64,000 nucleotides of DNA from Pomacea canaliculata (taxonomy: Eukaryota; Mollusca; Gastropoda; Architaenioglossa; Ampullariidae): assembly GCF_003073045.1 (NCBI RefSeq), contig NC_037596.1, positions 29,300,392-29,364,391 of the forward strand, given 5' to 3'. The position numbers and the translations under genes are program-made. Shown here piece after piece: positions 1-64,000 of the stretch; the stretch's first letter is position 1, and each line of letters starts with the position of its first letter. The notes beneath the pieces are model-generated. The model had not been told where the DNA came from. It saw only the letters and a program-made list of their open reading frames with translations, and searched no databases.

Positions 1-320
1 CAGGAGAATGTATTCGTCATCCTGGTTATTACTATGTTCTTTTACTTTGAAATCATTAACATCTTCGATTTATTCTAAATAGTCCAACTCATCTCCATAT
101 GATGTTTTTGTCGTGCAAAAAAAACAAGTTTTTATAAATCATATTCTTTCTTTCCTTTCTTTCCCCTGGTTCCTGTGCCACTTCAGTTTGTATACTAATG
201 TTAATGTGTTAATATTTAATTTGTAATGAAAAGATATTATAGTATATCTATAGTCTCCCTTCTCAATACCTGTCACCAATACAATAAAGGTAGGCTGTCA
301 TGGGTTCAGCACACACACAC
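1..320. repeat. Array-derived upstream block plus a dispersed 145-bp repeat
   Basis: Bases 1-165 closely match 20039-20195, the stretch upstream of gene g3. Bases 175-316 match 10338-10486 almost base for base and include an AATAAA-containing end, so this is a dispersed repeat or a copied 3' end of unknown origin. A short CA run then joins intron sequence of a broken EF-hand gene. No coding sequence is seen. Confidence 0.6.
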
Positions 321-324
321 ACAC

Positions 325-1221
325 GTGCCGTATTTTAAGATGAATAACTGCCGCTGTTGAGTATAGTCATATCCGACGATATGAATCGGGAAAGGAAGAA
401 ATTGCTTTTACTGCCTTCACCTTCATAAGCCGTTATTGCCATCATCACTATCTTCATACTCTTTATCTTCCTCCTCCTCCACGAATTCGTTCTTTTTTTT
501 TTCTTTCTCTTCCTCCTCCTTCTCCTCCTCGTCCTCCTCCTCGTCCTCCTCCTCGTCGTCGTCGTCGCCCTCCTCCTCTTCCTCCTCCTCATCATCATCA
601 TCCTAACTGGTATCGATCAGCAGGTCGACTTGTAAACTGAACGCAAGGTATGGGGAGAAGCTGGAGTAAAGTTGTGACCTTTGAACTATTCTTGAACACT
701 GAGTAATTCTCCCATCGTGCATACTTACCCCTCTTTGATGCTTGTTAACCAGGTTTTCTGCTGCGTTTAAGGGATTTAATTGAAACAGTTCAGTTATCAC
801 TTTATGTAAGATATGAATTTTAAATAAAACTTTTAAAGTAGTACAATAAATACAGATTTACAACTAAAAATATAAATATTGTCAGCTGATTTCCCTATTT
901 CTCACGCCATGCAAACTTTGATGGCCTCATCTTGAATAAGAGCTTGAAAACATTACATAGAATGTAAGTAATTAAAAAGATTCTTCTTTACTTTGTCAAG
1001 TACAGTACAGAATGAAGATAATGTGATTGATGTAACTGGTCACATGTAATCATAATCATATTTTGGTTTTGGCAGGTAATAGATGGCATCGAAAACGAGA
1101 TTGCGGCCTTATATGCAGCTTAACAGGCTGATACATCCGACACCTGACAGATGAAGGGAGCTGATGTTTTGACAACAAAGGCTATATAACAGCAAGACAC
1201 CTGACAAAGAATTCTAATAAA
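325..1221 (+). pseudogene. g0: 3' remnant of a type I secreted EF-hand gene
   Basis: Only the last intron and last exon of a family member are present. Bases from about 325 match intron 4 of g2 (from 16390). The final exon lies at 1076-1123 after a TTTTGGCAG acceptor and reads VIDGIENEIAALYAA then TAA, nearly the same as the g3 and g4 ends. A poly(A) signal AATAAA follows at 1216-1221. The promoter, signal-peptide exon and EF-hand exons are absent: the left part is replaced by upstream-type sequence and a dispersed repeat. The copy therefore cannot make the protein unless further exons lie outside the window, which the upstream-type junction argues against. Confidence 0.75.
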
Positions 1222-2720
1222 ATTCAAAATGTTTGAAATGAACGACAGTGGCTTTTCGTTATGTGTTCTGTAAGCAGATAATGAGGATAAAAACCCATAA
1301 AAGGAGAGGAAACAACAACAACATAACTGAGTTATTAATAATATCTCAGTTTTGACTTGACATGAAGAACTATTTTCACTCTTTTCCGTCGTGCCATGTA
1401 AAACTAAATTATTGATAAAATGTCTGGAAACAAAATTAAAATGGCAATTTGATTAGAATTTATGGTACATTAAATGTATTAAATTGTTTAACACTTTACA
1501 TTTTTTTCCTACATTCTACCTCGGGATTGATTTTAAAACAATTTCTTGTTCATCTAGTTTGCATCTCGCTTTAATATAAGAAAACAAATGAAATATATTT
1601 CACAATTTCTTATTTGGCTGTTTATTAAGTGTCACCTGGTAAGACAGTTTAGGTTGCCTTTTATTTTAAGGTTTGTAAATGTCTTTGTAAGCTGAAAAAT
1701 TTCTGACCAATAGATTTAATTATCTTCATATTTATTGGCTTGTTTAGATAGTACTTAGAGTTATGAAGCGATCGCGAGACTGAGTCAAGACAACATGAAT
1801 TGTGGTGTGTGCGGTCAGTAAACAGGAGGACGAAGTAGATACATTAATTAGTAATTTACAAATAAATAAAGAATGAATCGACTTGTCAGAAAGGAAATCT
1901 CTGCGCCATAAAAATTGTGAAAAAATACTGTGGACCCCAAATTGTATAAGTCTTCTGAATATTGTTTCTTATCACATAATCCCTTTTTTATATTCTGTGT
2001 GGTTCTTGTTTTATTCTCTTGTCTCATTAAAACTTTTGTTTTATGCAATAATGACTAAGGAGGCTCAACTCGTCTTTCAAAGCTGCTTGAGCGTTCGATA
2101 CACTTCATTGACCACAGTAAATGTTAGGAGCAAGTTTTTGAGATAAACAGTCTTGGCATATCTCTTTAGCCGACCTTGTTGTAAAATAGTGGGGTTTGAT
2201 TTTTAGTTTTGATACTTAGTTGTTTGTAGAAGGTTGATTTCTGACTAAGGAGTAAACGACTTTAGTCTAAAGACTTTCAAACGGTCATTTGGAAAAAAAT
2301 TTTAAAAAATAAAACTTTTATCTGATTGGTATACAGCATAATGAGAGACACGTACAAGACACAAACAGGAAGTAAAGTACATTTAAGCAAATAAAACCAA
2401 GATTTTCGTAAACATAATTACTATAATTTCTTAGAGCAAAAAGTTAATTCCAGCGTCAAAGAACAAAAGAAAAAAAGACTACTGATGAACTTTTGTAAAA
2501 TATTGAATAGCCGTCAGTTTTTTCTACATTCTTTAGCAGGTGTGTCTCTCACTGTTTGTGTTTGTTTGAGAGATAGAGATAGTGAGAGAAAGACATTGTG
2601 TGTTGTTATTTATTCTTTCCTTCATTTTCTATTTGTATTTTTCTTCTTCCAATGAGTATTTAAAACATAACATTTTTATCGTTTCTTTCTACGCTACTTG
2701 AGAACGGGGATGGAAGTCGT
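1222..2720 (+). other. 3' flanking block of the array unit, no gene
   Basis: Paralogous to the flanks after g2 (17280-18790), g3 (23305-25200), g6 (38915-40290) and to 56400-57530. Shared landmarks include the region around GTCGACCTTG(T/C)TGTA (seen here as CCGACCTTGTTGTA near 2170) and a GT-rich stretch before a CATCATC/GTCGTC tract. No open frame resembles a protein. Confidence 0.55.
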
Positions 2721-2744
2721 CATCATCATCATCATGATGGTCGT

Positions 2745-3298
2745 CGTCGTCATTAAACTACTGTAAGAGGCACATTATATTGGCTTCAAAACCCTCACAT
2801 GCACCAAAGATAATGACATACAATAATAAGCGCCATGTGTGCGTCTAAAGACAAAGTCCGGCAACCAGCCACCTGCCACGACACGGCTTATTGTCTCCCC
2901 TGCCTGACGCCTGCGCACACAAATACACTCAAATACTACATCTGCTGCAGATCAATGCAAGTGAAAGATTCGTAAATTCATGGAACTGTGGAAATAAATA
3001 ATAACACACAATTCTGCAAAATCCTTTGCCAACACGCGCAGATTATTTCCCAGTAAAACATTCACCAAGTTTTCTCATACATCATAGGTTAGTCTTGTGT
3101 TTATTGTTAGGCAAACACTCACCTGTCAAACTTCTAGATTACAAGGCAGCAGATGTTTTCTTTATCACAAGCTTAGTCTTAGTTTTTTGGTTTGTTCCTC
3201 AGGAATCAAAGTGTAAATTCGGCCCCTCTATCTACTGACCGTACACACATCACAACCCAAGTTTTCTTGGTTCTATTCAATTGCTTCTTCTTTAAACG
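2745..3298 (+). promoter_or_regulatory. Orphan promoter module P1 of the EF-hand family
   Basis: Contains the conserved upstream core GGCTTATTGTCTCCCCTGCC (near 2885), the CTGCAGATCAATGCAAGTGAAAGATT stretch in part, and the noncoding first-exon homolog ending at 3298. The TATA position reads TGTAAATT rather than TATATATT, and the usual splice donor (ACG then GTAAAT) reads ACGATGAAT, so the donor GT is lost. No family coding exon follows before g1's own promoter. I infer a dead or enhancer-only duplicate. Confidence 0.5.
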
Positions 3299-3587
3299 AT
3301 GAATACATTGTAAGCTTAAAAAAAAATTCTTCCTTATAGTCTAAGAGGAGGTATTGTGTCCATATACCTTAGTTTAACCAGGCTGTCTTTCATTCGTCAC
3401 AGATTATTTTCTAGGTTAGACATCAATCTCTCCTACATGAGAATGTATTCGCCATCTTGGTTACTACCATGTTATTTTATATTGTAATCATTGACATCTT
3501 CGATTTAGTTAAAAGTTTAAAGCTCATTTCTGTACGATTTTTATTTCGTGCACAAAAAATTAATTTTTGGTTTTGTAAATCATATTA

Positions 3588-3655
<68 letters not shown>

Positions 3656-5640
3656 ACTGGCAGATTTCCTAATGAACATTGTCACTTTGTTTCATCTTCT
3701 AGGAACACATTACACGTGTCGAATGCAAAGAGGATCAAATCAAGTGACAAAAGGCTTCCCGTGAAATTTGTATTTTGTTTTGTGACAGCTATGTTGTTAT
3801 ATGAAAGATGGTTGATTTGTCAGCAAAAAACGGTGTTTTCATGAGTTCTATCAGGTGTGTAAGCTTAGCGCCATTCCAGATAGACACGCGTACCTACGCA
3901 GAGTGCAGGCATTGAATCATAAATTGCTTCTAAAAAAAAATGAGAAAGGATTTGATAGATATAAAAATTTTAAAATAATACAGAAATGTTCAAACTGTGT
4001 TTGAAGTAAGACTTGTTTTGTTTTAGAAGCAAGTATCGACAAATGGTGTTTCGAAAATAATTGTGTGTATGTGGGCCATAATATGCTAAAAACAAAGTGA
4101 TAGTCCTTGAGGAAAGTCATATCTGCTCTGTAGCTCTTTGCTGGTGACTTCATAATTCATTAAGTTGTCCACGAATCCACGTGTACTTTGCTGTCCTTTT
4201 TTTTTTTCTTGTGCTTTTTCCTTGCACTCCATAGGATCTTCCTTTCTCTTCCCCCTATCCCTCATCTGACAGCCTGTCTGTTCTTTTGAAGGTTGCCATT
4301 CAATTTTTTTCTGTCTTCTTTAAACATTATTTCTGTGTACTCGTTTTGTCTGTCACAATAAAAAAATCTGTTTTTATAATATTGAGATTTTATTTAATAC
4401 AAAATACTAGTCCATTTGCGTCTTTGTGATGTTGTGTGGGATTATTTTAAAACAGAAATAGCTCTGACGGCTGGATTTCGCTTTTTTAAGTGTATAAAAA
4501 AATTAAATGTCGAAAAACGCACGTGTGAACATTGTCACGCCACCCAGTCCTATTGCCAGCCTCACGAGATGTCAAGAGAAATTTTATTATTATTATACCT
4601 GTGAGTGTTTCGTCAGCTACAAGGGTTCAGCAAGCCTGTATATCGCCTGCTAGCTGCATTTAACTTTTAAGCATGTAAGGCTTAGCTATCTATCGTCACT
4701 TACATAATTATTTTGCTTTTTAAAACCAACGTTTTTTGAGCCTGTCTTTGATGGAGGGGAAAGTGTATTATTATTATTATTATTCTCCGTCACATGTGCT
4801 TTCACAGTAACGTGATTGTGCCATTGAGAGAAAAAAAGCGAAAAAAAAAAATCCTGAACACGTGTGATTTATGGTTCATGAAGCGGTCAAGTGTTGATGA
4901 TAAACAATGCTTTAAAGCAGTTGTATTTGTTATGTCAACATCTAAAGATTGGCTTATTCGTCTTTTTGTCAATCGGTAGAGTATATATTTTGCCCTGCTT
5001 ATGCCTGGTAAACACTCGATTTCTTGGTTTTCCTTACCTACCTTTGAATTGAGAGGTAAGAATGTATTCTTATATTAACATTAACTGTAAATTATTTATT
5101 TATTTTGTACGTAAAAGAACTTTTGAACATTTAAATCTCTGTCATGGTGCTAATGTTCTATTGGGTGTTATCACTACCGTTCTTACTGCTTATGATGACT
5201 TATTTGCCAAACATGTCAAAAATGTCAAAAAAAGTAAAAACAAGACAAAGAGGGTTTCTGCATTGAGCTGTCTCGGAGATGATTGGTGATGCTCTATGTT
5301 GACTGTAGCAAGAATACACTTTACTAAATAATGACACCAACAAGTTCTAGAAAGTAGGTAGATTGTCATTCGAATGTGCAACATTACGACGAATTTTTTC
5401 TGTCTTTAAAATATCATGAGTAGCTGTTGGCGTACAACAGGGGAAACAATGAACAGTAGCATATGGCTTGTTGTAGGACTTGATCCTTAAATGAACACAC
5501 GACAGGAATCGCATGGCATTAACATTATTAACTTGTTTCTTCCATGTATGGAAATAATCACCATCGTAATCGTCGTCGTCGTCGTTATTAAATTGGTGTG
5601 AGAAGTACATGATATTCACCTCTACAACCTCAGCATATAC
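3299..5640. other. Duplicated noncoding block, no gene
   Basis: Bases 3690-4880 are paralogous to 10670-11890, and 4520-5690 to 13220-14340. The pieces recur in a different order around 10.5-14.4 kb, so the segment was duplicated and rearranged with its neighbouring promoter modules. Open frames here are short and composition-driven. Confidence 0.5.
3590..3652 (+). repeat. (CT)n microsatellite
   Basis: An uninterrupted CT dinucleotide run of about 60 bases inside the block after P1. Confidence 0.95.
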
Positions 5641-5996
5641 ACATGCACCAAAGAAAATAACATACAATGCTGAGTTCCACGTGTGTACGTCTATAGATCA
5701 AGTCCGACAACTAGACACTTGCCACGACACGGCTTATTGTCTCCCCTGCCTGACTCCTACACATACAAGCAAAGACACAGTGTGACTAGACCTGCTGCAG
5801 ATCAATGCAAGTAAAAGATTCGTGAATTCACTGAACTCTAAAAATAAATAATAAGACACATTGATTGAAAATTGATTGCCAGCAGGAGCAGATTATTTTG
5901 CAGAGAAACTTTAACCACATTCACCACGTTTTGTCATACATCATGGGATAGTCTTGTCTTTATTGTTAATCAAACACTCACCTGTCAAACGTACAT
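5640..5996 (+). promoter_or_regulatory. Truncated orphan promoter module P2
   Basis: Carries the core GGCTTATTGTCTCCCCTGCC (near 5730), the CTGCAGATCAATGCAAGT stretch and the CATACATCATGGGATAGTCT stretch, like the g2 upstream region. It stops at about 5995, before the TATA/first-exon part, where unrelated sequence begins. Confidence 0.5.
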
Positions 5997-6394
5997 CAAA
6001 CATCATCTGTATTGACAGTAAGCCAACAAATATCAGCTACATGATTTCAACTGAAATTAAATCGTTCACTATATCGCCAGTTTAAAAATTCATAGAATGT
6101 AAGTACAAATTAGTACATTGGTGATTTAGAATATTTTTAAATAGAAAATAGTTTTCTAGAATGTTAATGCCGAAAACACATTTACAAAGACAGAACTCAC
6201 ATTAAATTTTTATTCAGTTAGTAGTCATGGGTCTTTTTAACGGAAAATTGGAACCAACAATAATAATTCTCATTACAGTCTTTGTTATTATTGTCATATC
6301 GTAATTAAAGCATGGTATCATGATATCATCACCTTACATTCTACTTACGTACATATGTACCAAAGGGAAAGATCGTTAAACAGCGTTAGTCACG

Positions 6395-6875
6395 AGCGCC
6401 ATCCACACACGGGTAGCCAGGGGTCATGTCCCTTAATGCGCCATCTGAGCGACGACGAGCCTCATTGTCTCCCTTGCCTGACCGTACACGCACGCACGGA
6501 CTCACACACACACACAAGCTGACTGTGCCCTAAGCTGCTAAACACTTCCTCGTATGAAATTCATAAATCAATCTTCAGTAGAAATTGATAAAGGTAAAAA
6601 TAATGCTAAGTTTAATTTTTATTAAAAGTCTTGAGAACTTTTATTTATATTTTATAAATAATATTATTCACGCTTGACGTAAATCCTAAGATTATGTCCT
6701 GGATTTGAAGTTCAGACACCGGCCAGCTGTCAAACCTTAAAATGGAGATGTTTTTTTCAAGACTTAATCCTGATTTATTGAGTTGTTTATTCGAAGGCGA
6801 GTATACATATTTACCCTGCTGGCTACTGACCACACATCACAACAGAAGCATTCTTCCAAGCCTCTACATCAAACG
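6395..6875 (+). promoter_or_regulatory. g1 promoter and noncoding first exon
   Basis: A diverged copy of the upstream module lies at 6400-6500 (CTCATTGTCTCCCTTGCCTGAC). A TATA-like TATACATATTT is at 6802-6812. About 30 bases downstream the conserved first-exon text CTACTGACCACACATCACAA begins, and the exon ends at AAACG before the donor GTTAGT at 6876. The layout matches the TATA and noncoding-exon pairs of the type I genes. The start site is inferred, not seen. Confidence 0.6.
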
Positions 6876-7422
6876 GTTAGTACACCTTAATATGACAAAT
6901 AGTGTGAGAACATCAAGTTAAACCTTAATAATAACAGTTTAAGTTAAAATAGGGATTTGGTAATTAAAATATCTGTTTGTTATGTATTTTAATCGTGTAC
7001 AGGAGACCAAATGCTTTTACACTTCAGAGACATAGTCAAATCTCGACACTTTACAGTTTCGAAATTCGTCGCATTTTGCATTTGATTCCTTTTGACGAGA
7101 AAAAATTACTTCAGTGCCCGAGGTGTGCACACTGGATGTCTGTCAGGGTTGTCTGCTCCAGTAGAAACATATGGTCACGTGACAAGTCCGCAGTCGTTTT
7201 TGTGGAATTTTTGTCGCGTATAAACAAAGCACAGATACTGCTGCTTCTGAATTAATTTATTAAGTGTATTAAGGTACCTCTGTATAGATAAGCAATACTT
7301 TAAACAGGTTTGAAAATTAAGAAACAAATTTTTTGAACTAAAACTACTTTTACAACAGATCATGATTTGCTAGTATCTTATCTTGACGGAAAAATTTTTC
7401 AGATCAACCTGCATATTTCATA

Positions 7423-9143
7423 ATGAAGTTTGTCATCTTTCTTGGACTTCTGGGTGTGGTGCTCGGGTAAGTGACAATTTATTTCCAGGACTATTATTGC
7501 TAAATTTGAAGAAAAAATGTAACTAAAATGTTGCCAGCTATGACTAGGATTAGTTTGAACATCATCAGTCAAGGAATCTACAGCTTAGCCTTTCATCTGA
7601 TTTGTTTACGCCATATACTTGCAAGCAACTGGAAACTGCACTTTTTAAAGTTAAATTATTTACACACACATAAAAGTAACATGTCATCATATTCAAGATA
7701 CACTTTATTAATCAGAGCAGACAATATTTTTTCAGCAATGATGCCAACTACGTCTCCAAGCTGTTCCACGCTACCGACATCAACAACGATAATGTCATTT
7801 TGCTTCATGAAATTATGGAAGCTTTTAACTACATGGATGTGGACGGTAATCATCATTATCATTATTGTCGTCATCTTCGCCATCGTCACCATCAAGACCC
7901 TTACCCCACCCAGCACCAATGTCGGTGTCATTCTTATAAAGGGTTAAAATTTCACAATGAGTTAAACATGTTTTGAATGTCTAATGATATGAACACTATT
8001 TTCTTCTAGTAATTTGGTGAATATATCCAAGAAGCTTTCCCTAGTTATAGAAATAAAATATTTGCTTCCCACTAGATATAAATCACTATTTCAGACGATT
8101 ACCAGCTGACTCTTGAAGAGTTTGGCGCTGACTTAATTCCCGGGTCGCCTCCTCTTGATGTCGAGAGCGCTTTCAAATTCTTCGACACAAAGGACCTGGA
8201 GGAGAATGGCTTGTTGGATAAATCAGCTGTTCTGTTCTATTTCAATGGCCTGGACAGTAACAGTGAGTTATATTTATATATATCTTAGGCTAAGTTTTCG
8301 CGACGCAAAGTGTAAACTTATTGAATGATAATGATAAACGCTTATTTTAAAGCTACAAACACATCTCAATTTTTATTTTAATGACATCTTTGTTCTCATC
8401 GATCTGTCAATTGCTTAGCTGCCAAAAGAAAAACTATCACGGAAAATCTCAATTTTATACAACATTTTGAAAGTGTCTAATAATATAATAATAAAATTTA
8501 TTTTTATCGTGCAATACTTCACAAGGTTAATGTCATTCTCGACGTGCATAAAAAAGAAACTGAACACACGAAACTTATTTGATCGAAGAAAAGACTGTAA
8601 GTCAACAGATAATCTGAAACCACAAAAAGGAAATAAAATGTTATTGTCCTAGTCACAAAATGCAGTCAAGGACAATCACTAAAATCCCATCAGTCAGACT
8701 CCAAACTCAAAATTAACTTAAGGAATCGTCAAAATCAGTAAGAATCTGGAGAGACATGCCTCTCCAAAAAAATGTGTAAATATCTAAAATGTTTTATATA
8801 TATATATACTATTATGTAAAATAAATGATATAGAATATTATATATACTATAAGGCTGTATATTTATATTTTCAGAGGACGGCCGACTCACACTTGCGGAA
8901 TACATGGAGAATTATTTTCTGGTAATAGAATCAGTATGGATAGACAGGCAGACATAAAAACAACAGATAGAGATACAGACAGATTGACTGACTGACAGAC
9001 AAACAGATAAATATGAGATGATTGGAAGAGAAAGTGTAAGAGAGAAAGTTCAGAATGCATGCAGAGGATACAATAGTAAGGAATGTTAATATTTGATTAC
9101 ATTTCGGTGTTGACAGCTCTTCGATGACAATGGCCGTAAATAA
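7423..9143 (+). CDS. g1: secreted EF-hand protein, type II, 131 aa
   Basis: Five coding exons: 7423-7466, 7736-7845, 8095-8262, 8875-8921 and 9117-9143, all with GT-AG introns and consistent phases (2, 1, 1, 0), summing to 396 nt. The signal peptide is MKFVIFLGLLGVVLG. EF1 is DINNDNVILLHE, EF2 DVDDDYQLTLEE (split by intron 2), EF3 a degenerate DLEENGLLDKSA without Glu at position 12, and EF4 DSNKDGRLTLAE (split by intron 3). The tail is LFDDNGRK. The protein should be exported and bind calcium mainly through EF1, EF2 and EF4; partners are unknown. It is the only intact type II copy with canonical splice sites. The start is chosen because it opens the signal peptide after a short 5' UTR in the same exon. 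Confidence 0.85.
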
Positions 9144-9187
9144 AACACCGGATTTGACGGAGTGTTAACAAGCTGCTGGAAGCGAAA

Positions 9188-9193
9188 AATAAA
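9188..9193 (+). terminator. g1 poly(A) signal
   Basis: AATAAA 45 bases after the stop codon. Another AATAAA overlaps the stop region. Confidence 0.6.
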
Positions 9194-9377
9194 AGTAAAA
9201 TTTTCGAAGCCAAATACAAACATTTTGTTGTGTGTTTTAGAGGCGTGGGGTTAACACTGCACCTTGACTGAATGCTCTTGAGCTTTGTAACCCTTCGTAC
9301 ATTTTCCATTGATATCTCTTCACTTTCTTCTGTTGTTTCATTCTTTTTGATTGAAATATGTTTGTTTTAAAAAATCT

Positions 9378-9442
9378 TTTTTTCTCTCTCTCTGTCTCTC
9401 TCTGGGTCTTTCTTTTTCTCTGTCTCTCTCTGTCTCTCTGTC

Positions 9443-9503
<61 letters not shown>

Positions 9504-9504
9504 G
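9378..9504 (+). repeat. (CT)n/(CTGT)n microsatellite
   Basis: Mixed TCTC and TCTG repeats with a pure CTGT core of about 45 bases. They give Leu/Ser/Cys/Val-rich and Arg/Thr/Asp-rich false frames. Confidence 0.9.
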
Positions 9505-10337
9505 TGACAGGATCAACCACTGTGAATGCTAATGTGGCGGAAATTATTTTATAATAAACATAATAAAGTTAACTTGTATTTCACCTTATCCCACCATCAA
9601 AGCCAGGCTCAAGGCGCTGTACAGAAAGAAAACAGACAGCTGGTCTCAAAAACAAAGAGTTGATTGTGAACTCTGTTAATGTAGCTACTCATGCCATCAG
9701 CCATCTGCAACGTTTCGGAACCTTGGTAATTTCGGCAAAATCAGATTAATTTATAAAGTTTAGTTTGCCATGAGGCGTGCATGACAACGGGACTTAAAGG
9801 TGTGAAAATGTACACTGGAAGGCTTTTCTACATTTTTATATAAATATTGGAAATAGTCCAGCAAGTCGACTGATGCGTTTATTTATAGTTCCAAACTTCA
9901 TCGAATTATACGAACATTTTGTACTAAAATATAATCTGAAGAAGACCCAATAAAACTTGAATTTACTTTTATAGTGTTACCGACAAATTGGTCACATAGA
10001 AATGTTTTTACTCTCCAATATATCAAATGACAATAAGAATCCATTCTGGTTAGTATAGCATTGAAAGCATATAGAGAATAATTGAAAAAACGAGAGGCGT
10101 GTTTTGAGTGGGGTGTGGAGAGGAGACTCGGAGGATTATATTATGGAACAGACTAGTTAAAACTGTTGAAGATATGTGTTATTCAGTCTGTCACGACTGA
10201 TTACATACTGGTAGAATGCAGATCACATACACTGGACTGGTATTCAGAATCACATCTCAAGCATGGAGGATGTTATAAAAAAAAGTTTTTTCTTCACTCA
10301 GTATCGCTTTTGACAGAGGTGGCTGTCCACTTTGACC
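9505..10337. other. Intergenic, nothing recognised
   Basis: AT-rich sequence between g1 and the dispersed repeat at 10338. No family exon, no RNA gene and no transposon ends were recognised. Confidence 0.4.
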
Positions 10338-10486
10338 CCTGGTTCCTGTGCCACTTCATTTTGTATACTAATGTTAATGTGATAATATTTAATTTGTAAT
10401 GTAAAGATATTATAGCATATCTATAGTCTCCCTTCTCAATACCTGTCACCAATACAATAAAGGTTGGATGTCATGGGTTTAGCTCT
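10338..10486 (+). repeat. Second copy of the 145-bp dispersed repeat
   Basis: Matches 175-316 from CCCCTGGTTCCTGTGCCACT to the CACCAATACAATAAAGG end with few differences. The flanks differ, so the match is bounded. Its nature (SINE, copied 3' UTR or array fragment) is unresolved. Confidence 0.6.
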
Positions 10487-11890
10487 CACTATTCCATAAG
10501 CCACTCCAAAAACCAGAAATCCCAGGCACTTAGAAGACTGTGTTTTACAAAGACCGTTGAAATCTGTTTATTTAACACAGGTAATGGAGGTTAAGTTGGG
10601 ATCGTGATATCGGTTCTTGAGGTCAAGCGCGGGTCACCTGTATGACGTCATTAGGGACACCACAGAGCGTGAGAGAACACATTGCACGTGTTGAATGCAA
10701 AGAGGATGAAATCAAGTGACAAAGGGCTTGCCGTTAAATTTGTATTTTGGTTTGAGACAGCTATGTTGTTATATGAAAGATGGCTTATTTGTCAGCAAGA
10801 AACGGTATTTTAGTGAGTTATATCAGGTGTGGAAGCTTAACGACTTTCCAAATAGACAGGCTTACCTACGCAGAGGGAGGCATTGAATTATAAATTGCTC
10901 CTAAGGAATAATATTTTTTGAAAAAAAAATGAGAGAGGATTTGATAGATATAAAAATGTTTAAAATAATACAGAAATGTTCAAACTGTATTTGAAGTAAG
11001 TCTTGTTTTAGAACCAAGTGTCGACGAATGGTGTTTCGAAAATAAGTGTGTCTGTGTTTGTGTGCAATAATATGTTAAAAACAAGGTGACAGTCCTTGAG
11101 GAAATTAAAAGTCTTCTCTGGTCTGTAACAAAAGCACTCTGCCGTTGACTTCATAATTAATGAACTTGTCCATTAATCCACGTGTACTTTGCTTTGTTTT
11201 CTTGTGCTTTTCCTTGCACTAGATAAGATCTCCTTTCTCTTCCCCTATCCCTCATCTGACAGCCTCTCTGTTCTTTGAAGGTTGCCATTCAATTTTTTCT
11301 GCCTTCTTTAAACATTATTCTGTGTAATCGTTTTGTCTGTCACAATAAAAAAATCTGTTTTTTATAATATTGATATTTCATATTAATACAAAATACTTGG
11401 TCCTTTGCGTTTGTGATGTTGTGTGGACATTTTAAACTGATATAGCTCTGACTTTACGCAAGGCTGGATTTCGCTTTTTTAAATATATAAAAAGAAAACA
11501 TTTAAATGTCGAAAAACGCACGTGTGAAGATTGTCACGCCACCCAGTCCTATTGACAGCCTCACGAGATGTAAAGAGAAACTTTCTTATTATTGTTATAT
11601 CTGTGAGTGTTCCGTCAGCTACAAGGGTTCAGCAAGGGTGTATATCGCCTGCTAATTGCATCGAACTTTTCAGTATGTAAGGCTTAGCTATCTATCATCA
11701 CTTATAAATAATTATTTGCTTTTAAGACCAACACTTTGAGCCTGTCTTTGATGGACGGAAAAGCGCTGTATTATTATTATTAGTAGTAGTAGTAGTAGTA
11801 GTCGTCTCCGTCTTTCACAGTAAGTGATTTTGCAATTGAGAGAAAAAAAAACCAAGAAAAAAATCCTGAACATGTGCGATTCATGGTTCA
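10487..11890. other. Duplicated noncoding block
   Basis: Bases 10670-11890 are paralogous to 3690-4880. A GTAGTAGTAGTAGTAGTAGTC run sits near 11780-11802. No coding exon is seen. Confidence 0.5.
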
Positions 11891-11894
11891 TGAA

Positions 11895-12453
11895 GCGTCG
11901 TCGTCGTCATTAAACTACTGTAAGAGGCACATTATATTGGCTTCAAAACCCTCACGTGCACCAAAGATAATGACATGCAATAATAAGCGCCATGAGTGCG
12001 TCTAAAGACAAAGTCCGGCAACCACCCACCTTATTACACGGCTTATTGTCTCCCCTGCCTGACGCCTGCGCACACAAATACACTAAAATACTACATCTGC
12101 TGCAGATCAATGCAAGTGAAAGATTCGTAAATCCATGGAACTGTGAAAATAAATAATAACACACAATTCTGCAAAATCGTTTGCCAACACGCGCAGATTA
12201 TTTCCCAGTAAAACATTCACCACGTTTTCTCATACATCATGGGATAGTCTTGTCTTTATTGTTAGGCAATCACTCACCTGTCAAACTTCTAGATTACAAG
12301 GCAGCAGATGTTTTCTTTATCACAAGCTTAGTCTTAGTTTTTTGGTTTGTTCCTCAGGAATCAAAGTGTAAATTCGGTCCCTCTATCTACTGACCGTACA
12401 CACATCACAACCCAAGTTTTCTTGGTTCTATTGAATTGCTTCTTCTTTAAACG
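11895..12453 (+). promoter_or_regulatory. Orphan promoter module P3
   Basis: A close copy of P1 (2745-3298) with the same absent TATA and the same altered donor (AAACGATGAAT at the first-exon end, 12453). No coding exon follows until g2, which has its own module. P1 and P3 therefore share an ancestral loss of the donor. Confidence 0.5.
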
Positions 12454-13269
12454 ATGAATACATTGTAAGCTAAACAAAAAATTCTTCCTTATAGTCTAAG
12501 AGGAGGTATTGTGTCCATATACCTTAGTTTAACCAGGCTGTCTTTCATTCGTCACAGATTATTTTCTAGGTTAGATATCAATCTCTCCTACAGGAGAATG
12601 TACTCGTCATGTTATTTTATATTGTAATCATTGACATCTTCGATTTATTCCAGTTTTAAGCTCATTTCTGTACGATTTTTATTTCGTGCACAAAAAAATT
12701 AATTATTGTTTTATTGTTTTTGTAAATCATATTCTCTCTCTCATACACACGGATTTATAGCTCATGAAGTGGTCAGGTGTTAGTAATAAGTAACTATTGC
12801 TGGCAGTTGGATTGTTTATTTTAATTTCTAGACATTTTTTATTTATCTTTTTATCAAGAAGCTGAATATATATTGTTCCATTCCATCTCCCTAATAAACA
12901 CCAGAATATGATTTCTTAGAATTCCTTGCTCTATGTACTTCGTGAGGTAAGAACTTAGCTTTAAAGTATTTACGTTCTGTTTACCGTATACAGAATATAT
13001 CTGTGGTTGTTTTTATAAAACAAAAACACATTTGCCGGTAAAGACGTTAGCATTTGATTAAAGAACTTGTGTGCATATGTGTTCGTTTAGCAAGATGTAT
13101 ACGGGAGGGGGGGGGGGGGAATTAGTGTTTTACGCCGTGTCAGCAGCTAAGGCTATATTACGGCAAGCAGCCAGCCCTGCAAACAGATGCCACGTGCAGA
13201 GAAAGAACAGCATGAGAACATTGTCACGCCACCCAGTCCTATTGACAGCCTCACGAGATGTAAAGAGAA

Positions 13270-13335
<66 letters not shown>

Positions 13336-13368
13336 TATTATTATTAATTATTATTATTATTATTATTA

Positions 13369-13408
<40 letters not shown>

Positions 13409-14340
13409 CTGTGAGTGTTTCGTCAGCTACAAGAGTTCAGCACGCCTGTATAATCGCCTGCTAATGCATTTAACTTTTAAGCATGTAAGGTTTAGCTATC
13501 TATCGTCACCTACATAATTATTTGCTTTTAAAACCAATGTTTTGAGCCTGTCTTTGATGGAGGGGAATGTATTATTATTATTATTCGCCTTTCACATGTG
13601 CTTTCACAGTACGTGATTGTGCCACTGAGAGAAAAAGTGAAAAAAAAATTCCTGAACACGTGTGATTTATGGTTCATGAAGCGGTCAAGTGTTGATGATA
13701 AACAATGCTTTAAAGCAGTTGTATTTGTTATGTCAACATCTAAACATTGGCTTATTCGTCTTTTTGTCAAGAGGTAGAGTATATATTTTGCCCTGCTTAT
13801 GTCTGGTAAACACTCGACTTCTTGGTTTTCCTTGCCTACCTTTGCATTGACAGGTAAGAATGTATTCTTATATTAATATTAACTGTAAACGATTTATTTA
13901 TTTTGTGCATAAAAGAATTTCTGAACATTTAAATCTCTGTCATGGTGCTAATTTTCTGTTCACTACCTTTCTTACTGCTTATGATGACTTATTTGCCAAA
14001 AATGTCAAAAATGTCACAAAAAAGTAAAAACAAGACAAACGGGGGTTCTGCTCTGTGCAAGAGCTGATTGGTGATGCTGTAGGTTGTCTGTAGCAAGAAT
14101 ACACTTTACTAAATAATGTAACCCACAAGTTCTAGAAAGTATGTAGATTGTCATTCGAATGTGCAACATTACGACGAATTTCTTCCCTCTTTAAAATATC
14201 ATGAGTAGCTGTTGGCGTACAACAGGGGAAACAATGAACAGTAGCATATGGCTTCTTGTAGGACTTAATCCTTAAATGAACACACGAACACATGCACCAA
14301 AGAAAATAACATACAATGCTGAGTTCCACGTGTGTACGTC
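12454..14340. other. Duplicated noncoding block
   Basis: Bases 13220-14340 repeat 4520-5690, with the (TTA)n expansion replacing a short TTA run of the other copy. No coding exon was recognised. Confidence 0.5.
13272..13408 (+). repeat. (TTA)n microsatellite
   Basis: About 135 bases of TTA/ATT trinucleotide repeats with small interruptions. The long Ile/Leu/Tyr frames across it are composition artefacts. Confidence 0.95.
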
Positions 14341-14809
14341 TATGGATCAAGTCCGACAACTAGACACTTGACACGACACGGCTTATTGTCTCCCCTGCCT
14401 GACTCGTACACATACAAGTAAAGACAGTGTGACTAGACCGGCTGCAGATCAATGCAAGTAAAAAGATTCGTAAATTCACTGAACTCTAAAAATAAATAAT
14501 AAGACACATTGATTGAATATAGATTGCCAGAAGGAGCAGATTATTTTGCAGAGAAACTTTAACCACATTCACCACGTTTTCTCATACATCATGGGATAGT
14601 CTTGTCTTTATTGTTAGGCAAACACTCACCTGTCAAACGTACTTACAGATTACAAGTCAGCAGAGGTTGTCCTTATCACAAGCTTCATCTTGTTTTTTTG
14701 GTTTGTTCCTCAGGAATCAAAGTGTAAATTCGGTCCCGCCATCTACAGACCGTACACACATCACAACCCAAGTTCTCTTAACTAAGTTGTATTGCTTCTT
14801 CTTCAAACG
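14340..14809 (+). promoter_or_regulatory. g2 upstream module and noncoding first exon
   Basis: The core GGCTTATTGTCTCCCCTGCC is near 14380. The first-exon text TACACACATCACAACCCAAG is near 14755, and the exon ends at CTTCAAACG (14809) before GTAATAG. At the TATA position the sequence is GTGTAAATTCGG (14723-14734), so a good TATA box is lacking, unlike g3, g4, g6 and g10. Confidence 0.55.
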
Positions 14810-15052
14810 GTAATAGAATGACAGATGAAAAAATTCTTTGAAAACCTTATTATATGCCTTATACAATAATCCTTATATATGGTGCACGCTTCTTGAGATT
14901 TCCTCAGATTATCCCGTACATCCCGTTATGGTTGTTGTCTAAGAAAAGTAATCAAAGCAAGACTAATAAAAGAACTAGTTAACAATCGCAAAGTATAAGA
15001 GATAATGTGTAGCTTCTGTTGTTGACAGGGCGGACTAATCGGCAATTTCATC

Positions 15053-17179
<2,127 letters not shown>

Positions 17180-17271
17180 CAGGCTGATACATGCAACACC
17201 TGACAGAGGAAGGGAGATGATGCTTCAGTAACTATGGCTATACAACAGCAAGACACCTGACAGAGACTTGT

Positions 17272-17277
17272 AATAAA
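17272..17277 (+). terminator. g2 poly(A) signal
   Basis: AATAAA 93 bases after the stop, in the conserved AATAAAATTCAAA context seen after most type I copies. Confidence 0.7.
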
Positions 17278-17279
17278 AT

Positions 17280-18516
17280 TCAAACAAATGAATGATGACG
17301 GCTTTTCGTTATGTGTTCTGTAAGAAGATAATTAAGAAAAGAACCCATAATAAGAGAGTCAACAACAACATAATTGAATTATTCAAAATATCCCTATTTG
17401 GACTTACCGTGAATTGATAGTTTGAGAAACGGTGCTTAAGAAATTTGCAATATTTCATTATCACAACATTTTCTACCGACACATTTACACAAATTCACAA
17501 ATTGTAGTGGGTCAAAAAATAGCATACTCGTTATACTGTTATTTATATTGAAATATAACTATTTTAACTCATTTAATGAGGAATAACTTATGTGACATGA
17601 GTTAAATTCCCATATAAAATCTTTCCATCTTCAATTCGTGTAGCAGAATCAGCTATACTCATACCTTCTTTATTCTTTACATTGATGAAAATCTTTTCAT
17701 GTTTCCAGAAGATTTTTTTAGTTTACAAACTACTTTTAGTTATGAAGCAATCGCGAGTCTGTGGAGTTATGACAACATGAGTTGTTGTTGTGTCTGTATG
17801 TGCGTTCGGTCAGTAGACAGGAAGGCGAAGTAGATATATTGATTAGTAATTAACAGATAAATAAATCAACAACCCACTTGTCAAAAAGAAAATCTCTGCT
17901 GCCATAACAATTGTCAAAGTAATGCGGACCACAAAATGCATTAATCTTCTGAGTATTGTTTCGTATCCCATAATCCTTTTTTATATTCTGTGTGCTTCAG
18001 GTTTTGTTCTCTTGTCTCATTGAAGCTTTTGTTTCGTGCAATAATGACTAAGGAGGCTCAACTCCTTCAGAGCAGCTTGTGTGCTAGACAAAGTCATTGA
18101 CCACAGTAAATGTTGGCAGCAAGTTTTTGAGATAAAAAGTCATTCTATATGTCTTTAGTCGACCTTGCTGTAGAATCATGTGTGTTGGCTTCTAGTGAAG
18201 GTTTTGAGACCTAATGGTTTGTTAGAAGGACGATTTCTGACTAAGAAAGTAAACGACTTCTGTAAAAGTGTCAGACGGTCGTTAGAAAACATTTCAACAA
18301 ATATAACTTCCATCTGCTGGGTATACAGCATAATGGGAGACACATAAAAGACACAAGACACGAAAATGAGCTACCCCTTTAACGGGAAGTAAAGTACGTT
18401 TATGAAAAAAAAAACCCACTAGAATTTTCGTTAATATCATTAATATAGTTTATTAGAGCGAAAAATTAATTCCAGCGTTCAACAACAAAAGTAAGCCAGA
18501 CCATTGTTGAACTTTG

Positions 18517-18552
<36 letters not shown>

Positions 18553-18790
18553 TTATTTTTGAACAACCGTCAGCATTTTTTACTTTCTTTACTTATAAAG
18601 AGGTGTATCTTCCTATGTTTGTGTATTTTTGTGAGCGATAGAGAGAGGGAGTAAAAAACAGGGTTTGTGTTGTTTTTGTTGTTGCTGTTGTTTCTTTCTT
18701 TCATTTTTCTTTTTCTTTTTTTTTTTACATCTTTTGATGAGTGCTTAAAACATAACACTTTTATCCTTTCTTTCTACGCTACGTAAGAAC
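17280..18790 (+). other. g2 3' flank, array unit block
   Basis: Paralogous to 23305-25200 and 1222-2720. A poly(A) run of about 30 bases lies near 18520-18550. No gene is seen. Confidence 0.5.
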
Positions 18791-18799
18791 TGGGGTGGA

Positions 18800-19399
18800 C
18801 ATGGCCATCATCGTCATCGTCATCGTCGGAATCATCGTCATCGTCGTCGTCGTCATTAAACTGCTTTAAGAGGCACATGATATTGGCTTCCACAAACTTA
18901 GTATATACACATGCATCAAAGAAAATAACATACAATATTGAGTTCCACGTCTAAGGATCAAGTTCGGCAACTAGACACTTGCCACGACGCGGCTTATTGC
19001 CTCCCCTGCCTGACGCCTACACCTACAATAAAGCACATATCAATGACAGTGAGAAAAAAATCGTAAATTCACTGAAATGTAAAACTGTATACGTGGAATT
19101 ATTGCTGGAAGGTTTATTGCTAGAAAAGGATTATTTTTCACATAATGTGATTACTAATTCTCGCCACTTCTTTCCATCCATCATGAGATTGTCTTGTATT
19201 TATCGTTGAGCACCCTATCACCTGTCAGATTTACTTACAGTTTAAAGGGACTGTTGGTTTCCTTATGACAAGCCTAGGCTTAAGTTACAATTCTCGTATT
19301 CGCGAATCACAGTATATATTTGGTCCTGCCATCTCTTTACCGCACACAAACCACAACCCAAGTTCTCTTGGTCCCACTGACTTGCTTCTGCTTCAAACA
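18800..19399 (+). promoter_or_regulatory. Promoter module P4 with TATA, upstream of g3's own promoter
   Basis: The core GGCTTATTGCCTCCCCTGCC is near 18990. The TATA box TATATATT is at 19313-19320. The first-exon homolog ends at CTTCAAACA (19399) before a strong donor GTAAGTAC. It is intact and could serve as a distal alternative first exon for g3, whose coding exon begins 1.5 kb downstream. It most resembles the g4 and g7 promoters. Confidence 0.5.
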
Positions 19400-20380
19400 G
19401 TAAGTACATTGTAAGATGTAAAAAATTTTATATGTTATGCAATACAGCTTACATTGCTTCAGCTGCTATTTTTTACAATTGAAAATTTTGAATATAAACT
19501 AACCCATGCAGACCAGTTGATGAGTAGATCATCCACGATTTAAATTAAAAAGAAACACAGTTTGTCACAATAAGTTAGACGATTTTCCAACGGTCTCGAC
19601 TGAACAGCGATGAGTTGTATGGTCTACTGAAGTCCTGACTCGTCTTAAACCAAATAACAAAACCAGTATTCATTATCAGAATCAGTGTGACTAACCCTTT
19701 GTCACCTGACCTGGTATCTATTCAACACGTGCAATATGTTCTCACACGCCCATATGTCAAGCAGTTGTGGACAAACCCCGACTTTTTATTTTCTGAATTG
19801 GTGCAGCACAAAACCAAATTACAATCTGTAATTGCTTCATGGTGAATTAATATGTTTAATCAATCAACTTTATTCTTGTGATTAAACAAGTATCCATAGA
19901 AACATTTCTTGAGATCATCTGAGGCACACATCTGAAGTTACAGTCCAAGAGGAGGTGTTGTGGCCGTTTACCTTAGTCAAGGCAGGTTGTCTTTAACTCG
20001 GACCAGATCTGTCTCTAGGTTGTACTTATACTAACCTACAGGAGAAAGTACTTGTCATCCTGGTTATTACTGTGTTCTTTTACATTGAAATCGTTAACAT
20101 CTTCGATTTATTCTAAATTGTCAAACTCATCTCCATATGATGTTTTTGTCGTGCACAAAAAAAAGTTTTTATAAATCATATTCTTTCTTTCCTTTCTTTG
20201 ACCACGAACTAATATCTCTGGACTGCTGGCAGACTATTTTTGAGTTAACTGCTAAAACGAGGCATTAGACAAAAAAGCTTCCGGTTTAGTCACATTTTTT
20301 TGTTACGGCTCGCCGAGACTAACAGCGGATCACTAAGAGGCTAAGCGTTGGTCTTGGCAGACAGATAGCAGTCCACCTAT
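19400..20380. other. Intergenic sequence between two promoter modules
   Basis: Bases 19410-19830 resemble intron 1 of g7 (40670-41110). Bases 20039-20195 match the left edge of the window. No coding exon is seen. Confidence 0.45.
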
Positions 20381-20733
20381 ACACGTCCGTACTGTGACTA
20401 AACCTGATGGAGATCAATGCAAGTGAAAGATTTGTAAATTCACTGAAATTGAAAAATGAATAATAAGACACATTGCTGGAAAATTATTTGCCAGCACGCG
20501 TAGATTATTTCCCAGTAAATCATTAACTGCGTTCACCGCGTTTTCTCATACATCATCGGATAGTCTTGTGATTAAAGTTCAAAGGTTTTCTTATCACAAG
20601 CTTAGTCTTGATTTATTTATTTATTTGTTCCTCTGGAATCAAAGTATATATTCGGTCCCGCTGTCTACTGACTATACACACATCACAGCGCCAGTTCTCT
20701 TGATTCCATTGAATATTTCTTCTTCTTCAAACG
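20380..20733 (+). promoter_or_regulatory. g3 proximal promoter and noncoding first exon
   Basis: TATA box TATATATT at 20645-20652. The first-exon homolog runs from about 20675 to CTTCAAACG at 20733, followed by donor GTAAATAC. The upstream core GGCTTATTG element is missing here, because the module starts within the GATCAATGCAAGTGAAAGAT part. Confidence 0.6.
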
Positions 20734-20902
20734 GTAAATACATTGTAAGATAAACAAAAATTATCTAAAAACCGTATTATACAATAACAATCATTTAAGG
20801 TGTAAGCTTCTTGTATTCAAGACGTGCAATGTGTTCTTTCACGCTCATATTTGCTTAATACAAATTTGTTGTTGACAGGGAGACTGATCGGCAATATTCA
20901 TC

Positions 20903-22470
20903 ATGAAGATTGTTATTCTTTCCTGTCTTCTAGCTGCGGTACTTGGGTAAGCGCTCATTTCATTAAGCTTTTAAAGGATTCTAAACTTAAGAAAAAAATT
21001 AGTTTTAAGCGAATCTTGAAGATTTTTAAAGAAACTCGGTAAATATACTCAGACTTTTCTCTCTTTCACAGCAATTAGTTGACAGCAATAAAGAAGTGTA
21101 ATGAATAAAAGTACTCAAAAACATGGACAGACACCTAGCACCCCCCTGCACACACAGGCACCGATAAGCACATCCTGTTAACACCCGTAACAAATAAATG
21201 CATGACTAACATAAGACGACGACTAAACCGTTTGATGTATTCTTTCAGGATGAACTACGACGAAGCTAAAGCAGGTTTTGACTCTACCGACCTAGACGCT
21301 GATGGGGTTGTACGGCCAGAGGAGATGTCGACTTTCATCGCAAAGACTGACACAAACAGTAATCGCCATTATCATCATCATCGTCGTCGTCGATGACAGC
21401 ATAGTCGTTAATCCCTTTCTAATCTTTCGCGTTTAATTATCTGAATTTTTTAACCAATTTTACTTACTATCTCCGTTAAGGCTACCGACAAGTGCTCTGT
21501 AGAACAGAAAACTGTGTACATAATTTACATTTTAAGCATCTTATATTTGGAATAATAAAAAAAAAGCTGATGGTCACTAGCTAAGTCCGTCTGAGAATGA
21601 GTATTAATGCGTATTAAACTGAAGAGATGTCTGAATTGTTTTCACAAATCTCTTTCGCAGACGACGGAAGCATATCCATTGAAGAGTATACAGCTACTCA
21701 GCTACCCGGGACACCCGAGCTTGTAATTCAGGGTCATTTCAACTACTACGACAAACTAGATGGCGCTGATGACGGTGTGATCTCTCTGTCGATTGCTCCT
21801 GTGCTTTTTGACATCCTCGACCCTGACAGTAAGTAAAGACCTTTGACACCAGGACATTAAAAGGCAGGAACAAAAAGTCTTTCCACCTCATACCTACAGA
21901 ATAAAGTACACAGGACAATTGAAACTACGATCTTTTTATAGTTGAACAATAATATTTGCGTTTTTGGATTTCATGTAGTGTTTTCAAATATGCACTTAGC
22001 TAAGCCGTTTTAAAATATGTCGAGTACTTAATTTTAAAATCGTTTTATTTTGTGAGTTCCACTTTTTAAAGAACTGAATTGAATTTTCAGATGACGGTGA
22101 AATCACTCTTGAAGATTGGTTTGTGACTCTTCCACAGGTAATATTTAACAGACAGAAAGAAAGAAGGAAAAACACACAGACACACAGACAGAAACACATG
22201 CCGAATTTTAAGACAAACTACTACTGCTGCTGTTAAGTAGTCATATCCGAATATACGAATCGGAGAAGGAAGAGGTTGCATTTACTACCCTCGTCGTCAT
22301 AAAACGTAATTGTCATCATCACCATCATCCTCATGCTTTTTACCTTCCTCCTTCTCCAAGCATTCGTGCACCTTCTGCTCTCTGTCATACTCTTTCTCCT
22401 ACTACTACTACTCCTACTACTACTCCTCCTCTTCCTCCTCCTCCTCCTCCTCCGCCACTTCCTCCACCTT

Positions 22471-22505
<35 letters not shown>

Positions 22506-23207
22506 TAACTGGTACCGATCGGAACAAGAAGCTCCACCCCTACAAATCATCGTAAGGGATGGGGCACTCGATAACACAGCAGGAGTAAAGGCGCGAACTT
22601 TGAACTTTTTTTGAACACCTTTGAGTAATTCTCCCATCGTGCATACTAACCCCTCCTTGATGCTTTTCCACCAGGATTTTTTTCTGTTTTTAAGGAATTC
22701 AATTGAAATTTGTTGGCTATCAATTGATGTGTGATATGAATTTAAAATAAAACTTTTAAAAGATGAAAATAAAGATTTACAAGTAAAAGGAGTGTATATA
22801 TATATAAATCAATATTGTCAGATCATTTCTCCATGTCATACCCCAATATATCTTTAATCATTCGAATCATACGATGTGATTGCCTGATTTTTAAAAGAGC
22901 AACTTGTTTTAAAGGTACTTAAAAAATATCATACATTTTACACGATTCCTCTAATTGCACGTGTATCGCAATGGGAATGGGCTCGTTGATGGGTAGCCAT
23001 GCAAACTTTGAAGACAGCATCGTGAGTCTGAGCATGAAAATATTACATGTAATGTAAGTAGTTAAAAAGATTCCTCTCAACTTTGTCAAGTACAGTACAG
23101 AATATAAATAATGTGATTGGTGTAGCTGGTCACAAGTAATCATATTTTGGTTTTGGCAGGTAAACGATGGCATCGAAAACGAGATTGTGGCCTTATATGC
23201 AGCTTAA
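20903..23207 (+). CDS. g3: secreted EF-hand protein, type I, 138 aa
   Basis: Coding exons 20903-20946, 21249-21358, 21661-21828, 22091-22137 and 23160-23207 sum to 417 nt with consistent phases. The signal peptide is MKIVILSCLLAAVLG. EF1 is DLDADGVVRPEE, EF2 DTNNDGSISIEE, EF3 a degenerate DGADDGVISLSI, and EF4 [12 protein letters not shown]. The C-terminus is VNDGIENEIVALYAA. All splice sites are canonical and no break is seen. A poly(A) signal lies at 23299-23304. It is flanked by g2 and g4 in the same orientation, consistent with tandem duplication. The predicted product is an exported acidic calcium binder; its biological role is unknown. Confidence 0.88.
22396..22506 (+). repeat. (CTA/CTC)n-(ATC)n microsatellite in g3 intron 4
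   Basis: Trinucleotide runs at the same place as in g2 intron 4. They create Ser-, Met- and Ile-rich false frames on both strands. Confidence 0.9.
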
Positions 23208-23298
23208 CAGCCTGATACATGCGACACCTGACATAGGAAGGGAGATGATGTTGCAGCAACTAAGTCTATACAAGAGCAAGACACCGGACAGAGTTTCT

Positions 23299-23304
23299 AA
23301 TAAA
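23299..23304 (+). terminator. g3 poly(A) signal
   Basis: AATAAA in the family context AATAAAATTCAAA, 92 bases after the stop. Confidence 0.7.
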
Positions 23305-25230
23305 ATTCAAAATGTTTGAAATGAACGATGATGGCTTTTCGTTATGTTTTCTGTAAGCAGATAATGATGATAAGAACTTATAATAAGAGAGGTAACAACA
23401 ACATTTATGAATTATTAATAAGATCTCAGTTTTGACTTAACGTGAGGAATTGATAGTTGAAGAAACGGGGCTTAAAAAATTTGCAATATTTCATTATCAC
23501 AATATTTGATAACTACACATTTACACAAATTAACAAATTGTAGTGGTTCAATAATTACCATACTCGTTTTACTGTTAATTAGATTGAAATATAACCTTTT
23601 TAACTCTTTTCCGTCGTGTTGCGCAAAACTCAATCATTTATAAAAAGGTTGGATAAAATTTTTAAATGGCAATTTCATCAGAATTTATAATATATTGAAT
23701 TATAAAATTGTTTAGCACTTTAAATTTTTTTTTTCATTAATTCTGTCTTAAGAATCTATTTTAATATCGACACTTTATCTTATTAACGTTGTTACAAAGA
23801 TAAAAGAAAAATGTATGTGACTGACCATTAGGATATGTAAATTTATACAATTATAATTTCATGCCATGTTTGGTCTTAAGTGTTTACTTAGACAGAAAGT
23901 GCAGTCATTAAAATCTACACAGACATTTCAAATGTTATTATACGAAAAAAAAATACAGTGTCTCTACTACTACTATACTTTATAGAAAAATGAATTCCTC
24001 TGCCAACAAAAGAAAAGTCAAGAGAGTTTTGCTTCTGGTGTTAAGAAGTCAGATGGAAAGACATAATATATTCTAATCAACAAGCTAACATTCAAACATA
24101 AAAATTTGGCATCTTCAATTACTGTAGTAGAATCAGCTATCCTCATGACTTCTTTATTCTTCACAGTGATGAAAATCTTTTCAAGTTTTCATCAGATTTT
24201 TTTTCAGTTTACAAACTTTTTACAGGGGAGTAAAGACAACTTGAGGTGTGTGTGTGTGTGTGCGGTCAGTAGACAAGAAGGCGGAGTAGATATATTGATT
24301 AGTAATCAACAAATAAATAAATAAACAACCCAGATGTCAAAAAGAAAATCACTGCTGGCATAACAATTGTGAAAGTAATACGGACCACAAAATGCATTAA
24401 TCTTCTGAGTATTGTTTCTTATCACATAATCCTTTTTATATTCTGTGTGCTTCAGGTTTTGTTCTTCTGTCTCATTGAAGCTTTTGTTTTGTGCAATAAT
24501 GGCTAAGGAGGATCAACTCCTTCACAGCAGCTTGTGTGTAAGACACAGCTCATTGACCACAGTAAATGTTGGCAGCAAGTTTTAGAGATAAACTGTCATC
24601 TCGTATTTCTTCAGTCGACCCTGTTGTAAAATCATTTGTTTTTGTTTGAAGTAAATGTTTTGATGCCTAGTGGTTTGTTATAAAGTCGATTATTGACTAA
24701 GGGAGTAAACGACTTCAGTCTGCAGAGTGTCGAAAGGTCGTTAGAAAAGCATTTTTAACAAATATAACTCTTACTTACACAGAATACAGTGTGAAGGGAG
24801 ATATAAAAGACACAACACACAAAATTGAACTACCTCTTTAAATTGAAGTCAAGTACATTTACGCAAATAAAAAACAACCCAAAAAAAGAATTTTCATTAG
24901 TGCGAAAAGTTAATTCCAGCGTTTAATAACAAATGTAAGCCAGACTATTGTTGAACTTCGGTAAAAAATGATTATTTTTGAACAACCGTCAGCATTTTTT
25001 TCATTTCTTTACTTATAAAGAGGTGTATCTTTCTATGTTTGTGTATTTTTGTGAGAGATAGAGAGAGATACGGAGGAAAGACAGGGTTTGTGTTGTTTTT
25101 GTTGTTGCTGTTGTTTCTTTCTTTCATTTTTCTATTTTTGTTTTACTTCTTTTAATGAGTACTTAAAACATAACACTTTTATCCTTTCTTTCTACGCTAC
25201 GTAAGAACTGGGGTGGACATGGCCATCATC
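23305..25230 (+). other. g3 3' flank, array unit block
   Basis: Paralogous to 17280-18790. No gene, RNA gene or transposon end is recognised. Confidence 0.5.
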
Positions 25231-25239
25231 ATCGTCGTG

Positions 25240-25821
25240 GTCGTCGTTGTCGTCGGAATCATCGTCATCGTCGTCGTCATTAAACTGGTTTAAGAGGCAC
25301 ATGATATTGGTATATTAGATACAACCTTGGTATATACACATGCATCAAAGAAAATAACATACAATACTGAGTTCCACGTCTAAGGATCAAGTTCGGCAAC
25401 TAGACACTTGCCAAGACACTGCTTATTGCCTCCCCTGCGTGACGCCTACACCTACAATAAAGCACATAATGACAGTGAGAATCAATCGTAAATTCACTGA
25501 AATGTAAAACAGAATACGTGGAATTATTGCTGGAGAATTTAATGCTAGATATGGATTATTTTTCACATAATGTGATTACTAAATCCCGCCACTTCTTCCC
25601 ATCCATTATGAGATTGTCTTGTATTTATCGGCTGAGCACCCTATCACCTGTCAGATTTACTTACAGTTTAAAAGTAGTAGATGTTTTCCTTATGATAAGC
25701 TTAGTCTTAAGTTACAAATCTCTTATTGACGAATCACAGTATATATTTGGTCCTGCCATCTCTTTACACACACCACAACCCAAGTTCTCTTGGTTCAACT
25801 GAATTTCTTCTACTTCAAACA
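25240..25821 (+). promoter_or_regulatory. g4 promoter and noncoding first exon
   Basis: The upstream core is near 25418 (CTGCTTATTGCCTCCCCTGC, with base changes). The TATA box TATATATT is at 25740-25747. The first exon ends at CTTCAAACA (25821) before GTAAGTAC. A second scrap of first-exon tail (CTTCTTCTTCAAACG then GTAAATAC) lies near 25913-25930, so a second promoter copy was partly deleted here. Confidence 0.6.
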
Positions 25822-26548
25822 GTAAGTACATTGTAAGATATAAAATAATTATTATATACGTTATACAATACAGATTACATTGCTTCAGCACGATCTTGAT
25901 ACCATTGAATTGCTTCTTCTTCAAACGGTAAATACATTTTAAAATTTAAAAAATCTAAAAACCTTATTATATGACTTATACAGTAAAGCTTATTTAAGGT
26001 GCAAGCTTCTTGTGTTCAACACGTGCAATGTGTTCTCTCACCTACATATTTCCGTAATGCAGTTGTCCACCCTTTGAACTTACGAACCGATATTATCATG
26101 TTGGCCAATTAATACCCATGACCTGTATTAAAGTAACAGAGATTATAGCACACTGTAAAACTATTTGTCTTTTAATATTTTAAAACTTTCACGTGAACAA
26201 ATAACTCAGCATCGTGTCGTTCACAATTTCTGTACGAGAGCAACAGAAAAATTTTTGGCATTAATTAACAGAACGCAACTTTGTAAAATGGATGCACACA
26301 TAAAACAGTTGAAAGCAATATTTCTGTAACACCAAATTAACTTGTATAATACATCAGCTTCAGTCTCCTTGACTACACAAGTTTCCCAAGAACGATTTTT
26401 TCATATCATCTTAAGGACATGCCGCTGATGTTAAAGTCTAAGGGAAGTAATCGAACCAAGACTAATAAAAAAACAAATTAACAATCCAAAACTATCATAA
26501 TGTGTAATTTTTGTTGTTTACAGGGCGGACTGATCTGCAAATTTCATC

Positions 26549-28456
<1,908 letters not shown>

Positions 28457-28548
28457 CAGGCTGATACATCCGACACCTGACAGATGAACGAAGTTGGTGT
28501 TTTAGCAACCAAGGCTATATAAAAGCAAGACACCTGACAGAGAATTCT

Positions 28549-28554
28549 AATAAA
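28549..28554 (+). terminator. g4 poly(A) signal
   Basis: AATAAA in the family context, 93 bases after the stop. Confidence 0.7.
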
Positions 28555-28984
28555 ATTCAAAATGCTTGAAATGAACGATGCTAGCTTTTCGTTATGTGTT
28601 CTGTAAGCAGATATTGATGATAAGAACTTATTATAAGAGAAGTAAAAAAAATAATAATTCAATTATTAATAAGATCCCTGTTTTGACTTGACGTTAAAAA
28701 TTGACGGTTAGAGAAAGTAAGCTTACAAAAGTTTACAATATTTCTTTACCACCACATTTTATGCCTACATGTTCATACAAAGTCACACGTTGTAGAGGTT
28801 CAATAATTACCGTTTGATTACTGATGAATTAAGCTGTTAAGAAAATGTGACCAAAATACAAATATTTGTTGCCGTCATCAATGTACTGTTGTTTGCTGCA
28901 CTCTTCCGACAAGATAACAATGAATCCTAAACTGCAATCATCATAGTCGTTATACTTATAATTGGATTGAAATATAACTATGTT

Positions 28985-29420
28985 AAACTCCGCCTGGAAA
29001 ACCCCAGAGTAACCTGCCGCTCCCAAGCTCGGATGAAGGAGAAGGGTTTGACGTGGGGCTAGCAACACCAAACTGTAAAACAACCCCTGCTATAGAAATC
29101 GCTCATACAGCACAAGGACGAGAGCCTGGACGGGAAGATCCCTCTTCGGAGGGGCTTATGACTCGTGTTGGTAAAGCCCTCGAGAAGCCAGCTATTCGAC
29201 CCATCTCATGGCCAAGGCAAAAACACGGATAGGAACCTAGAATATCAGAACCTATACGAGAAAGGTAAATCAGTTCAGGTGTCAGAGGTAATAAAAAACT
29301 ATGACATTCATCTCCTCGGCCTTTGCGAGACAATGTCCAACGGCCAGACTAGACTTTCGTAAGGGGAGACTATCATCTACTCTGGACCTGAAAACCCTGT
29401 CCATGACCACATGTCACCTG
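28985..29420 (+). mobile_element. LINE fragment, endonuclease region
   Basis: In shifting frames the text reads like the start of a non-LTR retrotransposon ORF2 endonuclease: a stretch ending YEKGKSVQVSEVIKNYDIHL, then LLGLCET, then GETIIYSG encoded near 29362-29385. This is the typical N-terminal order of an APE-type endonuclease with its Glu-containing motif. Related copies lie at 35645-35847 and 49155-49480. Only a piece is present, with frameshifts and no reverse transcriptase in this copy. A gastropod-type LINE is inferred; the clade is not assigned. Confidence 0.65.
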
Positions 29421-29747
29421 CACTCTACAGTGCCTTTCAGACGAGGAACATAAATAAATCAGAACACAGACAATTTAAATTTTAAAAATAATATAATTAG
29501 AAATTTTAAAGAAACACAAAACAAGTCCAAATTCCCCAACCCACAGTTCGAACCCATGCTTCTTCCAATGTCTCAAAAATATTCAATCTTCTTGCCGTCA
29601 GTACAGTTCCTCACAAAGTCTCCACTTGAAACAGTACAATGTTTTCGCTTCTTACATACACAATATATCCACGTGAAAAGTAACCCAAAGTTTTCACTTC
29701 TTGAAGTTATATCCAACTCAGCGCTGGTCAGTAACCAGGATACGAAG
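29421..29747. other. AT-rich flank left of the LTR element, unrecognised
   Basis: This sequence and the matching right flank (32417-32730) have no counterpart in the paralogous g8 upstream region, where 45585 begins directly. They may be a separate older insertion into which the LTR element landed, but I see no termini that prove it. Confidence 0.3.
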
Positions 29748-30113
29748 TGTAACCGAGTGGTAAGGGGGGTTGTATGGCAACAACAGCGGTCCAACACTCG
29801 AACCAAAAGGCAGGAACTTGTCAGCGGTGTGCGAACCTTTATTACACGTGCTTGTACAATGGCCACGGCTGCTCCACATCGCCAGAGGCGCTAAAACTCC
29901 GGGTGTCGCCTACTGTCACACGTCTGTGCTCTCTCTCTCTGATCAGCCGACGTCTCTTCTTGTTTCGTCTCAGCTCTGCCCTTATATACACCTATCGGGC
30001 GGGTACTTTTTGCGTTTCAGCACTTTTCTTGCAGCGTCAGCATCAGCACTTTTTTCCCATGCCTCAGCACTTCCTGCCAAAACCTACCAACGCCGGACTA
30101 CCGGCCCTCTACA
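29748..30113 (-). repeat. 3' LTR (minus orientation)
   Basis: 366 bp. On the minus strand it contains a TATATAAGGGC promoter element (about 29980-29990) and AATAAA (29838-29843) in the order expected for an LTR. Confidence 0.85.
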
Positions 30114-30444
30114 TCCCCGCCGACTCTTTCTCTAACAGCGTCCTCGCTGATGAGCTTTAGCTAGCAATACTAGGGCTGAAATACAAGCACACCTAATATG
30201 CTTGCCTCGGGGGACGGACAGGTATCTTAATATTTTCAATCTGTTGCTGCTGGGGCACGATGTGTATATAAGGGCAGGCATTCCGTCAATCTGTCTCATG
30301 TCATTACTGTCAATGACATCTCGTAGGCTCAGTCGTGGCAAAACAAGAAGAAAATAAACAAAATACCAAAACAAACTAATCAATGGTTACACCACATCTA
30401 TGTTATCTACAGTGTCACACAACCGTTTTCTACACATGTGAGCT

Positions 30445-31464
30445 TTATGCCTGTCTAACAGCAAACCGCTGCCATTTGTGCGGCTGGGATACTGCAGGCA
30501 CTGTCACTTCTGGAATCACAGTTACTGTCATATCAGGCACCACAGGCACTGTCACTTCTGGAATCACAGTTACTGTCATATCAGGCACCACAGGCACTGT
30601 CACTTCTGGAATCACAGTTACTGTCATATCAGGCACCACAGGCACTGTCACTTCTGGAATCACAGTTACTGTCATATCAGGCACCACAGGCACTGTCACT
30701 TCTGGAACCACATTTACTGTCATATCAGGCACCGCACACACTGTCACTTCTGGAATCACAGTTACTGTCATATCAGGCACCACAGGCACTGTCACTTTTG
30801 GTATTAATCTTGTTCTGGCTTGATGGGGTGGAAGAGTACCATACCAGAACGGAGTTCCTTCGTCACTGTCATCAACTGGCCAGCTGGTGATATTACAGGT
30901 ACTCCGGCCGCTCCGCCCATGGAATCTGTCCCGTTGCAGTTCTGCTTGGCTCTGCCGTCGTTGTGGTTGTCGCTGTTGTAGTTGCACCGGCTTGCTTTGA
31001 AACTTTTCCTTCGGCCGGCGATCACTGCCTCGGCATTTCACTCCTCCGATACCACAGACGAACGTGGCTTCAACGCCCTTGTATGACAGTCTGGGTTCAA
31101 ATTCCACCAATTCACCTTTGCCGAGGCTGCGAAAGCCTGCCTTGTGAATAACTGAATGGTGGACAAAGACGTCTCGATCGCCATTATCAGGTGTGATGAA
31201 CCCCCATCCCTTTGCCACGTTGAACCACCTGCAGAAACCTCGCCTTCTGCCCCCTCCACCATCGCTGTCATGGGAAGGTGCTGGTCGCTGGCCGCTCCGC
31301 TGTCTTGTCTGCTGTCGTCGCATACATTTCTGTTTGTGCTGACGATCAGCCTCGAAGGGGAAATCACTTTGCTGTGTCGTGTGAAGCCGGGAGGCCGCCT
31401 CCATCTCCAGCTGTCTGACTCGTGCAGTCAGACGATCTATCTCATCCTCCCTGTCATTACACAT
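30445..31464 (-). CDS. Cold-shock-domain frame of the LTR element
   Basis: A 339-codon minus-strand frame. It opens with a charged, coiled-coil-like stretch and a basic linker. A cold-shock domain follows, recognisable by FCRWFNVAKGWGFITPD and DVFVHHSVI (RNP1/RNP2-like motifs) and close in style to Lin28/Y-box domains. After a Gln/Arg-rich linker, about 6.5 copies of a 16-residue repeat rich in Val, Pro and Thr end the frame. Cold-shock domains bind single-stranded nucleic acid. I infer it takes the place of the zinc knuckle usual in Gag. Confidence 0.65.
   Translation of the reverse strand: MCNDREDEIDRLTARVRQLEMEAASRLHTTQQSDFPFEADRQHKQKCMRRQQTRQRSGQRPAPSHDSDGGGGRRRGFCRWFNVAKGWGFITPDNGDRDVFVHHSVIHKAGFRSLGKGELVEFEPRLSYKGVEATFVCGIGGVKCRGSDRRPKEKFQSKPVQLQQRQPQRRQSQAELQRDRFHGRSGRSTCNITSWPVDDSDEGTPFWYGTLPPHQARTRLIPKVTVPVVPDMTVTVIPEVTVCAVPDMTVNVVPEVTVPVVPDMTVTVIPEVTVPVVPDMTVTVIPEVTVPVVPDMTVTVIPEVTVPVVPDMTVTVIPEVTVPAVSQPHKWQRFAVRQA
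30497..30801 (-). repeat. 48-bp tandem repeat inside the LTR element
   Basis: About 6.3 near-identical 48-bp units (GGCACTGTCACTTCTGGAAT... on the plus strand), encoding the 16-residue Val/Pro/Thr repeat. One unit is diverged in the middle. Confidence 0.9.
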
Positions 31465-32030
31465 CTCCTCTCTCTCTCTGCACGTCGGGCCGTGTTGAGG
31501 AGATCGACAAAAGAAGACCCATGGTCGGCCAGGTGTCTGGACGTTTCACGTCGGACCTGGCTGTTTTTAAGTCCTTTCACAAAGCGTGTCGCCAGGTGTG
31601 TACTGGATACGGCGTCGCTCAGCAGGCGGTTCGCTTCCGCCTGTAAATTCCGGAGGGTCGCAGCGTATTCGATGACCGACTCCTCACTCTGCTGTCGGCG
31701 GTTATAAAAACTGGCGATAATGTCTATAACATCTCTCCGCTCGCCGTATGCCTCTCTCAAAACATCCAAAATCTTTTCCGGCGTGTCTATCATGTCATGA
31801 GGGAACATCAGAACTCGCCGTCTAGCAGGTCCCTCCAGCGCGTTGAGAATATAGACACAAGCCGCTTTCTCAGGCATCGGGCTTAGGGCGAGAGCTATAT
31901 CGACCTCTCTCTCAAACTCGCCGACACTTGGCCCTCCGGCAAACTTCTGAAGGCGGAATAAATGACAGGTTTGTACAGCCTCTGCTGTACTGTCTCCATC
32001 TGCAGCCATCGTGTACACCTGCTGACACAT
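31437..32030 (-). CDS. Gag-like frame of the LTR element
   Basis: A 197-codon minus-strand frame close to the 5' LTR. Its middle resembles a retrotransposon capsid: a hydrophobic helix region with ALEGPARRRVL, then DTPEKILDVLREAYGERR and later VIEYAATLRNLQAEANRLL. This order is known from Metaviridae/PNMA-type Gag proteins. The assignment rests on reading the pattern, not on a search. The CCHC zinc knuckle common in such proteins is not visible. Confidence 0.6.
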   Translation of the reverse strand: MCQQVYTMAADGDSTAEAVQTCHLFRLQKFAGGPSVGEFEREVDIALALSPMPEKAACVYILNALEGPARRRVLMFPHDMIDTPEKILDVLREAYGERRDVIDIIASFYNRRQQSEESVIEYAATLRNLQAEANRLLSDAVSSTHLATRFVKGLKNSQVRRETSRHLADHGSSFVDLLNTARRAERERRCVMTGRMR

Positions 32031-32050
32031 CCTACTCGCAGCGCCAAAAA

Positions 32051-32416
32051 TGTAACCGAGTGGTAAGGGGGGTTGTATGGCAACAACAGCGGTCCAACAC
32101 TCGAACCAAAAGGCAGGAACTTGTCAGCGGTGTGCGAACCTTTATTACACGTGCTTGTACAATGGCCACGGCTGCTCCACATCGCCAGAGGCGCTAAAAC
32201 TCCGGGTGTCGCCTACTGTCACACGTCTGTGCTCTCTCTCTCTGATCAGCCGACGTCTCTTCTTGTTTCGTCTCAGCTCTGCCCTTATATACACCTATCG
32301 GGCGGGTACTTTTTGCGTTTCAGCACTTTTCTTGCAGCGTCAGCATCAGCACTTTTTTCCCATGCCTCAGCACTTCCTGCCAAAACCTACCAACGCCGGA
32401 CTACCGGCCCTCTACA
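32051..32416 (-). repeat. 5' LTR (minus orientation)
   Basis: 366 bp, apparently identical to the other repeat, ending in TGTAGAGGGCC when read from the element's start. Confidence 0.85.
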
Positions 32417-32421
32417 CGAAG

Positions 32422-32734
32422 AATAGGAACAAACAGAAGAGAAAAGCACAAAACACAATAGAAATCCAAAAGAAAACCTGGAGAGAAAAAAACAAAACCA
32501 TTCTTTAAATAAATGCAAATTCAAACATATTCATAAAATATACACAAATATGTCACACTCATCCAATACAGAAATACACATTCACCGAAAAATCAACAAA
32601 GATACACACTCACCTCAACAGGTTCAATGTTAATAAGGATTTAAAGATACAAATCTTGTCGGGATTCGTTCAGTGCAGTCAGGACTACACCACAAGTCGT
32701 TCAAGACTTGTTGACAATAGAAAAACCCGTCAAA
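32422..32734. other. AT-rich flank right of the LTR element, unrecognised
   Basis: A-rich sequence without family similarity. It ends where the block shared with g8's upstream region (AAATCAAACGGTCGCGGCCC) begins. Confidence 0.3.
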
Positions 32735-33329
32735 AATCAAACGGTCGCGGCCCTATGCTTATCGGGGAGTAACAAGAACTAAACTAAAATAAATCAAATC
32801 GTCATGTTGTTGTCACTGGGTACGAACATAAACCCAAAAGTAGAGAAAGGCGTTGAAAAACCAAAATGTTGTGACCATCCCTAGTACTACCTGACTGGTG
32901 TATGTTTAATAAAACTTCTCAATTTCTACCTCCATTTTTGTGTTCTGTTCTATTATGTTTTTCATAAGGAATGCAGAGGTTTGGAAACTTAACATGAGCC
33001 AAGAGACAGTATAGAAGAACAGTTTGAGGAATCAGTAAAACAAACGCCACGTTTCATACACCTAGACGTTTGGGGTTTTTTTTTCTGTTAGCTTTCTACA
33101 GCTTGTTTGCTACTTTCTCCTCTTGCTGCCGTTAGATGACTTATCTCTTCTTCACTGAGATGTTTATCTCACGAACAATAGCAACGTCAACCACCACGTA
33201 GCGTCAGAGCGTCACGTGATAAACACCGTCACGTCGTCTCGATACAAACTGAAGGAAAAAGTCAGTTTATTCAGCAGTAGTTGTTACCAGAATTCGCACA
33301 CTGTGTAACCGTCTTCAACATTTGTGAAG
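32735..33329 (+). promoter_or_regulatory. g5 promoter region of a second class
   Basis: Paralogous to 45585-46146 (g8) and in part to 62400-62830 (g12 side), but unrelated to the TATA-type modules of the other genes. Landmarks are two CACGT-type sites in GTCACGTGATAAACACCGTC (about 33212-33231), then TCTCGATACAAACTGAAGG, then a putative noncoding exon ending ACATTTGTGAAG at 33329 before donor GTAGGCAG. The first coding-exon acceptor lies 380 bases downstream. Promoter role is inferred from position and conservation. Confidence 0.5.
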
Positions 33330-33735
33330 GTAGGCAGTGTGCCTGTGTGTTGTTCCAGTATGTGTTTGTGTAAATGGATGGGCAGGTATAAATGATGAAT
33401 AATTTCTTATAAATTTATAAATATCTTGATAATTCAACGACAACCGTTAAGCGTTAAAAATATCATTTAATTATTTATTTGTCGATGATAATTATTACCA
33501 TTAAAGTGTATAAGAATAATTTGCATAATACATCAGCTTCAGTCTCCTTGACTAAACAAGTTTCCCAAGAATGATTTCTTGGGATCCTCTTAGGGGCATG
33601 CCGCTGATGTTAAAGTCTAAGAGAAGTAATCGAACCAAGACTAATTAACAAAAAAAAACAAGTTAACAATCCAAAACCAGATATAATGTGTTAATTTTTG
33701 TTGTTTACAGGGCGGACTGATCTGCAAATTTCATC

Positions 33736-33980
33736 ATGAAGGTTCTTATTCTTTCCTGTCTTCTAGCTGTGGCACTGGGGTAAGCGTCCATTTCCTGAAA
33801 TATTTTAGAGGATTCTAAACTTAAGAAAAAAATTAGTTATGAGCGACTCTTGAAGATTTTTAAAGAAACTCAGTAAATATCCCCAGGCGCTTCCCTATTT
33901 CGCAGCATGTAGATGACAGAATTAAAGAAGTGTAATGAATAAAAGTACTTAAAAACTTGTACAGATACCTAGCACCCCTC

Positions 33981-34076
<96 letters not shown>

Positions 34077-35378
34077 ACAAACACACACACACTCAGGCAC
34101 CAAAAGCCAGTTAACATCCGTAACAAATGGATGCATGACTCACATTACATAAAACCGTCTGATTTCTTCTTTTAGGATAGACTACGACGGAGTTAAAAAA
34201 AGTTTTGATGCTACCGACATCAACCATGATGGTATTATACGCCCAGATGAGATACTGACTCTCTTCACAAAGACTGACGCAAACAGTAATCGTCATTATT
34301 ATCATCTTCGTCGTCGGCGTCAGCTATGACGGCATAACACTTTCGAATCTTCCGCTTTTATTTATCTGATGTTTTTACCAGTTTTACTCATTTTCTCCGT
34401 TAAGGCTACCGACAAGCTCTCGAAAGCACAGAAACCTGTGTACATAATTTACATTTTACATATCTTATATTTAGAATAAAAATAAAAAATAAAAATGTAG
34501 ATGCTCATTAAGCCGGTCTGCGAATGTTTATTAAACTGAAGAGATGTTTGAATTGTTTTCACAAATTTCTTTCTCAGACGACGGAAACATAACCGCTGAA
34601 GAGTTTACAGCTCTTTATCAACCCGGGACACCCGAGGTAAACCAGGGTTATTTCAACTACTACGACAAACTAGATGGCGCTGCTGACGGTGTGATCTCTA
34701 TGGCAGTTGCTCAACTGCTTTTTGACGTCTTCGACGCTGGCAGTAAGCAAACAACTTTGACACCAGCTCATACCTGCACTGGATCGTACAAAGGACTCTT
34801 GACAAGTCCTTTTTTTATCGTTGAACAATAACATTTGTGGTTTTAAATTTCATTTATTGTTTTTAAATATGTATGTAGCTAAGGCGGTTAAAAAAGGTTG
34901 AGTGCTTGATTTTAAACTCGTTTATGTTGTGAGTTCCACTTTTTAAACAACTGAATTGAATTTTCAGATGATGGTGAAATCACACTTGAAGATTGGTTAG
35001 CGGCTCTTACACAGGTAATATCACACAGACAGACAGACAGACACACACACAAAGACACACAGACACACAGACACACAGACAGACATATGCACGTGCTGAA
35101 TTTTAAGATAAACTACTACTGCTGCTGTTGAGTAGTCATATCCGAATATATCCTCGTTGATGGGTAGCCAAACAAACTTTGAATGCACCATCGTGAATGA
35201 GAGCAAGAAAACATTACATGTAATGTAAGTAGTTAAAAAGATTCCTCTCAACTTTGTCAGGTACAGTATGGAATGAGAACAATGTGATTTATGCAACTGG
35301 TCACACCTAATCCTGTTTTCGTCTTGGCAGCTAAAAGATGACATCCAAAACGAGATTTTGGCTTCATATGCTGATTAA
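33736..35378 (+). CDS. g5: secreted EF-hand protein, type I, 137 aa
   Basis: Coding exons 33736-33779, 34176-34285, 34578-34742, 34968-35014 and 35331-35378 sum to 414 nt. Exon 3 is one codon shorter than in g2-g4 (GTPEVNQG against GTPEIVIQG). The signal peptide is [17 protein letters not shown]1 is [14 protein letters not shown]2 [14 protein letters not shown]3 a degenerate [12 protein letters not shown], and EF4 [12 protein letters not shown] with Gly at position 3. The C-terminus [15 protein letters not shown] differs from the other subgroup. Nearly a twin of g8, sharing its second-class promoter. Intact; poly(A) signal at 35471-35476. An AC run of about 90 bases lies in intron 1 of the coding part. 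Confidence 0.87.
33983..34075 (+). repeat. (AC)n microsatellite in g5
   Basis: About 90 bases of AC repeats between the signal-peptide and EF1 exons. Confidence 0.95.
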
Positions 35379-35470
35379 CAGGCTGATACATCCGACACCT
35401 GACAGATGAAGGGAGATGATGTTTCAGCAACCAATGCTATATAACAGCATGACACCGGACAGAGAATTCT

Positions 35471-35476
35471 AATAAA
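35471..35476 (+). terminator. g5 poly(A) signal
   Basis: AATAAA in the family context, 93 bases after the stop. Confidence 0.7.
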
Positions 35477-35644
35477 ATTCACAATGTTTGCAATGAACGA
35501 TGATGGCTTTTGGTTATGTGTTCTGTGAGCAGATATTGATGATAAGAACTCATAATAAGAGAGGTAACAATAAAAACATTATTGAACTATTGAGGAATTG
35601 GCTATGTGGAGAAACGGAGCTAAAAAAAATTTGCAATATTTCAT

Positions 35645-35847
35645 TTTTACAAGGACGGTTGGGCGTAGGGCAAGCAACCTCCCCTTGTAAAACACCCCTT
35701 GTATAGAAACAGCAACATATTCTCACGGACAAGTCAAAAACCTGGAACATCCAAACCCTGTACGAAAAAGGGAAATCAGCTCAGGTAGCCCTGGAAATGA
35801 ACAACTATGTCATCAAGCTCTTTAGCATGTGTGATACCAGATGGATT
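35645..35847 (+). mobile_element. LINE fragment, endonuclease start
   Basis: Reads GRAS-type leader text then NIQTLYEKGKSAQVALEMNN, the same endonuclease start as 29200-29330 and 49240-49330. It ends abruptly at a scrap of a type II EF-hand exon. Confidence 0.55.
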
Positions 35848-35917
35848 GGTGGTTATGACAGTGAAGATGTGAATGGTAATTAATATTATCCTCGTCATCA
35901 TCCATTATCTGGTATAT
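35848..35917 (+). pseudogene. Scrap of a type II EF-hand exon 2 and intron start
   Basis: GGTTATGACAGTGAAGATG, then AATG before GTAAT and the first 40 bases of intron 2, match g7 at 41902-41970. Neither end continues into other exons, so it is a relic joined to LINE sequence. Confidence 0.6.
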
Positions 35918-36084
35918 TAATGAATGATTGAAATCTTTGATTTTTCAAAAGTTTCACTCGTATATCTGTAAGCCGTGCACACAAACAAAACGTGATTTAA
36001 AAAAATCATATTCTTTCTTTCTTTGTCTCGCTCGTTCTTTTTCTCTCTATCACACCCACACATATACAGAGACTTTTCATTTTC

Positions 36085-36398
36085 CAGGAGGCTTCCGACA
36101 AGGGTGTGTAGAAAGTCCTCCTATAATCTCTCTTATCATGACTAGAATATCCGATATGCTGTCTACCAAAGGTAGACGCGGTATCCAGCTTCGCCCTGGT
36201 CTAGTTGAGCTGTTCATTCTTATGTTTGCAGACGATCTGATGTTTCTATCAAGAATGTCGGCTTCACTCCAAAACCAAATAAACTGCCTCACTAACTCAT
36301 ACCAGAAGCTTAAATTAGAAATAAAATTTAGAAAAACCAAGGTAGTTGTCCTTGGAATAAGAGATTTCTATGAAGAAGGGAAAATTACAGTATACAAA
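36085..36398 (+). mobile_element. LINE reverse transcriptase fragment
   Basis: A continuous frame reads GGFRQGCVESPPIISLIMTR, then LVELFILMFADDLMFLSRM with the FADD catalytic motif, then LQNQINCLTNSYQKLKLEIK and RKTKVVVLG. These are motifs of non-LTR reverse transcriptase palm and thumb. It stops at 36398, where the g6 promoter module (GCTAAGCGACATG) begins. Shorter copies of the same join lie upstream of g9 and g10. Confidence 0.75.
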
Positions 36399-36888
36399 GC
36401 TAAGCGACATGTGTGTGCGTCTAAAGATCAAGTTCGGCAACTCGACACTTGAGACTACGCGGCTTGTTGTCTCCCCTGCCTGACGCCTACACACACAGAC
36501 AGCGACAGACACACACTGTGACTAGACCTGCTGCAGATCAATTCAAGTAACAGATTCGTGAATTCACTGAAGTGTGGAAATAAATAATAAGACACATTGC
36601 TGGAAGATCGTTTGCCAGCACGTGCAGATTATTTCCCAGAGAAACATTCACCACGTGTTCTCATACATCATCGGATAATCTTGTGTTTATTACAGCACAC
36701 AGTCACCTGTCACACCTACTTACAGATTACAAGGCAGCAGATTTTTTCTATATCACAAGCTTCGTCTTGATTTATTGGTTTGATCCTCAGGAATCAAAGT
36801 ATATATATTTGGTCCCGCTATCTACTGACCATACACACATCACAACCCAAGTTCTCTTGGTTCCATCGAATTACTTCTTCTTCAAACG
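36399..36888 (+). promoter_or_regulatory. g6 promoter and noncoding first exon
   Basis: The upstream core is near 36460 (CGGCTTGTTGTCTCCCCTGC). The TATA box TATATATATT is at 36800-36809. The first exon ends CTTCAAACG at 36888 before GTAAATAC. A full module comparable to g9 and g10. Confidence 0.65.
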
Positions 36889-37144
36889 GTAAATACATTG
36901 TAAGACTAAAAAAATTATCTAGTACCAAATTCATTTGTTTAATACATCAGCTGCAGTTACCTGACTAAACAAGTATACCAAGAAATATTTCTTGAGATCA
37001 TCTGAGGGACATGCCGCTGTTGTTATAGTCTAAGGGAAGTAATCAAACCAAGACTAATAAAAAAACAAGTTAACAATCCAAAAATATTAGAGGTAATGTG
37101 TAATTTTTGTTGTCGACAGGCCAAACTAATTCGAAGATTTTATC

Positions 37145-38816
37145 ATGAAGATTGTCATTCTTTCCTGTCTTCTAGCTGCAGTTCTTGGGTAAGAGCTAAT
37201 ATTTGTAAGACTTTTAGAGAATTGTAAACTAGTCTTGAGTGAACCTTGAAGATTTTTAAATTCAGTAAATATTCTCAGACGCTTCCTTTTTTTCACAGCA
37301 TATAGTTCAAAGCAATAAATAAGTTTAATGAATAAGAATAATTAAAATCTCGGACAGATACATAGCAATCCTCCTCTCTCCCATACACACACACATACAC
37401 ACACAGGCACCAATCTCACATTCTTAACAAATGGATGCATGACTAACATAAGACAACTACTAAACCGTTTGATTTATTCTTTCAGGGTTGGCTACGACGA
37501 AGTTCAAAGATCTTTCGCTGCTGTCGACCTCGACGGTGATGGAGTTATACAGTGAGATAAACTGATGACCGTCTTCGAAAAAAGAGACGCAGACAGTAAT
37601 CGTCATTATTATCATCATCATTATCGTCGTCGTCTTCGTCAGCGATGACAGCATTACCTTTAATTCCTTTTCTAATCTTCCCCGTTTAATTATCTGATTT
37701 TTTTTTACACATTTTACTTATTATTTCTGTTAAGGCTACCGACAAGCGCTCTATATAGCACAGAAAACTGTGTACATAATTTACATTTTAAACATCTTAT
37801 ATTTAGAATAATAAAAAGGTTGATGCTAATTACGCCGGTCAGCGGATGTATATTAAACTAAAGAGATGTCTGAATTTTTTTCACTTATTCGCAGAGGACA
37901 AAACCATAACCATTGAAGAGTATACAGCTACTCATGTACCCGGGACACCCGAGCTTGTAATTCAGGGTAATTTCAACTACTACGACAAACAAGATGGCGC
38001 TGCTGACGGCGTGATCTCTCTGTCCATTGTTCCTGTGCTGTTTGACATCTTCGACGCTGACGGTGAGTGTGACTGCTTTGACACCAGGACATTAAAGGGT
38101 AGAAACAAAAGGTATTTCTAGCTCATACCTACAGAGGATCGTACAAAAGACACTTGAAAATGTTATCTTTTGTCGTTGAGGAATACCTTTTGTGATTTTG
38201 AATTTAATTTAGTGTTTTCAAATATGTTGCTTGCTTAAATTTAAAATCGTCTTATGTTGTGAGCTTCACTTTTCAAACAACTGAACTGAATTTTCAGATG
38301 ACGGGGAAATCACACTTGAAGATTGTCAGTCGAGTCTTCCACAGGTAATATCTGATAGATAGATTGATCATCATCATCATCATCATCATCCTCACGCTCT
38401 TTACCTTCCTCTTCAACAAATTCCTGCTCCTTCTCTTTCGCCTCCTACTTCTCCTCTACCACATCATCGTCATCGTCGTCGTCGTCATAATCATCGTCAT
38501 CCTCCGTAACTGAGAGCGAGAAGTCCGGGCCGTACAAATCATCGTATAGGATGAGGAGATAACACAGCAGGATAAAAGGTGTGACCTTCCAACTAATGCT
38601 TATCACCTTTAAGTAGTTGTCCCATCGCGCATGCTTGAGAGAATGAAAACATTACATAGAAAATAAGTAATTAAAAAGACTCATCTCAACTTTGTCAGGT
38701 ACAGTACGCAATGAGATAAATGTGATTGATGCCACTTGTCACACCTAATCATATTTTTGTCTTGTCAGATATTAAATAACATCCAAAACGAGATTGTGGC
38801 CTTATATGCAGCTTAA
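37145..38816 (+). pseudogene. g6: type I EF-hand gene with an in-frame stop in EF1 exon
   Basis: The exon set is complete: 37145-37188, 37486-37595, 37895-38062, 38298-38344 and 38769-38816, all with GT-AG borders and correct phases. In the EF1 exon the codon after GVIQ is TGA (37553-37555), where g9 and g10 have CGA. This is a CpG-type transition that would truncate the product just before EF1's end. Elsewhere the frame is open: EF2 is DADKDKTITIEE, EF3 [14 protein letters not shown]4 [12 protein letters not shown], followed by CQSSLPQ and ILNNIQNEIVALYAA. g10 on the minus strand is its near twin with the arginine codon. Either a young pseudogene, a null allele or a sequence error. Confidence 0.8.
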
Positions 38817-38908
38817 CAGGCTGATACATGCGACACCTGACAAACGAAGGGAGCTGATGTGTTATCCAGTAAGGCTATATAACAGCAAGACACCGGACAG
38901 AGACTTGT

Positions 38909-38914
38909 AATAAA
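38909..38914 (+). terminator. g6 poly(A) signal
   Basis: AATAAA in the family context, 93 bases after the stop. Confidence 0.65.
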
Positions 38915-40290
38915 ATTCAAAATGTTTGAAATGAACGATGGTGGCTTTTTGTTATGTGTTCTGTAAGCAGATATTGATGATAAGAAGAAATAAAAGGAGA
39001 GGAGGCAAAAATATAATTGAATTATAAGATCCCTATTTTGAAATGACGTGTGGAATTGACGGACTGAGAAAGTGAATTTAACCAATTTTATTATCACATT
39101 TTATACCTATACATTCACACAAAGTCACATGATCTGGTGGTTCAGTAATTACCGACTGATTACTAATTGGTTTCTAAGGGAAAACATTGGCAAAATGGAG
39201 AAATTTATCTTGACTAATTGTGTTTGTATCATTTAAATTATTTATTTAATTATTTATCTAATTGAAATTAAAAAGGGAAGTGAACCTCAAAGCTTGCTGC
39301 TAGTTAAGTTGTCCTTACCTCCCTTTATCCTCGGCAAACATAACGAAGCTCAGCATCTCCGAGAACAATAATTTTGCAATAATTTTCTGCTTTGCTCTTT
39401 ATCACATGATGTCTTTTTTCTAAATTCTCTGTATTGATCCTTATCACATTCTCTCGTTTTTCTATATTCTACAAGCTTAAGGTTTTATTCTCTTGTCTCA
39501 TTAAAGCTCTTGTTTCGTCCAATAATGCCTAAAGAGGCTCAACTCCTTCAGAGTATTGTATCTTATCATATAATCCTTTTTTATATTTTGTATGCTTTAG
39601 GTTTTATTCTCTTGTCTCACTGATGCTTTTGCAATAATCGCTAAAGAGGCTCAACTCCTTCAGAGCAGCTTGAGCTTAGTTAGACAAATCCCATTGACCA
39701 CAGTAAATGTTCGGAGCAGGTTTTTGAGAAAAAAGTCATTCCATATCTCTTTAGTCGACCTTGTTGTAGAATCATGTGTAAAATCATTTGTTTTGGTTTC
39801 TAGTAAATGTTTTGATACCTAGTGGTTTGTTAGAAGGACGATTTCTGACTAAGAGAGTAGACGACTAAAGTCTAAAGAGTGACAAACGGACATTTGGAAA
39901 ACATTTCATCAAATACAACTTTTACCTGCTTGGTATAGAGCATAATGGGATAGACATACAAGACACAAGATACAAAACTGAGCTACCCATTTAACGGGAA
40001 GTACATTTAAACAAAGAAAACTAGAAGTTTCGTAAACATCATAAATGTAATTTCTTAGAGCGAAATGTTAATTCTAGCGTTAAAGAAAAAAAGTAAGAAA
40101 GACTACTGTTGAACTTCCGTGAAAAAAAAAAAAAGATTATTTTTGAACAACCGTCAGCATTTACTGCGTTCTTTACTTATAAAGAGGTGTATCTCTCCGT
40201 TTTTGTGTTAGAGTGAGCGATGGGGAGAGAAAGCGCGTGTTGTTTTTATTGTTGTTGTTTCTTTCTTTCATTTTTTTATTTCTTTTTTTT
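38915..40290 (+). other. g6 3' flank, array unit block
   Basis: The first 700 bases are repeated, inverted, at 51230-51980 behind g10. 39100-40290 is also paralogous to 56385-57530. Two partial copies of the CTAAAGAGGCTCAACTCCTT segment (39530 and 39643) lie in tandem. No gene. Confidence 0.5.
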
Positions 40291-40665
40291 TTCTTCTTTC
40301 TTATTGCCTCCCCTGCATGACGCCTACACATACACAAAGGGACATAGAGACATTCAGAAAAAAATTGGCAAATTCACTGAAATTTTAAAATAAATATTTG
40401 GATTTATTGCTGGGTAATCAATAATCCTCGCCACTTCTTCACATCCATCATGAGATTTTCTTAATTTTATGGTAAAATGCCTCCTCGCTAGTCACATTTA
40501 CTTACAGTTTAAAAGCAGTAGATGTTTTCCTTATGACAAGCTTAGTCTTGTGTTATAAATCTCTTTTTCACGAATCACAGTATATATTTGGCCCAGCCAT
40601 CTACTGACCACACACACCATAACCCAAGTTCCTTTGGTACAACTGACTTGCTTCTACTTCAAACA
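40291..40665 (+). promoter_or_regulatory. g7 promoter and noncoding first exon
   Basis: The module core is shortened (TTATTGCCTCCCCTGCATGA near 40301). TATATATT is at 40581-40588. The first exon ends CTTCAAACA at 40665 before GTAAGTAC. The intron to the first coding exon is about 740 bases. Confidence 0.6.
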
Positions 40666-41192
40666 GTAAGTACACTGTAAGATATAAAAAATATATACCT
40701 TCTACAATACAGCTGACATTGTTTCAGCTGCTACTTTTGCAAATTATATTATCTGATCTTTACCTGAGTATTACTGTATATAAACTCCTCTTTCGGCATG
40801 TGTTTGTATTACAATATCATTACTAAACCATTTTAGTAGATAATCCACGATTTAAATTAAAAATGAAGACACTTTGTCATATTAAGTTAAACGATCTTCC
40901 AACGGTCTCGACTGTACAGCGATTGTTTCTACGGTCTTATGAAGTGCTGACTAAAATAACCAAATAACAAAACCATTATTCATCATCATAATCAGGGTGA
41001 ATAAACCTTTGTCACTTGATTTGGTATCTATTCAACACGTGCAATATATTGTCTCGCCCATATTGATGTCAAGAAGTTGTGGACAAAACCTCGACTTCTT
41101 ATTTTCTGACAAGTATTCTTTTCAGTCTCATGTTCTCTAAACATTTGTTCCTAAGTTATTGCCTAAACGACGACTAAGTGTCAATACACAAA

Positions 41193-41221
41193 TAACCCTA
41201 ACCCTAACCCTAACCCTAACC
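41193..41221 (+). repeat. Interstitial telomeric repeat (TAACCC)n
   Basis: 4.8 perfect units of TAACCC, the complement of the TTAGGG telomere repeat, within g7's first intron. The paralogous place in g11 (58941-58970) has none. Confidence 0.9.
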
Positions 41222-41434
41222 GTTTATACTTTCGCTCCTAAAATATTTAGACACTTAGATAACTGGATAATGTGTTCAATATTATACCAAACTTAAAGGT
41301 TTTCGGGTTTAATATAAAGTCAGACTTAAGGGTTTAAAAAAGGATTGTCAAGGAAACATGAGTACTAAAGTTCAGAACATTACTTGCTGTATTTTATGAC
41401 AGATCAACTTGAAGTTTACCTGACATACATCGTC

Positions 41435-42944
41435 ATGAAGCTCATCATCTTTCTTGGTCTTCTGGCCGTTGTGCTTGGATAAGTGTCGATGTCATTGGTT
41501 TAACAAAGAAAACAATCTGTAATTTTTATTACACTAGTTTAAGGGTGGCGGGTGTAGACTAGTACATCTGAGTAATTCTAACGGTAAAGTGTCGTCAGAA
41601 CTAATTAGTTTCTTTTAATAACCGATAAAATGATAAAATGACATATATCAATGATTTAAGATTCTTATTAAATTCCATTTTCTAAACATATAACTTCCAG
41701 CAGCACATGTACCGTACAGCTTGCATATTAGTGCACACACACACACAATAGCACCAGTGTCGGTGTCATGTGATCGTCTGATCAAAGAACTGCAAAGTGT
41801 TTCGTTGTTTTCAGAGATAAAACCAACAGACTGCCCCAGCTGTTCTATCTCATCGACAGTGACAACGATGGGGTTATTAACATCAATGAAATGAAGGCTG
41901 GTTATGACAGTGAAGATGCGAATGGTAATTTATATTATCATCGTCATCATCCATTATCTGATATATTATACTGTAAAATACATACACCCTATGGAATTAG
42001 CCATCGCAAAGAATACTTAAAATACTACTCTCACAATTTCAAATTATAAATTGTTTTCAGTTGACACCCGGAGTGTACTCTAACCAAAATTATATTATCC
42101 ACTTTGATGAATGTCAATAAGAATCCGTGAAAATGTCTACTAAAAGAAACACGGGGAAGTGGCTGGATAAAGTGTCTGTGCACAATGACAGTGGGATTTA
42201 GGTGATACCTATTTATTAAAAAAAAGTATTTGCACTCGATTTGTAAACAAATTACTCTGGCAGGCGATGGAGTGCTGACCTTTGACGAATTCGCTGCTGG
42301 TTCGCATCCCGGGTCACCCCCTCTTGATCTGCAGAGCGCTTTCGACTTCTTCGATGAACTGGACCAGAAGAAAGACGGCAAAGTCGATATGTCTGCTGTC
42401 GCCATCCTCTTCAATGGCCTCGACGAAGACTGTGAGTTTGATATCTTTTAAGTAAGGTCCTTAGGAAGAATAATCTAAAAGTATTAAATAATTATTTTAA
42501 AAAATCATTTTAAAAAAGAAACTCTTCAAATGATTGATTTCAATGCCTGTCAGTGTTTTCATCAACATGTCAACTGTTTCTTTGTTTAGAAGTAAATAAT
42601 AAGCTGATCGTAATTATGTGTTTCAAGCAGCACTAATTATCTAAACTGTATTTATATTTTCAGACGACGGTGTACTCACACTTGCGGAGTTCTCTCGCAA
42701 TTACTCTCTGGTAATATAATCAGCTCATCAACAAACAGACAGGCAAACAAACAAACAAACAAACAAACAGGCAGATACATAAATATAAGATGGGTAACGA
42801 CTGTGAGATAAAAAAGAAAGAATCCTTAGGTTATAAGTTGGATAACTTGTGTATTCAGTGTAGGTAGTGAAAATGTTTATTTATACTTGATTTTATTTCG
42901 GTTTTCAGATGTTCGGCGAAAACACTACAGACGAGTCGACCTAG
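41435..42944 (+). CDS. g7: secreted EF-hand protein, type II, 134 aa, altered first donor
   Basis: Coding exons 41435-41478, 41815-41924, 42264-42431, 42664-42710 and 42909-42944 sum to 405 nt. The signal peptide is MKLIIFLGLLAVVLG. EF1 is DSDNDGVININE, EF2 DANGDGVLTFDE, EF3 a degenerate DQKKDGKVDMSA, and EF4 DEDYDGVLTLAE. The C-terminus is MFGENTTDEST. The frame is undamaged, but the donor after the signal-peptide exon reads ATAAGTG where g11 and g1 have GTAAGTG. Unless this is a sequence error or a tolerated donor, splicing of the signal-peptide exon would fail, so its status is uncertain. Introns 2 and 3 split EF2 and EF4 as in type I. Confidence 0.75.
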
Positions 42945-43061
42945 TCTGAGTATTAACAGGCTGCTAAAAATGACTACTGGAAAAAATGACAAATAAATTT
43001 CTAGTCTGAGTATTAACAGGCTGCTAAAAATGACTACTGGAAAAAAGGACAAATAAATTTT
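42942..43061 (+). repeat. 60-bp tandem duplication with poly(A) signals, g7 3' end
   Basis: CTAGTCTGAGTATTAACAGG... is repeated twice head to tail, starting at the stop codon. Each unit ends with AAATAAATTT and so supplies its own AATAAA (near 42993 and 43053). g11 has the same duplication at 61170-61288. Confidence 0.85.
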
Positions 43062-43720
43062 TAAAACTTTCAACAATGGTCAAAGTTTTTTGTTGTTTGT
43101 TTTAGAGGCGTGGTGTTAACAATACATCTTGTACTACGATTTCCACTGTTTAACCTCCGTACATTTTTGAATGTTGTTTTACTTTAAAAAATTTCGAAAA
43201 TATAGCGAATACCGTTAAAAAATAACAATTTTTTGATAGGTTTCATACATCATGGCTGAATGATCTGATTATCTCGCTAATTCTCTCGGTCTTTTTATCT
43301 CTTTCCTCATTTTCTGGAATGTTGATTGATTTCAATGCTAACTTATAATTTTTCTTTATTTTTCGATTGTAAAAAGCTACCTTTTCATTTTCATTACCAC
43401 ACAGCGAAAAAGAGACTGGATGATGGCACTAATCGAGAAGTACATTGTGATAAAGGAATTAAAACATAATCTAGCAGCAGGGGTGTGATCGTACTCCGTA
43501 TTTGTTGTTACGTAAGAACTTTCTAAGGGAAAAAAATAGCAAACAGAAAATATCTTTCTAACATTCCGTTTATATTATTTAAATTATTTATCTAATTATT
43601 TATTTAATTTAAAATATATATGTATATTTTTAAAGGGAAGTAAACGGGTAAGTTGGCTAGTTAAGTTGTCGTTATCTCCCTTTATCTTTGGCAAACATAA
43701 CAAAGCCCAGCGTCTCCGAG
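43062..43720 (+). other. g7 3' flank, paralogous to g11 3' flank
   Basis: Aligns with 61289-61970, base for base apart from small indels. No gene is recognised. Confidence 0.5.
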
Positions 43721-43732
43721 AACAATACAGAC

Positions 43733-43896
43733 AATATGGCTGCAGTTTTTGTGTCATTCAAATTTTGATTTATGCTGGAACAAACTGCACATTTCTGGAA
43801 AGTGTTTTGCAGTCGGTGGTATGCAACCAATGAAGATGGAAGTTCTGTTAAAATATGTAAATACTTGTTTGATTATCAGCCATTTGTATAAATGCG

Positions 43897-43933
<37 letters not shown>

Positions 43934-44732
43934 GTTTGTTTGTTTGTTTGTTTGTGAGATTGCATGGGGAAGATTTGCATTTCACTCAGGTTGGAAAATT
44001 TTCCTCGTAGCATCTGTAGTCATAATGTCTGAAGGCAAAGTGTAAAAGACTTCTGCTTTGAGAGAGACTGTACTTTGTGCTGAACCAAATTACTTTGGCC
44101 TGTACAGTTTCACAAGTTTAGTATAACTGAACAATTTGCGTGATATTTCATGGTTTAAAAAAAAAAATAAATTTGCTGTTTTATATAGAAAATATTTTGA
44201 TTCTTCATTGTTAGCTGATGTGAATAAAAATGGGTCTTGCTATTATTGCTCTGAATAACAGTTTGTTGGCTGTTGCCTCGAGATTAAATAAATTTGTGAA
44301 TTTCTATTATGCAAACATTCCTACATAGTGAGGGTGTAGGTACTGTCGTGCAATTTTTTTTTTTTTTTTGTACAAAGGAGAAATAAGTTTTTGTGAGAAC
44401 AATATGGTTGCAGTTTTTTGTGTCATTCAAATTTTGATTTATGCTAGAACAAACTGCACATTTCTGGAAAGTGTTTTTAAATATGTGTGTGTGTGGAGGT
44501 ATTAGGTCACATGATTGTTGGATGTAATTTCTTGTTACTGTCGTGCTTTGCTTCAGGGCTTGAGAGAAGTGCTTAACTTACATTCATATGGGGTTGACAT
44601 GGAAGTGTGCGCATACTGTGTTGCATGACTTGTTTTTTGACTGTGCCTTGTGCGTTTGTGGTTGTTTTTTTCCTACGATGTTAAATATTGTATATTTATT
44701 TGTATCTGTTTGGTGTATTTGAATATTATGAA

Positions 44733-44768
<36 letters not shown>
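43733..44768 (+). mobile_element. Retroposed sequence with poly(A) tail and 12-bp target duplication
   Basis: AACAATACAGAC lies on both sides (43721-43732 and 44769-44780). The right end is about 30 A after an AATAAA-like AAATAAAAA. The g11 flank at about 61968-61985 has the target without the insert. The interior contains an 80-base segment twice (about 43735-43820 and 44403-44480) and a long T run. No coding frame or endonuclease/RT motif is seen, so a retroposed transcript (possibly a 3' UTR or lncRNA) is the best reading. Confidence 0.65.
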
Positions 44769-44771
<3 letters not shown>

Positions 44772-44946
44772 AATACAGACGATTTGTGAACACATTTACT
44801 CAAACAGACTGAGGGAATGCTCTAAATCTCGTACGGAGAAGTAAAGAAAAAAATTTTTTTTTTAAAAAAGACAAAGACTGATGAGTAGAGCACGACACCT
44901 AAGAGATGACGTGAAAGAAAGACGGTTAATTTTCGTTAGAGTAGAC

Positions 44947-45387
44947 CAGTGATTCCCAACCTTTTTCGGCCTGCGGGCCATATCCATTTCAGACAGCCGT
45001 GTTGCAGGCCACTTCACCGCAAAAATACAAAAAAGAAAAAAAAAAGAGAGCAGATACCACTTTTTATTAGAAACAAGTTGTACTTACCATTAATTATATA
45101 GTAATTAGTGAGATATTTGAAGTTGTTTTCCCGAAACCAACTTCTGAATGTCCGGCCTCATCGTAGAGACCAGAGCACTGAATCGAAATGTTCGTCCATC
45201 GAAAAAAAGATTGGGAAACGCCCCTACGTGGGGATAAATACTTCTTCACTTTTTTCGTTTTTTTCGCTTTTTTTTTTTTTATTACTAACATGCCGATTTC
45301 CTGCACTGTGGGCAGAAGTTTCGCGGGCCGAATGGCAAAGCGTCGCGGGCCGGATATGACCCGCGGGCCGTAGGTTGGGCATCCCTG
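44947..45387. mobile_element. hAT-like non-autonomous DNA transposon (MITE), 441 bp
   Basis: The left end CAGTGATTCCCAACCT and the inverse of the right end CAGGGATGCCCAACCT form about 16-bp imperfect terminal inverted repeats followed by GCGGGCC-type text, typical of hAT elements. The 8-bp target duplication is GAGTAGAC (44939-44946) / AAGTAGAC (45388-45395). The paralogous empty site TTAGAGTAGACTATGC is at 62191-62206. No transposase is present. Confidence 0.85.
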
Positions 45388-45584
45388 AAGTAGACTAATG
45401 CTGTTTAAATTTTATTTCCTGTCTGGCTCTCTTTGTCTACTTTTTCTTGTCTTTCTCTGTTCTTCTCTTTGTCGTGAGTTTTGATCTAATCGTCTTTGTA
45501 TCGATGTGATTGTTTGTATGTGTCTGCACCTGACTAGCGTTCTTATCATTTTCACTATTTTGTCAGTATAAAATTAAGGTAAAT

Positions 45585-46146
45585 CAAACGGTCGCGGCCC
45601 TATGCTCCTCGATGAGTAACAAGAACTAAACTAAGCTTAATCAAACGGTCATGTTGTTGTCACTGACTACGTACCCAAACCCAAAAGTAGAGAAAGGCGT
45701 TGAAAAACCAAGGTGTTGTGACAATAGCTAGAATTACCTACATGGTATGTGTTTTACTATACTTCTCAATTTCACCACCTCCATTTTTATGTTCTGTTCT
45801 AGTATGTCTTCCATAAGGAATGCAAAGGTTTGGAAGATTAACATGAGCCAACAGGCAGTATGGAGGATCAGGAAAACGAAAGCCATCTTTCATACACCTA
45901 GGTGTCCTTTCTTCTGTGAATTTTCTACGACTTGTCCACGATACAAGATTGCCGACTCTCTCCCCTTGGTGCCATTAGATGACTTATCTCTTCTTCACTG
46001 AGTTGTTTATCTCACAAACAATAGCAACGTCAGTCACCACGTAACATCACAGCGTCACGTGGTAAACACCGTCACGTGGTCTCGATACAAACTGAAGGAA
46101 AAATCAGAAATCGCACACTGTGTAACCGTCTTCAACATTTGTGAAG
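45585..46146 (+). promoter_or_regulatory. g8 promoter region of the second class
   Basis: Paralogous to 32735-33329: CGTCACGTGGTAAACACCGT, then TCTCGATACAAACTGAAGG, then the noncoding-exon homolog ending ACATTTGTGAAG at 46146 before GTAGGCAG. A 40-base piece before the exon end is shorter than in g5. The first coding-exon acceptor follows at 46742. Confidence 0.5.
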
Positions 46147-46767
46147 GTAGGCAGTGTTCCTGTGTCTTATTGCAGTATGTGTTTGTGTAAATGGATGGGC
46201 AGGTAAAAATAATGAATATTTTCCTATAAATTTATAAATATCTTGATAATTCAACGGCAACCGTTAAGTGTTAAAAAAAATTTAAGTATTTATTTTTCGA
46301 TGATAATTATTACAATTGAAGTGTATAAGGACCGATATCATGTTAAAGTAACAAATATTTTAGCCCTCAGTAAAACTATTTTTCTTTTAAACTTATAAAA
46401 CTTTAACATCAACAAATAACTGAGCATCGTGTCGGTACGAGAGCAACAGCAACATTTTTTGAATTTCAGAACAAAACGCCAACTTAGTAAAATGTATGCA
46501 CGCATAAAACAGTTGAAAGCAATATTTCCGTACTATCAAATTATTTTTTATAATACATCAGCTTCAGTCTCCTTGACTAAACAAGTTTCCCAAGAAAGAT
46601 TTCTTGAGATCATCTTAGGGGCATGCCGCTGATGTTAAAGTCTAAGAGAAGTAATCGAACCAAGACTAACAAAAAAAAAATTTTTTTCTAAGTTAGCAAT
46701 CCAAAACTATCAGAGATAATGTGTATTTTTTGTTGTTTACAGGGCGGACCGATCTGCAAATTTCATC

Positions 46768-48872
46768 ATGAAGGTCCTTATTCTTTCCTGTCTTCTAGCT
46801 GTGGCACTGGGGTAAGCGTCCATTTTCTTAAGGCTTTTAGAGGATTGTAAACTTAAGAAAAAAATTAGTTATGAGCGACTCTTGAAGATTTTTAATGAAA
46901 CTCAGTAAATATGCCCAGGTGATTCCCTATTTCGCAGCAAGTAGTTGACAGCAATAAAGAAGTGTATTGAAAATAAGGACTTAAAATCTTGTACAGGTAC
47001 CTAGCAACCCTCCTACACAAAGGAATGAATGACTCATATAACTTAAAACCGTTTAATTTATTCATTTAGGACATTCTACGACGAATGTAAAAGAAGTTTT
47101 GAAGCTACCGACATCAACCATGATGGTATTATACGCCCAGATGAGATGTCGACTGTCTTCACAAAGACTGACGCAAACAGTAATCGTCATTATTATCATC
47201 TTCGTCGTCGGCGTCAACCCTTTCTAATCTTCCGCTTTTATTTATCTGATAGTTTTACCAGGGTTTTTTTTTCCAATTTTTTATTTTCTCCAACAATAAT
47301 GTATCTTATAATATGAAACACAAAACATTACACAAAAGTTGCTTTGTATCAGAAATTCACAGGCAAAAATTTACCTATAAGTGTTGTAATTAAAAGAGAC
47401 AAAAACAAACAAAAACAAAAACAAAAAAAAGGTACGGCAAAAATTTGTTTAGGACTGAACACTGTGCATCTATACAGCATTCAAAAAGAAGGGTGTGCAT
47501 GCACACACAAAAGAGCATAGACAGAGACTGAGAAACATGTAAAAGGAGTAAACTGTACTAAACTTTTCAGCAGCCCACAGAGATGAGCACTCCCGTTTGA
47601 AGTATCAACTGACCAGTAGGAGAGATTAAATGTTTCCCCAAGAAAGCATAATGCCAATACTGTCCAATAACATGTGGCAACCACATGATTACAAGTGGCA
47701 AAATTTGGGCAGTACTCATAGGTTTAATTCACAATTTGACCATTTCCCAAACTCAGAAAATATCCACACAAAAAATATTCACACAAGAAAAACTCTGGAA
47801 ATGACATATTAAATGACCCATCTTAGTTAACACCAAAAAAAAAAAACTTAATAACCCTTTCTAATCTTCCGCTTTTATTTATCTGATATTTTTACCAGTT
47901 TTACTCATTTACTCCGTTAAGGCTACCGACAAGCTCTCGAAAGCACAGAAACCTGTGTACATAATTTACATTTTACACATCTTATATTTAGAATAAAAAT
48001 ATAAAAAAATGTTGATGCTCATTAAGCCGGTCTGCGAATGTTTATTAAACTGAAGAGATGTTTGAATTGTTTTCACAAATCTCTTTCTCAGACGACGGAA
48101 ACATAACCGCTGAAGAGTTAACAGTTATTCATCAACCCGGGACACCCGAGGTAATCCAGGCTTATTTCAACTACTACGACAAACTAGATGGCGCTGCTGA
48201 CGGTGTGATCTCTATGGCAATTGCTCAACTGCTTTTTGACATCCTCGACGCTGGCAGTAAGCAAACAACTTTGACACCAGCTCATACCTGCACTGGATCG
48301 TACAAAGGACTCTTGACAAGTCCTTTTTATGGTTGAACAATAACATTTGTGGTTTTAAATTTCATTTATTGTTTCTAAATATGTATGTAGCTAAGGCGGT
48401 TAAAATATGTTGAGTGCTTAATTTTAAACTCGTTTATGTTGTGAGTTCCACTTTTTAAACAACTGAATTGAATTTTCAGATGATGGTGAAATCACACTTG
48501 AAGATTGGTTTGCGGCTCTTATACAGGTAATATCACACAGACAGACAGACAGACACACAGACACACAGACACACAGACAGATACACATGCCGAATTTTAA
48601 GATAAACTACTACTGCTGCTGTTGAGTAGTCATATCCGAATATATCCTCGTTGATGGGTAGCCAAGCAAACTTTGAATGCACCATTGTGAATGAGAGCAA
48701 GAAAACATTACATGTAATGTAAGTAGTTAAAAAGATTCCTCTCAACTTTGTCAGGTACAGTATGGAATGAGAACAATATGATTTATGCCACTGGTCACAC
48801 CTAATCCTCTTTTGGTCTTGGCAGCTAAAAGATGACATCCAAAACGAGATGATGGCTTCATATGCTGATTAA
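46768..48872 (+). CDS. g8: secreted EF-hand protein, type I, 137 aa
   Basis: Coding exons 46768-46811, 47070-47179, 48092-48256, 48480-48526 and 48825-48872 sum to 414 nt. The signal peptide is [17 protein letters not shown]1 is [14 protein letters not shown]2 [14 protein letters not shown]3 a degenerate [12 protein letters not shown], and EF4 [12 protein letters not shown]. The C-terminus is [15 protein letters not shown]. It shares with g5 the one-codon-shorter exon 3 and the same promoter class. It has a Cys in the region before EF1 (YDECKRSF), unlike its relatives. Intron 2 carries a 591-bp insertion. The family poly(A) signal reads AATACA here, so 3' processing may be weaker or use another site. 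Confidence 0.85.
47262..47852 (-). mobile_element. Insertion in g8 intron 2 flanked by 46-bp direct repeats
   Basis: The host intron text AACCCTTTCTAATCTTCCGC...TTTTACCAG occurs at 47216-47261 and again at 47853-47898 with one mismatch. g5's intron has it once. Read on the minus strand the insert ends in AATAAAAAATTGG and a run of 9-10 A, suggesting a retroposed sequence. No protein motif is recognised. The duplication is unusually long for a target-site duplication. Confidence 0.6.
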
Positions 48873-49154
48873 CAGGCTGATACATCCGACACCTGACAGA
48901 TGAAGGGAGGTGATGTTTCAGCAACCAACAGCATGACACCGGACAGAGGATTCTAATACAATTCACACTGTTTGCAATGAACGATGATGGCTTTTCGTTA
49001 TGTGTTCTGTGAGCAGATATTGATGATAAGAACCCATAATAAGAGAGTTAACAATAAAAATATAATTGAACTATTAATAAGATCTCAGTTTTGACTTAAA
49101 GTGAGGAATTGACTGTGGGAGAAACGGAGCTAAAATATTTTGCAATATTTCATT

Positions 49155-49480
49155 TTTACAAGGAGGGTTAAGAGCAGGGCAAGCAACCTCCCCTTGGAAA
49201 ACAACCCCTTGTATAGAAACAGCAACATATTCTCACGGACAAGGCAAAAATCAGGATAGGGACCTGGAACATCCAAACCCTATACGAAAAACGAAAATCA
49301 ATTCAGGTAGCCTTGACATGAAGACCCTGACTATGACCAAACACAAGAGTAGCTGTACTGATGACACCCGAGGCTGCAAAATCACTAATAGCATGGGAAC
49401 TTGTTACCTCACGACTAATGCCAGCAAGGTTCAACTCCAAAGGAAAAAAGATCACCACCTTCCAGTGCTGTTCATTATAT
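49155..49480 (+). mobile_element. LINE fragment, endonuclease region
   Basis: Homologous to 35645-35847, extending further: text equivalent to GTWNIQTLYEK, later AWELVTSRLMPARFNSKGKK and ITTFQCC in the plus-strand frames, which resembles the endonuclease middle. Broken frames. Confidence 0.55.
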
Positions 49481-49634
49481 GACCAACTGCATTAAAAAAA
49501 GCAGATGTAATTTGGCCATTTACCCTAGTCTACCAGGGTGTCTTTCTCTGGTCGCAAATCATTCTGTAGGTTGTACCTATACTATCTTACAAAAGAATAC
49601 ACTCGCCATTCTGGTTACTTTCTTGTTATTTTAC

Positions 49635-49766
49635 ATCCAAAATCAAATAAACTGCCTCACTAACTCATGTCAGAAGCTTAAATTAGAAATAAAATGTACA
49701 AAAACTAAGGTAGCGGTCTTTAGGATGAGGGATTTCTATGAAGAAGGGAAAATTACAGTATACAAT
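49635..49766 (+). mobile_element. LINE reverse transcriptase scrap
   Basis: IQNQINCLTNSCQKLKLEIK then TKTKVAV matches the 3' part of 36085-36398 and ends at the same base before the promoter module. Confidence 0.7.
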
Positions 49767-50255
49767 GCTAAGCGACATGTGTGTGCGTCTAAAGATCAAG
49801 TTCGGCAACTCGACAGTTGAGACGACGCGGCTTATTGTCTCCCCTGCCTGACGCCTATATACACACACACAACGACAGACAGACACTGTCACTGGACCTG
49901 CTGCAGATCAATTCAAGTAACAGATTCGTGAATTCACTGAAGTGTGGAAATAAATAATAAGACACATTGCTGGAAGATCGTTTGCCAGCACGTGCAGATT
50001 ATTTCCCAGACAAACATTCACCACGTGTTCTCATACATCATCGGATAATCTTGTGTTTATTACAGCACACAGTCACCTGTCACACCTACTTACAGATTAC
50101 AAGGCAGCAGATTTTTTTTTATCACAAGTTTCGTCTTGATTTATTGGTTTGATCCTCAGGAATTAAAGTATATATTCGGTCCCGCTACCTACTGACCGTA
50201 CACACATCACAACCCAAGTACTCTTGGTTCCATTGAACTACTTCTTCTTCAAACG
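49767..50255 (+). promoter_or_regulatory. g9 promoter and noncoding first exon
   Basis: The core GGCTTATTGTCTCCCCTGCC is near 49830. TATATATT is at 50169-50176. The first exon ends CTTCAAACG at 50255 before GTAAATAT. Confidence 0.65.
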
Positions 50256-50478
50256 GTAAATATATTGTAAGATAAACAAAAATTGTCTAATACCAAATTA
50301 ATTTGTATAATGCATCAGCTGCAGTTACCTGACTAAACAAGTATACCAAGAAATATTTCTTGAGATCATCTGATGGACATGCCGCTGTTGTTATAGTCTA
50401 AGGGAAGTAATCAAAAATATTAGAGGTAATGTGTAATTTTTGTTGTTGACAGGGAAGACTAATTCGAAGATTTTTATC

Positions 50479-51214
50479 ATGAAGGTTGTCATTCTTTCCT
50501 GTCTTCTAGCTGCAGTTCTTGGGTAAGAGCTCATATTTTAAAGACTTTTATAGAATTCTAAACTAGTTATGAGTGACGCTTTAAGACTTTTAAATTCAGT
50601 AAATATTCTCAGACGCTTCTCTTTTTCACAGTATATAGTTCAACGCAATTAATAAGAAATAAGAGTAGTTAAAATCTCTTACAGATGCATAGCAACCGTC
50701 CTCTCTCTCACACACACACACATATAAACACACAGGCACCAAAAGCACATCCAGTTAACATCCTTAACAAATGGATGCATGACTAACATAAGACGACGAC
50801 TAAACCGTTTGATTTATTCTTTCAGGGTGGGCTACGACGAAGTTCAAAGATCTTTCGCTGCTGTCGACCTCGACGGTGATGGGGATATACAGCGAGATGA
50901 ACTGATGACTGTCTTCGAAAAAAAGACACAAACTGTAATCGTCATTATTATCATCATCATTATCGTCGTCGTCGTCTTCGTCAGCGATGACAGCATTACC
51001 TTTAATACCTTTCTAATCTTCCGCGTTTAATTATCTGAATTTTTTTACAAATTTTACTTATTATTTCCGTTAAGGCTACCGAAAAGCGCTCTATAGCACA
51101 GAAATCTGTGTACATAATTTACATTTTAAACATCTTATATTTAGAATAAGAATAATTAAATGGTTGATGCTCATTACGCCGGTCTGCGGATGTAAATTAA
51201 ACTGAAGAGATGTC
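50479..51214 (+). pseudogene. g9: type I EF-hand gene cut off before exon 3
   Basis: The signal-peptide exon 50479-50522 (MKVVILSCLLAAVLG) and EF1 exon 50826-50934 (EF1 DLDGDGDIQRDE) are followed by intron 2 up to about 51214, where inverted 3'-flank sequence of the neighbouring g10 begins. The EF2-EF4 exons are absent. The EF1 exon is 109 nt instead of 110: one A is missing in the A-rich stretch near 50917-50925 compared with g10, which shifts the frame, and the last base before the donor is T rather than A. The truncation alone makes it non-functional; the single-base loss could also be a homopolymer error. Confidence 0.8.
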
Positions 51215-51982
51215 TGAATCTAGATGTCTCTCTAGAGATTATTGCACAAAACAAAAGCCTCAGTGAGACAAGAAAATAAAACCTAAAGCATACAGAATAT
51301 AAAAAAGGATTATATGATAAGAAACAATACTCTGAAGGAGTTGAGCCTCTTTAGCCATTATTGCACGAAACAAAAGCTTCAATGAGACAAAAGAATAAAA
51401 CCTTAAGCTTGTAGAATATAGAAAAACAACACAATGTGATAGGGAACAATACTCAGAAAATCAATACAGAGAATTTAGAAAAAAAGACATCGTGTGATAA
51501 AGAACAAAACAGAAAATTATTGCAAAATTATTCTTCTCGGAGATGCTTAGCTTCGTTAAGTTTGCAGAGGATAAAGGGAGGTAAGGACAACTTAACTAGC
51601 AGCCAGCTTTGAGGTTTACTTCCCTTTTTAATTTTAATTAGATAAATAATTAAATAAATAATTTAAATGATATAAATAGAATTAGTCAAAATAAATACCT
51701 TCTTTTTGCCACTGTTTTCTCTTAGAAACCAATTAGTAATCAGACGGTAATTACTGAAGCACCACAACGTGTGACTTTGTATGAATGTAGGTATAAAATG
51801 TGACAAAATATTACTTGAAGCTCACTTTCTCCTTCTGTCAATTCCACACGTCAATTCAAATCAGGGATCTTATAATTCAATTATGTTTTTGTTGCCTCTC
51901 CTATTATGGCTTCTTATTAGCAATATCTGCTCACAGAACACATAACAAAAAGCCACCATCGTTCATTTCAAACATTTTGAAT
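51215..51982 (-). other. Inverted 3' flank of g10
   Basis: The reverse complement matches the flank after g6 (about 38915-39640), including the GAGGCTCAACTCCTT segment. The junction with g9 intron 2 lies near 51214 beside CTAGATGTCTCTCTAGAG, a small imperfect palindrome. No gene. Confidence 0.6.
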
Positions 51983-51988
51983 TTTATT
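51983..51988 (-). terminator. g10 poly(A) signal
   Basis: TTTATT on the plus strand (AATAAA on minus), in the family context AATAAAATTCAAA. Confidence 0.7.
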
Positions 51989-52080
51989 ACAAGTCTCTGT
52001 CCAGTGTCTTGCTGTTATATAGCCTTATTTGCTAACACATCAGCTCCCTTTCTCTGTCAGGTGTCGCATGTATCAGCCTG

Positions 52081-52404
52081 TTAAGCTGCATATAAGGCCA
52101 CAATCTCGTTTTGGATGTCATTTAATATCTGCCAAGACAAAGATATGATTAGGCGTGACAAGTTGCATCAATCACATTCTTCCCATTGCGTACTGTACCT
52201 GACAAAGTTGAGAAGAATCTTTTTAATTACTTATTTTCTATGTAATGTTTTCATTCTCTCAAGCATGCACGATGGGACAACTACTTAAAGGGGATAAGGA
52301 TTGGTTGGAAGGTCACACCTTTCATCCTGCTGTGTTATCTCCTCATCCTTTGCGATTATTTTTACGGCCCGACGTTCTTGCTCCGAGTTAAAGATGATGA
52401 TGAT

Positions 52405-52459
<55 letters not shown>

Positions 52460-52584
52460 TGATGATGATGATGATGATGATGAGGAGGAGGAGGAGGAGG
52501 AGGAGGAGGAGGAGGATGTGGTAGAGGAGAAGTAGGAGGAGAAAGAGAAGGAGCAGGAATTCGTGGAAGAGGAAGGTAAAGAGC

Positions 52585-52633
<49 letters not shown>

Positions 52634-54004
52634 CAATAACGGCTTTTGACGGTGAAGACAGTAAACACAAGCTCCTCCGTCTCTGATTCATAATTATAGT
52701 CAGATATGGCTATATTCAACAGTGGCAGTAGTTTATCTCAAAATACGGCATGTCTATCTATCTATCAGATATTACCTGTGGAAGACTCGACTGACAATCT
52801 TCAAGTGTGATTTCCCCGTCATCTGAAAATTCAGTTCAGTTGTTTGAAATGTGAAGCTCACAACATAAAACGATTTTAAATTTAAGCAGCAACATATTTT
52901 AAAACATAATAGCTAAGTACATATTTGAAAACACTAAATTAATTTTAAAATCAGAAATGGTATTCTTCACGACAAAAGATAACATTTTCAAGTGTCCTTT
53001 GTACAATCCTCTGTAGGTATGAGCTAGAAATACCTTTTGTTTCTACCCTTTAATGTCCTAGTGTCAAAGGAGTCACACTCACCGTCAGCGTCGAAGATGT
53101 CAAACAGCACAGGAACAATGGACAGAGAGATCACGCCGTCAGCAGCGCCATCTTGTTTGTCGTAGTAGTTGAAATTACCCTGAATTACAAGCTCGGGTGT
53201 CCCGGGTAGCTGAGTAGCTGTATACTCTTCAATGGTTATGGTTTTGTCCTCTGCGAATAAGTGAAAAAAATTCAGACATCTCTTCAGTTTAATTTACATC
53301 CGCAAACCGCCTTAATGAGCATCAATCTTTTTAGTATTCTTATTCTAAATATAAGATGTTTAAAATGTAAATTATGTACACAGTTTTCTGTGCTAGAGAG
53401 CGCTTGTCAGTAGCCTTAACGGAAATAATAAGTAAAATTTGTAAAAAAATAAAATAAAAGAGATAATTAAACGCGGAAGATTAGAAAGGTATTAAAGGTA
53501 ATGCTGTCATCGCTGACAAAGACGACGATAGTGATGATAATAATGACGATTACTGTTTGTGTCTTTTCTTTCGAAGACGGTCATCAGTTCATCTCGCTGT
53601 ATAACCCCATCACCGTCGAGGTCGACAGCGGCGAAAGATCTTTGAACTTCGTCGTAGCCCACCCTGAAAGAATAAATCAAATGGTTTAGTAGTTGTGTTA
53701 TGTAAGTTATGTATTCATTTGTTAAGGATGTTAACTGGATGTGCTTTTGGTGCCTGTGTTTATGTGTGTGTGTGAGAGAGAGAGGAGGGTTGCTATGCAT
53801 CTGTAAGAGATTTTAATTACTCTTATTCCTTATTTATTGCTTTGAACTATATGCTGTAAAAAAGAGAAGCGTCTGAGAATATTTACTGAATTTAAAAATC
53901 TTCGAGCGTCGCTCATAACTAGTTTAGAATTCTATAACTCTTAAAAATATGAGCTCTTACCCAAGAACTGCAGCTAGAAGACAGGAAAGAATGACAACCT
54001 TCAT
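52081..54004 (-). CDS. g10: secreted EF-hand protein, type I, 138 aa, minus strand
   Basis: Minus-strand coding exons in order 54004-53961, 53663-53554, 53250-53083, 52822-52776 and 52128-52081 sum to 417 nt, with canonical GT-AG introns. The signal peptide is MKVVILSCLLAAVLG. EF1 is DLDGDGVIQRDE, EF2 DTNKDKTITIEE with Lys at position 6, EF3 a degenerate [12 protein letters not shown], and EF4 [12 protein letters not shown]. The tail is CQSSLPQ then ILNDIQNEIVALYAA. It is the intact, inverted counterpart of g6 and shares its unusual EF2 and Cys-containing tail. It is the only complete copy in this orientation. Confidence 0.87.
52393..52633 (+). repeat. (ATG)n/(GAG)n compound microsatellites in g10 intron 4
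   Basis: GAT runs at 52393-52481 and 52586-52633 with GAG runs between. They are the minus-strand equivalents of the CTC/ATC tracts in other introns 4 and create Ser/His/Ile homopolymer frames. Confidence 0.92.
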
Positions 54005-54259
54005 GATAAAAATCTTCGAATTAGTCTTCCCTGTCAACAACAAAAATTACACATTATCTCTAATATTTGTGTATCGTTAGCTTGCTTTTCTTTTAGTCTT
54101 GGTTTGATTACTTCCCTTAGACTATAACATCAGCGGCATTTCCATCAGATGATCTCAAGAAATATTTACTGGTATACTTGTTTAGTCAGGTAACTGCAGC
54201 TAATGTATTATACAAATTAATTTTGTATTAGATAATTTTTTATCTTACAATATATTTAC

Positions 54260-54752
54260 CGTTTGAAGAGGAAGTAATTAAATGGAACCAAGAGAACTTG
54301 GGTTGTGATGTGTGTATGGTCAGAAGATAGCGGGACCGAATATATACTTTGATTCCCGAGGATCAAACCAATAAATCAAAACGAAGCTTGTGATATAGAA
54401 AAAATCTGCTGCCTTGTAATCTGTAAGTAGGTGTGACAGGTGACTGTGTGCTGTAATAAACACAAGATTATCCGATGATGTATGAGATCACGTGGTGAAT
54501 GTTTCTCTGGGAAATAATCTGCACGTGCTGGCAAACGATCTTCCAGCAATGTGTCTTGTTATTTATTTCCACACTTCAGTGAATTCACGAATCTGTTACT
54601 TGAATTGACCTGCAGCAGGTCTAGTCACAGTGTGTGTCTGTCGTTGTTTGTGTGTGTAGGCGTCAGGCAGGGGAGACAATAAGCCGCGTAGTCTCAAGTG
54701 TCGAGTTGCCGAACTTGATCTTTAGACGCACACACATGTCGCTTTGCATTGC
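54260..54752 (-). promoter_or_regulatory. g10 promoter and noncoding first exon (minus strand)
   Basis: On the minus strand: the upstream core at about 54690-54660, TATATATT (plus-strand AATATATA at 54339-54346), and the first exon ending at 54260 in CTTCAAACG before GTAAATAT. Confidence 0.65.
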
Positions 54753-54946
54753 ATACTGTAATTTTCCCTTCTTCCCTGAAACCCCTTATCCTTAAGACCA
54801 CTACCTTAGTTTTTCTACAGTTTATTTCTAATTTAAGGTTCTGGTGAGGCAGTTTATTTAGTTTTGGAGTGAAGCCGATATGCTTGATAGAAACATCAGA
54901 TCGTCTGCAAACATGAGAATGAACAGTTCAACTAGAGCCTACAGTA
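54753..54946 (-). mobile_element. LINE reverse transcriptase fragment (minus strand)
   Basis: The reverse complement matches the 3' part of 36085-36398, including the FADD-coding region, and joins the g10 promoter at the same point as in g6. Confidence 0.65.
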
Positions 54947-55258
54947 TTTTGAATTGAGATCAGAACACGGGATGCTTCTCTCCGATTACATTCTCATTTT
55001 GTTTAAACATCTGTCATGGTTTTAACTTCTTTTTCTCATTGTCACTGTTCTTCTTGCGGTCTGTAATGACTTTAATTCCAAAATTAAACTCTAAAAATAA
55101 AATTATTTGTTGGGTACCAAGCTCGACTGTAAGTATGTTATACACGAAATCTTCAAGTAGTCTGCATGGGTTAGTTTATGTTCAAATATTTTAATTGTAG
55201 AAAATAGCAGTATGAACATTGTGAGCTGTATTGTATTTATATCTTACAATGTACTTAC

Positions 55259-55690
55259 TGTTTGAAGTAGAAGCAAGTCAGTTGTATCAAGGGAACTTGG
55301 GTTGTGGTGTGTGTGGTCAGTAGATGGCAGGGCCAAATATATACTGTGATTCGTGAAAAAGAGATTTATTACTTAAGACTAAGCTTGTCATAAGGAAAAC
55401 GCTACTGCTTTTAAACTGTAAGTAAATGTGACTAGGCGAGGAGGCGTTTTACCATAAAATCAAAAAAATCTCATGATGTATGCGTGAAGAACAGTGGTGA
55501 GGTGATAGTTAATACCAGCATTAAAACCACGTATTTACTTTTAAATTTCATGAATTTACGATTTTTTTTTGATGTCTCTATATGTCCCCTATTGTGTATG
55601 TGTAGGCGTCAGGCAGGGAGGGCAATAAGCCGCTTACTGGCAAGTGTCGAGTTGCCGGACTTGATCCTTACAGTACACACATGCGCTTTG
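55259..55690 (-). promoter_or_regulatory. Orphan promoter module (minus strand)
   Basis: The reverse complement resembles the g7 promoter: the core at about 55630-55600, TATATATT (plus AATATATA at 55336-55343), and the first-exon homolog ending CTTCAAACA at 55259 before GTAAGTAC. Downstream on the minus strand (55250-54950) no coding exon follows before the g10 LINE piece. Confidence 0.55.
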
Positions 55691-55764
55691 CATTTTATGT
55701 TTTCTTTGGTGCAGGTTATATGCTGAGTTGTAGAGCCAATATCATGTGCGTCTAACAACAGTTT

Positions 55765-55828
55765 AATAACTACGACGACGACGACGACGACGATGCTGCT
55801 GCTGCTGCTGCTGATGATGATGATGATG
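55765..55828 (+). repeat. (ACG)n-(CTG)n-(ATG)n microsatellite
   Basis: Three trinucleotide runs in series in the noncoding upstream block of the inverted module. Confidence 0.85.
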
Positions 55829-56042
55829 GCGATGTCTACTCCAGTTCTTAAGTAGCATAGTATTAAACGATAAAAGTTATACGTTTTATGTACTCACTGA
55901 AAAAAGAAAAATAGAAATAAAAAAGTGAAAGAAACAACAACAACAACATTGAATTATAAGATCCCTGTTTTGAATTGACGTGTGGAATTGACAGAAGGAG
56001 AAAGTGAGTTTAATGTATTTTATTATTACATTTCATACCTAT

Positions 56043-56373
56043 CAGGGTCAGGTCAGGTCAGTCCCATGCCCGGTCCGGGCGTAGGGGGGACCGTCCGGCA
56101 GCAGCAACAGACAGAATTTTCCACCCGGTCCTGTCTTCAGCAGACTAGAGAGCAAGTCTGGCATCTCGCGTCGTCCATTCTTTAATGTTGTGACCCAGCT
56201 TTCCTCGGACGACACGACGACGGCTCCCTTCGAGGGTTTCCTGTTAGGATCGTCTTGCGACAGGGTGTTGTGGCGGTGACGTGACCAACCAGGCGAGCTT
56301 GCCCGCTTCACTGTTGCCAGAAGGGCTCATGTGGGCCACAAGGGAGGTACGGTGCTCTGTACGTATGCGTTGG
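56043..56373 (-). mobile_element. 5'-truncated LINE 3' end with 12-bp target duplication
   Basis: TTTCATACCTAT lies on both sides (56031-56042 and 56374-56385). The minus strand reads text typical of the C-terminus of a non-LTR ORF2: a KPSKGAVV/ETLEGSRRR region, NIKEWT-like text in a second frame, then MPDLLSSLLKTGPGGKFCLL. It ends with (TGACC)n at the low-coordinate end. The g6 flank near 39083-39100 has the site without the insert. Frames are broken. Confidence 0.75.
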
Positions 56374-56385
56374 TTTCATACCTAT

Positions 56386-57530
56386 ACATTCACACAAAGT
56401 CACAAGTTGTGGTGGTTCAGTAATTACCGTTTGGTTACTAATTGGTTTCTAAGATAAAACAGAGGCAACAAGAAAATATTTATTTTTGAATAATTCTGTT
56501 GATATCATTTAAAATATTTATTTATTTATTTAATTATTTATTTAATTAAAATTAAAAAGGGAAGTAAACCTCAAAGCTGGCTGCTAGTTAAGTTGTCCTT
56601 ACCTCCCTTTATCCTCGGCAAACATAACGAAGCTCAGCATCTCCGAGAAGAATAATTTTTCAATAATTTTCTGCTTTGTTCTTTATCACACGATGTCTTT
56701 TTTGCTAAATTCTCTGTATTGATTTTCTGAGTATTGTTCCCTATCATATTGCCTCGTTTTTTTATATTCTACAAGCTTTAGATTTTATTCTCTTGTCTCA
56801 CTGAGGCTTTTGCAATAATCGCTTAAGAGGCTCAACTCCTTCAGAGCAGCATAAGCTTTAGTTAGACCACAGTAAATGTTGGGAGCAGGTTTTCGAGAAA
56901 AAAAATCATTCTATATCTCTTTAGTCGACCTTGTTGTAGAATCATATGTAAAATCATTTGTTTTGGTTTCTAGTCTCAATGTTTTGATACCATAGTGGTT
57001 TTTAGAAGGACGATTTCTGACTAAGAGAGCAGAGCGCTAATCTAAAGAGTGACAAACGACATTTAGAAAACATTTCATCAAATACAACTTTTATCTGCTG
57101 GGTATACAGCACAATGGGATAGACATACAAGACACAAGATACAAAATTGAGTTACCCCTTTAACGGAAAGTACATTTAAACAAAGAAAACTAGAGGTTTC
57201 GTAAACATCATTAATATAATTTCTTAGAGCGATAGGTTAATTCCACCGTCAAAGAAAAAAAGTAAGATAGACTACTATTAAACTTCCGTGAACAAAAAAA
57301 AAGATTATTTTTGATCAACCGTCAGCATTTACTACGTTCTTTACTTATAAAGAGGTGTATCTTTCTGTGTTTGTGATAGAGTGAGAGATAGGAAGAGAAA
57401 GACAGCGTGTGGTGGTGGTGGTGGTTGTGTTTCTTTCTTTCAATTTTTCGTTTCTTTTTCTTCTTCTTTCAGTGAGTACCTGAAACATATAACTTTTATC
57501 GTTTCTTTCTATGCTACGTAAGAACTGGAG
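56386..57530 (+). other. Array unit 3' flank block without a preceding gene
   Basis: Paralogous to 39100-40270 behind g6. No gene body precedes it in this orientation. Nothing else is recognised. Confidence 0.5.
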
Positions 57531-57539
57531 TGGACATCG

Positions 57540-58113
57540 CCATCATCATCATCAGAAGCAGCAGCAGCAGCATCGTCGTCGTTGTCGTCGTAGTTATTAA
57601 ACTGCTGTAAGACGCACATGATATTGGCCTCTACAACCTCAGCATATACACAAGCAACAAATATATATATGCTAAGCGACATGTGTGTACGTCTAAGGAT
57701 CAAGTCCGGCAACTCGACACTTGCCACAAAGCGGCTTATTGCCTCCCCTGCCTGATGCCTACTCATACAAAAAGGGACATAGAGACATTCAGAAAAAAAT
57801 TCGTACACTCACTGAAATTTAAAAATAAATAATAAAAATTAATACGTGGATTTATTGCTGGGTAATCAATAATCCTCGCCACTTCTTCACATCCATCATG
57901 AGATTTTCTTGATTTTATGGTAAAACGCCTCCTCGCTAGTCACATTTACTTACAGTTTAAAAGCAGTAGACGTTTCCTTATGACAAGCTTAGTCTTAAGT
58001 TATAAATCTCTTTTTCACGAATCACAGTATATATTGGCCTCCATGCAGCTACTGACCACACACCACGACAACGAAGCTCCCTTGGTACAACTGACTTGTT
58101 TCTACTTCAAACA
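57540..58113 (+). promoter_or_regulatory. g11 promoter and noncoding first exon
   Basis: Core GCGGCTTATTGCCTCCCCTG near 57730. TATATATT at 58028-58035. The first exon ends CTTCAAACA at 58113 before GTAAGTAC. Some bases inside the first exon differ by small indels from g7. Confidence 0.6.
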
Positions 58114-59140
58114 GTAAGTACATTGTAAGATAAAAAAAAATATATATATATACCTTATACAATACAGCTTATATTGTTTCAGCTGCTATTTTTTACAAAT
58201 AATCACCCCGAGGAAGTTACAGTCCAAGAGGGGGTATTGTGTCCGTTTACCCTAGTCAAACCAGACTGTGTTTATCTGGTCGCCGATCATTCTTCTAGGT
58301 TGTACCTATACTAACCTACAAGAGAATACACTCGCCATTCTGGTTACTACTATTATATACGATTTATTCAGAAGTGTGACGCTCACTTCCGTACGATTTT
58401 TATGTCGTGCTCAAAAAGAAATGTGATTTGTTTTTTAGTGATGCTGCTCTGCAAGTGAAGTGTGTTATTTAATCATCATATCAGTATTAGGAAGTGGTCA
58501 TGCGCGTACAGACTACATGTATGTAGGATAGGGATGAGAGAGGTATAAGTGGATAAATGAATGAATGAGCGTGTGTGTGTGAGAGAGAGAGAGGACTGCT
58601 ACCCAGTGTATAGAGCTCACATGAATGTATGATAGGAATGAGATGGGTACTGATGGGTAGATGATTGAAAAATTGCTTACATGTGCTCACCCTATATAAA
58701 TGACAATGGCTGAAACGGCCTTTTGAGTCAATAAAATGTTCGAGTTCGAGTTCAAAGATGAAGCATTCTATATCTTGATTAGTTTGTCAGTCGATATTCC
58801 TTTGTTGATTACTTTTTATGTATATGTTTTTATCTTTATCTTTTAGGACTATCGTTTATCTTTAAATGACAAGTATTTTTTCAGTTTCATGTATCTAAAC
58901 ATTTGTTCCTAAGTTATTGCCTAAACGACGACTGAGTGTCAATACACAAGACTTGTAAAGTTTATACATTCGCTCCTAAAATATTTAGACGTTTAGATAA
59001 CTGGATAATATGTTCAATATTATACCAAAGTGAAAGGTTTTCGGGTTTAATATAAAGTCAGATTTAAGGATTTAAAAAAGATTTTTCAAGGAAACATGAG
59101 TACTAAAGTTCAGAAACATTACTTGCTATATTTTATATGA
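58114..59140 (+). other. g11 first intron
   Basis: About 1 kb between the noncoding exon and the coding exon. Bases 58840-59140 match g7 41100-41400 without the telomeric run. Bases 58200-58800 are not in g7 and show GT/GA runs, with nothing recognisable. Confidence 0.5.
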
Positions 59141-59173
59141 AGATCAACTCGCAGTTTACCTGACATATTCGTC

Positions 59174-61178
59174 ATGAAGCTTATCATCTTTCTTGGTCTT
59201 CTGGCTGTTGTGCTTGGGTAAGTGTCGATGTCTTTGGTTTAACAAAGAAAACAATCTGTAATTTTTTACAACTAAGTTTAGGGGGCGGTGTAGATAGTAC
59301 ATCTGAGTAATTTAACGGTAAAGTGGTCGTCAGAACTAATTAGTTTCTTTAATAACCGATAAAATGATAATACAATGATTTGAGATTCTTATTAAATTCC
59401 ATTTTCTCAACATATAACTTCTAGCAGCACATAACTGTACATAACTTGCATATAAGCGCACACACACACACACTAGCACCAATGTCGGAGTCATGTGATC
59501 GTCTGATCAAAGAACTGCAAAATGTTTTTTTTGTTGTTTTCAGACGATAAAACCAACAGACTACCCCGAGCTTTTCTACCTCATCGACGCAGTGACAACA
59601 TGGGTTATTAACATCAATGAAATGAAGCATTGGTTATGACAGTGAAGATGTGTAATGGTAATAATATTATCATTGTCATCATCCATTATCTGCTATATTT
59701 ATACTGTAATATACATACACCTATGGAATTAGCCCGATCGCAAAGAATACTAAAATACTACTCTCACAATTTCAAATTATAAATTGTTTTCAGTTGACGC
59801 CCGGAGTGTACTCTAACCAAAATTATATTATCCACTTTGATGAATGTCAATAATAATCCGTGAAAATGTCTACTAAAAGAAACACGGGGAAGTTGCTGGA
59901 TAAAGTGTCTGTGCACCATGACAGTGGGATTTAGGTGACGTGAGTTCGGATCTCGGTTCACGCAAGCGGATGCTTATAAAGTCATTACACTAAATTTAAA
60001 GTTCCATCCAGTTTTGATGCAAAACCTTTGTTAAACAGCAGTGCATACGCATTTTAAATCCTTTTTTTTTTTTATTTACTTCTTTGTAGTGTTCACCTGA
60101 CACTAAATGTATTATTATTCAAGTACGATTTTAATTACACTTTTAATCTCTGTTTAATGGGATCTTTTGTCACACTAAAACCAAAGCTAGTATATAGCGA
60201 AATTATATCTGTGATTGGTGTTATTTAAATGCATGTAAGTATGATTATGTAAATGCTTGTAATATTCATAACAAATACTTTTCTTTCAAACTATCTTCAT
60301 AACAAAATGTTGTTGGTATGCTTGTGATACCATTTGTCGGTGAGAATACATTGGAGGTTTAAGACATTGTGTAAAATACACTTTAAAGGTCTAGTGAAGT
60401 GTTTTTAATAATTGGGTAAATTTCGGTGGCAGATACCTATTTATTAAAAAAAAAAAGCATTTGCACTCGATTTGTAAACAAATTACTCTGGCAGGCGATG
60501 GAGTGCTGACCTTTGACGAATTCCGACTGCTGGTTCGCATCCCGGGTCACCCCCTCTTATTGGAAGTGCTTTTTCAACTTCTTCGATGAACTGGACCAGA
60601 AGAAAGACGGCAAAGTCGAATAAATCTGCTGTCATCCTCCTTTCAATGGCTCGACGAAGACTGGAGTTTGATCTTAAGTAACGTCCTTGGGAGGAATAAT
60701 CTAAATGTATTAAAAATTATTATTAAATCATTTAAAAAATAATACTCTTCAAATTGATTTCAATGCTCGTCAGTGTTTTCATCAACTCAAACGTTTTCTG
60801 GTTTAGAAGTAAATAAACAAGCTGATCGTAATTGTGTGTTTCAAGCAGCACTAATTATCTAAACTGTATTTATTTTCAGACGACGGTGTACTCACTCTTG
60901 CGGAGTGCATATCGCAATACTCTCTGGTAATATAATCAGCTCATCAACAAAACAGACAGGCAAACAACAAACAAACAAACAAGCAGATACATAATATTTT
61001 AAGATGGGTAACGACTGTGAGATAAAAAAAAAAAAAAAATGAAATCCTGTAGGTTATAAGTTGGAAATGTTAAGTTATGCAGTGTAGGTAGGTGAAAATG
61101 TTTTATTCATACTTGATTTTGTTTTCGGTTTTCCAGATGTTCGGCGAAAACACTAACAGACGAGTCGACCTAGTCTGA
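59174..61178 (+). pseudogene. g11: type II EF-hand gene with many small indels
   Basis: The signal-peptide exon 59174-59217 is perfect (MKLIIFLGLLAVVLG, donor GTAAGTG). The EF1 exon (59544-59657) and EF2-EF4 exon (60495 to about 60662) have several single-base insertions and deletions against g7. They break the frame, and the exon-3 donor GTGAGT is reduced to GAGT. The EF4 exon 60880-60926 is full length. The last exon starts at 61137 and has an extra base before its stop. The same rate of small indels is seen in its introns and flanks, so either it is a decayed copy or this part of the assembly is unpolished. If the latter, the locus could encode a functional twin of g7. Confidence 0.7.
59885..60433 (+). 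mobile_element. Possible tRNA-derived SINE in g11 intron 2
   Basis: AGTTGCTGGATAAAGTG (box A-like) and, about 45 bases on, GTGAGTTCGGATCTCGG (box B-like) suggest a tRNA-related head. The 495 bases at 59939-60433 are absent from g7, which keeps only the head region (42150-42214). Terminal duplications and a tail repeat were not identified, so the call is tentative. Confidence 0.35.
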
Positions 61179-61288
61179 GTATTAACAGGCTGCTAAAAAG
61201 ACTACTGGAAAAAAGACAAATAAATTTCTAGTCTGAGTATTAACAGGCTGCTAAAAATGACTACTGGAAAAAAGGACAAATAAATTTT
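61170..61288 (+). repeat. 60-bp tandem duplication with poly(A) signals, g11 3' end
   Basis: The same head-to-tail duplication as at 42942-43061, each unit ending AAATAAATTT. It therefore predates the g7/g11 duplication. Confidence 0.85.
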
Positions 61289-62400
61289 TAAAAGTTTCAA
61301 CAATGGCAATGTTTTTTGTTGTTTGTTTTAGAGGCGTGGTGTTAATAATACATCTTGTACTACGATTTCCACTGTTTAACCTCCGTACATTTTTGAATGT
61401 TGTTTTGCTTTTAAAATTTTCTAAAATAAAGCAAACACCGTTAAAAAATAACAATTTTTTGATCAGTTTCATACATCATGGTTGAATGATCTGATTATCT
61501 CGCTAATTCTTTCGATCTTTTTATCTCTTTCCTCATTTTCTGGAATGTTGATTGATTTCAATGCAAATTTCACCAGCACTAACTTATAATTTTTCATTAT
61601 TTTTCGATTGTAAAAAGCTACCTTTTCATTTCATTACCACACAGCGAAAAGAGACTGGATCGATGATCACTAATCGAGAAGTACATGTGATAAGAATGTT
61701 CAAACATAAACTCTAGCAAGCAGGGGATGGTGATCATACTCCGTATTTGTTGTTGCATAAGGAAAACAATAGCAAACATAAAATATCTTTTCTTAAATTA
61801 TTCTGTTTATATTATTTAAGTATTATTTGGTATTTAATTATTATTTTATTTAATTTATATATTTTAAAGGAAGTAAACGCGTAAAGTTGGTAAGGGCTTA
61901 GCTGTAGTTATATCTCCCCCTTTAGCCTCTAAATTTGCAAACAACACACAAAGCCCAGCATCTCCGAGAACAAAGTTACAGACGATTGGTGAACAGACAC
62001 ATTTTACGTCACACTAGACTGACCATTGGAAAAACTAACAGAATACTCTAAATCTCGCCACGGAGATGTCAAGAAGCAAAAATACCAGAGCTTATATGTA
62101 AACAGAAACCGATGACTAGAGCACTGACTTGTTGTTTCTATGTACAGGACACCTAAGAGATGAGAAGTGAAAGAAAGACGTTAATTTTTCTTAGAGTAGA
62201 CTATGCTTGTTTAAAATTATTTTCCTTGTCTGTCTCTGTCTACTTTTTCTAGTCTTTCTCTGTTCTTCTCTTTCTCCGACTGTTGATCGTGTGAAGTCGT
62301 CTTTTGTATCGATGTATTGTTATGTATGTTCTCCACCTGCTGTGCGTTATTTATCATTTTTCATGTATTTTTGTCATTATTGTATAAAAAAGGAAGGCAA
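61289..62400 (+). other. g11 3' flank with two empty insertion sites
   Basis: Paralogous to 43062-45590 but without the retroposed insert (site near 61968-61985) and without the hAT-like MITE (site 62191-62206). No gene is recognised. Confidence 0.6.
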
Positions 62401-62830
62401 TAAGGTAAATCAACTTTTTAAAACGGTCGCGACCTCTACGCTCCTCGATGAGTAACAAGAATAGCTAAATTCTTTCATATACACCTAATGTCCTTTTCTC
62501 CTCTGTTAACTTTCTCTACGGCTTGTGCACGAAACAAGATTGCCGACTCTCTCCTCTTTGGTGCCATAGATGAGGTCACTTATCTCTTCTTCACTGAAAT
62601 TGTTCAAAAAACATTATCTCACAAAAAAATAGCAACTGTCAGCACACCACGTAAACATACAGTCACGTGAAAACACCGTACGTGGAAAGAATCTCGATAC
62701 AAAAACTATGAAAAAACACTGGAAAACATCATTTATAGATTTGGGCAGTTTGTATAGCTGTTACACAGAAAACACTGCGCGCACTGTGTTAACCGTCATT
62801 TTTTAGAAGCATCTTGTGAGGTAGATTTGT
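62400..62830 (+). promoter_or_regulatory. Second-class promoter homolog upstream of g12
   Basis: Degraded copy of 45585-46146: ACGGTCGCGACC..., CAGTCACGTGAAAACACCGT, AATCTCGATACAAAAACT, then the exon-end homolog near 62803-62823 (AAGCATCTTGTGAGGTAGAT). Interrupted by small indels and a short unrelated insert. Confidence 0.4.
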
Positions 62831-63192
62831 TTGTGTGATCCTTAAAATGTTCCAGTACAGGTATGTTGTTTGTTTTTAACTTGTGTGAACATCAATGGGT
62901 CAGTTGTAAAAAATTATGGAAGAATTTTTACAAAAATAATTTATAAATATCTTGAGATTCACGACAACGTTAAGTGGGAAAAATTTTTATATTATTAAAT
63001 TTTATTAAATAAAAGAAAATTATATAAATAAAAGAATTTTTAACTCAGAATTAGATGGGTGTGATTTTTAACTCACTTTATTTTAGAGTTTCTCTTGCAG
63101 TCATCGAGGGCGATGATCTATTTGATGGTGCTGGTACCTTCTTGCCTGCGCGTCACTATGAATAGCTAGCTGTCCAAGTATGCTCTGCCATA
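62831..63192. other. Unresolved sequence before the gap
   Basis: A possible acceptor TCTCTTGCAG lies near 63091-63100, followed by a short frame MIYLMVLVPSCLRVTMNS at 63113-63169 that looks like a hydrophobic leader but does not resemble either family signal peptide. Not strong enough for a gene call. Confidence 0.2.
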
Positions 63193-63292
63193 NNNNNNNN
63201 NNNNNNNNNNNNNNNNNNNNNNNNNNNNNNNNNNNNNNNNNNNNNNNNNNNNNNNNNNNNNNNNNNNNNNNNNNNNNNNNNNNNNNNNNNNN
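63193..63292. other. Assembly gap, 100 N
   Basis: Exactly 100 N, the usual placeholder for a gap of unknown size. The signal-peptide exon of g12 may be hidden here. Confidence 0.95.
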
Positions 63293-63437
63293 AATATGCT
63301 TTTCAACAATTGTTGCCACTTAATTAGTTTTGGTGTAAATTAGAATTAATTAAAATAAATAATCACGCAGTTCTTTTAATTTTGCATTAGCCGTTTGTAC
63401 TCACTTTGAATCCCAGTTCACTAAAAAAAATATCCAT

Positions 63438-64000
63438 ATGTGTAAGTCTATGGATTCTCTCATAGAGTTCAGACGTGACACGGAGACGAATAACAATTTA
63501 CCCAGTCATCTGAAAGAGGAACACAATTGCTCCAGTTATTGCAACTCTTTTTACGAGATATCTGCACATGATGACACCACCGTGAAAGAAATTTGGCCTG
63601 GCTGGAACATCCGGGTCGCCCCTCTTTAATCAAGAAGCTTTTTCGATTCTACGACAAACGGGACACAGGCAGAAATACATTCTTGATGGACTCTGTTTAA
63701 CGATTTTCAAAGGCCTCGGACACTAACAGTAAGCTGATAGCTTTCAAGGTCAAGGCACGTATGGACACACCCAGTGTTGATAAATTTAAGATTGAGTAAC
63801 ACTATCTCTTTTTCGCCTAGAAAGACGCTGTAAAAATGACGTCTATCTTTATTTATTCAATTTAATTTAAAATAATTCAGTAAACCTTTCAGAGTTTTGT
63901 CGTTTAAAACTAAAATAACGTAAATGTCATTTCTAAGGTTTTTACGTACGTCTCTAGTTTTTTTATTATGTTAGACTGCTTCCTTACTTTTGCAGATGGA
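63438..64000 (+). pseudogene. g12: divergent, partial EF-hand family copy running off the window
   Basis: A frame from about 63438 to 63629 contains DTETNNNLPSHL in the place of an EF1 loop and HDDTTVKEIW in the place of the second half of EF2, followed by a Pro-Gly region like the family's PGSPP/PGTPE. In another frame comes FRFYDKRDTGRNTF, like EF3. The exon ends with GGACACTAACA at 63728 before GTAAGC. A further acceptor TTTTGCAG then ATGGA lies at the window end, where the EF4 exon is expected. EF1 and EF2 appear in one exon with no intron between them, unlike all other copies. Frameshifts are present, and I cannot separate decay from assembly error. The gene continues beyond the window. 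Confidence 0.45.

What the first reader, a model, noticed from the sequence alone, without database searches (positions are those of the whole stretch)
1076..64000. Tandem, partly inverted array of at least 13 copies of a small secreted EF-hand gene
Seen: the same five coding exons (44, 110, 168/165, 47 and 27-48 nt) with the same phases recur from g0 to g12, in two sequence types (ILSCLLA and IFLGLL signal peptides), with intact, damaged and truncated members. Known: EF-hand loops bind calcium; proteins with a signal peptide and no membrane segment are exported. Inferred: a birth-and-death family of extracellular calcium binders, perhaps for shell, egg-fluid or mucus use. I do not recognise it as a named family.
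Basis: partly seen in the sequence, partly recalled or inferred. Interest (0 to 1): 0.75.

Follow-up and report, generated by a model that had tools for sequence, protein, structure and literature searches.

The report
Apple-snail secreted EF-hand gene array
The window shows part of a very large chromosome cluster of small, probably exported calcium-binding proteins in what looks like an apple snail; their calcium sites stay fixed while other parts of many copies change unusually fast, which suggests the copies are being diversified and not simply multiplied.

Summary
The window (C7:29,300,392-29,364,391 of a 440-Mb genome matching Pomacea canaliculata in size) holds 14 loci of one five-exon gene with coding exons of 44, 110, 168/165, 47 and 27-48 nt. 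Seven are intact (six type I, one type II; one inverted). Seven are damaged or fragments.

The window is a small part of the family. I list 40 loci or fragments in 264 kb, 19 of them intact. Genome searches give 62 exon-3-like places at E<=1e-3 (95 at E<=1), mostly on C7.

Each product is a very acidic protein of about 13.5 kDa with a signal-peptide-like start and four EF-hands. Loops 1, 2 and 4 are canonical or nearly so; loop 3 lacks its glutamate in all 19 intact copies. In type I copies the signal exon is conserved, whereas non-ligand codons of exon 2 diverge more than adjacent introns. Site models support diversifying selection (2dlnL 50.8; 20 null simulations reach at most 5.2).

Best reading: a birth-and-death family of exported calcium binders, plausibly reproductive. 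Papers of 2026 report secreted calcium-binding proteins in this snail's egg fluid and egg capsule.

The parts
310..1123 (+). 5'-truncated relic: part of intron 4 plus exon 5 (1076-1123)
   Evidence: blastn to intron 4/exon 5 of seven intact copies, 81-86% over 824-832 columns; exon-5 model
7423..9143 (+). intact type II gene (IFLGLL); exons 7423-7466, 7736-7845, 8095-8262, 8875-8921, 9117-9143
15053..17179 (+). intact type I gene; exons 15053-15096, 15361-15470, 15748-15915, 16186-16232, 17132-17179
20903..23207 (+). intact type I gene; exons 20903-20946, 21249-21358, 21661-21828, 22091-22137, 23160-23207
26549..28456 (+). intact type I gene; exons 26549-26592, 26904-27013, 27326-27493, 27754-27800, 28409-28456
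33736..35378 (+). intact type I gene with 165-nt exon 3; exons 33736-33779, 34176-34285, 34578-34742, 34968-35014, 35331-35378
35848..35904 (+). fragment of a type II exon 2
   Evidence: tblastn 79% over 19 aa, E 5.5e-7
37145..38816 (+). type I gene broken by an in-frame TGA in exon 2 (37486-37595)
41435..42944 (+). type II-like gene with open exons but an AT donor after exon 1 (GG|ATAAGT); probably damaged
46768..48872 (+). intact type I gene with 165-nt exon 3; exons 46768-46811, 47070-47179, 48092-48256, 48480-48526, 48825-48872
50479..50925 (+). truncated type I gene: exon 1 and an exon 2 whose frame is lost near its end; exons 3-5 not found
52081..54004 (-). intact type I gene in inverted orientation; exons 54004-53961, 53663-53554, 53250-53083, 52822-52776, 52128-52081
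   Evidence: inverted repeats I1-I3
59174..60926 (+). type II-like pseudogene: open exon 1 and exon 4, broken exons 2 and 3
63593..63697 (+). remnant of an exon 3
   Evidence: tblastn E 4.8e-4 over 63593-63664

Best explanation
The window is a slice of a very large birth-and-death family of small exported EF-hand proteins in an apple snail. Shown: a signal-peptide-like first exon precedes a very acidic protein of about 120 residues with four EF-hands. Loops 1 and 2 carry full calcium-ligand sets and loop 4 nearly so; loop 3 lacks the position-12 glutamate. Phase-1 introns cut loops 2 and 4 at the same place. Also shown, for type I copies: the calcium ligands of exon 2 are held fixed while other codons diversify (omega above 1 in exon 2 and in exons 4-5), and the signal exon is constrained. 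Inferred: the proteins are secreted by gland epithelium, bind about three calcium ions each outside the cell, and present a variable surface to partners, most likely in reproductive-tract secretions (albumen or capsule gland, so egg fluid or capsule). There they would carry or buffer calcium or hold calcium-dependent contacts with matrix. The intron position suggests that an ancestral EF pair was duplicated to give the four-hand protein.
For: Exon anatomy and intact models. EF-hand at gathering score in five of five proteins, one of them the W41435 model with the AT donor. In 19 intact models, ligand positions 1, 3, 5 and 12 are full for EF1 and EF2; EF4 was readable in 18, with G at position 3 in 2 of them and D or E at 12 in all 18; EF3 position 12 is non-acidic in 19 of 19. 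In 20 models the mature part has 17-25 more acidic than basic residues and no 19-residue stretch of mean hydropathy above 1.7. Printed C-termini (AA, TA, AD, RK) show no ER-retention signal. Selection in 15 type I copies: M1a-M2a 2dlnL 50.8, per-exon and subset fits, 20 null simulations at most 5.2, exon-2 ligand and loop-core codons pN 0.042 against 0.305 in the other codons and 0.179-0.210 in adjacent introns. Genome scale. The egg capsule of this species holds seven calcium-binding matrix proteins, with EF-hand among the symbols of the figure legend, and egg-fluid CaBP has TPM above 10,000 in Pomacea (tissue not named in that passage).
Against: There is no expression or protein evidence for any locus here. 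The egg CaBP sequences could not be compared. In 5 of the 6 closest listed pairs with alignable introns exon-2 pN is below intron divergence (for example 1/83 against 7/357; the exception is 3/84 against 8/356), so diversification sits mainly on deeper branches. Gene conversion between copies can mimic positive selection and was not tested within exons. Whole-CDS dN (median 0.172) is below 7 of 8 corrected intron-flank medians (0.170-0.363); the excess shown is that of exon 2 against its own flanks. Exon 3 shows no significant signal (p 0.11). Type II copies do not show it: median omega 0.58 in 3 usable pairs.
Confidence: 0.5

Rival explanations
1. The array encodes the known egg calcium-binding proteins (CaBP) and works simply as calcium carrier or mineral stabiliser for the calcified egg capsule; extra copies serve gene dosage.
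For: PMC13394694 reports seven calcium-binding matrix proteins in the capsule, with an EF-hand symbol in the Figure 4 legend. PMC13336756 reports a CaBP tree across Ampullariidae, detection in egg fluid and TPM above 10,000 in Pomacea. Acidic calcium binders fit.
Against: Dosage alone predicts conserved copies, but the mature part of type I copies diversifies. No sequence or locus of CaBP was available in the texts read.
Confidence: 0.3
2. Diversified defence or recognition proteins (immune, anti-predator or sexual), with calcium needed for fold or ligand contact and the variable surface facing a changing partner.
For: Constrained signal with diversifying mature part, large copy number and many broken copies.
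Against: No known partner or recognition domain; most of the closest pairs show no exon-2 excess over introns; no cysteine scaffold (0-1 Cys in 20 models).
Confidence: 0.25
3. Mostly decaying duplicates: relaxed constraint after tandem duplication, with the selection signal produced by gene conversion.
For: Seven of 14 window loci are broken or fragments; median pairwise omega is about 1 (1.05 over 100 usable pairs); conversion was not tested within exons.
Against: 19 of 40 listed loci keep all five exons open, and EF1/EF2 ligands are kept in 19 of 19; exon 2 and exons 4-5 remain significant on their own trees.
Confidence: 0.2

Closest known systems
Apple-snail egg CaBP / egg-capsule calcium-binding proteins (XP_025102048.1 = Pca_154_3.36 and others; PMC13394694, PMC13336756, passages read)
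   Same: Same organism as judged from genome size; signal peptide (capsule proteins without one were set aside by those authors); EF-hand in the figure legend; calcium-binding
   Different: Sequence, locus and exon structure not available in the text read; identity to this array untested
Calmodulin / troponin C type four-EF-hand proteins
   Same: Four EF-hands in two pairs; PDB profile hits are generic members of this superfamily
   Different: Signal-peptide-like exon, loop 3 without glutamate, fast non-ligand evolution; best single-sequence PDB hit is 2m7n 'Calcium-binding protein' at 7.6e-7 (Entamoeba origin recalled)
Conotoxin-type gene families (recalled, as an evolutionary pattern only)
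   Same: Constrained signal exon, diversifying mature part, tandem copies
   Different: No cysteine scaffold, no propeptide exon, no venom gland evidence; EF-hand fold
Abalone acrosomal fertilisation proteins (PMC9022041; listing with title and start of abstract seen)
   Same: Duplicated, diversifying secreted mollusc proteins
   Different: Unrelated fold (recalled); no sperm or egg-coat evidence here

Membership tests
EF-hand superfamily | Helix-loop-helix with 12-residue loop, ligands at 1, 3, 5, 12 | tested here: met
   Pfam gathering score passed in 5 of 5 full proteins (two joined exon pieces stayed below it); EF1 and EF2 ligands in 19 of 19
Calmodulin family | No signal peptide; four functional loops; slow evolution (recalled definition) | tested here: not met
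   Signal-like exon 1, EF3 lacks E12 in 19 of 19, diversifying sites in type I copies
SPARC calcium-binding domain | PF10591 at gathering score | tested here: not met
   15.2-17.8 bits against cut-off 22 in the four of five proteins that listed it
CREC / reticulocalbin (recalled) | ER-retention C-terminus such as HDEL | tested here: not met
   C-termini AA, TA, AD, RK in the 20 printed full models
Apple-snail egg CaBP | Sequence identity to XP_025102048.1 or capsule peptides | not testable with these tools
   Neither sequence nor locus in the texts read; supplement look-ups not available
Apple-snail egg CaBP | High expression in egg-forming glands | not testable with these tools
   No RNA data held

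The most novel reading that the evidence does not exclude
A genome-wide family of up to about a hundred exported EF-hand loci in which calcium ligands are frozen and other residues are diversified by positive selection, used as a repertoire of variable extracellular recognition or defence proteins and not merely as calcium carriers.
Probability: 0.25. Interest if true: 0.75.

Novelty: new variant of a known kind. Interest (0 to 1): 0.5.

Why it matters
EF-hand proteins are usually slow-evolving, intracellular and few (recalled). An exported, multiplied and diversifying set would show that the fold can serve as a scaffold for rapid change around fixed calcium sites. It would also offer a defined gene set for asking how calcified aerial eggs arose in apple snails, because each copy could be matched to tissue RNA and egg proteomics of the kind already published.

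Tried and rejected
Considered and dropped: EF3 as a long inserted loop; once glycine is aligned to position 6 the loop has the canonical length but lacks E12. W15053 as lacking exon 4; a diverged exon 4 is present at 16186-16232 (sequence, model). W1076 as a whole gene g0; it is a relic. Promoter search: no common TATA-type motif stood out among 19 upstream stretches; a splice-acceptor-like motif before ATG suggests an intron in the 5' leader but no leader exon was located. Literature: ten paper searches showed no title or abstract start describing this array; passages of PMC11359391 on EF-hand proteins and a term search of PMC11423352 (no occurrence) led nowhere. NCBIfam, one protein, gave nothing above cut-off. 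ARAGORN found no tRNA.

Results against the reading: 5 of 6 closest listed pairs with alignable introns show exon-2 pN below introns; exon 3 is not significant; whole-CDS dN is below 7 of 8 intron-flank medians; type II copies show median omega 0.58 in 3 usable pairs. One of the 24 diversifying sites is position 12 of EF3, the vacated ligand place. One pair (29334127/29347159) has intron flanks that do not align sensibly (0.425) and is no use as a neutral reference, though it is in the pooled figures.
Full report
What is there. The window lies at C7:29,300,392-29,364,391 of a 440,159,624-base genome in 24 contigs. The size agrees with the published Pomacea canaliculata assembly (440,071,717 bases in Table 1 and 14 large scaffolds; passages of PMC6129957). 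I count 14 loci in the window, 7 intact. At the thresholds the minus strand of the 264-kb scan gave only the five exons of the one inverted copy and one short exon-5-like hit, so the pattern is not chance.

Beyond the window. I fetched 199,609 bases around the window (391 bases next to it were not had) and scanned 264 kb. Reading the exon table by eye together with the damaged window loci I list 40 loci or fragments, not counting three isolated exon-1-like stretches; 20 chain to full five-exon models, of which one has a misplaced exon 2, leaving 19 (15 type I, 4 type II). The window order 7k-15k-21k-26k-34k-37k-41k recurs at 29.411-29.458 Mb with one extra copy (29416512) after the first, and four corresponding pairs have dS 0.011-0.054: a block duplication. 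W52081-54004 lies in an inverted duplication of the 36-39 kb stretch. Genome searches with three family proteins, merged by hand for exon-3-type hits, give 62 places at E<=1e-3 from the first query (72 matches less 10 exon-2-only rows) and 95 at E<=1 from all three: C7 24.4 Mb (4), 26.4-26.7 (7), 28.3-28.6 (21), 28.7-29.2 (18), 29.2-29.5 (34), C6 5, C11 4, C8 2. The weaker ones may include other EF-hand genes. Seven loci outside the scanned stretch were read with the exon models: exon 3 is 168 nt in 7 of 7, exon 2 is best read as 110 nt in 3 and 95-98 nt in 4, and exon 4 as 47 nt in 4 of 7 (none above threshold in 3).

The protein. Five of five full proteins pass Pfam EF-hand gathering scores (two joined exon pieces did not); no more specific family was found in Pfam, NCBIfam (one protein) or by profile against the PDB. 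In 19 intact models EF1 and EF2 have D1, D/N3, D5 and E12 without exception; EF4 was readable in 18, with D/E at 12 in all and G at position 3 in 2; EF3 keeps D1 and G6 but position 12 is I, V, A or L in 19 of 19. Among 14 further exon-3 rows read by eye, one (29390414) has glutamate there. In the 20 models the mature part is 115-125 residues, 13.3-13.7 kDa, with 17-25 more acidic than basic residues and 0-1 cysteine. The phase-1 introns cut EF2 and EF4 at the same place in the loop, after the first base of codon 4, which suggests an ancestral duplication of an EF pair (inference). The signal peptide is judged from sequence; no predictor was run.

Evolution. For 15 intact type I copies, pN/pS is 0.27 in the signal exon, 1.34 and 1.81 in the EF1 and EF2 segments, 1.10 in the linker, 0.48 in EF3, 0.88 in EF4 and 2.28 in the tail; the median omega over 100 usable pairs of 105 is 1.05, with 54 above 1. 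Eight intron flanks differ by median p 0.152-0.288. In exon 2, ligand and loop-core codons have pN 0.042, other codons 0.305, all codons 0.242, synonymous sites 0.186 and adjacent introns 0.179 and 0.210; exon-2 pN exceeds the introns in 82 of 105 pairs (pairs are not independent). Site models in my own code, whose M0 likelihood equals IQ-TREE's (-2144.76), give M1a-M2a 2dlnL 50.8 with omega 3.85 at 30% of sites. On their own trees exon 2 gives 28.9 (p 5e-7), exons 4-5 20.8 (p 3e-5), exon 3 4.3 (p 0.11) and exon 1 0.0; a 10-copy subset (69.9) and the 6 window copies (49.7) remain significant. Twenty simulations under M1a reach at most 5.2. Of 24 sites with posterior above 0.8 none is at loop position 1, 3, 5 or 12 of EF1, EF2 or EF4; one (site 96) is the vacated position 12 of EF3. 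Against this: 5 of the 6 closest listed pairs with alignable introns have exon-2 pN below introns, while two more distant listed pairs have it above; whole-CDS dN is below 7 of 8 corrected intron medians; type II pairs show no such pattern (median omega 0.58, 3 usable pairs); gene conversion within exons was not tested.

Function. No expression data are held. PMC13394694 (abstract, passages and two sections of the results read) reports seven calcium-binding proteins in the egg-capsule matrix of P. canaliculata, with EF-hand among the symbols of Figure 4, and names XP_025102048.1 (Pca_154_3.36). PMC13336756 (passages read) reports calcium-binding proteins in egg fluid of Pila and Pomacea, with TPM above 10,000 in Pomacea. 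Sun et al. 2019 is not held and is known only through those papers and recall. I therefore favour glandular, probably reproductive, exported calcium binders, and keep the diversified-recognition reading as the bold alternative. Neither is shown.

Novelty. EF-hand proteins and apple-snail egg CaBPs are known. What I did not find in ten searches of the held library is a description of this array, its fixed five-exon form with a third hand lacking its glutamate, or its diversifying evolution. Most results were seen only as listings, much of the literature is not held, and the gene-family tables of PMC13336756 could not be opened, so this is weak evidence of absence.

Noticed in passing
window 29748 to about 32416, minus strand: Non-autonomous LTR-type element: direct repeats extending about 366 nt with at most 3 mismatches, a gag-like ORF (Retrotrans_gag 21.6 bits, below the 24.1 cut-off) and an ORF with a strong cold-shock domain (PF00313, 8.8e-20) that runs into 48-nt tandem repeats. 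A cold-shock domain beside gag seems unusual (recalled); observed only.
   Followed up: partly
window 35928-36452, plus strand: ORF with a reverse-transcriptase domain match (PF00078, 3.1e-11) between family copies; a retroelement may have taken part in the duplications.
   Followed up: no
window 41435-41478: Exon 1 of an otherwise open type II-like gene is followed by AT in place of GT (GG|ATAAGT), while W59174 has GT; could be damage or a rare splice form.
   Followed up: partly
C7:29245984, 29274732, 29421867: Three isolated exon-1-like stretches (MNIVILFxLLATVL) without further exons chained to them.
   Followed up: no
C7:29369825 (L017), 29378104 (L018), 29393926 (L019): A third signal type, MLVIVFLGLLAVAL, with its own exon-3 sequences.
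   Followed up: partly
upstream of exon 1 in type I copies: Conserved acceptor-like TTGACAG or TTTACAG about 25 nt before ATG, suggesting a spliced 5' leader.
   Followed up: partly
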